DNA of 64,000 bases from Paludibacter sp. 47-17 (GTDB lineage Bacteria; Bacteroidota; Bacteroidia; Bacteroidales; Paludibacteraceae), in contig MKVT01000008.1 of the NCBI GenBank assembly GCA_001898935.1, forward strand, positions 62,001 through 126,000. Reading direction: 5' to 3'. A model generated the notes under the pieces. The model worked only from the letters and a program-made list of their open reading frames with translations. It did not search any database and was not told where the DNA came from. This document shows, piece after piece, positions 1-64,000 of this stretch (positions are counted from its first letter, which is position 1; each line of letters opens with the position of its first letter). A program made the position numbers and the translations under genes.

Positions 1-381
1 CGGGCGAAAGCTTATGTGCTTTCGGGCAGGTCGAACCTGGCGATGGACGATTTAAAGCAGGTATCGGCCGATACCCGTACCGAACAGGGAGCTGAAGCGA
101 AATACCTGTTGGCAAATCTGTATTTTGAACAGAAGAGTTATGCGATGGCCGACAAGGAGGTACAGGATTTTGCCCGCCTTGGTACGCCCTATCAGTATTG
201 GCTGGCCCGTAGTTTTATTGTGCTGGCCGATGTACATATCGCACAGAAGAACGATTTTCAGGCTAAACAGTATTTGTTGAGTTTGCAGCGCAATTATAAA
301 ACTCAGGACGATGTTCAGGGGATGATTGACGATAGGCTGGCTGCCATTTCGAAACGAGAGAAAGCAAAAGTGAGCAACTAA
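1..381 (+). CDS. TPR-repeat protein, C-terminal part (5' end outside window)
   Basis: The frame is open from base 1, so the gene begins before the window; only about the last 126 residues are visible. They form alternating helices of TPR type: a segment around AKYLLANLYFEQKSYAMADK, then a second repeat with WLARSFIVLADVHIAQKN. Such proteins are scaffolds and have no catalytic motif. The stop is 16 bp before the next gene, an outer-membrane beta-barrel protein, so the two probably share an operon and act at the envelope. The partner and exact function cannot be read from this fragment. Confidence 0.75.
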   Translation, partial: RAKAYVLSGRSNLAMDDLKQVSADTRTEQGAEAKYLLANLYFEQKSYAMADKEVQDFARLGTPYQYWLARSFIVLADVHIAQKNDFQAKQYLLSLQRNYKTQDDVQGMIDDRLAAISKREKAKVSN

Positions 382-397
382 ATTAAGGAGATAAGTT

Positions 398-5174
<4,777 letters not shown>

Positions 5175-6131
5175 TTAGTGAATAATGCCTTTTTTAGCGT
5201 CGATCGTTACTTCCTCCTGCCATTCGAACACCGGTGTCACCGCATCGCTGAATTTCAGAGGGAGGAAAATATAGGTGGAATTGAAGTAGTTCTTCGGATC
5301 CCAGCGGTCGCCCAGGTAGAGATAGCTTGTTTTTTCGCTTCCCTGTACGGTGACGATGTAGGTAGGCTGGGTGCGGAAGGTCGTTTCGTCGCCAATGTTT
5401 TTCAGCTCCGACCAGGGTCCGCGTATCGATTCGGCATAAGCGTACTTCATCTGATTCGGATTCCAGCCGGTACATCCCGAAGTGAACAGAAAATAATATT
5501 TCCCGTGTTTCAGCAAGGTAGGAGCTTCGCGATGTCCGCCCGGCCAGAGGGTGGTGATATGCTCCCGGGTATCGAGGTAGTCGTCGGTAAGCTCATACAG
5601 GGCCAGGTCGTAGTTTTCGCGGGCGGCCGACAGGAAATAAGCTTTTCCGTCGGTATCTTTGAACAGCGTGCAGTCGCGCGACATGTTCTCGAAAGGCCGG
5701 AAGCTTTTCACGTAGGTGAAGGGCTTTTCGATATCGTCCGACCAGGCTACTGCAGCCCGGGCAGCCGAATAATCGCGCCGGAATTCAAAATGCATCCACA
5801 TTACAAACTTTCCGGTTTTGTCGTTGTAAACCACTTTAGGCCGTTCGATATTGGCATTTTGTAACTCGGGATGCGATTCGCGGGTAAGCAGATCGCCCCT
5901 GAATTCCCAGTTTACCAGATCGGTCGACCGGTAACACGACACAAAAACCCCGTTTTTACGGTTTTCGCCTATCCAGTAATAGTAGTTGCCTACTTTTATA
6001 AATCCGGCTCCGTGAGCATTGATCACTTCGCCCCGGGTGTCGTAAAAAACACCGCCGTTTTTGATGGTGCCGCCGGCCTGCAGGATTCCTGTTTGTATCA
6101 GCAGTACGACTGCCACTAAAATGTGTTTCAT
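5175..6131 (-). CDS. GH43 (subfamily 24/34-like), probable exo-beta-1,3-galactanase
   Basis: 318 residues with a signal peptide ending near TGILQA; a five-bladed propeller without an extra CBM. The Asp base usual in GH43 is absent; the N-terminal blade reads NAHGAGFI. Instead I see E56 (WIGENRK), E96 (NIERPKV), E202 (HREAPTLL) and Q255 (FRTQPTYI). This order and spacing match the Glu/Glu/Glu/Gln set described for fungal and bacterial GH43_24 exo-beta-1,3-galactanases, where Gln acts in place of the base. TSGCTGWNPN is also typical. Predicted role: release of galactose from the beta-1,3-galactan backbone of type II arabinogalactan. It sits 43 bp after the GH105-GH43-GH43 gene and 18 bp before GH2. 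Subfamily 34 remains possible. Confidence 0.8.
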   Translation of the reverse strand: MKHILVAVVLLIQTGILQAGGTIKNGGVFYDTRGEVINAHGAGFIKVGNYYYWIGENRKNGVFVSCYRSTDLVNWEFRGDLLTRESHPELQNANIERPKVVYNDKTGKFVMWMHFEFRRDYSAARAAVAWSDDIEKPFTYVKSFRPFENMSRDCTLFKDTDGKAYFLSAARENYDLALYELTDDYLDTREHITTLWPGGHREAPTLLKHGKYYFLFTSGCTGWNPNQMKYAYAESIRGPWSELKNIGDETTFRTQPTYIVTVQGSEKTSYLYLGDRWDPKNYFNSTYIFLPLKFSDAVTPVFEWQEEVTIDAKKGIIH

Positions 6132-6174
6132 TGTTTTAATTTTTTGGTGTGAGCGCAGGGTTTGCTTGTTATAC

Positions 6175-9100
6175 TTAGCGCACTCCTTTATGAGTCGGTT
6201 TTATAGGGAGGATGTTGCCTTCCTTGTCGAATACCATCGGCTCGATGCATACTTCGCGGTTGTAGCCGGCCTCGTCGCCCATATTGATGCCATTCGGATA
6301 GTTGAAACGGTGGTATACGATGTACCACTTGTCCTTTCCCGGAACCTGAATGGTAGAATGATGTCCGGTGCCATAAATGCCGGCTTCGGGATCTTTCTGG
6401 AGAATCAGCGGATTCTCGGCCAATCTGATCGGGCCGGAAGGAGAGTCGGAAGTTCCATATTTAACCCGGTAATCGGGGCTACGCGTATCGTCGACCGACC
6501 ACATGAAATAATACTTGCCCTTGCGGTAAAACACGTGGGCTCCTTCGCGGAATTCGCCCCCGCGGGGAGTAATCACCTTCGTCGAACCTTCTTTGATCGA
6601 TACCATGTCGTCGTTGAGTTCCGATACTGCAAAGAATCCGTTTCCCCAATACAGGAAATATTTTCCGCTTACCGGATCCTGGAATACATCGGGATCGATC
6701 ACCTGTCCGTTGCGGATTCCTTCGGGGCGTTCGCTGATCAGTGGTTTACCCAGGTCGGTAAAGGGGCCGGCAGGATGATCGGCCACGGCTACTCCGATTT
6801 TTTGAGCTGCAGTGAAATAGTAGTAGTATTTGTAGTCGTTTCCTTCTTTTCGTTCGATAATGCAAGGTGCCCATGCGTTGCGGTCGGCCCAGCTTACATC
6901 GGTACCCAGCGTCAGAATTTTTCCTTCATCTTTCCATTTCTTGAGGTTTTTCGACGAGAAAGTTTTGAAGTAGGTACCCGACCATCCGGTATATCCGTCG
7001 GAAGTGGGGTATATATAGTATTGTTTGGTTTTATTGGAATAAATGATGTCGGGATCGGCATATAAACCTTTAAGCGCCGGGTTGTTTCCGGTTACTTTTT
7101 TTGCTTTCTTGGCTGTTCCCCATTTCTTTTCCAGTAATTTAGCTTCTTTGGCGGTGATGGGCAGCACCGTGCCGTGACGAGGATGGAAATCCATGCTTAC
7201 CTTGTTGCGATCCACCAGTGTGAAATTTTCGAGGTCGGTGCTTCGAGTGAAATCGTATCGGCCGTTCATGTACACATCGTAAATGAGTAAGTACTCGTCG
7301 GTGCCATTCAGTTTGAAAATTCCCGAACCTTCAACGGCATTGGTAGTTTGCTGCAGGTACTTGTCCTGCATCACCCAACCCGAGGTAAGCTTGGTGGAGA
7401 CTGCTTTTTTCAGGCCGTTTCCGTGCCCTTCGGTTTTGAAGAACATGTGGTATCGGCCGTCGTGAAATATGATGTCGCCATCGATGCACGATTTACGTTC
7501 GGGATGATAAAACAGCTGCCGGGGGGCCGATTCGAAAGCGGTAAAGTCGTCGTTGGTGTATGCATAGTATATTTTGTCGTAGTCGTGATCACCGGCACGC
7601 ATCGAGAAATACACCATAAACTTGCCGGCTTCCGGATCGTATATGCTTTGGGGAGCCCATACCCGGTCGACATTCCCGAATTCGGCGGGGAAGGCGGTGG
7701 GGATATGGATGGCGGACGAGGTCCAGTCGATCAGGTTTTTCGATTTCATCAGCACCAGGCCGCGGTTGGAGCTCCAGCCGTTGCCCGAAACCATATCGGT
7801 GACGGTCATGTAAAAGCTTTTACCATCGGGGCCTCGCAGGATGTGAGGATCGCGTACGCCTCCGGAGCGGCTGATTTTCTCCGATGGGATGATGGGTTGA
7901 TTGTTGTTGAGCGTTTTGTAGTTGAAGCCGTCGTAACTGATGGCAAAGCGGATTTGTTCTTCGGCTTTACGGTTACCTGTAAAATAGCTGAACAGGTAGG
8001 CCGAATACGGCTCTTTGCCCCGGTTCGGTTTCACGAGCGCACATCGCTCCTGTTGATCGAGGTAGCGGTACATTTCGGCAGCCGCCAGCAGGAAAGCCCC
8101 CACGCCGAAATTGGCGGTCGATTGTGCATTCACCACCTGTCCCGGAATGGCTTTTTCGCCTATGGGCTGCACATAGCCTACGCGTCCGTCGGGCTGGAGA
8201 GCCTTCCGGGTAAGGTAGTTCCATCCTTTCATGGCAACCGCTAAATAATCGGTTGTACGCAGATAACCATTGTTGATCCCCCACAGATAGCCGTAGGTAA
8301 AGAAGGCGGTTCCGCTGGTTTCCTCGCCCGGTGCGTGTTCGGGATCGAGAAGGCTGCGGGTCCAGTATCCTCCGTCCTGCTGCGCATTTTTCAGCGAAAC
8401 GGCCATGTTCTGAAACAACAGGGTGAATTCGGGTTTGTGCTTCCAGTTATCGGGAAGTTCGGGCAGGATGCGGGCCAGTCCGGCAAAGAGCCAGCCGTTT
8501 CCTCTCGACCAGAAATCTTTTTTGCCGTTTACACTTTTATGTTTCGGGTAAATGTATTTTGCATCGCGGTAGTACAATTGCGATTCGCGGTCGTACATCA
8601 GGTCGCGGGCAAAACTGAAGTATTCGTAGAGTTTATCCAGGTATAACTCGTTGTTGGTGAGGTGGTAAAGACGGGTCATTACCGGCATCACCATGTACAA
8701 ACCATCGACCCACCACCAGTAATCGTTGGCGGCAGTCGACATCTGATATTCCATCACCTCCAGCGCCCGTTTGATACGAATGCTGTCGGGTTCGATACGG
8801 TACAAATCGATATAGGTCTGAAAACAGATCTGCCAGTCGCCGAACAACACGAACTGATCGTTTTCGCCGTAGCTGTAACGCCACTTGCTCCGGTCGTCGG
8901 ATTTGGCCCCTTTCCACTGGTTCTTTTCGGCCCAGTTCAACGAATAGTTCAGAAAATCCTTATTATTGGTGATTTTAAATGCCTCCATATTACCGGTATG
9001 GTAGGCTGCGTTATCCCAAAAGGCATTTCCCGGATCGGGTCGCTGTTGTTGCCAGTAGTAATTGGCTTTTTCAATGATCCGGAGTACGTCGGCTGTTGTT

Positions 9101-9177
9101 TCAGCTTTGGCAGGACTTTGGGGAATCAGCACAACGAATAATGCACTGATAAGGTAAAGAAAGTTGTTTCGCTTCAT
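6175..9177 (-). CDS. Three-module enzyme GH105-GH43-GH43, secreted
   Basis: 1000 residues from the ATG at 9177, chosen because it is followed at once by a signal peptide (MKRNNFLYLI to SPAKA); a 22-residue upstream extension is not signal-like. Module 1 (about 30-395) is an alpha/alpha-barrel of GH105/GH88 type with D158 in WWVDGLYM, the family's catalytic Asp; the family removes unsaturated uronic acids. Module 2 (about 405-695) is a GH43-like propeller with D443 (VRDPHI) and E616 (AVEGSG). Module 3 (about 705-1000) is GH43 with D708 (YADPDI) and E878 (FREGAH). All three active sites look intact. First gene of a three-gene minus-strand operon facing the SusCD operon. Substrates of the GH43 modules are not readable; arabinosidase or galactosidase activity is plausible. 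Confidence 0.88.
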   Translation of the reverse strand: MKRNNFLYLISALFVVLIPQSPAKAETTADVLRIIEKANYYWQQQRPDPGNAFWDNAAYHTGNMEAFKITNNKDFLNYSLNWAEKNQWKGAKSDDRSKWRYSYGENDQFVLFGDWQICFQTYIDLYRIEPDSIRIKRALEVMEYQMSTAANDYWWWVDGLYMVMPVMTRLYHLTNNELYLDKLYEYFSFARDLMYDRESQLYYRDAKYIYPKHKSVNGKKDFWSRGNGWLFAGLARILPELPDNWKHKPEFTLLFQNMAVSLKNAQQDGGYWTRSLLDPEHAPGEETSGTAFFTYGYLWGINNGYLRTTDYLAVAMKGWNYLTRKALQPDGRVGYVQPIGEKAIPGQVVNAQSTANFGVGAFLLAAAEMYRYLDQQERCALVKPNRGKEPYSAYLFSYFTGNRKAEEQIRFAISYDGFNYKTLNNNQPIIPSEKISRSGGVRDPHILRGPDGKSFYMTVTDMVSGNGWSSNRGLVLMKSKNLIDWTSSAIHIPTAFPAEFGNVDRVWAPQSIYDPEAGKFMVYFSMRAGDHDYDKIYYAYTNDDFTAFESAPRQLFYHPERKSCIDGDIIFHDGRYHMFFKTEGHGNGLKKAVSTKLTSGWVMQDKYLQQTTNAVEGSGIFKLNGTDEYLLIYDVYMNGRYDFTRSTDLENFTLVDRNKVSMDFHPRHGTVLPITAKEAKLLEKKWGTAKKAKKVTGNNPALKGLYADPDIIYSNKTKQYYIYPTSDGYTGWSGTYFKTFSSKNLKKWKDEGKILTLGTDVSWADRNAWAPCIIERKEGNDYKYYYYFTAAQKIGVAVADHPAGPFTDLGKPLISERPEGIRNGQVIDPDVFQDPVSGKYFLYWGNGFFAVSELNDDMVSIKEGSTKVITPRGGEFREGAHVFYRKGKYYFMWSVDDTRSPDYRVKYGTSDSPSGPIRLAENPLILQKDPEAGIYGTGHHSTIQVPGKDKWYIVYHRFNYPNGINMGDEAGYNREVCIEPMVFDKEGNILPIKPTHKGVR

Positions 9178-9224
9178 GAGAGTGTGTATACGTGTATTTT
9201 TTACGATTTGTTTTTCACCGAGTA

Positions 9225-9232
9225 CAAAAATA
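9225..9232 (-). promoter_or_regulatory. -7 box of the GH105-GH43-GH43 operon
   Basis: Read on the minus strand this is TATTTTTG, matching the Bacteroidota -7 consensus TAnnTTTG, 47 bp before the start codon. No TTTG element is visible 19-21 bp upstream, which fits a promoter that needs an activator such as the HTCS. Confidence 0.5.
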
Positions 9233-9272
9233 CGTGCATGCATTTAATTAAATGATACATATAAGGTCATTT

Positions 9273-9300
9273 AAGTGTCAAAATCAAATCATGGACACTT
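9273..9300. promoter_or_regulatory. Inverted repeat AAGTGTC-N14-GACACTT, possible operator
   Basis: Two perfect 7-base arms whose centres are 21 bp apart, so they lie on the same face of the helix. The site is about 41 bp upstream of the minus-strand -7 box, between the two divergent operons. It is a candidate binding site for the AraC-type domain of the HTCS encoded at the far end of the locus. No direct evidence. Confidence 0.35.
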
Positions 9301-9617
9301 GTCTACCAATTTGAACCGTTTTTCCTATAAGCAGATCCTGTGATTCGTACCGTTGCATTACTGTCGGAACGGTTTGCCAGGTGCAATATAAAAGCATGCC
9401 TGACGGAAAAGCGGCCGGTACCGGCACAACCGGCCGTAGTCGCCATCCGTGTGGAGGGAGGAGATGGTAAACCGCTTTCGGTTGAAAAAGTTGCCTTTCC
9501 TGTGAGAGTTTGTGCCGCATCCGGCCGTTTCCATTATGGCGCTGAGCCGTACAATGGATACCAATCATATTCTACTTATTTGAATGAATATTACACATAC
9601 AACATCGGCCGAACTTT

Positions 9618-9625
9618 TATCTTTG
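9618..9625 (+). promoter_or_regulatory. -7 box of the GH128/FAS1/SusCD operon
   Basis: TATCTTTG matches TAnnTTTG and lies 31 bp before the ATG of the first gene. There is no TTTG at the -33 position, again fitting activator dependence. Confidence 0.55.
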
Positions 9626-9655
9626 CAGTCGATTAATTATATGTAAGTAATACCT

Positions 9656-12388
9656 ATGAACAAACTTTTTTTCTTCCTGGTGATGGGCTTGCTGAGTACT
9701 ACAATGCTTGTAGCGCAAACCAGCCGCACACCGGTTACCATCGACGGGGCTGTAGCCCAGGTAAATGGTTACACCGACAGCGAAGTTACCATAACCGGTA
9801 AATCCAATGTCTTCGTAAATGCTACTTCTGCAAAAAACAGTCTGGTGAACAGTATCGTTCGGTTGAACGGACCCGATGCCTGGCTGTATTTCTCCAACGT
9901 TCGCCCTTCGGCGGTGATCGATAGTTTGCTGTCGTCGGTTTATGTCGGCCAGTCGCCGGCGGTAAACCGTGCCAATGTGCGGGTAATGATTTACAAGCAT
10001 GGTACGGCAGTGGTGGCTCATCCCAACGGATTCAGGCCGCTTACTATTTTCAGCGGACAAAACTTCACCGGCGACTCGGCTTCGTATACCACCCACGTGT
10101 ATAATACGAACCTGGGATCGATGGACAATAGAATGCGTTCGTTCCGCCTGAAAAAGGGATATATGGCCACCTTGGCCACCAATGCCGACGGTACAGGCTA
10201 CAGCCGTGTTTTTATTGCCGATAACGAAGATCTTGAGTTTTCGACCTTCAATTACCTGCTCGACGAAAATGTGTCGTTTATCCGCGTTTTCAACTGGGAA
10301 TATGTAACCAAGAAAGGATGGTGCGGAACCGGCAGCGGCGGCGGTACCGATGTTGAAAAGGTGAAAGGCACCTGGTGGTATTCGTGGAGTGCCGACCAGG
10401 AATCGAAAACGAATCAGGAATATGTGCCGATTAAACAAAACCTGGGATGGCCGGGATGGGATCAGATCAACAGCAAGCAGCGGGTAAGTCATTTGCTGGG
10501 CTATAACGAACCCAACCGTCCCGATCAGTCGAACATGACGGTTGCCCAGGCGCTGGCTGCCTATCCCGAGTTCCTCAAATCGGGTTTGCGCATCGGTTCG
10601 CCTTCTCCTTCCGATCCTTTCGGCAGCAACGGTGCCTGGCTTTACGAATTCCTCGATAGCTGTAAAGCCCGCAACTGGCGGGTCGACTATGTTGCCATTC
10701 ATGCCTATTGGGCAAAATCGCCGCAGCAATGGTACAACGACCTGAAATATGTGCACGATCGTACCGGATTGCCCATTTGGATCACCGAGTGGAACAACGG
10801 AGCCAACTGGACGACCGAAACATGGCCTACCAACGATAAAAGTTATTCGGAGGCGAATGCCAATAAACAGCTCAACGATATTAAAGCGATTCTGAACGTG
10901 CTCGATACAGCCAGTTTTGTTGAACGCTATTCGATTTACAACTGGGTACAGGATGCGCGCGCCATGTTGCTGAACGGGAACCTCACCAAGGCCGGCGAAT
11001 ATTATATGAACAATAAATCGCAGGTTGCTTTTAATCGCAGGAAGGAAGTAATCCCTACCTATACCATGCGGCGCAATCCGACGCTGGGAGCCAGCTATGG
11101 TGCCGGAACCATTACGCTTACCGTGAACGACGGCAACGGCGACTATTTCAGAGGATTTATACTGGAACGTAAAAAAGATAATGGGAATTACGAAGTAATA
11201 CTCGACAGCGACGATCGTTCGACCCGTATTTACACCGAACTGCTCGACGTTTCGGCAAGTACCGTCAAATACCGGGCCCGTACGAAGCTGGCCGATGGCA
11301 GTTTTTCGTACTATACATCCGAAGTAGGATTCAGTGCTGCCCAGGGAGGACCTGTGGCGCAGTTCGGATCGGCAAGTGTTTCCAATTCGGCCTGGAACTC
11401 GGTTTTCTTCTCCAATTCCTTCGACGATATTCCCTCCATTATCCTCGGATCTCCGGGTAGTAACAATTCGACGGTACGGATGACGCCTCGTGCCAAATTC
11501 GTGAACCGTACCACCCGGTTCGAAATCCAGGCTATTCCGTGGGCCTATCAGAATATCAGCAGTTTTAGTAAAGATGAAGCAATCCCTTACCTGGTGATGA
11601 CCCCGGGATTGCATCAGCTTGGCGAAGTAACTGCGCTGGCAGGCAGAGCCACCGCATCGTCGGGCTGGACGAAAATTACCTTTTCCACTCCTTTCAATAC
11701 AGTGCCGGTAGTATTTGCCAATCAGTTGATCCCCAGCAATACCTTTGCGACCGTACTGCGTATCCGTAATGTGACCAACGAAGGTTTTGAAGCGCGGATC
11801 ATGAAGGAAGACGGCATCAGCTCTAATCCGGGCGCCGAAAACATCACCTATATCGCCCTCACTCCCGGCAAAGGAGTGGTCGAAGGTCGTCCTTTTATAG
11901 TGGGCGTAACGGCTCCGAATTATGTCGGGGCGACCTCAAAAGCCATCAATTACGGCGAAACAGTGCAGAATCCGTTGTTTATTGCACAGATGCAAACCAC
12001 CAACGATGATATCACTGCCGCTCTCCGGTCGTTTATTGTAAGCAATTCGGTGGCGTATGTGCTCAAGCAACGCGAAGGCTCGGTGAGCCAGACCAATCCT
12101 GTCGCCGAAACGGTAGGCTGGTTGGTCATGGATCCTCAGAATATTATCCAAGGGGTGAACGCTCCGAACACTACGACCTTTACACTTTCGCCCAATCCGG
12201 TACGCGATCGGATTTACCTCTCCGGCGAAATTGCCGATGGCACTTCCGTTTCAATTTATGATGTGTCGGGGGCGCTGGTACATCATGAAATGCTGCAAGG
12301 TAACGAAATCGACGTGGAAAGATTACCATCGGGTTATTATATCTTGCGTACTTCCGAATCCGGAACTTCAAAATTTATTAAATTATAG
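9656..12388 (+). CDS. GH128-like glycoside hydrolase with T9SS sorting domain
   Basis: 910 residues. Signal peptide (1-20, ending TTMLVAQ), N-terminal beta-rich region (about 20-220), a clan-A-like TIM barrel (about 220-460) with E285 in LLGYNEPNRP and E378 in IWITEWNNGA as probable acid/base and nucleophile, an Fn3-like module (about 465-560), two beta-sandwich repeats (about 560-830), and a C-terminal domain (about 835-910: FTLSPNPVRDRIY, LPSGYYIL, FIKL) of type A T9SS sorting class. The barrel resembles GH128, known for beta-1,3-glucanases. In this arabinogalactan-like locus an endo activity on another beta-1,3 backbone is also possible. First gene of the long plus-strand operon; the next gene starts 20 bp later. 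Family assignment is moderate, the sorting domain is clear. Confidence 0.75.
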   Translation: MNKLFFFLVMGLLSTTMLVAQTSRTPVTIDGAVAQVNGYTDSEVTITGKSNVFVNATSAKNSLVNSIVRLNGPDAWLYFSNVRPSAVIDSLLSSVYVGQSPAVNRANVRVMIYKHGTAVVAHPNGFRPLTIFSGQNFTGDSASYTTHVYNTNLGSMDNRMRSFRLKKGYMATLATNADGTGYSRVFIADNEDLEFSTFNYLLDENVSFIRVFNWEYVTKKGWCGTGSGGGTDVEKVKGTWWYSWSADQESKTNQEYVPIKQNLGWPGWDQINSKQRVSHLLGYNEPNRPDQSNMTVAQALAAYPEFLKSGLRIGSPSPSDPFGSNGAWLYEFLDSCKARNWRVDYVAIHAYWAKSPQQWYNDLKYVHDRTGLPIWITEWNNGANWTTETWPTNDKSYSEANANKQLNDIKAILNVLDTASFVERYSIYNWVQDARAMLLNGNLTKAGEYYMNNKSQVAFNRRKEVIPTYTMRRNPTLGASYGAGTITLTVNDGNGDYFRGFILERKKDNGNYEVILDSDDRSTRIYTELLDVSASTVKYRARTKLADGSFSYYTSEVGFSAAQGGPVAQFGSASVSNSAWNSVFFSNSFDDIPSIILGSPGSNNSTVRMTPRAKFVNRTTRFEIQAIPWAYQNISSFSKDEAIPYLVMTPGLHQLGEVTALAGRATASSGWTKITFSTPFNTVPVVFANQLIPSNTFATVLRIRNVTNEGFEARIMKEDGISSNPGAENITYIALTPGKGVVEGRPFIVGVTAPNYVGATSKAINYGETVQNPLFIAQMQTTNDDITAALRSFIVSNSVAYVLKQREGSVSQTNPVAETVGWLVMDPQNIIQGVNAPNTTTFTLSPNPVRDRIYLSGEIADGTSVSIYDVSGALVHHEMLQGNEIDVERLPSGYYILRTSESGTSKFIKL

Positions 12389-12408
12389 ATAAGTTTTTAT
12401 CACATCTT

Positions 12409-14982
12409 ATGAAAAGAATACACACAGGAACGAAACTGGGGGTACGGCTCTTATTGACGCTGACCCTCGTGCTCACCGTTTTATCCTCCTGCCGGGAAGA
12501 TTATTTCTACGACGAAATTCTCCCCGAATGGTTGGGCGGTAGTATCTACGAGTATTTGCAAGAGGAAGGGGAGTATACCACCTACATCAAGTTAATCGAT
12601 GATCTGGGTTACACCGAAGTATTAAACCTGACGGGGAGTAAAACCCTGTTTGTGGCCAATGATGCTGCTTTTGCCGAATTCTACAAAAACAACGAGTGGG
12701 GCGTGAAGAAGTACGAAGACTTCACCCTGGCTCAGAAAAAATTGATTTTTAATTTTTCGATGATTAATAATGCTTATCTCATCGAAACCTTGTCGAACTA
12801 CTACGATGGCAGCGTTTACAACGAAGGTACCGCTATGCGCAGGCCTACCGCCCTGCAGGCTATCGATAGCATAGCCTACGAACAAGGCGATAAGCTGTCG
12901 GTGGGTAAGTATTTCAATTCGCGTCGCGACAAAGGGATGTATCTGCTGAAGGATCATACCCTTATGCCTACGGCGTATTTTACCCAGCGCTTTCTGTCGC
13001 GTCGCGGGATTACCAACGAAGATATGGATTATATCACGGGCGCTGTGTTCCAGGGAAAACAAGCCCGTGAAAACGGCGACGTGCATATTTTCGATACCAA
13101 AGTAATAAAACGCGATATTGTGTGTAAAAACGGTTATGTGCATGTTCTCGAGAAAGTATTGATTCCGCCTGCTAATATGGCCGCTCGTATCGAAACGAAT
13201 CCGAATACCAAGATTTTCTCGAAATTGCTCGAGCGTTTTGCAGCCCCTTATTACGACGCGGAAATTAACGTACGTTATCGTGAGTTGAATCCTTCGTTCA
13301 GCGATTCGATTTTTGTTAAACGTTACTTTTCGCAGCGGGGAGGTACGGTGGTAGCTCCGGGCTCTTCGGTGGCGGTTTCCAGCCTGTTGCCGTTTAGTCC
13401 GGGTTGGAACAGCTATTCAACCGGTGGTTCTGCCGCACTTCCAGGCGATATGGCTGCTATGTTCGTGCCTACCGACGAGGCGATGAATGCTTATTTCAAT
13501 GGTGGAGTGGGCGAGTTGCTGAAAAGCCGGTTCGGCAGTTGGGACAGTGTACCCGATAATATCATCATTCCGTTGCTGAAACGTCATATGCGTCCGTCGC
13601 TCATCGAATCGGTTCCCAGCCGCTTCAGCAAAATTGTCGACGACGAAAACTATGCGATTCCTGTCGAGAAATCGCATATTGTCGGAAGTTACACCGGTGT
13701 GAACGGTCAGATTTTCTACACTAACCAGGTGTATCCGCCGGTGGATTATATTTCGGTGTACAGCCCGGTGCTGCTGAGCGCCAATACCAAAATCATGAAC
13801 TGGGCCATCCGTATTTCATCGAGCAGTGTCGATGGTACTTTGTTCGAATTCTACAAGCTTTATCTGAACTCGTTGGTGAGCCGCTACAGCGTGTTTATTC
13901 CGACCGACGATTATTTTGAGCATTATGTCGACCCGATTGCTTACGGACAGGATGTTCCGGCGGTGCTTAAGTTCAAATACGTGGAGCGGAACAACTCGGT
14001 GATGGCTTATGTACATAAGTACGATAAGGTAAACGACATGGTTGAACCCGATCCGATCGATAGTATTTCGAGCACTACGGCGCCCAACTTCATTAAAAAC
14101 CGCTTGTGGGATGTACTCGATTCGCATATCGTGATCGGCGAGATCTCGGCATCGAAAAAATATTATGTTACCAAAGCCAATGATATTATTCGCGTGGATG
14201 GAAACGAACCGAATATGACGGTGAGTGGCGGCCGGAATATCAACCTGGGGACTTCGTCGAAAGTTACACGTGTGTTCGACCAGGCCAACGGCAAGACCTT
14301 CTTTATCAATAATTCCATTCAGCCCTCATTGCGCTCGTTGTATACGACGCTGGCTTCGAATCCGGAGTTCTCCGAATTCTTCGATATGTTGAGCAACGTA
14401 CCTTCCGACTATGTGGCGCAGATTTTCTATCCTCAGGGCGTCGATTATGCCGTGAAGTTCTTCAATGCCTACCGGTATACTGTGTATGTGCCTACCAATG
14501 AGGCTATTCGTGCAGCTGTGGGCAGCGGGAAGGTAAAAACATGGGAAGAAATAAACGATATGCCGGCCGGTGCGGCCCGTACGGCGGCTATCGAGAAAGT
14601 GGTTCGTTTCCTGAGGTATCATTTCCAGGACAACACGGTGTTCTTCGGCGATAATGTAAATGCGCTGTATCAGTCGGCCACCATCAAAACGGATGATGCC
14701 AAAACTCACTGGAATACTGCACGGAATAAATATTACAAAATTGGGGTGGTGGGAAGTGCCAATGCGATGGAGCTGACTACCGAAAACAATAAGAAAGCGA
14801 GTGTAACCTCCCTGCATAATATTATCGCGAAGGATTACTTGTTTGCCAAACTGCCGACTGCCTACAAAAACGTAGATGGAACCGGCCCTCTCAGCGGATC
14901 GAACTTCAATACTTCGCTCATCTCGACTTCCTCGTCGGTAGTGGTACATCAAATTAATAATATACTGACCTTTGAAGATTAA
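12409..14982 (+). CDS. Multi-FAS1 (fasciclin) surface lipoprotein A
   Basis: 857 residues with a lipoprotein signal (hydrophobic stretch then LSSC at about residue 27-30), so probably outer-membrane anchored. I see about four FAS1-like modules: about 45-255 (KTLFVANDAAFAEF ... NGYVHVLEKVL), about 260-445 (AAMFVPTDEAMNAY), about 465-650 (RYSVFIPTDDYFEH) and about 650-830 (RYTVYVPTNEAIRA ... SVTSLHNIIAKD). The motifs match the H1 and H2 boxes of fasciclin domains, which mediate adhesion in other proteins. The gene lies 20 bp after the GH128-like gene and 13 bp before SusC, so it is co-transcribed with the transporter. Its place suggests a surface glycan- or glycoprotein-binding role, but this is inference; no enzyme motif is present. 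Confidence 0.85.
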   Translation: MKRIHTGTKLGVRLLLTLTLVLTVLSSCREDYFYDEILPEWLGGSIYEYLQEEGEYTTYIKLIDDLGYTEVLNLTGSKTLFVANDAAFAEFYKNNEWGVKKYEDFTLAQKKLIFNFSMINNAYLIETLSNYYDGSVYNEGTAMRRPTALQAIDSIAYEQGDKLSVGKYFNSRRDKGMYLLKDHTLMPTAYFTQRFLSRRGITNEDMDYITGAVFQGKQARENGDVHIFDTKVIKRDIVCKNGYVHVLEKVLIPPANMAARIETNPNTKIFSKLLERFAAPYYDAEINVRYRELNPSFSDSIFVKRYFSQRGGTVVAPGSSVAVSSLLPFSPGWNSYSTGGSAALPGDMAAMFVPTDEAMNAYFNGGVGELLKSRFGSWDSVPDNIIIPLLKRHMRPSLIESVPSRFSKIVDDENYAIPVEKSHIVGSYTGVNGQIFYTNQVYPPVDYISVYSPVLLSANTKIMNWAIRISSSSVDGTLFEFYKLYLNSLVSRYSVFIPTDDYFEHYVDPIAYGQDVPAVLKFKYVERNNSVMAYVHKYDKVNDMVEPDPIDSISSTTAPNFIKNRLWDVLDSHIVIGEISASKKYYVTKANDIIRVDGNEPNMTVSGGRNINLGTSSKVTRVFDQANGKTFFINNSIQPSLRSLYTTLASNPEFSEFFDMLSNVPSDYVAQIFYPQGVDYAVKFFNAYRYTVYVPTNEAIRAAVGSGKVKTWEEINDMPAGAARTAAIEKVVRFLRYHFQDNTVFFGDNVNALYQSATIKTDDAKTHWNTARNKYYKIGVVGSANAMELTTENNKKASVTSLHNIIAKDYLFAKLPTAYKNVDGTGPLSGSNFNTSLISTSSSVVVHQINNILTFED

Positions 14983-14995
14983 ATAAGAAAGACGC

Positions 14996-17900
14996 ATGAA
15001 AACAAATATGAGAATTACGTATCTCCTCTTTATGCTTATGTTGATTCCCGGCATGACCACTGTATTGCGGGCACAGGGGAGCAATGACATTATCATTCAG
15101 GGTCAGGTGACTTCTTCGTCGGATAAACTGGAGATTATCGGTGCCAACGTATCGGAAATCGATGGAAACAACCGTGTTGTAAATGGTACATCGACCGACT
15201 TTAACGGTAAATTTGTAATGCGTGTCAAAAGCGCATCGAACCGTTTGTCGATCACCTATATCGGATACAACCGTAAGATTGTTGAAATAGGGAACCGCAG
15301 AGTCATCAATATTACTTTGGACGAAAGCGTGCAAACCATCCGTGCGGTAGAGGTTACGGCTACCCGCCGTTCGTCGCAGGGTGGTTTCTCCATTCCAACC
15401 CGTGAGTTGAGTACCGCTATTCAAACCATCGATACCAAGGAGTTTGAAGGTTTGCAGGTGTCGTCGATCGACGAAGCCTTGCAGGGACGTATTGCCGGCT
15501 TGGATATCGTGGCTAACTCGGGCGACCCGGGTAGTGGTACCTCGATGCGTATTCGCGGGGTAACCTCGATCAACAGCAGCAGCGAGCCGCTGATTGTAGT
15601 AAACGGTGTGCCCTACGAAGTACAGATAGATCCGAACTTCGACTTTGCGAACTCCAACCAGGAACAATATGCCAATATGTTGAGTATCAACCCCGACGAT
15701 ATCCTCGAGATTTCGGTGTTGAAGGATGCCGCAGCGTCGGCCATCTGGGGGTCGAAAGGAGCCAACGGGGTGTTGATGATCACCACCAAACGTGGTCTGG
15801 CCGGCCCGACCCGCGTTGAATACTCGTACCGTTATACCCTTACCAAGCAGCCCCGCGGCCTGAATATGCTGAATGGTGACGATTTTACCATGTTGATGAA
15901 ACAAGCTTATCTTAATCCCCGTCAGGACGATAATGCTACCGATATCGACGAATATAACTACGATCGTAACTTTCCCGATTTCGAGAATTTCAACAACAAT
16001 ACCGACTGGGTGGGTGCCGTTACTCAATTGGGTGCCGTCCACGACCATTATGTAACCATCTCGGGTGGTGGCGAACGGGCTCGTTTCCGTGTATCGGGAG
16101 GATATTTCAACCAGCGCGGTACCGTCATCGGACAGGAGCTTCAACGTATATCGTCGCGCGCCTATCTCGAATATTCGGTATCCGATCGGATCAAATTTAT
16201 TTCCGAATTCTCGCTTACCAATTCGGACAACCTGCGTAACTACGAGAACCTGCTGGGGATAGCTTATCGCAAAATGCCCAACGTAAGTATCTATGCACAG
16301 GATGCCCTGGGTAACAATACCTCGTCGTACTACAACATTCCGCGTACTTCGGGACTCGACGACGACCAGAAAAACCTGCGTAACCCGGTTGCACTGGCCA
16401 ACCTGGCTACCAACCAGCTCAAATCGTTCCGTATCCTGCCTACCTTCCGCCTGCAGTACGATCTCGTAAAACCGGAAGACGGACGGTTGAAATACGAAAT
16501 GTATGTGTCGTTCGACATCAACAACAGCAAAACCACCATGTTCCTTCCGCAGGAAGTGTCGAACCTGGCGTGGTTCGAATCGGGCGTGAACCGTGCCGAA
16601 AACTCCGACCGCGAATCGCTCACAATTTATTCCGATCAGAACATTTCGTGGCAGCCTAAATTCGAAAGCAAGGATCACGATTTATTGCTCTACGGCTCGT
16701 TCCAGATCAACGTGGGTAACTCGGCCAGCCAATCGATGGTCAGCTACAGCCTGCCTTCGGGCGATGCAATCGATGCTTCGGGCTTCGGATACCTGTCGGG
16801 AGCCAATACCGCTCACGGATCGTGGCGCTCGCTGGCTTTCATGGCACGCGGACACTATTCGTACAAAGGACGCTATATCCTCGGCGGAACCATCCGTCGC
16901 GACGGAAGTACCAAGTTCGGTCCCGGTAATAAATTCGGAAACTTCCCCGCCTTGTCGGCCAAGTGGATTATTTCCGACGAAGATTTTATGGAACCCTCAA
17001 AAGACTGGTTAAGCACCCTGGCCATCCGCCCGTCGTGGGGGATCAGCGGTAACCAGCCCAAATACGAATACCTGCACTACAGCCGCTATGGTTTATACGG
17101 ATCGTATATCGATATGACTGCCGTAAAACCATTGTCGTTGCGCCTCAGCAATCTCAAATGGGAAACTACCCAATCGTTTAACTTCGGTGCCGACATCGGC
17201 TTCAAGGACGATACTTATCTGTTCGACATCAACCTGTATACCAAGCGTACCAAAGACCTGTTGTTCGAAAACGTGGCCATTACGTCGGCTTCGGGTTACA
17301 GTAATCTGCCTTACATTAATGGAGGTACCATGGACAACGTAGGATGGGAAGTGAACTTCTACTCGAACCGGTTTGTGAAATACAAGGATTTCAGCATCGA
17401 TTTCCGTTTCAACCTGTCGAATTACATGAATACCCTTATCGACCTGGATCAAACCCTGCTCGATAGTTACAACCGCGATTTCAATTACGCGAATGGTTCG
17501 TACCTTACCCGTGTACAGAAAGGGAATTCCTTCGGTTCGATCTACGGCTTCAAATACAAAGGCGTATACCAGTACGACCAGTATATTCCCGGCGTACAGG
17601 AAAATGCGCCGGTAGCCCGCGATGCCAGCGGTAATGTGATTCTCGACCAGGAAGGCAATCCGCGTCCTGTATGGTTCAACTATTACCAGAAAGGCGGAGG
17701 TTCGCGTTATATGTTCCGTGGTGGCGATGCTATTTACGAAGATATCAACAGCGATGGAAGCATCGACGAGCTCGATATCGTATATCTCGGTAACTCGAAC
17801 CCGAAAATCAACGGGGGTTTCGGGCCCACATTCCGCTACAAAAACCTCAGCATGAACGCCTTCTTCAACTTCCGTGTCGGAAATAAGGTGATCAATGCCG

Positions 17901-18289
17901 CACGTATGAATACCGAGAATATGTATTTCGATAATAACCAGAGCTATGCTGTTAACTGGCGTTGGCGTAAGGAGGGCGACATTACCGAAATTCCGCGTGC
18001 ATTGCACGAAGCCGGCTACAACTGGCTGGGAAGCGACCGGTTTGTGGAAGATGGTTCGTTCCTTCGTTTCAAATACCTCACGTTCAATTACGCAGTTCCG
18101 CAGAATACATTGAAAAAACTGAAGATCAGCCGGTTGAATTTTTATCTGACCTTCAACAACGTGGCAGTATGGACAAAATACACCGGTGTCGATCCTGAAG
18201 TAGGATACGGCGGACTGGGACTCAGTTACGACGACTCGCGCACACCGCGATCGAAAGATATGACATTCGGTGCATCAATTGGATTTTAA
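14996..18289 (+). CDS. SusC-type TonB-dependent transporter, first copy
   Basis: 1097 residues, normal for SusC/RagA. Signal peptide about 1-25, then a carboxypeptidase-D regulatory-like domain (about 35-110), the plug (about 130-270; DEALQGRIAGLDIV, STSMRIRG-type region, PLIVVNGVPYE, ISVLKDAAASAIWGSKGANG) and a barrel of about 800 residues ending in ASIGF. SusC proteins import oligosaccharides through the outer membrane with energy from TonB, with SusD as lid. The SusD partner follows after 15 bp; the FAS1 gene before it ends 13 bp upstream. Probable cargo: oligosaccharides made by the surface GH128-like enzyme. Confidence 0.95.
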   Translation: MKTNMRITYLLFMLMLIPGMTTVLRAQGSNDIIIQGQVTSSSDKLEIIGANVSEIDGNNRVVNGTSTDFNGKFVMRVKSASNRLSITYIGYNRKIVEIGNRRVINITLDESVQTIRAVEVTATRRSSQGGFSIPTRELSTAIQTIDTKEFEGLQVSSIDEALQGRIAGLDIVANSGDPGSGTSMRIRGVTSINSSSEPLIVVNGVPYEVQIDPNFDFANSNQEQYANMLSINPDDILEISVLKDAAASAIWGSKGANGVLMITTKRGLAGPTRVEYSYRYTLTKQPRGLNMLNGDDFTMLMKQAYLNPRQDDNATDIDEYNYDRNFPDFENFNNNTDWVGAVTQLGAVHDHYVTISGGGERARFRVSGGYFNQRGTVIGQELQRISSRAYLEYSVSDRIKFISEFSLTNSDNLRNYENLLGIAYRKMPNVSIYAQDALGNNTSSYYNIPRTSGLDDDQKNLRNPVALANLATNQLKSFRILPTFRLQYDLVKPEDGRLKYEMYVSFDINNSKTTMFLPQEVSNLAWFESGVNRAENSDRESLTIYSDQNISWQPKFESKDHDLLLYGSFQINVGNSASQSMVSYSLPSGDAIDASGFGYLSGANTAHGSWRSLAFMARGHYSYKGRYILGGTIRRDGSTKFGPGNKFGNFPALSAKWIISDEDFMEPSKDWLSTLAIRPSWGISGNQPKYEYLHYSRYGLYGSYIDMTAVKPLSLRLSNLKWETTQSFNFGADIGFKDDTYLFDINLYTKRTKDLLFENVAITSASGYSNLPYINGGTMDNVGWEVNFYSNRFVKYKDFSIDFRFNLSNYMNTLIDLDQTLLDSYNRDFNYANGSYLTRVQKGNSFGSIYGFKYKGVYQYDQYIPGVQENAPVARDASGNVILDQEGNPRPVWFNYYQKGGGSRYMFRGGDAIYEDINSDGSIDELDIVYLGNSNPKINGGFGPTFRYKNLSMNAFFNFRVGNKVINAARMNTENMYFDNNQSYAVNWRWRKEGDITEIPRALHEAGYNWLGSDRFVEDGSFLRFKYLTFNYAVPQNTLKKLKISRLNFYLTFNNVAVWTKYTGVDPEVGYGGLGLSYDDSRTPRSKDMTFGASIGF

Positions 18290-18304
18290 CAGCAGCAACG
18301 ATAT

Positions 18305-19927
18305 ATGAAAACAATGATGAAAAAATATATTCAGAAAACGATAGCTCTCTTGAGCTTGGTAGTGGTGGCTGGTTTCCTGTCGTCGTGCGATGAGTGGCTC
18401 GACCTGAAACCCGAGAGCGAAATCATCCTCGATGAGTATTGGCAGTCGGAAGCCGATGTGGAAGCTGTGCTGGCTGCGTGTTACCGTGGATTAACCGAAG
18501 AATCGGTGATATACAGGATGATGGTTTGGGGCGAACTCCGCTCCGACAATGTGGTCAACGGAAGCAGCTTCCCCAATGCCCGTTACGATATGCAACGATT
18601 AATCGAAGGCGACATCACCGCCAACAATGCATATACCTCGTGGGGTCCGTTTTACTCGGTGATCAATTATTGCAACAACTTGTTGTTTTATGCTCCCGAA
18701 GTAGTCTCCCGCGATAACAACTTCTCGCAGGCCGACCTCAATCGTGTGCGTGCCGAGGTTTTGGGAATCAGGGCGTTGACTTATTTTTACCTCGTGCGTA
18801 CATTCAAGGAAGTGCCTCTTATGTTGTCGGCTGTGACCGATGGCGACTCCACCTTGTACAACCTGCCCAAGTCGCCCGAGAATGTGATTCTGGATCAGAT
18901 TGTATCCGATTTGCTGGAAGCCAAGAAATATGCGCGTCTCGATTTCGGAAGCAATCGTGCCTACAATAAGGGCCGCATCACCTTGAATGCCGTCAATGCA
19001 ATTCTGGCCGATGTTTACCTGTGGAGAAGCGAGTACCAGAAGGCGGTAACGGTATGCGACGAGATTATTGCAACGCCTTCGCTCAAGCTGGTACAGGCCC
19101 CGCTCATGCTCACCCAGGTGTTTTACCTGGGCAACTCTACCGAAAGTATTTTCGAGCTGCAGTTCGACGACGATGTTCAGGCCAATGTGCCGGTGATCGA
19201 GTTATACGGTAGCAACGGTCAGCCCGAGGGTGAGTTTAGTTTCCCGGCCACGTTGGCCTACGACGAATACGAGAATAAACTGGGTCAGTACAGTCCGTTT
19301 GTGTACCGCGTTACGCAAACCGTGGTCGAAAGCGAAAAGGATATTCGTTCGAAAGACTTTTATCGTACCTACGGAGGTAAGTATTATATTTTTAAATATT
19401 CGGGACTGGCCCGCCAAACATCTTTGATAGAAGGGTTGAGCTCGTACCGGTATCGTTCGAACACTGCCAACTGGATTATCTACCGGTTGTCGGATGTGAT
19501 GTTGATGAAAGCCGAGGCTTTGGTGCAGCTTGCACGCCAGAGCGCTCCCGGCACCGAACTGCTTACCCAGGCGGTACGCATGGTGAATATCCCTTATCTG
19601 CGGGCCAACGAAGGTCAGGATTCGCTCATGCTGAACAATTATCAAACGGTCGATGCGGTTGAAAAGCTGGTGCTTCGCGAACGTCAGCGCGAACTGATGT
19701 TCGAAGGCAAGCGCTGGTTCGACCTGGTGCGTCTGGCGCGTCGCGAGGGATCCACTACCACGATGAATACCTATGTGGGGTATAAGGATCCGGGTTCGAC
19801 CAATAACCTGGGAGCACGTACGCTCGATGCGATGTATATGCCGATTTCACAACGCGAACTCGAAGCCAATCCAAAATTGGTTCAGAATCCGTTTTACAAG
19901 GATGAAAGCAGTTCGTCAACACGTTAA
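18305..19927 (+). CDS. SusD-type glycan-binding lipoprotein, first copy
   Basis: 540 residues; lipoprotein signal ending LSSCDEW, followed by the RagB/SusD pattern: an N-terminal TPR-rich half (YWQSEADVEAVLAACYRGL) and the conserved end LVLRERQRELMFEGKRWFDLVRLARR (here cited in part: RERQRELMFEGKRWFDLVR). It should sit on the outer surface as lid of the SusC encoded 15 bp upstream and pass glycan to it. The start could be nine bases later (second Met cluster) with little effect. The next gene, a FAS1 lipoprotein, follows within 25 bp. Confidence 0.95.
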   Translation: MKTMMKKYIQKTIALLSLVVVAGFLSSCDEWLDLKPESEIILDEYWQSEADVEAVLAACYRGLTEESVIYRMMVWGELRSDNVVNGSSFPNARYDMQRLIEGDITANNAYTSWGPFYSVINYCNNLLFYAPEVVSRDNNFSQADLNRVRAEVLGIRALTYFYLVRTFKEVPLMLSAVTDGDSTLYNLPKSPENVILDQIVSDLLEAKKYARLDFGSNRAYNKGRITLNAVNAILADVYLWRSEYQKAVTVCDEIIATPSLKLVQAPLMLTQVFYLGNSTESIFELQFDDDVQANVPVIELYGSNGQPEGEFSFPATLAYDEYENKLGQYSPFVYRVTQTVVESEKDIRSKDFYRTYGGKYYIFKYSGLARQTSLIEGLSSYRYRSNTANWIIYRLSDVMLMKAEALVQLARQSAPGTELLTQAVRMVNIPYLRANEGQDSLMLNNYQTVDAVEKLVLRERQRELMFEGKRWFDLVRLARREGSTTTMNTYVGYKDPGSTNNLGARTLDAMYMPISQRELEANPKLVQNPFYKDESSSSTR

Positions 19928-19951
19928 TCAGATAATAAAAGAAAAATGCAT

Positions 19952-21886
19952 ATGAAAATACAAGTTTCATTCTCAACAAAAGGGGTTGCGCTCCGGCTGG
20001 TGGCCGTTACGGTTGCCATTGTGTCGCTTTTCAGCTCCTGCGACCCCGATGAAGTAGGCGATAACCTGTACACCTTCACCGATCAGATGGCTGGTCAGTA
20101 CCTGAAGGATGCCGAAAATGCTCAATTCTCGGAATTTGCCCGGCTGCTTGATACCACCAAAGTGTTAGGGCTGCTGAATTCGTACGGTCAATACACCATT
20201 TTTGCACCTACCAACGAGGCAATGAAAGAGTTTTACGCGATTAAGGGGAAGAAAGGTCTGGCCGATTTTTCGCGCGATACTTTGCTTACCATTGCTTACG
20301 ACCACATTATTAACGGTACCAAGGTGCCTTACCTTAGTTTTATCAACGGCCGTTTGTCGGAAATGTCGATGAGTAACCGGTATTTCACCATTTCGTTCGA
20401 TAATAAGTCGGAGACCTTCGTCAACCGCACTTCGCAGATTCTGCGTAAGGATATTATGGTTCACAACGGAGTGATCCACTCCATCAATCGCGTGCTCGAT
20501 CCTGCGCGCGAAGGTATCGTTGAAGCCATAGCATCGAAACCGGAATACTCCCTGTTTTACGAGGCTCTGCTGGTTACGGCAATGGCCGACTCCTTGCTGC
20601 TCGATAAAGACGACAGCTATAATGCTGCCGATTACCGGAGTCTGATTACCACACCCAAGGAGTCGAACCAGTGGTTTTATCAGGATATACCCGCATTTCG
20701 CCGTTATGGATATACGGTGTTGATGGAAAGCAATGCCACCATGGCGGCACGGGGTGTCAACTCGCTCGACGATCTGGCTGCTTATGCCAAATCGGTGTAT
20801 GATCAGATTTATCCCGAGGATGCCGGCATCACCGACTTTAAAAACCGTCGCAACAGCTTGAACCGTTATATTTCGTACCATCTTATCAACAAGGAATTGA
20901 GTAAAACCAAGTTTATCGATGCCTACGACACCGATCATATGCTGAAAACGGTAGATATGTACGAATACATCGAAACCATGTGTCCGAACACCTTGCTGGA
21001 AGTTAAAAAAGACCGCGCCTCAGGCGAATCCAACTTGTTTAACGCCTACAATGCAGCTGCGGCAGTGCGTTTGCATCCAAGCAATTACGACTTTGAGTCG
21101 GACAACGGGGTGTTCCACGAAATCGACAAGCCCTTGTTGTACAGTGTGGATGTGGATGCTTATCTTTCGAGTAAACGCCTTCGTTTCGATGCGGCGAGTT
21201 TCTTCCCTGAGCTTACCAACAACAATATGCGGGGAAGCCGTTTCAATCAGAATTCGAATGCGTCGTTATACCGCGAACAAAGTTTGCATTACCAGATACC
21301 ACGCGGTTATATTTCGCGCATAAAGGCATCGGAACAAACGGTGGTCGGTTACCTGGCCGGGTATGCCCGTTTCCAGAATTACATGGCCGACGAGATTTTC
21401 CTTAGTGCATCGGCCGGTAAGTTGTACGAATTTACAATTACCACTCCGCCGATTCCGGCCGGTACTTACGAGATCAGATTCGGATACCTTACCAACGGGA
21501 AACGTGGTGTGGCTCAGCTCTATGTCGACGATATCCCGGCAGGTGTTCCTCTCAATCTGAACCTGACTGCCAGCGACGTGTCGATCGGTTACGAAACTCC
21601 GGGCTCGATCACAACCGACCCCGCAGGATTCGAGAACGATAAAATGATGCGTAACCGCGGCTATATGAAAGGTCCGGCTGGATTTAAAGTGGCTGAGGCC
21701 GGATGGACCTCGGGACAGAATGCACGGTACAGCGATGCCAATTTGCGTAAGATCTTAGGTACTTATCAGTTTGCCGAAGCGGGTATGCACGAGATTAAAG
21801 TGGTTGGCCTCAGTGGTGGCGAGTTTATGTTCGACTACCTCGAGTTTGTTCCTACCAGCGCCATCGAGTTCGAGGATATTTATTAA
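19952..21886 (+). CDS. FAS1 lipoprotein B with C-terminal beta-sandwich
   Basis: 644 residues from the ATG at 19952; a second ATG two codons upstream is equally possible. Lipoprotein signal ending LFSSCDPDE. A clear FAS1 module covers about 45-190 (YTIFAPTNEAMKEF ... MVHNGVIHSINRVLD). A second, more divergent one lies at about 190-400 (YGYTVLMESNATMA ... DNGVFHEIDKPL). The last 200 residues form a beta-rich domain with Gly- and aromatic-rich strands (ending EFMFDYLEFVP), reminiscent of a carbohydrate-binding sandwich. It follows SusD and precedes a shorter FAS1 gene. A structural or glycan-presenting role beside the SusCD complex is inferred; no enzyme motif is seen. Confidence 0.82.
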   Translation: MKIQVSFSTKGVALRLVAVTVAIVSLFSSCDPDEVGDNLYTFTDQMAGQYLKDAENAQFSEFARLLDTTKVLGLLNSYGQYTIFAPTNEAMKEFYAIKGKKGLADFSRDTLLTIAYDHIINGTKVPYLSFINGRLSEMSMSNRYFTISFDNKSETFVNRTSQILRKDIMVHNGVIHSINRVLDPAREGIVEAIASKPEYSLFYEALLVTAMADSLLLDKDDSYNAADYRSLITTPKESNQWFYQDIPAFRRYGYTVLMESNATMAARGVNSLDDLAAYAKSVYDQIYPEDAGITDFKNRRNSLNRYISYHLINKELSKTKFIDAYDTDHMLKTVDMYEYIETMCPNTLLEVKKDRASGESNLFNAYNAAAAVRLHPSNYDFESDNGVFHEIDKPLLYSVDVDAYLSSKRLRFDAASFFPELTNNNMRGSRFNQNSNASLYREQSLHYQIPRGYISRIKASEQTVVGYLAGYARFQNYMADEIFLSASAGKLYEFTITTPPIPAGTYEIRFGYLTNGKRGVAQLYVDDIPAGVPLNLNLTASDVSIGYETPGSITTDPAGFENDKMMRNRGYMKGPAGFKVAEAGWTSGQNARYSDANLRKILGTYQFAEAGMHEIKVVGLSGGEFMFDYLEFVPTSAIEFEDIY

Positions 21887-21905
21887 AATACGAAGTATTA
21901 GCAAC

Positions 21906-23498
21906 ATGAAAACAACTATAGCATTAAAACAATTTCTCCTGGTCGTGGCTTCGGTACTGGTGATGGTGTCGTGCGAGAATGAAGCCTGGAATGAGCATTA
22001 TACGACGGAGGTAACGGAGAAAAGCGAGCTCTCGATTTACGATTATATTAAATCGAAACCCGAACTGAGTAAATTTGCCCAGGCATTGGAACTTACCGGT
22101 TTCGACAAAATCTTATCGGAAGATATTACCTATACGGTGTGGGTGCCCGACAACGAGGCATTGGCCGGTCTGGATTTAACCGATCAGGCTCAGGTAAGTA
22201 AAGTGGTTCGTAACCATATCACCCGCTTTACGCATCCGACATCGCGGGTCGACGAGATGTCGATGCTGATGCTGAATGGTAAGATTCTGGATTTCAAACG
22301 TCTTCCCGGCAACAAATATGCACTGCACGGTAAGGAATTGAAGCAGCCGAATATAGCTGTACGCAATGGTATGATCCATCTGATGAGCGGCTATGTTCCG
22401 TATATTCTGAATCATTGGGAGTATATAGCGGTGGCCGAGGGGATCGATTCGCTGCGCAATTATATTACGTCGCTTACCCGGGAGGTGTTCGATTACGATG
22501 CCAGCTACCTCGACGGAGTACTTATCGACTCGGTATTCACCACCACCAACAGCGTGTTGACCGCGCTGGCCGACCTGAACGTGGAGGATAGTATTTATAC
22601 GGCTATTTTACCCGGCAACGCTGCCTGGAACGAACGGCTGGCCAAGGTGTTTCCTTACTATAAGACGCTGGAAGTCGATGGCGGTGTTCAGGCTCAGGGT
22701 ACGAATGCCCGTTGGATGATGGTGCGTGATTTGTTTTTCAGAGGTAGCTTGAAGCAACCCCTGGCTTCGGATAGCTTGCAATCGACAGTGGGAACGCAAT
22801 TTACCAATGCTTCACAATTGATACCTTCGTCGGCACCGGTGGAATTGAGTAATGGGAACAGCTATATTTTCAGCAGTTATCAGCATAAACCCGAAGAAAG
22901 CTTCCTTCAGCCCATTCGTATTGAGGCCGAAAATGCATCGTACGGACGGAGTGTGAAGGATTACGAAATTTCGCTTTTCTCGTCGCTGGGTACCGGATAC
23001 GATATTTCCAACGGTTTTTATATCAATGCACGAGCACTTTCGACATTGAGTACTGCCCGTATGAGCATCAACTTCCCGATTCCCAACACCCTGGCTACCA
23101 AATACAATATTTATTGCGTGTTTGTACCCATGTCCATTGCCGATTCGACCAATGCGCGTAAGTACAGGGTCAGGTTCTCCATCAACTACAATTACGACGA
23201 TGCGGCCAAAAGCGATTCGGTGTGGATTGGAAACAATGGATATGTAAAACCGCATACCCAGGCTAAAATTTTTGAAACCGACAGCAAAAAAGTAACGAAA
23301 CTGCTGGTGGCCGAGAATTATGAATTTCCATGGGCCAATCTGGTTGGAACGGGGGGCCGGATGGGAACCCTGATGCTTTCCGACAAAATCCGGGTCGGAT
23401 TGAGAGTTGAAAATGCTGCGGGAACTTCTGTGCTGGATCGGTTGAATTACAGCAGGGATCTCCGTATCGACTATATACTACTGGAACCTGTAAAGTAA
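21906..23498 (+). CDS. FAS1 lipoprotein C with C-terminal beta-sandwich
   Basis: 530 residues from the ATG at 21906, which gives a lipoprotein signal (hydrophobic run then VMVSCENE). The open frame reaches back into the previous gene, but that part has no signal and is rejected. A FAS1 module spans about 40-180 (DITYTVWVPDNEALAG ... NGMIHLMSGYVPYI). A degenerate second one runs to about 320 (YTAILPGNAAWNERL), followed by a beta-rich domain (about 335-530, IEAENASYGRSV to LRIDYILLEPVK) like that of lipoprotein B. The next start lies directly after the stop, so it is tightly coupled to the second SusC. Same inferred role as the other FAS1 lipoproteins. Confidence 0.8.
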   Translation: MKTTIALKQFLLVVASVLVMVSCENEAWNEHYTTEVTEKSELSIYDYIKSKPELSKFAQALELTGFDKILSEDITYTVWVPDNEALAGLDLTDQAQVSKVVRNHITRFTHPTSRVDEMSMLMLNGKILDFKRLPGNKYALHGKELKQPNIAVRNGMIHLMSGYVPYILNHWEYIAVAEGIDSLRNYITSLTREVFDYDASYLDGVLIDSVFTTTNSVLTALADLNVEDSIYTAILPGNAAWNERLAKVFPYYKTLEVDGGVQAQGTNARWMMVRDLFFRGSLKQPLASDSLQSTVGTQFTNASQLIPSSAPVELSNGNSYIFSSYQHKPEESFLQPIRIEAENASYGRSVKDYEISLFSSLGTGYDISNGFYINARALSTLSTARMSINFPIPNTLATKYNIYCVFVPMSIADSTNARKYRVRFSINYNYDDAAKSDSVWIGNNGYVKPHTQAKIFETDSKKVTKLLVAENYEFPWANLVGTGGRMGTLMLSDKIRVGLRVENAAGTSVLDRLNYSRDLRIDYILLEPVK

Positions 23499-23499
23499 A

Positions 23500-26400
23500 A
23501 TGGATGATAGAAAGAATATGAAAAAGCAAACAACACATAAACAGAATAGTATGAACAATTCAATATTCAACATATTCGGGATGAAGTCCATTTTTACGGT
23601 GTTACTCCTTCTGCTTACCATTGGAATGGTTGCTCAGGACAAGGGAATGTTCAAAGGGAAGATCACTGATGCGGCTACCGGTCAGCCGATTAGTGCGGCA
23701 CAGGTTTCTATCCCCGATAAAAACGCCTCGGCGGTAACCAACGAAAACGGAGAATTTGAAGTGAAAATAACATCGGCAAACGACATCATGCAGGTATCGG
23801 CCATTGGGTACGATGTGCGCGAAATCGGGATGCAGGGACGCCGGTCGGCTGAGATCCGGTTGTATCGTAAAGGTTTCACCCCGTATTTCAAACAAGTTCA
23901 GGATCTGAACGGTGCTGTGAATCAGAGTGCCGCTACCGCGTCGATCCATGGTATTGCTACCAACGACTTATCGTCGGCTCTGGTAGCCGATGAAATTATC
24001 ATGCGCCAGATCGGAGCTACGGCCCGTCAGGTGATTCGTTCGGGTGCCGAAGGCATGGGAACCAACCTGTTTATTCGCGGTATGAATTCGCTCAATGCCA
24101 ATGCTCAACCTTTGTACATTGTGGATGGAGTGATCTGGGATAATATGCAGAATGTAGCGTCCATTCACGGGGGGCATTTTTCGAACCCGCTGGATAATAT
24201 TCCGGTCGAGGATATTGCCAATATCACCGTGTTGAAAGACGGTACTTCGATTTATGGAAGCAAGGCAGCCAACGGGGTGGTAGTAATCAATACCAAACGT
24301 GCGGCCAATATGGTAACTCGTATCGACCTGAAGATGTTTCTGTCGACCACACAGTCGCCGGCAGGAGTGCCCATGATGAATGGCGACGATTTCCGCATTT
24401 ACGCCAGCGACATGCTGGGCTCGACCGGCGTATCGCCAAAACTGGTCGATAATGTAGGTTTCCTGATCACCGATCCTTCGAATACGCAATATCCGGTGTA
24501 TCACAATTCGACCGATTGGAGAAAACTGGTCTATCAGCCGGGATTTACCCAGAATTATCAGATTAATGTGACGGGGGGCGACGAAAAAGCCTTGTATTAT
24601 TTCTCCATCGGTCTGGCCGATAACAAGGGGATTGTAAAAACAACCGACTGGAACCGCATCAATTCGCGCTTTAATGCCGATTTCAACTTGGGTGATCATC
24701 TTAATTTAGGATTGAATATCGGTTTTACTCGTAACGAGCGCTCGCTCATCGACGATGGTGTGAACCGCTACTCATCGCCCACCTGGCAAGCGGTTATCAA
24801 ATCGCCTTTCCTGAGTCAGTATTCGTTTACCAACCAGGGCGAAATAACCGCCAATCCGGCTGTGACCGACATCTTCGATATTGGTAACCCTACGGCTGTA
24901 ATCCGTTACTCGCAGAATTTTCAGAAAAAATACCGGTTCAACATCTCGGTAGTGCCGGAGTGGAAAATAACCCCCGATCTGAAATTAACCTCGCTGTTCG
25001 ACTACAGCTTGTACAAAACCATCGAAGGGCATTTTGTTCCCGAAAAATTCACCCCGCTCCGGTACCTCGAAAACAAAGGTTATTCGAAAAACATGATTTC
25101 GAGTCAGGTAATGCGTAATACCAATATCTACAGCAATACTTATCTGACCTATACCAAGGCGTTCGATCTGCAACACCGTCTGAAGGCCCTGGCCGGGGTA
25201 CGGTATATTTTCAATTACCTCGAGTCGGATTATGCCGAAGAGCACAATTCGGGTTCGAACAATAACACCACCATCACCGGTGCCTACGACTTTCTGTATG
25301 TCGACGGTTTGAATGTGGAAACCAAGTCGATTTCGAATTATTATCAGGCCGAATATGCCTACGATCAGCGCTATTTCCTCGGTGCATCGGTGTCGTTCGA
25401 TGCTTCGTCGCGTTTCGGACGCAATACGGCCGGCGGTATTAACGGAGTGGGTGTTTTCCCTGCTATCAACGGAGCCTGGCTGGTGTCGTCGGAAAGTTTC
25501 ATGAGTAATGTCGCTCCGGTGAATTTCCTGAAGTTGCGGGTGGGTTATGCGTTGTCGGGTAACGACGATATACGCGACTACGAATCGCAGACCTATTTCA
25601 ATTCGGTACGGTTTATCAACCGGGCCAACGGGCTGGTACTTGCCAATCTGGCCAATACCCGCGTTCAGTGGGAATCCACGGCCCGTGCCAATGCGGGGCT
25701 CGATCTGGGGCTGTTCAACGACCGCCTGAATATCCAGGCCGATGTTTTCCATAGTACTACATCCGACCTGCTTACACTTCAACCGCTGCCCGAAATTACC
25801 GGTCTGGGATATTACTGGGCCAACGGCGGATCGATGACCAACACGGGCTGGGAAGCTGCTGCTCAGGTAAAGCTGGTCAATACCGGCAATTTCCAATGGG
25901 AAGTAGGACTCAGTGCAGGTAGTTATGTGAACGAAGTCAAGAGTCTGCCCGACGATAAACCGATTGTGACCGCTCGTTACGGAGGTGAGCTGATTACCGA
26001 AGTAGGCAGCCCGTATGCATCGTTCTACGGCTATAAAACCAACGGAGTATTTGCTTCGCAGGCCGATGCCGATGCTGCCGGATTAAAAAAGCTGATGCCC
26101 GATGGATCGTATTCGCAATTCGGTGCCGGCGATATGATTTTCGAAGAGGTGGTGAAAGATGGTATCATCGACGAAAAAGACCGCCAGGTAATTGGAAGTC
26201 CGATACCTACCCTGTATGGGAATTTCAACACCCGCTTCAACTACAAACGATTTACACTGGATGCAGTGTTCTCGTACAGCTACGGCAATGAAGTGTACAA
26301 CTACTACCGTCGTAACCTGGAGTCGGGATCCGACTATAGCAATCAGACACTGGCCATGTTGCGCCGCTGGACGGGCGAAGGGCAGACGACTGTCGTGCCG

Positions 26401-26694
26401 CGGGCAGTGTACGGCGACCCCATGGGCAATGCCCGGTTCTCCGATCGCTGGATCGAGAACGGTTCGTTCCTGCGCTTCAAGAACCTTACGTTCTCCTATC
26501 GTTTACCGCTCAGCAGCGAGTTCATCGAAGGGTTAAGCGTATGGGCTTCGGCCGACAACCTCTACACCTGGACCTCGTACCTGGGCATCGATCCCGAGGT
26601 TGCGGCAGGTAATTCGGTGTTCGATCAGGGTATCGACAATGGTTTATTGCCTCCGACCCGTTCGTTCTCGCTGGGTGTTAAGATCAATCTGTAA
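23500..26694 (+). CDS. SusC-type TonB-dependent transporter, second copy
   Basis: Up to 1064 residues. The true start is uncertain: ATG codons at 23500, 23518, 23551 and 23581 are in frame, and the signal peptide core (MKSIFTVLLLLLTIGMVAQ) begins at 23581. Then a carboxypeptidase-like N-domain (MFKGKITDAATGQPISAAQV), plug (LFIRGMNSLNANAQPLYIVD, NITVLKDGTSIYGSKAANGV) and barrel. It differs much from the first SusC, so it is not a recent duplicate and may import a different fragment. The FAS1 gene C ends one base upstream; its SusD follows 25 bp downstream. Confidence 0.93.
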   Translation: MDDRKNMKKQTTHKQNSMNNSIFNIFGMKSIFTVLLLLLTIGMVAQDKGMFKGKITDAATGQPISAAQVSIPDKNASAVTNENGEFEVKITSANDIMQVSAIGYDVREIGMQGRRSAEIRLYRKGFTPYFKQVQDLNGAVNQSAATASIHGIATNDLSSALVADEIIMRQIGATARQVIRSGAEGMGTNLFIRGMNSLNANAQPLYIVDGVIWDNMQNVASIHGGHFSNPLDNIPVEDIANITVLKDGTSIYGSKAANGVVVINTKRAANMVTRIDLKMFLSTTQSPAGVPMMNGDDFRIYASDMLGSTGVSPKLVDNVGFLITDPSNTQYPVYHNSTDWRKLVYQPGFTQNYQINVTGGDEKALYYFSIGLADNKGIVKTTDWNRINSRFNADFNLGDHLNLGLNIGFTRNERSLIDDGVNRYSSPTWQAVIKSPFLSQYSFTNQGEITANPAVTDIFDIGNPTAVIRYSQNFQKKYRFNISVVPEWKITPDLKLTSLFDYSLYKTIEGHFVPEKFTPLRYLENKGYSKNMISSQVMRNTNIYSNTYLTYTKAFDLQHRLKALAGVRYIFNYLESDYAEEHNSGSNNNTTITGAYDFLYVDGLNVETKSISNYYQAEYAYDQRYFLGASVSFDASSRFGRNTAGGINGVGVFPAINGAWLVSSESFMSNVAPVNFLKLRVGYALSGNDDIRDYESQTYFNSVRFINRANGLVLANLANTRVQWESTARANAGLDLGLFNDRLNIQADVFHSTTSDLLTLQPLPEITGLGYYWANGGSMTNTGWEAAAQVKLVNTGNFQWEVGLSAGSYVNEVKSLPDDKPIVTARYGGELITEVGSPYASFYGYKTNGVFASQADADAAGLKKLMPDGSYSQFGAGDMIFEEVVKDGIIDEKDRQVIGSPIPTLYGNFNTRFNYKRFTLDAVFSYSYGNEVYNYYRRNLESGSDYSNQTLAMLRRWTGEGQTTVVPRAVYGDPMGNARFSDRWIENGSFLRFKNLTFSYRLPLSSEFIEGLSVWASADNLYTWTSYLGIDPEVAAGNSVFDQGIDNGLLPPTRSFSLGVKINL

Positions 26695-26719
26695 TTATAT
26701 TCTTGAAAAAAATATTGAT

Positions 26720-28336
26720 ATGAAGAAGATAAGCAAACTACTCGTGGTGATTCTGTTCCCCGTGATGTATTTTTCCAGTTGCGAAAGCTTGCTGGAGGTT
26801 GATTCGGACCGGTTGGTGTTCGAGAAAAACCATGGGATGGACGCCGCTAACGATACGCTGTATTCGATGTTCGGAGTTTTCTCGCAGTTGCAGAAGCTGG
26901 CCGACAGTTATATAGTGCTGGGTGAACTCCGTGGCGATTTGATGGATGTATCGGAAACATCCAACCGATTCCTGAAAGAGGTGAATACATTTGATTTCAG
27001 TACCGAAAATCCCTATAGTTCGAACATCCGTGATTATTATGCAGTAATCAATAACTGTAACTACATCATCCAAAATATCGATACTTCGGTGGTCAATAAA
27101 GCCGAAAAGGTGATGTACAAAGTGTATGCGGCCTCCAAGGCAATCAGGGCCTGGACCTATATGCAGATGATGCTCAATTTTGGCGAAGTTACGTATTACG
27201 AGAAACCCCTGCTGACCCTCGAGGATGCTTTTGAAAATCACACGGTTTACAAGAGCATGAACGAACTGGCGCCGGTGCTGATTCAGGATTTACTTCCCTG
27301 GAAAGATACACCACGACCACAATTCGGGAACCTTAGCGCCTACAACTCGCGTAATTCGTTCTTCCCGGTTCGTTTCCTGCTGGGCGATTTGTACCTGTGG
27401 AACGGACAATATGAGCATGCAGCCAACGAATACCGCGATTTGATGTTCTACGACAGGGTAATGCTCAACAATCAGTTCCGTTCGTATTATCAGGTGGTAA
27501 ATAATGCGTTCTCGGGTGGCGCTGTGGTGAACTGGGTTAATGTATTTAATTTCAGTTCCAGCGAACATCTCACTAAATTAGTTGCCTCCAACGAATATGG
27601 ACGTTATTTTACACTCGACAGCCTGATGTTGCAACGGCAACTGATTCCTTCCGACTTAAGTATCGGCAACTGGCAGACTCAGGTGTATGTCGAAACGGCG
27701 AAGCTGGATACGCTTGGCGACCTTCGCAGAATTGGATCGGTTGCCCGGCAGTCTTTACCTGCTTCGCCCCAGGTCGACAATTATGTGATATACAAGTATA
27801 CCGAAATGAATTCCGACGATTACGATACCCGTCAAATTGTACTGTACCGTGCTGCTACCCTTTACCTGCGGTATGCCGAAGCGGTAAACCGGCTGGGCAA
27901 ACCCCGTCTGGCATTCGCGGTGCTTAAGAACGGTCTGAAAGCGGCTACCATCAACAGTCCGTTTATTGTACCTTTGAGCGAAAGAGATTCCATTCTTCCC
28001 AACTATATGAATTTTGCCGATGCCCGTTTTGAAAACAATATCGGTGTACGGGGACGAAGCCTGGGATATCCCGAGCGCGATACTACTTATTTTGCGATTC
28101 CGCGTTCAATCACTTCTCAGGATGAAATGATGAATTTTGTGGAAGATAAGATTATTGAAGAAGCTGCGTTGGAGCTTGCGTTCGAAGGCAACCGGTTCCA
28201 CGACCTGATGCGGGTGGCTATTCGTCGCAACGACAACAGTTACCTTGCCGATCGTGTGGCCGCTAAACATACCCATAACAAGGAAGCAATTCGTTCCAAA
28301 TTGCTGGATCGTAAAAATTGGTACCTGAAAAAGTAA
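26720..28336 (+). CDS. SusD-type glycan-binding lipoprotein, second copy
   Basis: 538 residues from the ATG at 26720, 25 bp after SusC; an upstream extension in the same frame overlaps SusC and has no signal. Lipoprotein signal ending MYFSSCESLLE. The C-terminus has the SusD-like helix (EEAALELAFEGNRFHDLMRVA). Partner of the second SusC. A terminator-like hairpin lies in the 68 bp before the next gene. Confidence 0.93.
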   Translation: MKKISKLLVVILFPVMYFSSCESLLEVDSDRLVFEKNHGMDAANDTLYSMFGVFSQLQKLADSYIVLGELRGDLMDVSETSNRFLKEVNTFDFSTENPYSSNIRDYYAVINNCNYIIQNIDTSVVNKAEKVMYKVYAASKAIRAWTYMQMMLNFGEVTYYEKPLLTLEDAFENHTVYKSMNELAPVLIQDLLPWKDTPRPQFGNLSAYNSRNSFFPVRFLLGDLYLWNGQYEHAANEYRDLMFYDRVMLNNQFRSYYQVVNNAFSGGAVVNWVNVFNFSSSEHLTKLVASNEYGRYFTLDSLMLQRQLIPSDLSIGNWQTQVYVETAKLDTLGDLRRIGSVARQSLPASPQVDNYVIYKYTEMNSDDYDTRQIVLYRAATLYLRYAEAVNRLGKPRLAFAVLKNGLKAATINSPFIVPLSERDSILPNYMNFADARFENNIGVRGRSLGYPERDTTYFAIPRSITSQDEMMNFVEDKIIEEAALELAFEGNRFHDLMRVAIRRNDNSYLADRVAAKHTHNKEAIRSKLLDRKNWYLKK

Positions 28337-28353
28337 TATGAGTTAATCGGCAG

Positions 28354-28399
28354 GAGGATGTGTTGCGGTTGTCCGGAATGCATCCTCTTTCGTTTTTTT
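28354..28399 (+). terminator. Terminator-like hairpin between SusD and GH154
   Basis: GAGGATG pairs with CATCCTC across a 20-nt loop, followed by TTTCGTTTTTTT. This is the form of an intrinsic terminator. The T tract ends five bases before the GH154 start codon, so there is no room for a promoter after it; readthrough must supply GH154 expression. Confidence 0.7.
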
Positions 28400-28404
28400 A
28401 AGTT

Positions 28405-30321
28405 ATGAAGAAAATTGTAGTGTTAGGTCTGTTGCTGGTTGTTGTAGGTGCATTACCGGCCAAACAGGTATTTACGGTGAAAAATCCGGATTTCAAAAAA
28501 AGTCCTTATACAGGAATGACCCGCCAGCATTGGAAGGATGCGGCATTGTACATGCTCGAAGGTGCATTCGGTTATGTGCATAACATCGACGACCCGATGA
28601 AGTTTCCCAAACAGCATGAAATCACTTATCCCCGCAACGACGGGCAGATCCCGACCGAAAAGCTGGAAGGGCTGAGTCGTACCTTGTTCGTAGCTGCTCC
28701 TTTGTTGATGGAAGATCCCGATCTGACCCTCAACGGAGTGAAAGTGGCCGATTATTACCGTCATCAGTTGACGAATCTGGCGAAAGAAGGCCATCCTTCG
28801 TTTATTCGCCACCGGGCGCGCAACGGAGGGCCCAGCCAGAACCTGGTGGAGTTCGGAGCCATGGCCATTTCGCTGTTTACTGCTCCCAGGGTGCTGTGGG
28901 ATCCGCTTCCCGAAGCAGAGAAAGATAAACTGGCGGCGCTGATGCTCAGTTACGCCGACGGTCCTACCGTGGATTCGAACTGGAAATTCTTCAATATTTT
29001 TGTATTGAGCTTTTTCGATATGCAAGGGTACGAGGTGAATAAGAAATTGCTGGAGGAGTACCTCGATCGCTCGTTGAAGCATTACCGGGGCGAAGGTTGG
29101 TACCACGACAGTCCGGCCTACGATTACTATTCGATGTGGGCTTTTCAGATGTATGGCATTTTGTGGGCCGATTTCTACGGCAATAAGCACTACCCCGAAC
29201 ATGCCCGCAGGTTTACCGAAAATTTCTCCGATTTGAAGCACAATTATCCTTACCTGTATGCACGCGACGGAAAGATGATTATGTGGGGACGAAGCATTGC
29301 CTACCGTTATGCTGCAGCTACTCCGTTTATGCTGATGGGTCTCGAAAACGATCCCTCCACCAACTGGGGTTGGATGCGCCGTATTTCGTCGGGCAACCTG
29401 CTGCAGTTTTTTCAGCATCCCGATTTTCTGGAAGATGGCGTACCGACCCTGGGCTTTTACGGACCCTTTGAGCCGGCTACGCAGATGTACAGTTGCCGTG
29501 GAAGCGTATATTGGGGCGGCAAGGTGTTTTTAGGCCTCGTGGTGCCCGAAAGTCATCCGTACTGGCAGGCGAAAGAGAACGAAGGTCCCTGGGAAAAGGA
29601 ACTGAAGAAAGGAACTGTGTATAATAAGTTTCAGCCCGGTTCGGAAATGTTGATTACCGATTATCCGAATATCGGTGCTGCCGAAGTGCGTGCCTGGTGT
29701 CATGAAACGGTGGCGGGCGATTGGCAGAAATTCCGAAGCACCGAGAACTACAACCGGTTGTCGTACAACAGTGCTTTCCTTTGGCAGGCCGATGGTAAAA
29801 ACGGCGAAGTAGCCATGAATTATCTTACCAGAAATGCAAAAGGAGAATGGGAAGCGTTGCGGCTGTATACTTTCCGGGGTTTCGAGGAGGGAATATACCA
29901 TCGCGATGCTGTATTGGAAACGAATCGTGCGCTCCGCTATTCGTTGTATGAGAAAACCTTACCCGATGGTATCTATCGCAACGATACCTTGTTTTCGCCT
30001 GTCGATACCGAAATCCGCCTCGGTCATTATGCATTACCGGTGCTCGACAAACCAATTAAAAAGCAAATCCGTACACTTGGAAAACATACGGTGTATGTGC
30101 TCGACAACGGATATTACAGTTTAGCAATGGCTGTGAACGCCAATTTCGGTAGAATGGAATTTGTGGAAGCCGAAGGTTTGCATCCCGAAGCTCCCAAAAG
30201 TGTTGTTATCAATGCGGTGGCTACTGTAAAAGCGGGCGAACCATTGCCTTTGCAGTCGTTGATGCTGTGGAAAAAATCGGGTAAGAAATTCAAAAAGTCC
30301 GATTTGAAACCGCTCTATTGA
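28405..30321 (+). CDS. GH154 (DUF2264) probable exo-beta-glucuronidase
   Basis: 638 residues with a signal peptide (about 1-19, ending GALPAK). The sequence follows the DUF2264 pattern: an alpha/alpha-barrel with YTGMTRQHWKDAALYMLEGA near the start, RNGGPSQNLVEFGAMAISLF, NWKFFNIFVLSFFDMQG and DGWY-like YHDSPAYDYYSMWAFQMYG, then a C-terminal beta domain from about 400. DUF2264 proteins form CAZy family GH154, founded on a B. thetaiotaomicron beta-glucuronidase acting on arabinogalactan. Predicted role: removal of terminal (4-O-methyl-)glucuronic acid. Last gene of the plus operon, preceded by a terminator-like hairpin and facing the HTCS gene. Confidence 0.85.
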   Translation: MKKIVVLGLLLVVVGALPAKQVFTVKNPDFKKSPYTGMTRQHWKDAALYMLEGAFGYVHNIDDPMKFPKQHEITYPRNDGQIPTEKLEGLSRTLFVAAPLLMEDPDLTLNGVKVADYYRHQLTNLAKEGHPSFIRHRARNGGPSQNLVEFGAMAISLFTAPRVLWDPLPEAEKDKLAALMLSYADGPTVDSNWKFFNIFVLSFFDMQGYEVNKKLLEEYLDRSLKHYRGEGWYHDSPAYDYYSMWAFQMYGILWADFYGNKHYPEHARRFTENFSDLKHNYPYLYARDGKMIMWGRSIAYRYAAATPFMLMGLENDPSTNWGWMRRISSGNLLQFFQHPDFLEDGVPTLGFYGPFEPATQMYSCRGSVYWGGKVFLGLVVPESHPYWQAKENEGPWEKELKKGTVYNKFQPGSEMLITDYPNIGAAEVRAWCHETVAGDWQKFRSTENYNRLSYNSAFLWQADGKNGEVAMNYLTRNAKGEWEALRLYTFRGFEEGIYHRDAVLETNRALRYSLYEKTLPDGIYRNDTLFSPVDTEIRLGHYALPVLDKPIKKQIRTLGKHTVYVLDNGYYSLAMAVNANFGRMEFVEAEGLHPEAPKSVVINAVATVKAGEPLPLQSLMLWKKSGKKFKKSDLKPLY

Positions 30322-30363
30322 GTTATTGTCAGCATCCTGCGGACGATGCGGGAAGACACCAAA

Positions 30364-30403
30364 CAATGTCCTGTTATGACGGCGCCGTTATAACAGGACA
30401 TTG
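30364..30403. terminator. 40-bp near-perfect palindrome between convergent genes
   Basis: Arms starting CAATGTCCTGTTAT and ending ATAACAGGACATTG meet at GGC|GCC; 19 of 20 positions pair, and the odd one is a G-U wobble in the plus transcript. It lies between the ends of GH154 (plus) and HTCS (minus). A two-way transcription stop is likely, although no T tract follows in either direction; an mRNA 3'-end stabiliser is the alternative. Confidence 0.55.
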
Positions 30404-30438
30404 ACATATTGGTACCGGTCGGTCGCCGGGTTAAACCT

Positions 30439-33400
30439 TTATTTCCGTTTGTTTTTTTCCAGCCATTCTTTGGGCGTAACTCCGAATTCATTTTTGAAGC
30501 AGCGACTGAAATATTTCGGATCGCTGAATCCTACCGAATAGGCAATCTCGGAAATGTTACCAATATTATTGGCCAGCATCTGCAACGAATGTTTCATGCG
30601 GATACTCCGGATAAACTCACCCGGCGAAAGCCCGGTAAGCGATTTTAGTTTACGGTGGAGGGTCGATTTGGAAGTCGACATATCCACGGCGAACTGATCG
30701 AAATCGAAGGTTTCGTCGGCCAGTTTTTCTTCAACCACCTGCACCGCCTGTTTCAAAAACACCTCATCGATCGAATTGTATTCCATCGACGAAATATTGA
30801 TTTCCTGTCCGTGCTGGAAACTCTCTACTTTCTGACGTCGTTTGCCGATAAGGTTTTTCACCCTTGCATTCAGTACACCCAGTTCAAAGGGTTTGGCAAT
30901 AAACGCATCGGCTCCGGCATTATAGCATTCGATCCTGTCCTCGGCAGTATTCTTGGCCGTAAGCATCAATACATTGAGGTGACTGGTGTTCACGTCGTTT
31001 TTAATGATCTTGCAGAAGGTCAATCCATCCATTTCAGGCATCATCACATCGCTGATAATCAAATCAATCTCCTGTTCACGAACGATATGCAGCGCCTGCA
31101 ACCCATTTTCGGCACGATACACCGTATACTGATCCTGAAAATGATCGGAGATCAATTGATTCAGATCTTTATTGTCCTCCACGATCAGAATGCTGAAGTT
31201 CTTTTGATCGGCCGATGTTTCGGTAGCCGGCACTGCAGCATCATCATCGGGCTGGTTCAATTCATTTTCCGTCAGTTCATCTTCCACAGCCTTTTCGGTG
31301 GCCGAATACGCATGCTCGTTTACCGGAATCTCGATCGTGAATACCGAACCTTCGCCCAGCACACTGTTCACCTCGATTTTCCCATGATGAATCTGAAGCA
31401 GATCCTGTGTCAGCGAAAGACCGATACCATGACTCTGGCTCTGATCGGCCGTACTGCTGATGTAAAAACGTTTGAAAATATGCGGTAAATCGTTTTCCGG
31501 AATACCGCTACCGGTGTCGGATACCGAGAGCCGCAAGATGATATCGTCCTTACGCGGAACAAAACTGGCTTTCACAGCAATCGCACCGCCTGCCGGAGTA
31601 TACTTGAACGCATTCGAAAGGATGTTGTACACCACCTTGTCGAGCTTGTCGGGGTCGAACCAGGCCTGGTAACTGTCGTACTGAATATCGACCGTAAACT
31701 GAATTTGCTTTTCGGTTACCTGGGGCTGAAAATTCGACTGGCATATATTGCGGACAAAAGCCACAATATCGCTCTGTACCACCTTTAATTTCATATTTCC
31801 AGTTTCCGTTTTGCGGAATACCAGAATCTGTTTTATTAAGCGTTTCAGGCGGTTTACATTGTCCTTCATGATTTCAAACTGGACGGTATGCCCGCTGAAC
31901 TGCTTTTGCAGACTTTCAATCTGAAGCATAATGATGGTGAGCGGCGTGAGCAGTTCGTGCGAAATATTGGTGAAGTAGCGCAGCTTGATCTGGGTGAGTT
32001 CTTCGGTTTTTTCTTTATCGATGAGCGAAATCTTCAACTCGTTTCGTAATCGGATCCTGTTGGCAATATTATGCACGATCAGGTAGGTGAGACTTATTGT
32101 GACCAGGATGTAGAGTAAGTAGGCCCACCAGGTTTGATACAACGGAGGTTTGATGTGTATGCGCAGCGAAGTTACTTCGTCGCTCCAGACTCCGTTTTCG
32201 TCGCTCGAACGAACTTCGAAAAGGTAAGTTCCGGGCATCAGATTCGCATAATTGACAAAACGGCGGTTGTTTCCGACGTAATTCCAGTCCTTATCGATAC
32301 CCGACATGCGGTAGGCGTATTGAATTTTCCGAGCGGTGTAATAATCGGGCGAACTAAATTCGATACCCATCGTACTTTCGGTGTGTTTTAGTTCGATCCG
32401 GTTTTTCTCGGGATCGAAATGCTCGCCCTTTCGGATATCGAACAGCGAACGGTTTTGAATCAGAATATCCGAAATCTTCACCTTCACTTTCGAACGGCCG
32501 GTGTTGATGGCCTGTTGCGCCGGGTCGATACTGCATAAACCATTGTTTCCCCCGAAAAACAATTCGCCCGTACTACGCTTCAGAATCGAGTTTTTGAAGA
32601 ATGTACTTACCGCAATACCATCTGCGGTCGAATAATAGTTGGAAGCATGCGATTTGGGATTGTAGCGGATGATGCGCTTGAGGGTCGTAAACCAGATCGT
32701 TCCCTGGTTGTCCTCCAGTACGTCCAATAATCCTTCTTCCGATATTCCATAAGTATTGCTTATTTCTTCGGCATAATTTTTATCGGGATCGTACAGATAT
32801 ACTCCGCCCTCTTTGGTGGCGATATATACTAAACCGTTCTGCTGGCACAGAATGCTTTGTACGCTCAAACTTTCGTATTTGTCGATGTGTAGTTTGATTT
32901 TTTGAAGCGTCCACGACTTGGCTGCTCTGTCGAGAATGAACACGCCGTCTTTTTCGGTCCCGATCCAGATACGCCCCCTCGGATCATGTTTAATATCGTT
33001 GATAAACCGTACCTTGTTGGATATAAGTTGGGTGTTTCCGTTCAAATCGTGAGCAAAAATGCCGTTGGCGGTTCCGATCCACATAACCCCCCGGGCATCT
33101 TCATGAAAAGCGGTGATATTATGATTGTCGGCCGGATCCTGAAGTTGTACGGTGGAAAGGTGCTTTAAATTGGCGCCGCCCAGAGGGCTGAAGATATGGA
33201 AAAAATTATCGCCTTCGCTGGCCACCCAGATGGTGTTTTTCTTGCTGTGATTGGCAAGTGCTATAATCGATCCCTGCCGGCGCAGAATCGGATCTTCGGG
33301 CCTGTTGACCTGCCCCGTTACCGGATCGAAATGAAAGAGCCCGACCCGGTTGATTACCACGAACAGCTGCTTATTGTTGGTTTCGGCGATACGGGTTACA

Positions 33401-34479
33401 TAAGGTTCGGCATTCAGGCTCCGTACCTGGGGTAAGGTGAAGTTTTTAACCGGCAGACGGTTGTAATCCATCTGGAATACCCCTTCGCCTACCGAACCCA
33501 GCCAAAGGTTGTTGTTACGGTCGCGCACAATGGAGTGGAATAGCTGATAATCGCCGTTGCCAAACAAATGACGGGATCCGGAAACTATAAATTCGTCACC
33601 CCGGATTTCGATCGACCGCAGTCCTGAATAGGTAACCACCCATAAGGTGCCGTTTTTATCTTCGGTGATGCTGTACGAAATATCGTCGATGGTTTCGGTC
33701 GATGCAGGCGATGGAACGCATTTCTCAAAACGGAATTGTCCGGGCTTATCGATGTGCATTTTAAACATACCGTCGCCCCAGGTGAGCACCCAGTAATAGC
33801 CTCTGCTGTCCTGCAAAATCCGGAACGGGTTGTTTTTGCTGCCCACCGGCGCCGTATATATTTTCTTTCCGTCGTGCGAAATCATACACATCCCATGACT
33901 CCAGAACGAGATCCATATATTGCCGTTTTTATCCTTGTAGATATGATTCACAGTGTTGCCGGGCAAACGAAGCGGGGAGTCGGCATCGGCCGAGTAACGG
34001 ATGAATTCTTTGGTTTCGGGATTCATTCGCAATACTCCGAAATCGGTTGTGCCTATCCACATCATTCCCTCATTGTCGAGCAGCAAACAATTGACCCGTT
34101 CGTTGTTGACGTAAGGATTGTCGAGGGTCTGGATGGTAAAAGTCGAATTATCGATAATATCCACTCCTTCCGAAGTTGCTACCCATATACGGCTGTTGTT
34201 GTCCTCGGTAATAAACTGAATTTCGTTGCTGGTAAGCTTTCCGGGAGTTTGCGGACTCGAACGGAACACCTTCATATCGTAGCCGTCGAAGCGGCTTAAG
34301 CCGTCGCGTGTACCAAACCACATGTATCCTTTGCTGTCGTGAAACAACCGGTTCACCGAGTTGGAAGGCAGTTTATCGTTGTAGAGAAAACGCTCGAAGC
34401 CGGGTGTGTCGTTGTCTGCGGCCAGCACCGCGGGCAGTAAACTGAGAAATAGCTGCAAAAGGAAAGAGTGTTTCTTCAT
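30439..34479 (-). CDS. Hybrid two-component system regulator (HTCS) of the PUL
   Basis: 1346 residues. Signal peptide (ending VLAAD), two periplasmic beta-propellers of Reg_prop repeats (about 25-690: GYMWFGTRDGLSRFDG, KNGNIWISFW), a Y_Y_Y domain (about 700-790), a membrane helix (about 795-815), histidine kinase with H841 in SHELLTPLT, ATP-binding G boxes (DTGSGIPENDL, HGIGLSL), receiver domain with D1144 in ISDVMMPEMDG, and an AraC-type HTH (about 1240-1340, SEIAYSVGFSDPKYFSRCF). Such proteins sense an oligosaccharide in the periplasm and activate their PUL. It faces the end of the plus operon and has its own promoter. Probable targets: the two divergent operons at 9178-9655. Confidence 0.95.
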   Translation of the reverse strand: MKKHSFLLQLFLSLLPAVLAADNDTPGFERFLYNDKLPSNSVNRLFHDSKGYMWFGTRDGLSRFDGYDMKVFRSSPQTPGKLTSNEIQFITEDNNSRIWVATSEGVDIIDNSTFTIQTLDNPYVNNERVNCLLLDNEGMMWIGTTDFGVLRMNPETKEFIRYSADADSPLRLPGNTVNHIYKDKNGNIWISFWSHGMCMISHDGKKIYTAPVGSKNNPFRILQDSRGYYWVLTWGDGMFKMHIDKPGQFRFEKCVPSPASTETIDDISYSITEDKNGTLWVVTYSGLRSIEIRGDEFIVSGSRHLFGNGDYQLFHSIVRDRNNNLWLGSVGEGVFQMDYNRLPVKNFTLPQVRSLNAEPYVTRIAETNNKQLFVVINRVGLFHFDPVTGQVNRPEDPILRRQGSIIALANHSKKNTIWVASEGDNFFHIFSPLGGANLKHLSTVQLQDPADNHNITAFHEDARGVMWIGTANGIFAHDLNGNTQLISNKVRFINDIKHDPRGRIWIGTEKDGVFILDRAAKSWTLQKIKLHIDKYESLSVQSILCQQNGLVYIATKEGGVYLYDPDKNYAEEISNTYGISEEGLLDVLEDNQGTIWFTTLKRIIRYNPKSHASNYYSTADGIAVSTFFKNSILKRSTGELFFGGNNGLCSIDPAQQAINTGRSKVKVKISDILIQNRSLFDIRKGEHFDPEKNRIELKHTESTMGIEFSSPDYYTARKIQYAYRMSGIDKDWNYVGNNRRFVNYANLMPGTYLFEVRSSDENGVWSDEVTSLRIHIKPPLYQTWWAYLLYILVTISLTYLIVHNIANRIRLRNELKISLIDKEKTEELTQIKLRYFTNISHELLTPLTIIMLQIESLQKQFSGHTVQFEIMKDNVNRLKRLIKQILVFRKTETGNMKLKVVQSDIVAFVRNICQSNFQPQVTEKQIQFTVDIQYDSYQAWFDPDKLDKVVYNILSNAFKYTPAGGAIAVKASFVPRKDDIILRLSVSDTGSGIPENDLPHIFKRFYISSTADQSQSHGIGLSLTQDLLQIHHGKIEVNSVLGEGSVFTIEIPVNEHAYSATEKAVEDELTENELNQPDDDAAVPATETSADQKNFSILIVEDNKDLNQLISDHFQDQYTVYRAENGLQALHIVREQEIDLIISDVMMPEMDGLTFCKIIKNDVNTSHLNVLMLTAKNTAEDRIECYNAGADAFIAKPFELGVLNARVKNLIGKRRQKVESFQHGQEINISSMEYNSIDEVFLKQAVQVVEEKLADETFDFDQFAVDMSTSKSTLHRKLKSLTGLSPGEFIRSIRMKHSLQMLANNIGNISEIAYSVGFSDPKYFSRCFKNEFGVTPKEWLEKNKRK

Positions 34480-34495
34480 TATGCTTAGTTTTCAA

Positions 34496-34528
34496 CAAAG
34501 ATACAAAAAAAGGAGGTACAGTTCCAAA
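34496..34528 (-). promoter_or_regulatory. Promoter of the HTCS gene
   Basis: On the minus strand TTTG (34528-34525), a 21-bp spacer and TATCTTTG (34503-34496) match the Bacteroidota consensus TTTG-N19-21-TAnnTTTG. The expected start of transcription is about 10 bp before the ATG. The -33 element lies inside the loop of the terminator hairpin of the upstream gene. Confidence 0.65.
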
Positions 34529-34547
34529 AAGCCGGAATCTGTACCTC
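34504..34547 (-). terminator. Intrinsic terminator of the DPP7 gene
   Basis: GAGGTACAG (34547-34539 on the minus strand) pairs with CTGTACCTC (34521-34513); the inner TTCC/GGAA can add pairs. Seven T residues follow in the minus-strand transcript. It lies 24 bp after the DPP7 stop. Confidence 0.8.
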
Positions 34548-34571
34548 ATAGTTAACAAAAAATACGGTGAA

Positions 34572-36689
34572 TTAGTTGTATTTTAATTCTTTCAGAATTC
34601 GTTCGGCTCCACCGATTTTATCCATCACGAAGAGCATGTACCGCACGTCCACATTAATCGTTCGTTGTAATTCGGGTTCAAAAACGATATCGCCACTCAT
34701 CGCTTCCCAGTTACCGTCGAATGCCAGTCCCAGCAGTTCGCCTTTCCCGTTGAAAATAGGACTTCCCGAATTACCTCCGGTAATGTCGTTGTTGCTGAGG
34801 AAGTTGACGATGAGTTTGCCTTCCTGGTCGGTATAAGGCGCCACATCGTTGGCAAGCAATGCTTTTTTAAGTTCGGCGGGAACATCGAATTCCATATCTC
34901 CCGGGATTTCTTTTTCCAGAATTCCGCGGCCGGTAGAGTAATAATTGTATACCACGGCATCGGCGGGAGCATAGCCGCCGATCGATCCGTAGGTCAGGCG
35001 CATGGTGAAGTTAGCATCGGGATAGGGCTTGATACCCTTTTCCCGGTTGATTTCCAGTAAGCCGGCCTCAAACAGGCGTTCGGCATTGCGTATGACGGCA
35101 TGACTTTCGGCTATTTCCTTCGAGTCGAATGCATCCAGCTTCGCAAGCACCTCTTTCCTGAACTGCAGGGCGGGATCTTTCTTCGGATTGATTTTCCCGG
35201 CATTCAGTAAACGGATGAATTTATCGTGGCTGCTAAAGGCGGAGCGCGCAAAGATCGATTTCGCAAATGCGGCATAATTGCCTTTGAATTTTTTGTCGAT
35301 TTCGGTGTAGAAAGCGGGTAAATCGGATGCCTCCACATAGTTGCGATAGGTTTCGAGCATTACTGCAAAAGTGGCCTCGTCCACTTCGGGGTAATAATCT
35401 TTGTATACTTCGCCGGCACGTTTGAGGGCAGCTTCTTTCTCCTCTTTCGAACCTGCGAGGTGCTCGAGAGCGCCGGCAATACGCGGCATCTCTACTCCCG
35501 AGAGGAGCGCTTCGCGGAGGTAGGTCGATGCACGCAGCGACCGGTATACTTTTTCATTGTTGCTTTCCAGATCGGCCAGTACCTTACCGTATTTCTGCAC
35601 ACGAGCCGCATCGGCTTTCACCCATTGGTCGAAATTACGTTCAATTTCTTGTTTGCGGGCCATTACATCCAGTTTGGCAATGGCATTATTCATTCCGATA
35701 CTGTTTTTCCAGTAGTTCGAACTTCCGGCATATTTGCTGGCATAGGCAATGTTGATGGCTTCGTCGGCTTTCATGTACGATTTCCATACGGCTTGTTTTT
35801 CGCCGCGGACATCGATGCGGGCCTGGTTGGTAGCTTGTGTGCGGTTGCGGATTCCCCAGGAGGTAAGGTAGCGTGAAGTGCTGCCCGGATTTCCCATTAT
35901 AAATGCAAAATCGCCTGCCTTGTAACCTTTCGTGCTCACCGTGGCAAACCGCTTGGGTCGGTAGGGTACATTGTCGGTCGAATAATCGGCGGGTTTGTTT
36001 TCGGCATTGGCATATACGCGGAATACCGAATAATCGCCGGTATGGCGGGGCCACATCCAGTTGTCGGTGTCGCCGCCGAATTTCCCGATTGAAGTAGGAG
36101 GGGCGTGAACAAACCGGACATCCTTAAATTCTTCGAGCTGAAAAACGTGGTATTCGTTGCCCGAATACATGGCCCGGATCTGTACGATGTAATGAGAGTC
36201 TTTTTCAAATTCGTTTTTAATTACATTGATCACCGAATCGAGGGTGTTTTTACGTTTCTCGATCGACATCGACTCGTCGACACTCGACAGTACCCGGGTG
36301 GTTACATCGGTTACGCTTACCAGGAATTTAACGGTCAGTCCCGGTGCCGGAATTTCGTCGGTCAGTTCTTTGGCGGTGAATCCGTCGCGGAGGTAGTTGT
36401 GTTCCACCGAGCTAAGGCGCTGAATAGCTCCATATCCGCAATGGTGATTCGTGAAAATAAGACCCTGTTCGGATACCGCAATGCCTGTACAGCCCCCGCC
36501 AAAAACGATGACGGCATCTTTCAGACTTACCCCGGTATCGCTGTATATGTCGTCGGCCGACAGGGTGCAGCCCATTTGTTGCATTTTTTCGATGGTGTAC
36601 TTCACGGAAGGCAGCATCCACATGCCTTCGTCGGCTTTTGCGGTAAAAATGGCTGACATCACTACCGCGGCTACGAGCGTTTTCTTCAT
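34572..36689 (-). CDS. S46 family dipeptidyl-peptidase, DPP7 type
   Basis: 705 residues, family-typical, with a signal peptide (ending FTAKA). Periplasmic serine exopeptidase that takes dipeptides from peptide N-termini. Catalytic His lies in TNHHCGYG (82-83), Asp in the TDNWMWPRHTGD region, Ser641 in GGNSGSP. The residue 18 after the serine is Gly659 (AFDGNWEAM); in this family Gly here marks DPP7 (hydrophobic P1) and Arg marks DPP11 (acidic P1). So DPP7 specificity is inferred. Own terminator downstream; a -7 box (CAAATTTA on the plus strand, 36731-36738) lies about 42 bp before the start. It belongs to amino-acid nutrition, not to the glycan locus. Confidence 0.92.
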   Translation of the reverse strand: MKKTLVAAVVMSAIFTAKADEGMWMLPSVKYTIEKMQQMGCTLSADDIYSDTGVSLKDAVIVFGGGCTGIAVSEQGLIFTNHHCGYGAIQRLSSVEHNYLRDGFTAKELTDEIPAPGLTVKFLVSVTDVTTRVLSSVDESMSIEKRKNTLDSVINVIKNEFEKDSHYIVQIRAMYSGNEYHVFQLEEFKDVRFVHAPPTSIGKFGGDTDNWMWPRHTGDYSVFRVYANAENKPADYSTDNVPYRPKRFATVSTKGYKAGDFAFIMGNPGSTSRYLTSWGIRNRTQATNQARIDVRGEKQAVWKSYMKADEAINIAYASKYAGSSNYWKNSIGMNNAIAKLDVMARKQEIERNFDQWVKADAARVQKYGKVLADLESNNEKVYRSLRASTYLREALLSGVEMPRIAGALEHLAGSKEEKEAALKRAGEVYKDYYPEVDEATFAVMLETYRNYVEASDLPAFYTEIDKKFKGNYAAFAKSIFARSAFSSHDKFIRLLNAGKINPKKDPALQFRKEVLAKLDAFDSKEIAESHAVIRNAERLFEAGLLEINREKGIKPYPDANFTMRLTYGSIGGYAPADAVVYNYYSTGRGILEKEIPGDMEFDVPAELKKALLANDVAPYTDQEGKLIVNFLSNNDITGGNSGSPIFNGKGELLGLAFDGNWEAMSGDIVFEPELQRTINVDVRYMLFVMDKIGGAERILKELKYN

Positions 36690-36864
36690 TAATTTGTTGT
36701 TGTAAATGGATAATTACTAAAAAAAGGATACAAATTTACAATATTATTCACAAACTTTGTCCAATCGTGTCGTTAAAAATAGTTCTTTGTCGGTTTTTAA
36801 GAAAGCCGGTGGCTTTCCGGTAAAAAAAATGTCGATGGATATCGGTTTACAACTCCGGAAACAT

Positions 36865-36872
36865 TAACTTTG
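36865..36872 (+). promoter_or_regulatory. -7 box before the TPR lipoprotein gene
   Basis: TAACTTTG matches TAnnTTTG, 25 bp before the ATG at 36898. The 208-bp gap to the divergent DPP7 gene otherwise shows nothing I can name. Confidence 0.45.
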
Positions 36873-36897
36873 CCGGAAAATGAAAGATAAGTGATCC

Positions 36898-38238
36898 ATG
36901 CGTAAAAGTCTGTGTTTATTTTTAATTGCGATTGTATTGGTGGGCTGTGAATCTGTCCGCTTGGTCAAAAAAGCCACTTCGTATGAACTGTCGGGGATGT
37001 ACGAACAGGCCGTAGTCAATTTTTTACAATCGCTCGAGCGTAAGCCGTTGAAAAATGAGCGTGCGCTGTTGGGGTTGAAACGTACGGCAGGCGCTTGGAC
37101 CGACGAGTTGCTTCTTCAGTTGGACGATGCGTACGCTACCAACGACGACGATGCCGTGGTGGATCTTTATCAGCGTTTGATGCGGTTGAAAAATGATGCC
37201 GGTCCCTATGGTTTTCAGCCGGGCATTCCCGTACGAACGCATATTCAGTACGAAGAAGCACGTACGCGCTATGAGTTCAACAATTACCAGGCTGCTCAGG
37301 CCAGTCTGGACAAGGACGATTTCCAGCAAGCCATTATTCATCTGGAGCGTATCATGAAGATCGACCCGGGCTACGAACAAACGCGCGAATTGTACGATTA
37401 TGCAAGGTGCGAGCCGATTTACCGTTCGGCGCTGGAATCGATGGATCGGGGGCACTACCGTTCGGCATGGAATAAACTGGAGCGCGTACGCCTGATTGAT
37501 TCGGATTACGATGATGTGGTGAATTTGCAGCGGGAGGCGCGGGTGGCCGGCCTGATGACCATTGCCCTGCGGTATTATCCCGAAGAACTTCGCCGGCATC
37601 CGGGTTTGTACCGCCTCGTCGATGCCGAACTTAAATCGCGGTTCTCCAAACTGAATCATCCCTTTATACAACTTGTATCCGAAGAATATATTCAGCAAAC
37701 GATGGAGGAACAACGGCGTTCGCTGTCGGAGCACCGTCAGGTCGATCCTTTTGCTATGATCCCGGTAAGGGTGCAGTTTACAGGCTCGGTCGTTCAATAC
37801 CGGGTAGAAGACGGACCTGTGAGAAAAACCGAACGTAAAGCCTGGTTAAAAGAAACCGATCGTGAACGTAAGACGGTTTACAAAAAAGTGAGTTTGTACG
37901 AAGTGGAACAATCGTGCGTGGTAACCATGACCTTTTCTTACGAATTTGTATCGGTTGAAAATGCGCGTGTACTGGTAGCCGGAAAGGTAACCGACAATTA
38001 CCGCGACGCGGTGCGTTACGCCACATCTGCCTACAATCCGAACGATTTAATACCGGGCGATTGGGGTGCGGGACGGAAAGATACGATGTACACCGATGCC
38101 CACCGGCGTTCGGAAATGCTCACACTTTTAACGGCACGCAGGGAGCTGAAGCAACCGATGGACTTCGATGCCGATTTTGCCGGACGTATAGCAGCCGATG
38201 TCATTCGCCGGATCAGTGCGTATGATCCGGAAAAATGA
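36898..38238 (+). CDS. TPR-like lipoprotein of unknown function
   Basis: 446 residues with a lipoprotein signal (IVLVGCES). Helical repeats follow: SGMYEQAVVNFLQSLERKP, KDDFQQAIIHLERIMKIDPG and RGHYRSAWNKLERVRLIDSD are TPR-like. The C-terminal half (about 240-445) is a mixed domain with VRVQFTGSVVQYRVEDG and a strongly charged stretch. No catalytic motif. I do not recognise a named family. It is monocistronic, between DPP7 (divergent) and the copper operon (convergent). An envelope scaffold or assembly role is only a guess. Confidence 0.7.
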   Translation: MRKSLCLFLIAIVLVGCESVRLVKKATSYELSGMYEQAVVNFLQSLERKPLKNERALLGLKRTAGAWTDELLLQLDDAYATNDDDAVVDLYQRLMRLKNDAGPYGFQPGIPVRTHIQYEEARTRYEFNNYQAAQASLDKDDFQQAIIHLERIMKIDPGYEQTRELYDYARCEPIYRSALESMDRGHYRSAWNKLERVRLIDSDYDDVVNLQREARVAGLMTIALRYYPEELRRHPGLYRLVDAELKSRFSKLNHPFIQLVSEEYIQQTMEEQRRSLSEHRQVDPFAMIPVRVQFTGSVVQYRVEDGPVRKTERKAWLKETDRERKTVYKKVSLYEVEQSCVVTMTFSYEFVSVENARVLVAGKVTDNYRDAVRYATSAYNPNDLIPGDWGAGRKDTMYTDAHRRSEMLTLLTARRELKQPMDFDADFAGRIAADVIRRISAYDPEK

Positions 38239-38300
38239 ATCTGGCGTTTTTCCGATCCCCCGGCCGGAGAATGATCCGGTCAGGGGTTGAAAGCCTTTGA

Positions 38301-38519
38301 TTACTCACGGTTGAGGAGCTCGATTTTGTATCCGGCATTTTCGATGGTGGTGCAGATTACATCGGCACTCACTCCTTCGGCTTCCACGGTAAGCAGTTTG
38401 CCGGGCGAACTAATATCGACCGACCAGCTTTTAATTCCGGGTAACTTATCGAGATGTGGTTTGACGGTGGCGATGCAACCACCGCATTTAATGTTGGTTG
38501 TGAACTTTAACTGAGTCAT
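38301..38519 (-). CDS. HMA-domain metal-binding protein (copper chaperone-like)
   Basis: 72 residues, a single heavy-metal-associated ferredoxin fold with C12-G-G-C15 in NIKCGGCIATV. Proteins of this size bind Cu(I) and pass it to CopA-type ATPases. Its start is 4 bp after the CopA stop, so it is translated from the same mRNA. The usual MxCxxC motif is here IKCGGC, lacking the Met. Confidence 0.88.
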   Translation of the reverse strand: MTQLKFTTNIKCGGCIATVKPHLDKLPGIKSWSVDISSPGKLLTVEAEGVSADVICTTIENAGYKIELLNRE

Positions 38520-38523
38520 ATTT

Positions 38524-40836
38524 TTAGTTTTTGAATTTTAACCGAATTGAATTGCTAACGACACTGACACTGCTCAGCGCCATTGCGGCGCCGGCAATCA
38601 TGGGGTTGAGCAGAAAGCCGTTGATCGGATAAAGTATTCCGGCGGCGACCGGTATTCCGATAATATTGTAAATAAAAGCCCAAAACAGATTTTCACGAAT
38701 GGTTTTTACAGTTTGACCGGAAATTCGAATTGCGGTGGGTAACTTGCTCAGGTCCGACGACACAAGGGTCATCATAGCTACTTCCATGGCAATATCGCTA
38801 CCCGTGCCCATCGCAATGCTTACATCGGCCTGCGCCAGTGCAGCGCTGTCGTTGATCCCGTCGCCCGCCATGGCTACCACCTTGCCGCTGGATTGAAGTG
38901 CCTTTACATAGGCGGCTTTCTCTTCGGGCAATACCTCGGCTTTGTAATGATCGATACCGGTTCGAAGGGCGATTGCCTGGGCGGTTGACCTACTGTCGCC
39001 TGTGAGCATATGTACTTCTATCCCTGCTTTCCGCAGCCGGCCGATGGCAGCTTCCGAACTGTCCTTTACCGGATCGGAAATTGCAAATAAGGCATACACT
39101 TGCCGTGAGCCGGCCAGCCACACCACGGTATGGGCGTCGCGAGTCCATTCTTCATACTTCCGCATAAAATCTTCCGGTATGACAATGCCTTTTTCGCCCA
39201 TCAATTGAATATTGCCGGCATACCATGGGATTTCGTCAACGGTAGCCTCCACTCCCCGGCCGGTTATACTCTGAAAATTACGGATTCCGGGCGTCGTCCT
39301 GCTGTCAGGATCGTGACGAAGGGAAGTCAACTGTCGGGTAGTTCCGGACAACCGGTTCGCCGGCGCCGGCATACCCGGTTCGAGGTATTCGGTTAGCGCC
39401 GATGCCAGCGGATGTTCCGAACGCTTTTCAAGGGCGAGGAGGATTCGTTTTGCATTGTTTCTCACAGAAGCGTCGACTGCCGGCGAATCGGTTTCGGCAT
39501 CTCGGGCCGAACCCCAATACTCCTCACTCACCGTCGGCTTCCCGATCGTAATGGTTCCGGTTTTATCGAGCACCACGGCTGTTACCTTACGCGCCAGCTC
39601 CAGACTCTCGGCATCTTTTATCAAAATGCCCTGTCCGGCAGCTTTTCCAATGCCTACCATGATGGCGGTGGGAGTTGCAAGGCCCAGCGCGCACGGACAG
39701 GCAATGACGAGCACAGTGACCAGGGCCAGCAATCCTTGCGTAAATGCATTTTCGGCTCCGAACAGGTTCCAGGTCAGAAAGGCAAACAAGGCAATTCCAA
39801 TCACCACCGGAACAAATACGGCGGCAATTTTATCTACCAGCTGTTGCACCGGCGCTTTACTGCCCTGTGCATCGCGTACCATACGCACGATGCGTGCCAG
39901 CAGGGTAGTGGAGCCCACTTTTTCGGCCACAAACGTAAAACTTCCCTTTTGATTGATGGTGCCTGCATATACCGCATCGTTTGCTTCCTTATATACGGCA
40001 AGGGGTTCGCCGGTGAGCATGCTTTCGTCCACGTACGAACTGCCGTCGACAAGCTTCCCGTCGACCGCAATTTTTTCTCCGGGCCTCACCAGCAGCCGGT
40101 CGCCTACCAGCACCTGAGCAATGCCGATGGTCTGATAATTCCCGTCGCTGTCAATCCGGGTCACTTCGTTGGGTTGCAGCCCCATCAGTTTTTTCAAGGC
40201 CGACGAAGTATTGCCTTTGGCCTTTTCTTCCAGCAACTTTCCGAGTAAAATAAACGTGATGATCACAGCCGAGGCTTCGAAGTACACGTGAGCATGCAAT
40301 CCGCGGTCGTGCCAGAAACCGGCTGCCAGCGTATTGAAAACACTGAAAAGATAGGCCACTCCGGTACTCAGGGCAACCAGGGTGTCCATAGTCGCTTTCC
40401 GGTGCCTGGCCTGTTTCCACGCATTTACAAAGAAGTCGCGCCCCAACCAGAACACCACCGGCGTCGATAGCGCCCACATCAGTTGGTTGGCGTAAGGCAT
40501 GTTCATCAGCACCATCCCTATCACCACCACCGGGAGCGACAATACGGCTGCCCAGATGGTTCTTCGCCGGAGCGACCTGAATTTTTGGGCTTGCAGCTGC
40601 GCCACCGTTTCCTGTTGGTTCTCCTGTTCTACGACCAGATCGTATCCTACCGATTGCAGTACTTTTTGCATGCCTTCGGGCCGGATGATGACGGGATCGT
40701 ATTCCACCGTCACTTCTGCCGATGCATAATTGACCGTAGCGGATGTAACTCCCTTACTTGCTTTGAGCATGCTTTCGACACTGGTTGCGCAGGCTGCACA
40801 GGTCATTTCGAGTACGGGGAATGTTTGTTTCATCAT
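38524..40836 (-). CDS. copA: Copper-exporting P1B-type ATPase CopA
   Basis: 770 residues. One N-terminal HMA domain with C13 and C16 ([10 protein letters not shown]), membrane helices, the ion-site motif CPC (380-382, [11 protein letters not shown]), phosphorylation Asp424 (DKTGTITIG), HP locus (SEHPLAS), and hinge [18 protein letters not shown] with an HMA domain is the Cu(I) exporter pattern. An insertion of low similarity is present around residue 460-530 ([11 protein letters not shown] region). Middle gene of an AraC-CopA-HMA group; 87 bp after the regulator, 4 bp before the HMA gene. Role: copper resistance. Confidence 0.95.
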
Positions 40837-40863
40837 TACCGATTTGATTTACAACTGCAAAGA

Positions 40864-40921
40864 TCGGGAAAAGGCAGCGTGTAAAGTTATAAAATTCGGG
40901 AATAGAATTATATAAATCGGG
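40864..40921. promoter_or_regulatory. Three TCGGG repeats before copA
   Basis: TCGGG(A/G)A occurs at 40864, 40896 and 40917, in the 87 bp between the AraC gene and copA; the last two are 21 bp apart, two helix turns. These may be binding sites of the AraC-type regulator next door. No clear -7 box matches the consensus here (closest: GATCTTTG on the minus strand). Confidence 0.35.
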
Positions 40922-40923
40922 GA

Positions 40924-41478
40924 TTATACTTCGTCGAGCGTTTTGCGTTCTGCCCGGGAGCGAAACTCCCGGGGCGATACGCCGGTAACTTTGCGGAACT
41001 GACTGCTCAGATGAGCTGCGCTCGAATAGTTGAGTTGCAGGGCAATTTCGCTGAGCGTCAGTTCGTCGTAGCTCAGTAACTCTTTAACCCGCTCGATCTT
41101 CTGCGCGATATAATATTGTTCGATGGTAGTGGCTTCTGCTTCTGAAAATAGTTTTGAAAGCGAAGAGTAATCCTGATGAAGTTCGGAACTGATATAGCTG
41201 GAAAGATTGACCTTCAGTTCGTTGTCTTTCCGGTGAACCAACTCGATCAGGAGGTTTTTAATGCGTTCCACCAACATCTTTCGTTTGTCTTCGAGCAGCG
41301 AAAAGCCTAAGTCCTCCAACCGTTTGGCCAGTTGCTTACGTTCTTCGTCCCTTAATTCGCGGGTTACCTCAGCCTTCCCCAGCTCCACCCGCAAAGGAGG
41401 AATTCCTGCTTTCTCCAACTCCTGCCGCACCACAAGAATGCAGCGGTCGCATACCATATTTTTAATATAAATCCACAT
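40924..41478 (-). CDS. AraC-family regulator with HMA-like CxxC N-terminus
   Basis: 184 residues from the ATG at 41478 (MWIYIKNMVCDRC); a start five codons earlier is possible. Residues about 1-70 resemble a heavy-metal-associated fold: CDRC sits where CxxC lies in HMA domains, followed by VELGKAEV and LEDLGFSLLED. The rest is a two-helix AraC HTH (about 85-180: LTLSEIALQLNYSSAAHLSSQFRKVTG). This suggests a one-component copper sensor that controls copA downstream. The gene is divergent from the membrane-bound AraC regulator. Metal identity is inferred from the neighbours. Confidence 0.85.
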   Translation of the reverse strand: MWIYIKNMVCDRCILVVRQELEKAGIPPLRVELGKAEVTRELRDEERKQLAKRLEDLGFSLLEDKRKMLVERIKNLLIELVHRKDNELKVNLSSYISSELHQDYSSLSKLFSEAEATTIEQYYIAQKIERVKELLSYDELTLSEIALQLNYSSAAHLSSQFRKVTGVSPREFRSRAERKTLDEV

Positions 41479-41568
41479 TGAGCACCACGACACCGGCAGT
41501 TAAAACTTATTTAGCCCATTACCCGCCAATTTAGGCAGTTCGATGGCAGTATTTTTCTTTGGAACGTT

Positions 41569-41576
41569 TATCTTTG
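41569..41576 (+). promoter_or_regulatory. -7 box almost touching the start codon at 41581
   Basis: TATCTTTG ends four bases before the ATG. Transcription would start at or next to the ATG, so the mRNA would be leaderless, or the true start is a later Met (the in-frame Met at residue 18). Both are open. Confidence 0.4.
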
Positions 41577-41580
41577 CACA

Positions 41581-44217
41581 ATGTTCAAAACCGAGGCATA
41601 TCACCGGTTCCTGTTGGGGTTGTTGTTACTGATGTATTCAACAGGAATAGTTCCTGCGGACACAACTGCAGTCCGTTCTGTGTGGCCCCGCTGCTCGACT
41701 GCCGAAAAATGGTTGTTTACACCTGTCGACGCATCCGCCGGATTAAGCGACAATCAGGTACGGTATATCCTGCAATTAAACGATGGACGTATGGTGATCA
41801 CCACGAGCGGCAACCTCAATATTTACAATGGATCGGAGTTCTCGTACCTGCACCGGCAAGCTCGTGATGTGCGGTTTTTACCTGGCTACAAAGGATATTA
41901 CCGGATGTACACCGAAGGCGATACCCTGATGTGGATCAAAGACTGGCAAAAATTGATGCTGGTAGATCTTCGCGCCGAACGATTCCTGATTCCCGGAAAA
42001 TCGTACTTTAAAGTCGACAGTATACTGGATCTTTTTGTCGATTCCGATCAGCGCCGATGGATACTCACCCCTCGGCATCCGCAGTCGGCGCGATCGCAGG
42101 ATAACCCTCCGCCATCGCCACCGGACCGGTTTTTTCTTTACAACCCGCAATCGGATATTGTACTGCAACTCGATCGGGCCTGGGGCGAACTGCAGGATGT
42201 AGCATCCGACGAGGGGAAGGTTTATTTGTTTTTTTCAACCGGCACGGTCTATTGTTTTGCAGTATCCACAGCTCAGTTGCTTTATTGGTCGGCGGCCTAT
42301 CCCGGATCGAAGCACGACTGGTTCGACCGCACATCCCTGGTGGTAAAAGGCGAAAAAGGCTTTTATCAGTTACGGAACGGAACACGAGGCGGGTGCTTCT
42401 TTTTTAATACGCGGTCGAAAGACTGGCAGCAATTGCTCCAAACCGGGTATGCACTCAATACTTTGCTGGTAAGCGACGGCAACCGGCTGATGATTACCTC
42501 GTCGCGCGGGGTGTGGGTGCTCGACCGGGAGGGAGCAGCGCCCTGCCTGGTGTCGAACCTGCAAACGGTAACCGGCGAAGTGCTGACTACCGAAATCAGT
42601 ACCGTATTTCAGGATTTTCAGGGTGGGTTGTGGATGGGTACGTACAATCGTGGTTTGTTGTATTATCATCCGGCGCGTTTCCGGTTTTTGAATGCCGGCC
42701 GGCCGGCATTCCCGGAGATAGACCCACTCAAGGATTTTCAGGTATTGGGATTTGCACGGGCCGGCGAGCTCTACCTGAATACCAACCAGGGAGTGTATAA
42801 AATGACGACCGGTCGCGGTACGAAGATACAACTCGAAAAAACCGGCTCGAACCAACTGCCCCCGGATGTGCGACGTGAATTCAGCCAGCCGCAGCGTTTT
42901 TTGTTTCGCGGACTCACGGCCACGGCGATGCTCGACGATAGTCGCGGCTGGACCTGGGTGGGCACTATGGACGGATTAGCCTTGTTTAAAACCGCCGGCC
43001 GACCGCAGCTTTATTATACCAGCCACGGGTTGGGAAATAATTTTATCCATGCTTTGATTGAAGATGATGACGGAAATGTATGGGCTTCCACCAGTTTTGG
43101 AATAACCCGGATCGGCGTGACCGGCGATGCGTTGCATTTTACGGCGTACACGCCGCAGGATGGTACGCTGGCCGGAGAATACAGCGATGGGGCTGTGCTG
43201 AAATCCGACGACGGGAGCTTGTATTTCGGAGGAATGAATGGATTCTCTGTACTGAAAAAGAATGCAGAAGTTTTACTTCCACCGCTGGCTAAACCTTTAT
43301 TTGCAGGACTGCTGATCAGAGGAGAACGTATTTTACCTTCCCGTAGTTATGACGAGCGAATCATCCTCGAAACAGCGCCGGCATCCACTTCTTCCATTGT
43401 ATTGGCCCATGATCAGAACTTTATTACCCTGGAGTTTGCTTCGTTGAACTTTGTCAACCCGCATCAGACCACTTTTCGCTATCAATTGGCAGGAGTCGAT
43501 CGTGAATGGCGCACCGCATCGTCGCACACCGGAAGTTTGCAGGCTATATACACCAACCTGGAGCCGGGTAATTATGAATTCAGAGTGCAATCGAACAACG
43601 GAACCGTATCGGAAGTGTCCACACTGCCAATTACCATCCTTACTCCCTGGTGGAAAACTACTTTCGCTCTGGTGTGCTATATAGCGGCATTCATACTATT
43701 GGCAGGCGGAAGTATGTTGCGCTATACGAAGGTAGCGCAGCGTCGGCGCGAGCAGCTTCAGAAAGAAGAAATGCTGTTGTTCCGGATCCGCACCCTTATT
43801 GAACAGCGACTGGAATGGGAAGAAGAGCGGACTGCTTTGTTATCCGGACCGCGACCGCAGCCCAAGGCGGATATGCCCGGCCTTGCGTCGGGTGAAAATG
43901 ATGCCTTCGTACGAAAGGCGATCGGGCTGGTGGAGCAGAATATGGATGTTGCCGGTTATACCGTGGAGCAGTTGAGTCGCGATTTGTGTATGGACCGGAC
44001 GGGCTTATACCGCAAGCTCACGGCCTCGCTCGATCAGTCGCCGTCGGCTTTTATCCGGAATATAAGGCTTCAGCGTGCCGCCCGTTTGCTGGCGCAGGGT
44101 GGCAAATCGGTCACCGAGGTTGCCGAACAGGTCGGATTCGGCAGCGTGAGTTACTTTAGCAAGTGTTTTCAGGAAGCTTATGGCTGCCGACCCTCGGAAT
44201 ATACCGGTAATGGCTGA
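41581..44217 (+). CDS. Membrane-bound AraC regulator with Reg_prop/Y_Y_Y sensor, no kinase
   Basis: 878 residues. Signal peptide or anchor (about 1-26), periplasmic propeller with Reg_prop motifs (GGLWMGTYNRGLLYY, GWTWVGTMDGLALF, GNVWASTSFGITRI), Y_Y_Y domain (about 615-700, ending EPGNYEFRVQSNNG), membrane helix (about 705-725), short coiled linker (about 728-765), then an AraC HTH (about 780-878; SVTEVAEQVGFGSVSYFSKCF). The layout is that of an HTCS, but histidine kinase, ATPase and receiver domains are absent. Signal must pass straight through the membrane to the HTH. It lies 137 bp before GH31, its likely target. Confidence 0.88.
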   Translation: MFKTEAYHRFLLGLLLLMYSTGIVPADTTAVRSVWPRCSTAEKWLFTPVDASAGLSDNQVRYILQLNDGRMVITTSGNLNIYNGSEFSYLHRQARDVRFLPGYKGYYRMYTEGDTLMWIKDWQKLMLVDLRAERFLIPGKSYFKVDSILDLFVDSDQRRWILTPRHPQSARSQDNPPPSPPDRFFLYNPQSDIVLQLDRAWGELQDVASDEGKVYLFFSTGTVYCFAVSTAQLLYWSAAYPGSKHDWFDRTSLVVKGEKGFYQLRNGTRGGCFFFNTRSKDWQQLLQTGYALNTLLVSDGNRLMITSSRGVWVLDREGAAPCLVSNLQTVTGEVLTTEISTVFQDFQGGLWMGTYNRGLLYYHPARFRFLNAGRPAFPEIDPLKDFQVLGFARAGELYLNTNQGVYKMTTGRGTKIQLEKTGSNQLPPDVRREFSQPQRFLFRGLTATAMLDDSRGWTWVGTMDGLALFKTAGRPQLYYTSHGLGNNFIHALIEDDDGNVWASTSFGITRIGVTGDALHFTAYTPQDGTLAGEYSDGAVLKSDDGSLYFGGMNGFSVLKKNAEVLLPPLAKPLFAGLLIRGERILPSRSYDERIILETAPASTSSIVLAHDQNFITLEFASLNFVNPHQTTFRYQLAGVDREWRTASSHTGSLQAIYTNLEPGNYEFRVQSNNGTVSEVSTLPITILTPWWKTTFALVCYIAAFILLAGGSMLRYTKVAQRRREQLQKEEMLLFRIRTLIEQRLEWEEERTALLSGPRPQPKADMPGLASGENDAFVRKAIGLVEQNMDVAGYTVEQLSRDLCMDRTGLYRKLTASLDQSPSAFIRNIRLQRAARLLAQGGKSVTEVAEQVGFGSVSYFSKCFQEAYGCRPSEYTGNG

Positions 44218-44244
44218 AAAATCAACATCTATGCAACAACATTC

Positions 44245-44286
44245 AACACCTGTGTTAACAAAAGCCACAGTATATAGCTATTTTTG
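44245..44286 (+). promoter_or_regulatory. Promoter region of the GH31 gene
   Basis: TATTTTTG at 44279-44286 matches TAnnTTTG. AACACctGTGTT at 44245-44256, a 12-bp palindrome, sits about where a regulator would bind in place of a -33 element; CAACA half-sites also occur just upstream. Candidate target of the regulator encoded immediately before. Confidence 0.4.
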
Positions 44287-44354
44287 CTTTGTTAACTGAA
44301 AATATAAATCAGGTTGAAAGCAGTGCTTTTTCAGCTGTAAAAAATTAATTTTGT

Positions 44355-46694
44355 ATGAAACGAAGTAGTATCTTTTTTATGGTGTTTATGGCGGTGTCGT
44401 CGTTTGTGGTGTCGGCTCCCGGAATCGGACGCCAATCGGTGACGCTCGACGTGCAGGGAATGCATCTTAACGTTGAATTTTATACGCCTCAGGTGGTGAG
44501 GGTGTATTCAACACCGGTCGGCCGGCCGTACGAAAAACAAAGTTTGTCGGTTGTGAAAACGCCCGAACAGGTTCAGGTGACTACAGAGACCCGCTTACCC
44601 TGGATCAGCATGGTGAGTTCCGACCTGAAAGTGGAGGTGAACGTTGAAACCGGCGGCGTTTATTTTTACGACTCCCGGGGCAACCGCCTGCTTGTAGGTA
44701 AGGATTACGGTACTCAATTTACTCCATTCAACGATGCCGGTACGCCCTCGTACACAGTGCGCCAGGGTTTTGTACTCGATCCCGATGAAGCGATTTACGG
44801 GGTAGGGCAGGTGATGGACAACAAGATGAACCGCCGCAATTCCACCCATCGCATGCAAAACGAAAATATGTTTACCTATTCGCCTTATTTCATGTCGGTA
44901 AAAGGATATGCTGTTTTCTGGGATAATTATTCGATTTCGACTTTTAACGATAACCGTCAGGAACTGTCGTTCGAAGGTTTGGGGCATTGTGCCGATTATT
45001 ACTTCATGGTGGGAGGTACTGCCGATGGGGTGATTGCCAATATGCGGACGCTCACCGGCCAGGTGCCGATGTTGCCCCTGTGGTCGTATGGTTTTTTCCA
45101 GAGTAAAGAGCGTTATCATACACAGGCCGAGGTGCTGGACGTGCTCAAGAAATACCGTTCGCTCCGGATTCCCATCGATGTGATGATACAGGATTGGCGC
45201 TACTGGCCCGAATATAATAAAACCGATAGTGCGTGGAATTCGCAGTCGTTCGACGCCGAGCGCTATCCCGATCCGGTGAAGTGGGTCGACGAAATTCATA
45301 AACTGAATTCGAAATTGCTGATTGTTACCTGGCCGGGTTTTGGCCCTAAAACGGAACAGCGAAAGGAGCTGGATAGTAAAAATATGATTATCAATTTCGA
45401 TACCTGGCCGCCCAACAGCGGTGCGCGTCCCTACGATGTGTTTAATCCCGAAGCTCGTTCCATTTACTGGCGTTACCTCAACAAGGGTATTTTCAGTTAT
45501 ATCCACAACGATGGTTGGTGGCTCGATTCAACCGAACCCGATCATATCAATAAAAAAGACAAGGATTTTGAATTGCCTACCTTCCTGGGGAGTTACCGCA
45601 GTGTGAAGAATGCCTACAGCATGATGCACAATGCCGGCATTGCTACCAACCAGCGGGCTACCACCAGCGATAAACGGGTGGTGATTCTTACCCGTTCGGG
45701 TTTTATCGGACAGCAGCGTTACGGATCGAATACCTGGAGCGGCGATGTGGCATCGACCTGGGATATGCTGGAGCGGCAGATTCCGGCGGCGCTCAACTTT
45801 ACCTTGATGGGTATTCCGCATTGGAACAGCGATATAGGAGGTTTTTTTGCCGGCCGCTGGCGCAATAGAGGAGGCAATCAGCATCCCGAATTTCAGGAAT
45901 TATACGTGCGTTGGATGCAGTTTGGCGCTTTTAGCCCGATGATGCGTTCGCACGGTACCGAATTGCCCCGCGAGATTTTCCAGTTTGGCGAACGGGGAAC
46001 CTGGTGTTTCGATGCCCAGGAACGTATTCTGAAGTTGCGCTACCGCTTGTTGCCGTATATTTACAGTACTTCGTGGGACGTCAGCGCCCATCAGGGTACT
46101 TTTATGCGCCCGATGGTGATGGATTTTGCTGCGGATAAAAAAACGCACGACCTGGGCCATCAGTATATGTTCGGCCGTTCGCTGCTGGTGGCTCCGGTAA
46201 CTCGTTACCAGGCCCGCACCTGGCCGGTGTACCTTCCCGAAGGAAGTGGATGGTTCGATTTCTGGACCAATAAGTTGTGGACGGGCGGACAAACGGTGGA
46301 AGCCGGCGCTCCGGCCGATCGGTTGCCGGTGTTCGTGAAGGCGGGAACCATTTTGCCCTGGGGGCCGGAGGTTCAGTATTCGACCGAGAAAAAATGGGAC
46401 GCGCTGGAAGTGCGGGTATACCCGGGAGCCGACGGGCGTTTCGTGTTGTACGAGGATGAAAACGATAACTACAACTACGAAAAGGGGATGTACTCGACTA
46501 TCGATTTTAGCTGGAACGAAGCAACACGCACGCTTACCATCGGCGACCGCGCGGGTAATTTCCCGGGAATGCTGAAATCGCGTACCTTCAGGGTGGTAGT
46601 GGCTACTCCCGACAATGCTGTGGCCGATCGAGACGCCGTGAAAACCATTGCAGTGCGGTATTCCGGTAAGAAAAAATCGGTGGTGTTGAAATAA
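44355..46694 (+). CDS. GH31 alpha-glycosidase, secreted
   Basis: 779 residues with a signal peptide (ending VVSAP). N-terminal beta-sandwich (about 25-230), TIM barrel (about 240-580) with nucleophile D391 in WWLDSTEPDH and acid/base D493 in WNSDIGGFF, then beta domains. GH31 enzymes cleave alpha-glucosides, alpha-xylosides or alpha-galactosides with retention. The WLDSTEPD form and DVMIQDWRYW resemble alpha-xylosidase-like Bacteroidota members more than starch enzymes, but substrate cannot be fixed. It is followed after about 98 bp by a GH127/GH146-type gene and preceded by the kinase-less regulator. Confidence 0.9.
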   Translation: MKRSSIFFMVFMAVSSFVVSAPGIGRQSVTLDVQGMHLNVEFYTPQVVRVYSTPVGRPYEKQSLSVVKTPEQVQVTTETRLPWISMVSSDLKVEVNVETGGVYFYDSRGNRLLVGKDYGTQFTPFNDAGTPSYTVRQGFVLDPDEAIYGVGQVMDNKMNRRNSTHRMQNENMFTYSPYFMSVKGYAVFWDNYSISTFNDNRQELSFEGLGHCADYYFMVGGTADGVIANMRTLTGQVPMLPLWSYGFFQSKERYHTQAEVLDVLKKYRSLRIPIDVMIQDWRYWPEYNKTDSAWNSQSFDAERYPDPVKWVDEIHKLNSKLLIVTWPGFGPKTEQRKELDSKNMIINFDTWPPNSGARPYDVFNPEARSIYWRYLNKGIFSYIHNDGWWLDSTEPDHINKKDKDFELPTFLGSYRSVKNAYSMMHNAGIATNQRATTSDKRVVILTRSGFIGQQRYGSNTWSGDVASTWDMLERQIPAALNFTLMGIPHWNSDIGGFFAGRWRNRGGNQHPEFQELYVRWMQFGAFSPMMRSHGTELPREIFQFGERGTWCFDAQERILKLRYRLLPYIYSTSWDVSAHQGTFMRPMVMDFAADKKTHDLGHQYMFGRSLLVAPVTRYQARTWPVYLPEGSGWFDFWTNKLWTGGQTVEAGAPADRLPVFVKAGTILPWGPEVQYSTEKKWDALEVRVYPGADGRFVLYEDENDNYNYEKGMYSTIDFSWNEATRTLTIGDRAGNFPGMLKSRTFRVVVATPDNAVADRDAVKTIAVRYSGKKKSVVLK

Positions 46695-46710
46695 TGATAA
46701 TTAATGACCG

Positions 46711-46769
46711 GCGCTTCAGCTGACTTATAGGGGTAGGATCGTCTGAACCACATACGGAAGCTGAAGTGT
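46711..46769 (+). other. Possible leader hairpin before the GH127/146-type gene
   Basis: GCGCTTCAGCT (46711-46721) can pair with AGCTGAAGTGT (46759-46769), with G-U pairs near the base, across a 37-nt loop. It lies in the gap between GH31 and the next start at 46793. No T tract follows, so it is not a normal terminator. Confidence 0.3.
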
Positions 46770-46792
46770 CGGTACGGCAACTCTTTTATACG

Positions 46793-49582
46793 ATGAGACA
46801 ATTGGTTTATTTGCTGACAGCGGGAGTGTTCTTTATTCAGCTTGGATATGCACAGCCACTTCAAATCAAAAACACGGAAAAGATCCGGGTTGAAGCACCC
46901 TTGGGAACGGCGCCCCGTTTGCCCTGGCAATTGTGGGTGGAATACTCCGACGGGAGCGCCGGTTTCCGGCAGGTAAAATGGACCAATTCGGCACGTTCTG
47001 TCGAAGAAGAGCAAGCCGCCTATCCTCTTGGGAAAGAATACGAGGTGATGGGCTATATTCTTGGAGATAATACCACCGATCGGGGATACCGGGTTACGGC
47101 AAAGGTAAAGGTGGTGCCCCAACAGCCTGAAATGCCTGAAGTGATGGCCGAGCCTTTCCCTTTGAATAAGGTGCAACTGACCGGCGACAACCGGCTAAGC
47201 TCCAACCGCGACCGGGCGATTCGTGAGATTTGCAGTTGGGATGTGGCGCAGCAACTCTACAATTACCGCGATACCTACGGGCTCAGCACCGAAGGTTATC
47301 CGAAACCGGATGGTTGGGATTCGCCCGCCACGAAACTGAAAGGGCATGGATCGGGACATTATATGTCGGCGTTGGCACAGGCTTTTGCAAGTGCCGCAGA
47401 TGCCGGACAGAAGAATATTCTTCGGGCCAATATGGCTCGTATGGTGAATGAGCTTCGCCTTTGCCAGGAACGTACTTTTGTGTGGAACGATTCGTTGGGC
47501 CGCTATTGGGAAGCGCGTGATTTTGCCCCGGAGGCCGAGTTGAAGAACATGAAAGGTGGCTGGAACGATTTTGACCGGTATAAACGCGGGTGGGAAGACT
47601 ATGGTTACGGATACTTGAATGCCATCCCGGCCCACCATGCCGTGTTGATTGAAATGTATCGCCCCTACAACAACGAACAGTGGGTGTGGGCGCCCTATTA
47701 TTCCATCCACAAGCAACTGGCCGGCCTGATCGATATTGCTAGTTATGTGGACGATAAGCGTATCGCTGAAAAGGCTTTGCTGATTGCAAAGGATATGGGG
47801 CTCTGGATCTGGAACCGGCTGCATTACCGTACGTTTGTGAACACCGGGGGTACGCAGGAGGAGCGCAGGTCGCAACCCGGAAACCGCTACGAGATGTGGA
47901 ATATGTACATCGCCGGCGAAGATGGGGGCACCGGCGAATCGCTGGCACGTCTTTCGGAGATGGTAGCCGATCCGGAGGAAAAAGCACGCTTGCTCGAAGC
48001 TTCGGTTTTTTTCGATAGTCCGGCTTTTTACGAACCCCTCTCGCGCAATATCGACGATATCCGAACCCGGCATGCCAACCAGCATATTCCTAAAATTATA
48101 AGTGCCCTCCGCAGTTACCGGAACAATAACAATCCTTTTTATTACCGGCTTTCGCGTAATTTCTGGGAGTTGATCCAGGGCCGGTACAGGTATTCGTCGG
48201 GCGGAGTAGGGAACGGCGAAATGTTTCGGCAACCCTATACGCAGATGCTGAGTATGGCCACCAATCATCACCCTACGCTCAACGAAACCTGTTGCGCCTA
48301 CAACCTGGCCAAGCTTACACGCGATCTGGCATGTTTTCACCCCGACGATGCCCGTTATATGGATTATTACGAACGATTGCTTTATAATCAGCTGGTGGGT
48401 TCGCTGCATCCTACGCACTATTTAACAACCTATCATTATGCTGTAGGGCTGAATGCATCGAAACCCTGGGGCAACCGTACTCCGCAGGAAAGCTGCTGCG
48501 GAGGTACAGGCTCCGAAAATCATGTGAGATACCAGGATGCCGCCTATTTTGCTTCGGATAATACCTTGTGGGTGGCGCTTTATCTGCCTACCCGGTTGCA
48601 GTGGGATGCTAAGAAAATTACTATTGAGCAGGATTGTTTATGGCCGGCCGAAAAATCGACCCTGCGTATTCAAAAAGGACGAGCCCGCTTTGCGATGAAG
48701 TTACGGGTTCCGGCCTGGGCTACCCCTGGTTTTGAAGTGAAACTGAATGGTGTGCCGGTGTCCGGCCATTATTGCCCCGGCACCTATGTTACTATTCCGG
48801 AGCGGCGCTGGACTTCAAAAGATGTTGTAGAAGTCGTGATGCCTTTTAGTGCATACCTGGATTTCGGACCCGATAAGCAGGAGATTGCCTACGCCGGCAA
48901 AGATATGCCGCCGGTGCAGCTGGAACCCGAATGGGCGGCTACCGTCATGTATGGCCCGATGGCCATGACGGCTACCGGAGTAGAAAGCTGGGACGATGCT
49001 ACCCTGGTGCTCGATCCGGGCCTGGACAGTATCCGCCTGAATGGCCCCTCGGCCGGCAAAGAACAAGTATATTCGCTCACGGTGGGTGGGCGTACCTTCG
49101 AACCCGATTATTACCGGGGCGAACATTCGACTCACTACTTCAGAATAAAGTACAGCGATGAAGCCGTCCGTGCTGCCGGCCGGGAGGAGGCTGTACCCGA
49201 TCATGAATTGAAGATGCTGGCCGAAAGCAGAATTAAAGAGCAGGAAGCCTGGAACTCGTTGGTTGTCAAAGTACCCGAGCATGCTCCCTGGGCGCCCCAC
49301 GGTTACGCCCGTATGAAAACTGCTTTGACGGACGTACAGCAGGGCGGTTCCATCTCCGCCTTAAGTCTGGCTATAGCCACCATGCGCCCGGGTAACCTGG
49401 CCGAACCCGAAGATCTAGGATCATTAACGGAATTGGTGCAGCGTGCCGGCAGCGTTGAACATGCTTCCCCGGCGCTTACCGAAGCTATAGCCTATGCCCG
49501 GATGGTAATTAATTACGTGAACGATGGCAGCGGCACGAAGGATATGATTCAGAAGGCAATCGAAAAACTCGGAAACCGGTAA
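46793..49582 (+). CDS. GH127/GH146-type (DUF1680) beta-L-arabinofuranosidase-like enzyme
   Basis: 929 residues from the ATG at 46793, chosen for its signal peptide (MRQLVYLLTAGVFF to GYAQ). An N-terminal Ig-like domain (about 25-110, LPWQLWVEYSDGSAGFRQVKW) of Big_4 type precedes the alpha/alpha-barrel (about 130-640). The metal/nucleophile cluster is present: E498-T-C500 (LNETCCAYN) and C568-C569 (ESCCGGTG), the Glu-x-Cys plus Cys-Cys pattern of zinc-dependent GH127/GH146 arabinofuranosidases. A C-terminal region of about 250 residues follows. It forms a small cluster with GH31. Likely removes beta-linked L-arabinofuranose; the exact family (146 or a relative) is uncertain. Confidence 0.82.
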   Translation: MRQLVYLLTAGVFFIQLGYAQPLQIKNTEKIRVEAPLGTAPRLPWQLWVEYSDGSAGFRQVKWTNSARSVEEEQAAYPLGKEYEVMGYILGDNTTDRGYRVTAKVKVVPQQPEMPEVMAEPFPLNKVQLTGDNRLSSNRDRAIREICSWDVAQQLYNYRDTYGLSTEGYPKPDGWDSPATKLKGHGSGHYMSALAQAFASAADAGQKNILRANMARMVNELRLCQERTFVWNDSLGRYWEARDFAPEAELKNMKGGWNDFDRYKRGWEDYGYGYLNAIPAHHAVLIEMYRPYNNEQWVWAPYYSIHKQLAGLIDIASYVDDKRIAEKALLIAKDMGLWIWNRLHYRTFVNTGGTQEERRSQPGNRYEMWNMYIAGEDGGTGESLARLSEMVADPEEKARLLEASVFFDSPAFYEPLSRNIDDIRTRHANQHIPKIISALRSYRNNNNPFYYRLSRNFWELIQGRYRYSSGGVGNGEMFRQPYTQMLSMATNHHPTLNETCCAYNLAKLTRDLACFHPDDARYMDYYERLLYNQLVGSLHPTHYLTTYHYAVGLNASKPWGNRTPQESCCGGTGSENHVRYQDAAYFASDNTLWVALYLPTRLQWDAKKITIEQDCLWPAEKSTLRIQKGRARFAMKLRVPAWATPGFEVKLNGVPVSGHYCPGTYVTIPERRWTSKDVVEVVMPFSAYLDFGPDKQEIAYAGKDMPPVQLEPEWAATVMYGPMAMTATGVESWDDATLVLDPGLDSIRLNGPSAGKEQVYSLTVGGRTFEPDYYRGEHSTHYFRIKYSDEAVRAAGREEAVPDHELKMLAESRIKEQEAWNSLVVKVPEHAPWAPHGYARMKTALTDVQQGGSISALSLAIATMRPGNLAEPEDLGSLTELVQRAGSVEHASPALTEAIAYARMVINYVNDGSGTKDMIQKAIEKLGNR

Positions 49583-49610
49583 TATCGATCGTTCGTCGTC
49601 CTGATAGTTG

Positions 49611-49908
49611 GGTACACCACCGGTAAAGGTGTAGAGAGCCGGCAACTCGTCATTCGTGTGATTCGGATGGTAGTCGTACAGGATTTCTTTGAGTGCGGTG
49701 GTTGCGCAAGGTGTCAGCATAGCATCGGCTCGCCCAAACAACGGTTCGTGCTTATCCTGAAATATTTTTGTCATCAACGAATAGATGGAGCCGCTTACAA
49801 CAAAATTTATGTGTGTTTTAGTCCTGTACCGGTCCCAATAGGTCTGAATATCGCTGTATATTGATTCGTTAACAGGGTAATTTCGTCTGTCCGATTATAG
49901 AATTTCAT
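49611..49908 (-). pseudogene. Decayed copy of the AAA ATPase gene found at 54363-55682
   Basis: From the ATG at 49908 the sequence follows the intact ATPase gene closely, but 307 bp are missing (joined at 49870/49871), which removes the Walker A and B motifs and shifts the frame. Six further bases are lost near 49715, and the copy stops at 49611, so the C-terminal half is absent. The homology continues upstream to about 50006, through the promoter: the -7 box has changed (CAAGGTTA for CAAAGTTA on the plus strand) and the operator palindrome is broken. A non-functional direct repeat of the island. Confidence 0.85.
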
Positions 49909-50046
49909 AACTCGTATTTTTATAGTGGTAAATTTTAGCCCTGTTGCAAGGTTAAATGAAATTTGGAATTTTGCAAAATAAAATAACGGATTTTTTATGG
50001 CGGTAAAATTTTCCTTGATACGAGGTTTTTTAAGGACGTTCTTGTC

Positions 50047-50092
50047 TTGTCGGTAAGACGAAAATAGACTGTTTTTGTTTTGTCAATAAGAC
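50047..50092. promoter_or_regulatory. Repeated operator-like sites before the AbiE pair
   Basis: TTGTCGGTAAGAC (50047-50059) and TTGTCAATAAGAC (50080-50092) are direct repeats 33 bp apart, three helix turns. Each contains a small dyad (GTC...GAC). AbiEi antitoxins repress their own operon by binding repeats upstream, so these are good candidates. Confidence 0.45.
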
Positions 50093-50146
50093 AGTAATTT
50101 TTTTCAAAATTAGTAGTACATTTCAGAAACAAACCAAGACAAGATA

Positions 50147-50178
50147 TTTGACTGAATCCGAATTATTTCTTATTTTTG
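50147..50178 (+). promoter_or_regulatory. Promoter of the AbiE operon
   Basis: TTTG (50147-50150), 20-bp spacer, TATTTTTG (50171-50178): an exact match to the Bacteroidota consensus, 25 bp before the start codon. Confidence 0.65.
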
Positions 50179-50203
50179 TGAACTGAACATTGAAAATAAT
50201 CCA

Positions 50204-50782
50204 ATGAATAGTTTTCGAAATAGCGATTTGATTTTGTCGGTTTTTAGCGACACACGAACTGTGTTCTCGCTGAACGACATTGCTATGCTTATCGGAGAGA
50301 GCGATTTTAAGAAGCTGAACGAACGGTTGAATTACTACGTTCGCAAGGGGAAGTTGCTCCGTCCGCGAAAAGGCATCTATGTTAAACCCAACTACAACCC
50401 CGAAGAATTGGCCTGTACGCTTTATACTCCGTCGTATATTTCGCTGGAATATGTATTGCAAAAAGCCGGTGTTGTTTTCCAGTACGATGAACGGATCACT
50501 GCGGTCAGTTACTTGAGCCGGAGTATTGATGTAGAAGGCCGCACTTACTCCTACCGAAAAATCAAGGGTGAAATCCTTATTGTCACGCAAGGCATCAACC
50601 AAACTGGCAATGTAAATATCGCCACACCCGAACGTGCCTTTCTGGACATCCTATATTTAGATGCAACATATTATTTCGACAACCTGAATTCTTTGGATAA
50701 GAATTTAATAACCAAACTTTTGCCGGTATATAATTCCAAAATACTTACGGCAAGGGTTAAAAAACTGCTCGCAAATGGTTAA
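50204..50782 (+). CDS. AbiEi-family antitoxin / transcriptional repressor
   Basis: 192 residues. N-terminal winged-helix region (about 15-60: SLNDIAMLIGESDFKKLNERLNYY cited in part; KGKLLRPRKGIYVKP) followed by the AbiEi core (YTPSYISLEYVLQKAGVVFQ, IATPERAFLDILYL). AbiEi proteins are the antitoxin of the type IV AbiE system and repress the operon. The stop overlaps the start of the toxin gene by 8 bp, so translation is coupled. Own promoter and repeats upstream. Base composition is more AT-rich than the flanking CAZyme genes. Confidence 0.88.
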   Translation: MNSFRNSDLILSVFSDTRTVFSLNDIAMLIGESDFKKLNERLNYYVRKGKLLRPRKGIYVKPNYNPEELACTLYTPSYISLEYVLQKAGVVFQYDERITAVSYLSRSIDVEGRTYSYRKIKGEILIVTQGINQTGNVNIATPERAFLDILYLDATYYFDNLNSLDKNLITKLLPVYNSKILTARVKKLLANG

Positions 50783-51473
50783 CATCAACAAACATAAATT
50801 TTTCCTGACGCAGATACTCAAAGACATCTATGCTGATATCGAGTTGGCAAATAGCCTCGGCTTCAAAGGTGGCACGGCATTGATGTTTTTTTATGATTTG
50901 CCCCGTTTTTCGGTCGATTTGGATTTCAATCTGCTCGATTCGGCAAAAGAAAAGGCGGTGTATGAAAAGGTACGGAAAATCCTGTTGAAATATGGTAAGA
51001 TATTCGACGAAGCAATGAAGTTCTACGGCCCGATTATCGTACTGGATTATGGTGTCGGCGAACGGAAATTGAAAATAGAAATATCCAGCCGTGAGTGGAA
51101 TAACCATTATGAAAGAAAAAACTTACTGGGTATCAATATGCAGGTAATGGTTGCTCCGGATATGTTCGCTCATAAACTCTGTGCTTTACTTGACCGCGGA
51201 GAATTAACGAATCGTGATATCTTCGATAATTGGTTCTTCATGCAGAGGCAAACGCCGGTAAACAAAGAGATTGTTGAAGCCCGCATGGAAATGTCGTTGG
51301 CTGATTACCTGCAAAAATGTATCGACCATCTCGAAAGTAGGAACGACCGGGGTATTCTGAACGGTTTAGGGGAGTTAATGGATGAGGATATGAAGAAATT
51401 TGTTCGTACAAAACTACGGACAGAAACCATATCCCTGCTTCGGTTTTATAAAGAATTTCCGATTCTCGCATAG
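50775..51473 (+). CDS. AbiEii-family nucleotidyltransferase toxin
   Basis: 232 residues. The nucleotidyltransferase signature is intact: G32-G33-T-A followed by D48-L-D50 (RFSVDLDF), as in AbiEii/AbiGii toxins that add nucleotides to RNA targets and stop growth. A second conserved part is KLKIEISSREW. Second gene of the pair, overlapping the antitoxin by 8 bp. Known roles of the family are abortive phage defence and stabilisation of mobile DNA. Target RNA unknown here. Confidence 0.88.
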   Translation: MVNINKHKFFLTQILKDIYADIELANSLGFKGGTALMFFYDLPRFSVDLDFNLLDSAKEKAVYEKVRKILLKYGKIFDEAMKFYGPIIVLDYGVGERKLKIEISSREWNNHYERKNLLGINMQVMVAPDMFAHKLCALLDRGELTNRDIFDNWFFMQRQTPVNKEIVEARMEMSLADYLQKCIDHLESRNDRGILNGLGELMDEDMKKFVRTKLRTETISLLRFYKEFPILA

Positions 51474-51485
51474 CATAATAGATAA

Positions 51486-51748
51486 CATGAATATTATATC
51501 GGCTACATTGATTTTATGAATTTGCCTATTGAAGATAGTGGCATGGTTATTAATGCCACCTATTGGTATCCCATGGATGAGGTTAAATTGATCAGTCGAT
51601 AAAGTGAAAGATCACCTGGAAATAACAAATTTATCACATCCAGATCAAGAGGTTCCTATTGAAATACAAAAAGATTTTTGTAACAAAGAGAAAAATTGAA
51701 AGAGCCTTTAATATTGAAAATGCAAAAGATTTATTTGAAACGATGTAA
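51486..51748 (+). pseudogene. Possible gene remnant between AbiE and HipBST
   Basis: The stretch has coding character in broken frames: one frame gives YIDFMNLPIEDSGMVINATY until a stop near 51601, and another gives KRKIERAFNIENAKDLFETM before a stop at 51746-51748. No start signal and no family that I recognise. The remaining 51749-51832 shows nothing. Low confidence. Confidence 0.3.
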
Positions 51749-51832
51749 GCCAATGCAAGTGGAAAGGCTGTGTTCGTTTCCAAGCATTGCCATCGATATT
51801 TTTCTCTATCAAATTTCTCCTGCCACTTTTAA

Positions 51833-51927
51833 TACCCTTTCGGGTGTCGTTTTCTTTTTCTGGTTAAAGCAACACCCGAAAAGGTGCTATTTTAAAAATA
51901 ATCATTATATTTGTACCCGAAAAGGTA
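51833..51927. promoter_or_regulatory. Three operator copies (ACCCGAAAAGGT) before hipB
   Basis: CACCCGAAAAGGTG (51873-51886) and TACCCGAAAAGGTA (51914-51927) share the core with outer dyads CACC/GGTG and TACC/GGTA. A third, inverted copy (51833-51846) reads CACCCGAAAGGGTA on the minus strand. The copies flank the -7 box, as expected for repression by HipB. Confidence 0.6.
51906..51913 (+). promoter_or_regulatory. -7 box of the hipBST operon
   Basis: TATATTTG matches TAnnTTTG and lies directly before the operator at 51914-51927. The upstream operator covers the -33 position. Start codon is 20 bp downstream. Confidence 0.55.
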
Positions 51928-51933
51928 TTGAAT

Positions 51934-52155
51934 ATGGATAATCTACCATTGAACGAATATGTGAAGTCGAAACGCAAGGCGCTTGGAATTTCGCGTGAAG
52001 AGTTTGCTCAGAAAGCGGGTGTAGGGCTGCGTTTCCTGCGTGAACTGGAACAGGGTAAAGAAACCCTGAAAATGGACAAGGTAAATCAAGTACTAAAGTT
52101 GTTCGGGGTGCAATTGGGTGTTGTTCCGATGGACAGAAATAATCTGATAGAGTAA
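51934..52155 (+). CDS. hipB: HipB-like HTH repressor of a HipBST locus
   Basis: 73 residues from the ATG at 51934. A Cro/C1-type HTH (about 9-62: KALGISREEFAQKAGVGLRF, LRELEQGKETLKMDKVNQVL). HipB proteins bind DNA as dimers, repress their operon and hold the toxin complex. Its stop overlaps the next start by one base (TAATG). The -7 box and three operator copies lie just before it. Gene order and sizes fit the tripartite HipB-HipS-HipT system. Confidence 0.88.
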   Translation: MDNLPLNEYVKSKRKALGISREEFAQKAGVGLRFLRELEQGKETLKMDKVNQVLKLFGVQLGVVPMDRNNLIE

Positions 52156-52475
52156 TGAAGCAGGCTAAAATATTTATGTATGATCATCCGGCAGGTACGC
52201 TCACCGAAGATGAGAACGGCTACACCTTTGTGTACGACCCTGCCTATCTGGCGAATAAAAACGCTGAACCTGTAAGCCTCACGTTGCCTCTGACCGATAA
52301 ACCATTTGTCAGCAATGTGTTGCATCCTTTCTTCGACGGGCTTATTCCAGAAGGTTGGCTGTTGGATATTGCCGAGAAGAATTGGAAAATCAACAATCGC
52401 GACCGCATGTCGTTACTGCTTGCCTGTTGTAAGGATTGTATCGGAGCGGTAAGTATTCAACCTATTCAAGAATGA
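52155..52475 (+). CDS. hipS: HipS-like protein (HipA N-subdomain as separate gene)
   Basis: 106 residues that match only the N-terminal subdomain 1 of HipA: AKIFMYDHPAGTLTEDENGY, VSLTLPLTDKPF, LHPFFDGLIPEGWLLD. In E. coli O127:H6 the equivalent small protein HipS is the antitoxin of the kinase HipT. Here too it is a complete short gene with a start after HipB (TAATG overlap) and a stop that overlaps the HipT start (ATGA). So it is not a frameshifted hipA but a designed split. Confidence 0.85.
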   Translation: MKQAKIFMYDHPAGTLTEDENGYTFVYDPAYLANKNAEPVSLTLPLTDKPFVSNVLHPFFDGLIPEGWLLDIAEKNWKINNRDRMSLLLACCKDCIGAVSIQPIQE

Positions 52476-53416
52476 TAATCATGGAAAGATGCTTATATTG
52501 TTATCAACCGTTGGGACAGGGACAGGTTGATTTTCATCCGCAATGCTCAAAGAAAATGTTTGGAACGGCTGTCCCGCCTGTTCTTCCCTATACAAAAGCC
52601 GATATAGAATCGTTGGCATTGGAAGTCGTCCGCTCACAAGTTGCGATTACAGGCGTTCAGCCGAAATTGTCGGTTGACTTAGAAAAGGCAAAAGATGGCG
52701 AAAAACGTTTCACGATAGTGGGTTTATGGGGTGGATATATACTCAAACCTCAAACGGAACAATATCCATCGCTTCCCGAAAACGAAGATTTAACCATGCA
52801 TCTGGCATCGCTTGCCCGTATAAAAACAGTTCCCCATTCCCTGATACGATTTCAAGATGGCTCATTGGCATACATCACCCAGCGGATAGACCGCGACAAG
52901 AAAGGCGGTAAAATTCCAATGGAAGATATGTGCCAACTGACGGAGAAACTGACCGAACAAAAATACAAAGGTTCTCACGAGCAAATCGCTAAAAAGATAG
53001 TGGAGTTCTCGGCTTATCCGGTGTTGGATTTAATCAACTACTTTGAGGTGTTGTTATTCTGCTATCTGACTGGGAACGCAGACATGCACCTGAAGAACTT
53101 TTCGCTTTACAAAAAAGTGGGTGAATGCGTTTTGGCTCCGGCTTATGACCTCTTATCTACTCAATTGGTTATTCCGAAAGATAACGAAGAACTGGCATTG
53201 ACGTTGAACGGCAAAAAGCGTAAGTTGAAGAAAGCAGATTTTGACGGTTTATTAAAAGCGATGAAAGTGGATGATAAAGCAATCGAGAATGTGTATGACA
53301 AATTCAGGAAGGTAGTCCCCGCATGGCTTGTATTGATAGATTGTTCATTTTTGTCGGATGAGATGAAAGAAAAATATAAAGCATTGATCCAAGAAAGAGC
53401 AAGTATTTTGGATTGA
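52472..53416 (+). CDS. hipT: HipT-like serine/threonine kinase toxin
   Basis: 314 residues from the ATG at 52472 (ATGA overlap with hipS); an ATG three codons later is possible. A Cys/His pattern at the N-terminus (C7, C10, H22, C25) precedes the kinase core. Gly-rich loop VAITGVQPK (57-65), catalytic D204 and N209 (GNADMHLKN) and metal-binding D226 (YDLLS). HipT of E. coli phosphorylates TrpS and is inhibited by HipS. In E. coli HipT the loop holds two autophosphorylated serines (57, 59); here the positions read A58 and T60. Kinase residues look intact. The target is not known. Confidence 0.85.
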   Translation: MIIMERCLYCYQPLGQGQVDFHPQCSKKMFGTAVPPVLPYTKADIESLALEVVRSQVAITGVQPKLSVDLEKAKDGEKRFTIVGLWGGYILKPQTEQYPSLPENEDLTMHLASLARIKTVPHSLIRFQDGSLAYITQRIDRDKKGGKIPMEDMCQLTEKLTEQKYKGSHEQIAKKIVEFSAYPVLDLINYFEVLLFCYLTGNADMHLKNFSLYKKVGECVLAPAYDLLSTQLVIPKDNEELALTLNGKKRKLKKADFDGLLKAMKVDDKAIENVYDKFRKVVPAWLVLIDCSFLSDEMKEKYKALIQERASILD

Positions 53417-53592
53417 TTCAAGCCAACTTCCCACAACCGACGATTACTGCCGGACAGTTTCTAAAATCAGTCAGTTCAACCTTTATATTTGTTGGCAAAA
53501 CGAATAAATACCGTCAATAATATGTAAAGTATCAATAGATTCGCTACACTTTTGATGTTTTTGTTTTCGTTATAAACTATTATCTTTCAGTC
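53417..53592. other. Gap before IS481-like remnant, possible left IS end
   Basis: TGTAAAGTATC (about 53522) could be the left terminal repeat, since IS481 ends begin with TGT. No matching right end was found, so the boundary is a guess. Confidence 0.25.
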
Positions 53593-54180
53593 ATGAAAGA
53601 TAAAAAACGGCAAATACGAACACGTAAGAACTGGCTTAGAGTATATCAGGAGCTAGGTTCTGTATCAAAAGCAGCATTACGATGTGGAGTTGCCAGATCG
53701 ACGATGCATCGCTGGATAAATAGGTATAATGAAGAAGGGGAAACAGGATTGTCAGATAAGTCGAAACGTCCTAAAACGCTTTCTAACTCAAAGGTTTCAT
53801 CCGAAATAGAAGCTCTTATCTTAGATATTCGCAGTAAAAAGAAGTGGGGTGCTCAACGTATTTCAATTCATTTATTACGAAATAAAGTTAAGCTCTCTCC
53901 GATGACAGTTTGGCGAGTGTTATCCAACAACCAAGTCAAACCTATAGTAAAAAGGCGCAAGAAATCGGACGATAAGCGATATAGCAAAGAAGTCCCGGGC
54001 GAAAGAGTGCAATTAGATGTCACTAAACTACGAAGCAGAGCAATATTAATTTACAGCTATCGATGACTGCACCAGAATGAAATGTATTAGAATTTATCCT
54101 AATAAGAAAGTTCAAAATACAATCCATTTTCTGGGAGAAATACTTGATAACTTTTCTAAGGAACTGGCTGAAATCCCATA
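53593..54180 (+). pseudogene. IS481-family transposase, frameshifted and truncated
   Basis: The first 145 residues are intact: HTH (GSVSKAALRCGVARSTMHRW), linker, second helix region (WGAQRISIHLLRNK) and the start of the integrase core (PGERVQLDVTKL). Near 54030-54045 the frame is lost and a stop follows at 54064-54066. The core continues in another frame (FTAIDDCTRMKCIRIYPNKK) and ends at a stop at 54178-54180 after EILDNFSKELAEIP. The last third with the DDE glutamate is missing. Dead element. Confidence 0.85.
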
Positions 54181-54190
54181 GAGCCATATC

Positions 54191-54340
54191 TTACTTGTCC
54201 ACATTAAGCATCTTTTTCAATCTGTCTTCCGCATCAATGTTTTCCAGATTGAATGTTAATGTCGCTTGTTGATTTGATATCCGAGACAAAACTGCCTCAT
54301 CAATTATCTTGCTTATATCTGCTTTTAGTTTATCATCCAT
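54191..54340 (-). CDS. Small protein (49 aa) after the ATPase gene, unknown
   Basis: ATG at 54340, stop at 54193-54191: starts MDDKLKADISKIIDEAV and ends RLKKMLNVDK. It begins 22 bp after the stop of the AAA ATPase gene on the same strand and could be co-translated. Mostly helical and charged, with a short beta-like part (ATLTFNLEN). No family recognised. It could be a small partner or antitoxin-like protein, or a chance frame in AT-rich DNA. Confidence 0.4.
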   Translation of the reverse strand: MDDKLKADISKIIDEAVLSRISNQQATLTFNLENIDAEDRLKKMLNVDK

Positions 54341-54362
54341 ATCTCAATTATCTTTACTTCTA

Positions 54363-55682
54363 TTACATATCTGCCAAATCCCAGCAAAGACTTTCTACTG
54401 TATGCTTATTCAGTTCCTTTGTTTTCAGGATTTTGACTTTCTCATCAAACAATTGAGGTTTGAAGTTCTTTTTCTGCCGTTTTACTTCAACAGCAACTGC
54501 ATGCTTATCATCCAAATATACTCCCACAATATCAATCTCATTCTGATTCCCTTTTGGTTCCCACCACGAGCCTATTGCCCGATAAGAAAAGCTCTCCTGC
54601 ATCTTTTGTTTAAAGTACAGTTCCAGTGTCTTTCCCGAATAAGTGGGATAATCATCGAGCATGATTTTAGACAGTCCTTCAAAGTTTCCAATCTCAATCA
54701 GTGACCTGTTCCGTTCAATATATCTGAACCAAAAGCGCAGGAAATTATCGGTTACTTCGTACCTTACAGTTTGTGTTCCTTCTTTCGCAAAAATGGGACG
54801 TTGCTTTTTAATGACTTCGTAAACTGTTTCCAATTTCTGTAACTGCCCGCCGATACTTTTTTCACCCATAAATGCTTCAATCTCCGCTTGAGTATTTTTC
54901 CCCGATGAGATTGCGTCAAGAATAGAGAAGTAGCTTCCATATTTTTTCCCAAACTCTTGAATCAACAAATTACGCCCTTCATCTATAAATGGGGATTCGC
55001 GTTGGCAGATGTATCTAATCATTTTAGGGATAGTTAACGCCTTGTTATCTATCAACAATTCGATATATTTAGGTACACCACCGGTAAAGGTGTAGAGAGC
55101 CAGTAACTCGTCATTCGTGTAATTTGGATGGTAGTCGTGCAGGATTTCTTTGAGCACAGAGGTTGTGAAAGGTGTTATTTTCAGCATGGCATCGGCTCGA
55201 CCAAACAACGGTTCGCGCTTATCCTGAAATATTTTTGTCATCAACGAATAGATGGAGCCGCTTACAACAAAATTTATGTATGTTTTAGTCCTGTACTGGT
55301 CCCAATAGTTCTGAATATCGCTGTATATTGATTCGTTGATATTGATAAACTCCTGAAACTCATCAATCACAAGGGAAAATTTAGTTTTGGTCCCCTGCTC
55401 AAGCAGAAAGCGAAATATGTCGGAAAAGTTGTTCATTGCAGGAACAAATATTCCCAACTGTTTCTCAATCTCTTTTGTGTATCCACTGCATAAGTCAGCC
55501 TCATTCTTCCGGCTGACAAACAAATAGATTACGGTCTCGTTTTCAAGAGTTTTCAGAATAAGAGAAGTCTTACCGACACGTCTCCGTCCGGTAAGTACTG
55601 TAAACTTAGAGTGGTCATTGTATGCCTGCTCTTTTGTTCGCTGCAACAGGGTAATTTCGTCTGTCCGATTATAGAATTTCAT
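54363..55682 (-). CDS. AAA ATPase with C-terminal PD-(D/E)XK-like (DUF234) domain
   Basis: 439 residues. Walker A in TGRRRVGKTSL (about 31-41), Walker B in FSLVIDEFQEF (about 103-113), sensor FVVSGS. Then a winged-helix region (about 230-320) and a C-terminal domain with NEIDIVGVY and VAVEVKRQKK, the D...ExK pattern of PD-(D/E)XK nucleases, as in DUF234 of archaeal-type ATPases. Role unknown; such genes are common on mobile DNA in Bacteroidota. It has its own promoter and palindromic operator. A decayed copy lies at 49611-49908 in the same direction. Confidence 0.88.
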   Translation of the reverse strand: MKFYNRTDEITLLQRTKEQAYNDHSKFTVLTGRRRVGKTSLILKTLENETVIYLFVSRKNEADLCSGYTKEIEKQLGIFVPAMNNFSDIFRFLLEQGTKTKFSLVIDEFQEFININESIYSDIQNYWDQYRTKTYINFVVSGSIYSLMTKIFQDKREPLFGRADAMLKITPFTTSVLKEILHDYHPNYTNDELLALYTFTGGVPKYIELLIDNKALTIPKMIRYICQRESPFIDEGRNLLIQEFGKKYGSYFSILDAISSGKNTQAEIEAFMGEKSIGGQLQKLETVYEVIKKQRPIFAKEGTQTVRYEVTDNFLRFWFRYIERNRSLIEIGNFEGLSKIMLDDYPTYSGKTLELYFKQKMQESFSYRAIGSWWEPKGNQNEIDIVGVYLDDKHAVAVEVKRQKKNFKPQLFDEKVKILKTKELNKHTVESLCWDLADM

Positions 55683-55695
55683 AACTTGTATTTTT

Positions 55696-55718
55696 ACAGC
55701 GGTAAATTTTACCGCTGT
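55696..55718. promoter_or_regulatory. Perfect 11-bp inverted repeat at the ATPase transcription start
   Basis: ACAGCGGTAAA, one T, then its exact complement TTTACCGCTGT, 13 bp before the start codon. A related, weaker copy (GGCAGTAAAATTTACGGCTG) lies at 55774-55793, upstream of the -33 element. The pair brackets the promoter, so an autorepressor or island regulator probably binds here. Confidence 0.6.
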
Positions 55719-55720
55719 TG

Positions 55721-55751
55721 CAAAGTTAAGTGGAATTTGGGATTTTGCAAA
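55721..55751 (-). promoter_or_regulatory. Promoter of the AAA ATPase gene
   Basis: On the minus strand TTTG (55751-55748), 19-bp spacer and TAACTTTG (55728-55721) match the consensus exactly. The predicted transcription start falls inside the palindrome at 55696-55718. Confidence 0.65.
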
Positions 55752-55799
55752 ATAAATTGGCGGAGATTTTTATGGCAGTAAAATTTACGGCTGTTTAAT

Positions 55800-55867
55800 T
55801 TGCCCTTCCTTTGTTCCGAAACCGTCAGTTCCGAAACAACCATTTCCGAAATGCACATTTCGCATAA
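55800..55867. repeat. Three short TTCCGAAA repeats
   Basis: TTCCGAAA occurs three times, within GTTCCGAAAC (twice) and TTTCCGAAAT, over about 55814-55850. It lies between the stub of the AbiEii toxin and the ATPase promoter. Meaning unknown; the repeats may mark the deletion that removed the toxin. Confidence 0.35.
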
Positions 55868-55930
55868 TTAATAAAATCGCAATCGGGTTTGAGCCGGGAA
55901 ACAATTTCTTATCTGTTCAATCCGTATCAT
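55868..55930 (-). pseudogene. AbiEii toxin stub (20 codons)
   Basis: After the antitoxin stop the sequence reads ATGA on the minus strand, an overlap typical of AbiE pairs. The new frame starts MIRIEQIRNCFPAQTRLRFY and stops. The first 14 residues resemble AbiEii N-termini of Bacteroidota; then similarity ends. So the toxin gene was lost by deletion and only its start remains. Confidence 0.6.
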
Positions 55931-56544
55931 AGGCCGTAAACTTTTAAGAGCAGTTTTACCCTACGGGAAAGAACTTTACTCTGGAATTTGTCGCAATAGT
56001 CCATCAACAAATCTTTGTTCAAATCATCTTGCATGTAATCTTCATCCAAACGTAATTCCTCCAACTCCTGTTCGCTATCATAGAACGGGTAAAGGTACAA
56101 TAAATCGAGCAATGCCTTTTCAGGTGTGGCAAACTGTATGGTGCGGTTGCCTGCCATTGGCTTTAACTCATATCCGAACATCAGATTTTCCTTGACACTA
56201 TGATAAGAGTATTCTCCAATACCATTACTAAATGATGCGGTTTTCAACGATGATACACTAACAATTTGTACTACCGCTTCCGGTATCATTCCGTAAAATG
56301 CCAATGCCGTATGTAGGCTGACGTAGGACGGATGATAAATCCGGTTGGCAAAATAAAGGGAATAATCCGGCTTATTCTTATACTCCGAAAAAGCAAAATA
56401 GCCCTGTCGTAACCGGATAAGATACCCCTTCTTCACCCAACGGGTAAGATTATTCCGGTCAAAATCTGGTTGCCATGCGTAAACCTGATAGATATTGAAG
56501 CATGCCAAATCGAATAGTTGATTCTTAAATTCCAGAAAAGTCAT
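55927..56544 (-). CDS. Orphan AbiEi-family antitoxin
   Basis: 205 residues. N-terminal winged-helix part (NNLTRWVKKGYLIRLRQGYF) and AbiEi core (YHPSYVSLHTALAFYGMIPE, FATPEKALLDLLYL). It resembles in layout, but not closely in sequence, the AbiEi at 50204-50782. No toxin follows: only a 20-codon stub. The frame is intact, so it may still act as DNA-binding repressor or protect against related toxins. A strong inverted repeat lies just before the start. Confidence 0.85.
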   Translation of the reverse strand: MTFLEFKNQLFDLACFNIYQVYAWQPDFDRNNLTRWVKKGYLIRLRQGYFAFSEYKNKPDYSLYFANRIYHPSYVSLHTALAFYGMIPEAVVQIVSVSSLKTASFSNGIGEYSYHSVKENLMFGYELKPMAGNRTIQFATPEKALLDLLYLYPFYDSEQELEELRLDEDYMQDDLNKDLLMDYCDKFQSKVLSRRVKLLLKVYGL

Positions 56545-56550
56545 TTTTTT

Positions 56551-56598
56551 ATTTTGTTTCTATTGTGCAGCAAATATAGTGCACTTTGGAAACAAAAT
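56551..56598. promoter_or_regulatory. Inverted repeat around the orphan antitoxin promoter
   Basis: ATTTTGTTTC (56551-56560) and GAAACAAAAT (56589-56598) are perfect 10-base arms. Between them is CAAATATA (56571-56578), the minus-strand -7 box TATATTTG. The arrangement fits autorepression by the antitoxin. The right arm ends about eight bases before the transposon remnant begins. Confidence 0.55.
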
Positions 56599-56605
56599 AA
56601 AATAT

Positions 56606-57099
56606 TGGGATGTGGTAAAAGCTTTTTAGCCTGTGCTATCGGCAGACAAGCTTGTGCCTTTGGTTACAGAACCTTGTACTTTCCCATGAGTAAGTTCCTT
56701 GAAAAAATTACTGTAGCCAAATTGGAAGGAACACTCTTAAAACTATTATCACAAATTGAGAAAACACATCTTTTAATACTCGATGATTTTGGGTTGCAGC
56801 CTCTGGATCAAACCACAAGACTTACAATCTTACAAATTTTAGAAGACAGATATGGGCGAAAATCAACCATCATAACTTCGCAATTACCCGCTGCAAGCTG
56901 GTATGAATATATCAATGAATCAACAATAGCTGATGCAATAATGGACAGATTGTCAGCTTCGGCACATCGCTATGAGTTGAAAGGGGGAATCAATGAGAAA
57001 GAGAAATATCAAATAATTTATTTACATTTGTTGCAAATTTACCATAGCTTAACAAATGGCTCACTTTGCCAGAAGGCTGGCTCACTTTTATCGGAATAA
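56606..57099 (+). pseudogene. IS21-family IstB helper ATPase, N-terminally truncated
   Basis: The remnant begins inside the Walker A motif (GCGKSFLACAIG) and runs through Walker B (LLILDDFGLQPL), SQLPAASWYEYI and IMDRLSASAHRYELKG to a stop at 57097-57099. About the first 100 residues and the whole istA transposase are missing. Upstream bases belong to the antitoxin promoter, so the break is at about 56600. Near the end, TGGCTCACTTT occurs at 57057 and 57078, 21 bp apart, which looks like the repeated end sequence of an IS21-type element. Confidence 0.82.
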
Positions 57100-57103
57100 T
57101 CAC

Positions 57104-57690
57104 CTAAGGCAAGTAGAGTTGCCGACAGGTTTCATGTTCAACAATTGGCATATGATGCCGTTCAGGAGCTACGTATAAAATACAGATGGGAAGCCTTAGA
57201 CAGAGAAACTATCGAGATACACATTGCTAAAGCTACTGGAAGAAAATATAATCCTCCACTTCTTTCAAATGGCGATACACTAAAGCAATTATTGGCACGA
57301 AGTAGGTATCTGCTCTTCAAAAAATCAACAACATGGACACCATCTCAAAAGACAAAAGGGCGGAAATTCTTTTTGAACTCTATCCTGATTTAAAGAAGGC
57401 ATATCACTTCTCTTTACAATTGGGAGCTATCTTTCATCAAACCAAAGACAAGGGAGTTGCATTCTCCAAATTGGCACAATGGTACGATAGAGTTGATAAT
57501 TCAGGTATTCTGGCTTTTGGTTCTATAAGCAGAACCATTCAACCTCACTATTCTAAATTATTTTGATCATAGGAGTGCGAACGCTTCTGCTGAGTCATTC
57601 AATGCTAAAATTAAATCTTTTAGAGCTTCTTTCAGGGGAGTCAGAGATGTAAAATTCTTTCTTTTCAGACTGACAACAATTTACGCTTAA
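57104..57690 (+). pseudogene. ISL3/ISAon1-like transposase remnant
   Basis: Three frames join into one transposase C-terminus: ASRVADRFHVQQLAYDAVQE to YLLFKKSTTWT, then SKDKRAEILFELYPDLKKAY to ISRTIQPHY, then ASAESFNAKIKSFRASFRGV to the stop at 57688-57690. The N-terminal half is missing and at least two frameshifts are present. SAESFNAKIK is the hallmark of this transposase group. Bases 57691-57730 (ACACAACTTTTCCGATTGAT region) may hold its right end. Confidence 0.8.
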
Positions 57691-57760
57691 TTCTGAAAAA
57701 ACACAACTTTTCCGATTGATCCCGAAATTTGCTGTTTTTTTCTTCGTGGGGTAAAATGAA

Positions 57761-57793
57761 AAACTCCTGATTTCGTTTGAAAATCAGGAGTTT
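57761..57793 (-). terminator. Terminator of tRNA-Phe
   Basis: AAACTCCTGATTT and AAATCAGGAGTTT form a perfect 13-bp stem with a 7-base loop. On the minus strand it lies 24 bp after the tRNA and is followed by TTCATTTTA. Confidence 0.75.
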
Positions 57794-57817
57794 ACTTCGT
57801 TTTGCTTTTCTTCTCTG

Positions 57818-57890
57818 TGGTGCCACCAGGAATCGAACCGGGGACACAAGGATTTTCAGTCCTTTGCTCTACCAACTGAGCTATGGCACC
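57818..57890 (-). tRNA. tRNA-Phe: tRNA-Phe (anticodon GAA)
   Basis: 73 nt on the minus strand: GGTGCCATAGCTCAGTTGGT start, anticodon stem GGACT, loop with GAA, T arm with GGTTCGATTCC, acceptor end GGCACC plus A. The 3' CCA is not encoded. It marks the right border of the accessory island; I found no second copy of its 3' end at the left border. Confidence 0.96.
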
Positions 57891-57906
57891 TTGCTGTTTG
57901 CGGGTG

Positions 57907-57937
57907 CAAATATACGCTGTTTTTTTGATTCTGCAAA
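57907..57937 (-). promoter_or_regulatory. Promoter of tRNA-Phe
   Basis: On the minus strand TTTG (57937-57934), 19-bp spacer and TATATTTG (57914-57907) match the consensus, 16 bp before the tRNA. Confidence 0.65.
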
Positions 57938-57957
57938 AGAAAAACAAAAAAAAATCG

Positions 57958-57965
57958 TATTTTTG
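57958..57965 (+). promoter_or_regulatory. -7 box before the antiporter gene
   Basis: TATTTTTG matches TAnnTTTG, 56 bp before the ATG at 58022. No -33 element at proper distance. Confidence 0.4.
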
Positions 57966-58021
57966 CAGAAGTCACAATCTGCAGAAAATGGATATCTGCC
58001 TCGAAAATTAGTTAATTGCCT

Positions 58022-59518
58022 ATGAGTCTGAATTTTGATTTTTTCATTTTAATTGGTTCAGTGTTGCTGTTCTTCAGCTTGATTGCCGGGAAAACCGGCT
58101 ATAAATATGGAGTGCCTACTCTTTTGTTGTTTCTTTTTATCGGAATTATTGCCGGAAGCGGCGGATTGGGGCTGCAATTCAGTTCCCCAAGTATAACACA
58201 ATACATCGGCGTCATTGCTTTGAATATTATTTTGTTTTCCGGGGGGATGGATACCCGCCTCTCGGAAGTGAAACCGATAGCCCGGGAAGGGGTGGTGCTG
58301 GCCACGGTAGGGGTATTGCTTACGGCGCTGATTACCGGTCTGTTCGTTTATTGGCTTACCAACAGTGTGTTGCATAGTGTTACATTTTCGTTGCTCGAAT
58401 CGTTGTTGCTGGCAGGGGTAATGTCGTCGACCGATTCGGCCTCCGTTTTTTCCATCCTGCGATCAAAAAATCTGTCGATGAAGGAAAATCTGCGTCCGTT
58501 GCTGGAACTCGAGAGCGGAAGTAACGACCCGATGGCCTATATGATCACCATTGTATTGATCCAATTGCTGAATACTCCCGAAATCAGCGGGTGGATGGTA
58601 TTCGTGCAATTTTTTCAACAATTAGTATTTGGGGCCGGAGCAGGTTATTTGTTGGGGAAATTCGCGGTTCGTCTCATCAACAGGATCAATCTCGATAACG
58701 ATGCGCTGTATTCTGTATTGATGCTCACCGTTATGTTTTTTATTTACGGACTCACTACCCAGCTCGGAGGAAACGGTTATCTGGCGGTATACCTCGGCGG
58801 TTTGATTATCGGTAATCACAAAATCGTACATCGGCGCAGTACCCTGAAATTTTTTGATGGATTGACCTGGTTGTTTCAAATCATCATGTTCCTTGCCCTG
58901 GGATTATTAGTGGAACCCCGGGAGCTGCTTCCGATTGCCGGAGTCGGTATTATCGTGGGCTTGTTTATGATTTTGGTTTCCAGACCCCTGTCCGTGTTTT
59001 TAAGTTTGCTGCCATTTAAAAATCTTTCCTTCAGGGCGCGCGTGTTTACCTCCTGGGTAGGATTACGTGGCGCAGTGCCGATTATTTTTGCGACCTATCC
59101 GTGGGTGAACGAGGTTCCGCAAGCTAAAATGATTTTTAATATTGTTTTCTTTATCACCATTTTATCGCTGATGGTACAGGGTACGACAGTGCCTTTGTTT
59201 GCTAAATGGCTGAATTTGTCGAAGATATTGCCTTCGCGTCCGAAACTGAAAGAATTCGATGTGGAATTTTCGGATGATATTAAATCGGCAACCTGCGAAA
59301 TTACGGTTAACCAGGAGATGTTGAAACAGGGTTCCAATCTTTTAAATATCAATCTTCCGGAACACACGCTGGTAGTGATGGTGAAACGTCACGGGCGGTA
59401 TTTTATTCCCCGTGGGAATACACACCTCGAAGAAGGCGATTCGTTGCTGGTGATTACCGACAACGAGGAAGCAATGCGGGAGACGTACCGGCAGCTGGGA
59501 ATATCTCCGTTGGAGTAG
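58022..59518 (+). CDS. CPA1 cation/proton antiporter, NhaP2/CvrA type
   Basis: 498 residues from the ATG at 58022 (a TTG two codons upstream is ignored). About 12 membrane helices (to about 385), with the CPA1 ion-site motif around VMSSTDSASVFSIL and ELESGSNDPMAYM. A cytoplasmic TrkA-C (RCK_C) domain covers about 405-495 (LPEHTLVVMVKRHGRYFIPRG, LEEGDSLLVITD), as in K+/H+ antiporters of NhaP2/CvrA type. Role: K+ (or Na+) and pH homeostasis at the inner membrane. It probably forms an operon with the cyclophilin gene 29 bp downstream. Confidence 0.93.
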   Translation: MSLNFDFFILIGSVLLFFSLIAGKTGYKYGVPTLLLFLFIGIIAGSGGLGLQFSSPSITQYIGVIALNIILFSGGMDTRLSEVKPIAREGVVLATVGVLLTALITGLFVYWLTNSVLHSVTFSLLESLLLAGVMSSTDSASVFSILRSKNLSMKENLRPLLELESGSNDPMAYMITIVLIQLLNTPEISGWMVFVQFFQQLVFGAGAGYLLGKFAVRLINRINLDNDALYSVLMLTVMFFIYGLTTQLGGNGYLAVYLGGLIIGNHKIVHRRSTLKFFDGLTWLFQIIMFLALGLLVEPRELLPIAGVGIIVGLFMILVSRPLSVFLSLLPFKNLSFRARVFTSWVGLRGAVPIIFATYPWVNEVPQAKMIFNIVFFITILSLMVQGTTVPLFAKWLNLSKILPSRPKLKEFDVEFSDDIKSATCEITVNQEMLKQGSNLLNINLPEHTLVVMVKRHGRYFIPRGNTHLEEGDSLLVITDNEEAMRETYRQLGISPLE

Positions 59519-59547
59519 TTTTTTAATTATTAATTATTAGTTATAGT

Positions 59548-59985
59548 ATGAAGAAAGCGATTATTACAACAGAAAAGGGTGTTATGAAGGTAGAGTTCTA
59601 CGAACATGATGCGCCCAATACAGTGAAAAACTTTTGCGATCTGGCTTCGAAGGGCTTTTACAACGGCCTGACTTTTCACCGGGTGATTTCCGATTTTGTG
59701 ATCCAGGGAGGATGCCCTAATGGTACGGGAGCCGGAGGACCGGGCTATACCATCAACTGCGAACTCGATGGCGATAATCAGTATCACGACCGTGGTGTTC
59801 TTTCGATGGCTCATGCCGGACGGAATACCGGAGGCTCGCAGTTTTTCATCTGCCACAGTCGGCGTAACACGGCGCACCTCGACCGTCATCACACCTGCTT
59901 CGGTAAGGTTGTGGAAGGCGTTGAGGTGATCGACGATATCCGCCAGGGCGATAAAATGATTACGGTGGAGATTGTCGAGGACTAG
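59548..59985 (+). CDS. Cytoplasmic cyclophilin peptidyl-prolyl isomerase
   Basis: 145 residues, no signal peptide, so cytoplasmic. The catalytic Arg lies in [13 protein letters not shown], substrate contacts in [16 protein letters not shown] and [10 protein letters not shown]. Family role: cis-trans isomerisation of peptidyl-proline bonds in folding. Same length as short bacterial PpiB-type enzymes. Followed by an intrinsic terminator. Confidence 0.95.
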
Positions 59986-60006
59986 AAACCGGCGTTCTGA
60001 ATTGGG

Positions 60007-60056
60007 AAGTGCATTGCAGGATAGTGGCTATTCTGTCGTGCACTTTTTTATTTTTT
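60007..60056 (+). terminator. Intrinsic terminator after the cyclophilin gene
   Basis: AAGTGCA (60007-60013) pairs with TGCACTT (60039-60045); an inner CAG-ATA/TAT-CTG pairing strengthens the stem. The transcript then reads TTTTATTTTTT. Confidence 0.8.
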
Positions 60057-60112
60057 ACAAATTCATCTACTATACTGACTCGTTTTTATCCCCGAAGTTG
60101 TTCCGGTTCGGT

Positions 60113-60120
60113 TACTTTTG
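60113..60120 (+). promoter_or_regulatory. -7 box of the GH127 gene
   Basis: TACTTTTG matches TAnnTTTG, 22 bp before the ATG. Confidence 0.4.
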
Positions 60121-60142
60121 TGGAACTAAATAAAACTATATC

Positions 60143-62542
60143 ATGCGAAAACTTTTATTGCCGGGCATTATCTGCCTTTTCTCCCATTCCTATGCGCAAC
60201 CCTCCCGGGGCGCCGGCTATCCCATCACTCCGGTTCCGTTTACCGATGTTAAAGTTACCGACCAGTTTTGGGGTCAACGGTTGAAAGCGAGTCGTGAAGT
60301 GACTATACCGCTGGCATTCGGTAAGTGTGAGGAGACCGGTCGGTACGAAAATTTCGTGAAGGCGGCCAACCCCAGCGAATCGTACAAAGTGGAGGGATAT
60401 TCGTTCGACGATACGGATGTGTATAAAACCATCGAAGGCGCCAGCTATTCCATGCAGACTTTCCCGGACAGGAAGCTGGACAACTACATCGATAGCGTGT
60501 TGAAGATCGTGGCTCAGGCTCAGGAGCCCGATGGCTATCTGTTCACCGCCCGCACCATGAATCCGAAACATCCGCATGCATGGGCCGGGAGTAAACGCTG
60601 GGAGAAGGAGGAAGAGTTGAGTCATGAGTTGTACAATCTGGGACATATGCTCGAAGGGGCTATTGCGCACCATCAGGCTACCGGGAAACGGAATTTTCTG
60701 GATATTGCCATCCGGTATGCCGATTGTGCGGTGCGTGAGGTAGGCGACGGTCCTGGCCAGGCCTGCGTGGTGCCCGGACATCAGATTACCGAGATGGCCA
60801 TGGCGCGGTTGTATGTTCTCACCGGTGAAAAGAAATACCTCGATTTTGCTAAATTTTTGCTCGATAAGCGGGGACATACGCATCGGAAAGATGAATACAG
60901 TCAGGCTCATAAGCCCGTGCTGGAGCAGGAGGAGGCCGTCGGGCATGCCGTGCGGGCTGCTTACATGTATTCGGGAATGGCCGATGTGGCAGCGCTCACG
61001 GGCGATTCGGGCTATATAAAAGCGATTGATAAGATTTGGGAGAATATTGTCGGTAAGAAATTGTACATAACGGGAGGAATCGGAGCCACGAGTCATGGCG
61101 AGGCCTTTGGAAAAAACTACGAATTGCCGAATATGTCGGCCTATTGCGAGACTTGTGCGGCCATTGGAAATGTATACCTGAACTACCGCTTGTTTTTACT
61201 GCATGGCGATGCCAGGTATTTCGATGTGCTGGAGCGGACGCTCTACAACGGGTTGATATCGGGAGTTTCGCTCGATGGGGGAGGATTCTTTTATCCCAAT
61301 CCGCTCGAATCGATCGGGCAGCATCAACGTCAGCCCTGGTTTGGGTGCGCCTGCTGCCCGTCGAACATCGCCCGTTTTATTCCCTCGGTTCCGGGCTATG
61401 TGTATGCCGTTCAGAATTCCGAAGTCTATGTTAATTTATTTATGTCGAATACTTCTTCGTTGAAGGTGGCCGGCAAAAAAGTTGAACTTCAGCAAAGCAC
61501 TTCTTACCCCTGGAATGGAGAGGTTACCATCAGGGTAAATCCTTCGGGCGCCCAGACTTTTCAGCTGAACATCCGCATTCCCGGCTGGGTGCAAAACCAG
61601 GTACTTCCATCCGATCTGTACACCTATGTCGACCGGAAAAATCTGACTTACTCGGTGAAAGTGAATGGCGTTCCCCAGTCGGCCGTGCTCCGGAACGGGT
61701 ATTTCGGGATCAACCGCCGCTGGAAAAAGGGCGATGTGGTGGAGGTGTATTTCGAGATGGAAGCCCGTACGGTGAAAGCCCATCAGGCAGTAGAAGCCGA
61801 CCGGGGTAAGGTGGCTGTGGAGTGCGGTCCGCTGGTGTACTGTGCCGAATGGCCCGACAACGATTTCAGCGTGCTGAGCATCATCATGAACCAAAAACCC
61901 CGGTTTGAGGTGATTGCACGGCCCGATTTGCTGCACGGAATTAACCAGCTGAAAACCGGAGCCCAGATTCTCAGCTATACTTCCGAGGGAAAAATCGGGG
62001 TGAAGGATGTAGCGCTTACCCTGATCCCGTATTATGCATGGGCACACCGAGGCAGCGGCGAGATGGCCGTCTGGTTTCCCAACGAATTGTCGGCTACCCG
62101 GCCGGTGATGCCTCCCAGTATAGCTTCGGAAAGTAAAATTCAGGCATCGGTAATGGCCAAGTCGATTTCGGCCGTCAACGACCGGCTGTTGCCGCGCGAC
62201 GAGCACGATCGTTCGGCGCCCTATTACCACTGGTGGCCGCGTGAAGGCACTACCGAGTGGATAAGCTACGACTTTGGCAGTCCCAAAACCATTTCCGGCA
62301 GTTCGGTGTACTGGTTCGACGATGCACCCTGGGGCGGATGCCGGGTACCCAAATCGTGGCGGTTGCTGTACCGCGATGCCGCCGGTAAGTGGATTCCGGT
62401 GGTCAATCCATCGGCATACGGCACAGCCAAAGGCACTTCCAACTACGTATCGTTTACACCGGTAAGCACCGATGCGTTGAAGATCGAAATTGAATTGCCG
62501 GAGAAGAATTCGGCAGGAGTGTTTGAGTGGGAGGTGGAGTAA
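60143..62542 (+). CDS. GH127 beta-L-arabinofuranosidase
   Basis: 799 residues; signal peptide ending HSYAQ. The alpha/alpha-barrel (about 30-440) keeps every residue of the HypBA1 active site at the same spacing: acid/base E320 (HGEAFG), zinc ligands E336 and C338 (YCETCAA) and the C404-C405 pair (GCACCPSN) with C404 as the expected nucleophile. Beta domains follow, then a discoidin-like (F5/8 type C) module at about 690-799 (WISYDFGSPKTISGSSVYWF cited). Predicted role: release of beta-linked L-arabinofuranose from plant glycans or glycoproteins. It stands alone with its own promoter; the next gene is DUF1800. Confidence 0.93.
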   Translation: MRKLLLPGIICLFSHSYAQPSRGAGYPITPVPFTDVKVTDQFWGQRLKASREVTIPLAFGKCEETGRYENFVKAANPSESYKVEGYSFDDTDVYKTIEGASYSMQTFPDRKLDNYIDSVLKIVAQAQEPDGYLFTARTMNPKHPHAWAGSKRWEKEEELSHELYNLGHMLEGAIAHHQATGKRNFLDIAIRYADCAVREVGDGPGQACVVPGHQITEMAMARLYVLTGEKKYLDFAKFLLDKRGHTHRKDEYSQAHKPVLEQEEAVGHAVRAAYMYSGMADVAALTGDSGYIKAIDKIWENIVGKKLYITGGIGATSHGEAFGKNYELPNMSAYCETCAAIGNVYLNYRLFLLHGDARYFDVLERTLYNGLISGVSLDGGGFFYPNPLESIGQHQRQPWFGCACCPSNIARFIPSVPGYVYAVQNSEVYVNLFMSNTSSLKVAGKKVELQQSTSYPWNGEVTIRVNPSGAQTFQLNIRIPGWVQNQVLPSDLYTYVDRKNLTYSVKVNGVPQSAVLRNGYFGINRRWKKGDVVEVYFEMEARTVKAHQAVEADRGKVAVECGPLVYCAEWPDNDFSVLSIIMNQKPRFEVIARPDLLHGINQLKTGAQILSYTSEGKIGVKDVALTLIPYYAWAHRGSGEMAVWFPNELSATRPVMPPSIASESKIQASVMAKSISAVNDRLLPRDEHDRSAPYYHWWPREGTTEWISYDFGSPKTISGSSVYWFDDAPWGGCRVPKSWRLLYRDAAGKWIPVVNPSAYGTAKGTSNYVSFTPVSTDALKIEIELPEKNSAGVFEWEVE

Positions 62543-62590
62543 ATATGAAAAATGATTATCGCCGCTGGATGGTCAATCAAAATTCTCCCG

Positions 62591-62598
62591 TATATTTG
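62591..62598 (+). promoter_or_regulatory. -7 box before the DUF1800 gene
   Basis: TATATTTG matches TAnnTTTG, 29 bp before the ATG at 62628. Confidence 0.45.
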
Positions 62599-62627
62599 CA
62601 GCTGTTATTTAGAAACAGTTGTAATAA

Positions 62628-64000
62628 ATGAACAGAAGAGAATTCTTCGGATTACCGGCCAATGAACAGGGAGCCGATGTGGCAGTGAAAATTGCCGCCG
62701 GCGGACTTCAGCCCTATACCGGTCCATGGACCGAAAAAGAAGCAAGGCATTTGCTCAAACGTACCCTGTTCGGAGCTACCGGTGCCGATGTGAAATATTT
62801 TAGTTCCCTTACGATGGATGCTTGTGTCGACGAGCTGATCCATAGCCTTGAGGCCGATCCCCCGCCTCCGGTGAATTCCTATTCGCCGGGCACTCCCGAC
62901 GCCAATATTCCTGCCGGCGAAACCTGGGTGAACGACACCGCTCCGGTTTCGGGAACGCTCAACAGCCGGCGGAGAGATTCGCTTCAGGCCTGGTGGTGGG
63001 GCCGGCTGATCCATCAGTCGCCGACGCTTCGTGAAAAAATGGTCTTGTTCTGGCACAATCACCTCACCGTGGAACAGCCGGGAATCAATGCCCGCTACTT
63101 GTACAGTTACAATGTGTTGCTGCGCCGCCATGCGCTGGGTAATTTCAGGACTTTACTCCGCGAAATGAGCCTCAATCCGGCTATGCTGGTATACCTCAAC
63201 GGTGATAAGAATACAGCTGCCGCTCCCAACGAGAATTATGCGCGGGAACTGCAGGAGCTGTATGCCATCGGCAAAGGGAAGGATGCGCATTTTACCGAGT
63301 CGGATGTGCAGCAAGCTGCCAGGGTGCTCACCGGATACCAGATCGATAGTGCCAAAGCGGCTTATGTTTTCAATCCCGCCCGGCACGATTCCAACCCGAA
63401 AAGTTTTTCGGCCTTTTATAATTCGAAGGTTATTGCGGGACGCACCGGTACCGATGGGGAACTGGAGCTGGACGAATTGATCGGTATGCTGTTTGAACAA
63501 CCGGAACTGGCAAAGTTTATCTGCCGGAAAATCTATCGTTTCTTTGTATATTATACGATCGACGAGCAGGTTGAAAATCAGGTGATCGTTCCGCTGGCTG
63601 CGATTTTCAGAGCTAATAATTACGAAATTAAACCGGTTTTGTCGGCGCTTTTCAAAAGTGAACATTTCTACCACCCTTTGAATATTGGTTGCATGATAAA
63701 AAGCCCCATCGATTATGTGTGCGGATTGGTGCGTGAGTTCAATGTGCAATTTCCCGACGAAAAGCTGTATTATGCCGATGCGTATTCGTTGTATCGCTAT
63801 ATTGCCGATCATGCTTACAAAATGGGACAGGAAATCGGGAATCCTCCCGATGTGTCGGGTTGGCCGGCCTACTATCAGGAACCTCAGTACCATCAATTGT
63901 GGATCAATGCCAGCTCGCTTCCGCTCCGAAGTAAATATTCCGAGTACATAACCACCACCGGATTTTCGAAAAACGGCAAAAAAGTGATTGTGGACGTGCT
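62628..64000 (+). CDS. DUF1800 family protein, 3' end outside window
   Basis: 457 codons are visible and the frame is open at the window end. It begins MNRREFFGLPAN without a clear signal peptide. Family landmarks: EARHLLKRTLFGATGADVKY, KMVLFWHNHLTVEQ, NENYARELQELYAIG, QQAARVLTGYQID and GNPPDVSGWPAYYQ. DUF1800 proteins usually precede a DUF1501 gene and are common in Bacteroidota and Planctomycetota; their biochemical role is not established. Separate promoter, 85 bp after GH127. Confidence 0.9.
   Translation, partial: MNRREFFGLPANEQGADVAVKIAAGGLQPYTGPWTEKEARHLLKRTLFGATGADVKYFSSLTMDACVDELIHSLEADPPPPVNSYSPGTPDANIPAGETWVNDTAPVSGTLNSRRRDSLQAWWWGRLIHQSPTLREKMVLFWHNHLTVEQPGINARYLYSYNVLLRRHALGNFRTLLREMSLNPAMLVYLNGDKNTAAAPNENYARELQELYAIGKGKDAHFTESDVQQAARVLTGYQIDSAKAAYVFNPARHDSNPKSFSAFYNSKVIAGRTGTDGELELDELIGMLFEQPELAKFICRKIYRFFVYYTIDEQVENQVIVPLAAIFRANNYEIKPVLSALFKSEHFYHPLNIGCMIKSPIDYVCGLVREFNVQFPDEKLYYADAYSLYRYIADHAYKMGQEIGNPPDVSGWPAYYQEPQYHQLWINASSLPLRSKYSEYITTTGFSKNGKKVIVDV

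Follow-up and report, generated by a model that had tools for sequence, protein, structure and literature searches.

The operon at positions 9656–30321 of the 64,000-nucleotide stretch of Paludibacter sp. 47-17 DNA analysed here (the window) represents a conserved outer-membrane module of seven genes, with two SusCD pairs and three FAS1 lipoproteins. Judged by its sequence, the second SusC of the module (SusC2) looks atypical for a TonB-dependent importer. The best explanation that we can offer, with a probability of about 0.5, is a single asymmetric complex in which a powered SusC1D1 pair and an unpowered SusC2D2 pair would be combined with FAS1 lipoproteins as glycan-binding subunits.

The operon and its surroundings

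A first-pass annotation had claimed nine genes in a set order on one strand, and ORF and Pfam searches agree on both the genes and the order. The enzyme, SusC and SusD assignments likewise match the Pfam results, the T9SS tail being a Por_Secre_tail domain. The features, including the neighbouring genes, are as follows.

2049–5156, minus strand: GH2 beta-galactosidase-like neighbour
5175–6131, minus strand: GH43-family neighbour
6175–9243, minus strand: GH88-family and GH43 fusion in one protein, divergent neighbour
9656–12388, plus strand: PF11790 enzyme (Glyco_hydro_cc, H_lectin and Por_Secre_tail, a T9SS sorting tail); ORF and Pfam
12409–14982, plus strand: FAS1-A, lipoprotein of 857 aa; ORF and Pfam Fasciclin
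14996–18289, plus strand: SusC1, with the variant TonB box AVEVTAT; Pfam, TIGR04056 and N-terminal alignment
18305–19927, plus strand: SusD1 lipoprotein; PF07980 and PF14322
19946–21886, plus strand: FAS1-B, lipoprotein of 646 aa, with two FAS1 domains (about 45–400) and a predicted CBM-like beta-sandwich (about 409–640); Pfam and AlphaFold model
21906–23498, plus strand: FAS1-C, lipoprotein of 530 aa, with two FAS1 domains (about 40–335) and a predicted CBM-like beta-sandwich (about 335–530); Pfam and AlphaFold model
23500–26694, plus strand: SusC2, without a recognisable TonB box; Pfam, TIGR04056 and N-terminal alignment
26720–28336, plus strand: SusD2, a divergent SusD lipoprotein; PF07980, with PF14322 under its cut-off
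28405–30321, plus strand: DUF2264 (PF10022) protein; Pfam
30439–34479, minus strand: hybrid two-component regulator (HTCS-type), facing the operon

The DUF2264 protein bears the name GH154 in the first-pass annotation. The intergenic gaps are 20, 13, 15, 18, 19, 1, 25 and 68 bp, in keeping with the claim of about 1–25 bp until the last gene, although the start of SusC2 is uncertain: its ORF opens at 23500, but its signal peptide would place the start at 23551 or 23581, and with the latter the gap before SusC2 becomes 82 bp instead of 1. Both SusCs clear the TIGR04056 cut-off of 368 bits (SusC1 712 bits, SusC2 621 bits). SusD1 and SusD2 each adjoin a SusC, and the lipobox of SusD lipoproteins was found in 81/81 and 69/69 cases, respectively. 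A scan for promoters and terminators returned sites no more numerous than in shuffled sequences.

Fasciclin (PF02469, over its cut-off) is the sole Pfam domain in FAS1-A, FAS1-B and FAS1-C, and each carries one of the lipoprotein-type signals SSCRED, SSCDPDE and SCENEA, which bears out the earlier description of three lipoproteins with no enzyme motif. As candidate surface glycan-binding proteins (SGBPs), they stand beside susCD and possess a lipobox, and most have an acidic residue somewhere between +1 and +5. Two FAS1 stretches were recognised in FAS1-A, although its size would fit about four such domains. AlphaFold models predict two FAS1 domains followed by a CBM-like sandwich in both FAS1-B and FAS1-C, consistent with the claim that two of the proteins end in a beta-sandwich. 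The relatives of FAS1-C (137 among 7997 candidates) bore only the names ‘fasciclin domain-containing protein’ or ‘hypothetical protein’.

With susCD next to PF11790, DUF2264, GH43, GH88 and GH2 proteins and an HTCS-type regulator, the region is a polysaccharide utilization locus. A second module of the genome adjoins a T9SS rhamnogalacturonan lyase and a third adjoins a GH88 protein. A PL11-type rhamnogalacturonan lyase with a T9SS tail and passenger-type repeats lies at L027:2641-7185, next to a module other than the one in the window. Together the enzymes around the modules hint at pectic or arabinogalactan-type glycans, without pointing specifically to a glycoprotein such as the arabinogalactan protein that had been proposed as a ligand. 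The 59 scanned proteins (a subset of the 115 listed) that neighbour other modules are diverse, ranging from GH115 members to housekeeping genes, and pectic glycans are therefore a fair guess at the substrate for this genome only. PF11790 occurred in 5 of these 59 proteins, and the PF11790 enzyme is an optional neighbour of the seven-gene module.

Copies, relatives and co-inheritance of the module

Six loci account for all 20 Fasciclin matches in the genome, and every one of them reads FAS1-A, SusC1, SusD1, FAS1-B, FAS1-C, SusC2, SusD2 with mostly short gaps. Across these loci the SusC1 proteins are 36–63 % and the SusC2 proteins 31–46 % identical to their counterparts in the window, whereas SusC1 and SusC2 share 25–28 % identity. 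Genes in the same place are thus related while SusC1 and SusC2 are far apart, which indicates an old arrangement that was copied whole. The second module on contig C8 also adjoins a SusC of 1176 aa (L188; G000:C8:416500-422500), which we take to be STN-like at its N terminus.

When genomes of named species were scanned with the FAS1-B alignment, 425 places were confirmed, and the best 80 of them, at 79 loci, were taken further. Among these best 80 of 425, modules were found in Paludibacter, Dysgonomonas sp. 216, Geofilum rhodophaeum, Prolixibacteraceae, an Alistipes MAG, Bacteroidaceae MAGs, Prevotella and Paraprevotella; the Bacteroidaceae, Prevotella and Paraprevotella genomes include rumen and gut ones, and the module may therefore count in plant-fibre use. 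When 395 Bacteroidota genomes were sampled, 77 gave a match, most of them through FAS1 domains alone. Eight long FAS1-B matches (>200 bits, covering 481–613 of 626 positions) came from other orders of the class, in seven genomes, and the complete canonical order was present at all eight.

In total, 104 loci were classified: 79 named loci (from the best 80 of 425 places), 11 from the 395-genome sample and 14 more that were chosen mainly for testing doubtful cases and not at random. FAS1-B-like genes stood in a stretch with no SusC at 24 of them. The complete canonical order was found at 47 of the 80 loci with a SusC in the stretch, a sample that includes the best 80 of 425 places and in which relatives are not independent and some loci, such as L076 and L084, are nearly alike. 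The other 33 comprise 15 that are canonical but cut, 6 with FAS1-B multiplied, 7 with FAS1-B in front or missing (one of which, L049, is an artefact in which FAS1-B is hidden by a longer antisense ORF), 3 of a short six-gene variant and 2 with another order. L076 and L084 have three FAS1-B copies in a row within the module. The six-gene variant (L177, L178 and L205) reads FAS1-A, SusC1, SusD1, FAS1-B, SusC2, SusD, without FAS1-C, and its last SusD fits the SusD1 model better.

With six occurrences in this genome and many in relatives, the order goes beyond chance. FAS1 lipoproteins thus occupy fixed places in a SusCD operon, as the first-pass annotation had proposed, and the order extends far beyond the single genome to which it might have been confined. 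Its distribution is patchy: any Fasciclin match was found in 18/40 close relatives, mostly of the same genus, and profile searches place the module in about 17 of 149 genomes of the order.

At L073, L079, L081, L090, L095, L098 and other loci, one or two FAS1-B genes occur with no SusCD, and several of these adjoin apparent housekeeping genes in Bacteroidaceae from rumen and rectum. L179–L181, which have generic FAS1 genes and no SusCD, were left out of the module counts. The existence of solo FAS1-B genes would suit FAS1 proteins that are adhesins co-regulated with the glycan locus and bind neither SusCD nor glycans, as would the role of FAS1 as a known adhesion and ligand-binding domain (PMC6032426). 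We regard this as very unlikely, given the fixed operon places in six paralogues and in other orders, the predicted CBM-like ends, and the regulator and carbohydrate enzymes alongside.

To follow the two SusCs, their profiles were run over the 149 genomes, with only the five best candidates per genome scored, so that lower-ranked orphans would be missed. Each profile marks 16 genomes, 15 of them common to both (leaving out five SusC2-profile matches of about 640 bits, L195–L199), and on reading both non-common genomes hold both genes: at L208 SusC1 is cut by the contig end, and at L205 the short SusC2 falls below the threshold. In genome G552 the two genes lie on different contigs, the SusC2 contig being only 8 kb long. 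Genes of the SusC2 clade outside the module were sought among 31 matches >740 bits, either by reading the stretch or from FAS1-B/SusC1 positions, and none was accepted. L195–L199 (635–660 bits) were rejected as orphan SusC2 candidates, as they score about equally with both models and a clear TonB box is visible in four of them; the fifth, L199, has a stop that breaks its frame, and the inspected part begins past the TonB-box region.

In a tree of 101 SusCs (short SusC2 forms left out), 32 SusC1 and 32 SusC2 proteins each form one clade with support of 1.0. Distance matrices of all seven genes correlate at 0.87–0.96 across 53 complete modules, and the observed value for SusC1 against SusC2 was reached in 0 of 2000 permutations. 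Taken as sequence evidence, these correlations show descent as a unit and do not by themselves prove contact.

The TonB-box region of SusC1 and SusC2

In the levan importer component Bt1763 an N-terminal extension precedes the TonB box (PMC7782687), and according to a review every TonB-dependent transporter possesses such a box (PMC11658791). N-terminal alignment revealed the box in 28/28 ordinary SusCs of the same genome and a variant box in SusC1. Our controls (n = 40) were 36 non-module SusCs of this genome that pass the family cut-off, all of which look box-bearing (one atypically), and four ordinary SusCs of other genomes. A loose pattern at the box columns was matched by 38/40 controls and 70/73 SusC1 but by 7/71 SusC2, where the 71 leave out three short forms (score <700); weak FAS1-A proteins were likewise excluded from the FAS1-A counts. 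The controls and SusC1 proteins that miss the pattern (three SusC1) are still box-like, and the seven SusC2 matches are unconvincing (Y-x-x-x-T-N or similar, with no hydrophobic run).

A strict motif built from ordinary SusCs exceeded the shuffled 95 % level in 26/26 controls, 6/40 SusC1 and 3/49 SusC2, after 2 controls and 10 SusC1 without an anchor had dropped out. It fails on the variant box of SusC1 and was therefore replaced by a motif for which half of the controls and of the SusC1 proteins served as training set, with the rest held out and each protein scored against its own shuffles. The trained motif beat the shuffles in 19/20 held-out controls, 24/37 held-out SusC1 and 2/71 SusC2; the last is the chance level (3.6 expected; median p 0.59). 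An earlier run had given 25/31 held-out SusC1 and 2/60 SusC2. An alternative box upstream of the N-terminal extension was also considered and set aside as unlikely, as D-S/T-hydrophobic stretches occur in few SusC2 and are not conserved.

The linker from extension to plug has a median of 37 residues in SusC2, 48 in controls and 54 in SusC1. It measures 54–57 residues in 61/61 SusC1, with a recurring GG-x-x-I-P-x-R-E stretch, versus 47–49 in 28/28 controls. The SusC2 proteins of three divergent loci, the six-gene variants L177, L178 and L205 (919–936 residues), have neither N-terminal extension nor box. At the other end of the protein, the final residue is Leu in 67/71 SusC2 (KINL in 30; the window gene ends at 26694) and Phe in 63/73 SusC1 and 28/36 controls. 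Two further SusCs of this genome on contig C1, L183 and L190, seemingly lack the N-terminal extension, and L190 has an atypical box-like stretch, DELIQVA.

The sequence comparisons show that SusC2 has lost any recognisable TonB box, and SusC2D2 is thus probably not powered in the usual way. Deletion or mutation of the TonB box in Bt1763 causes a growth defect like that of SusD loss (PMC7782687), and with no recognisable box in the 71 SusC2 or the three short forms, it is doubtful that the FAS1 proteins feed two different importers, as had been suggested earlier. If the operon encoded two separate SusCD importers of the ordinary kind, SusC2 would have to draw its power from a TonB box that escaped recognition, from a further TonB paralogue or from some other energiser. 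This appears unlikely to us, although SusC2 keeps its signal peptide, plug, barrel and SusD2 and, in most cases, the N-terminal extension, and matches TIGR04056 in 18/18 cases. The sequence of TonB boxes is moreover flexible (PMC11658791), and a phi-x-phi-P element at or near the box site in 17/71 SusC2 could be a variant contact; proline in the box, however, usually abolishes uptake, as in BtuB, though FhuA I9P kept 18 % (PMC11658791). The chance-level motif result, the shorter linker and the loss of both extension and box in the short forms also argue against separate importers, as does the TIGR04057 SusC signature, which is matched at 1e-10 by 21/21 SusC1 but 6/18 SusC2.

Box loss would also fit a protein that no longer imports, with SusC2D2 working on its own, outside the SusC1D1 transporter, as a passive receptor, a platform for adhesion or a port for export. 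Adhesion and ligand binding are roles associated with FAS1 domains (PMC6032426), and secretion via a TonB-dependent barrel is known from Oar/PopC, but Oar has a box (PMC11658791). The constant 1:1 linkage with SusC1D1 and the retained SusD2 suggest instead that SusC2D2 takes part in the same uptake process, and we judge a stand-alone role to be distinctly improbable.

A proposed two-part machine and its relation to known systems

The long retention of a box-less SusC next to a box-bearing one is most readily explained if both belong to one machine, and the fixed set of importer, socket-less look-alike and putative sticky surface proteins suggests a two-part one for uptake. A mechanism is proposed where SusC1D1 would act as a normal TonB-driven pedal-bin importer and SusC2D2, with no TonB box, as its constant partner; the two would sit side by side in one complex, rather than the same SusCD unit occurring twice, and the FAS1 lipoproteins would lie on its outer face. 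The substrate, here perhaps a pectic or arabinogalactan-type glycan containing uronic acid, would be cut outside the cell by T9SS enzymes. The FAS1 proteins could hold the polymer via their CBM-like ends while SusC2D2 docks it or passively receives fragments, and oligosaccharides would be imported by SusC1D1. Gene order, linkage, co-inheritance, box loss and lipoprotein signals, shown at the level of sequence, form the basis of this model. The folds are predicted, and the physical complex, the missing powering, the glycan binding and the substrate are inferred. That a heteromeric SusCD transporter, made of an energised SusC1D1, a box-less pseudo-transporter SusC2D2 and FAS1 subunits, exists across several Bacteroidia orders, with one TonB contact serving a two-barrel machine, is a tentative generalisation that we hold at somewhat below even odds.

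The order of the genes was thus recognised correctly from one operon and is far more general than could be seen there; the oddity of SusC2, missed at that stage, is the most telling fact. A box-less SusC kept 1:1 with a box-bearing one across orders amounts to a natural experiment that bears on energy coupling and on what a second barrel does. It is also a caution about the TIGR04056 family name ‘TonB-linked’, as some members have no box. Neither the seven-gene module nor a box-less SusC lineage was found described in the open-access literature, in a search that did not query box-less SusCs directly. Periostin and TGFBIp are animal matrix proteins with no known SusCD link, unlike the FAS1 proteins described here.

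Among bacterial systems, a symbiont transcribes a FAS1 gene at a high level and has two SusCD pairs on one contig, although the account, as far as available, does not say that the FAS1 gene and the pairs are neighbours (PMC10199937). SusD-like and FAS1 proteins appear together in a Flavobacteriaceae cellulose/hemicellulose locus (Figure 6 legend), the accessible text of which does not discuss FAS1, the seven-gene order or the TonB box (PMC4891872). Two susCD pairs in one locus also occur in the Muricauda beta-mannan locus (PMC6298971), with no FAS1 or fasciclin in the main text, and in an alginate tandem locus (PMC8319329); the parts of both reports available to us do not mention a missing TonB box.

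SusC1D1 shares the plan of the Bt1763–Bt1762 levan importer, namely N-terminal extension, TonB box, plug, barrel and SusD lid, whereas SusC2 is without the box that Bt1763 needs to work (PMC7782687). SusCD structures, in the published accounts available, are symmetric dimers (SusC2D2 here being a stoichiometry), and the reason for dimerising is still discussed. In the levan and dextran utilisomes of Bacteroides thetaiotaomicron, two identical SusCD units are combined with a surface enzyme and a glycan-binding lipoprotein (SGBP) (PMC7618045). SusC, SusD and surface lipoproteins from a single locus act jointly in these utilisomes, as those of the module would; the module differs in that the utilisomes use one SusCD type twice, whereas the module has two different SusCD pairs, one of them box-less, and three FAS1 lipoproteins (PMC7618045).
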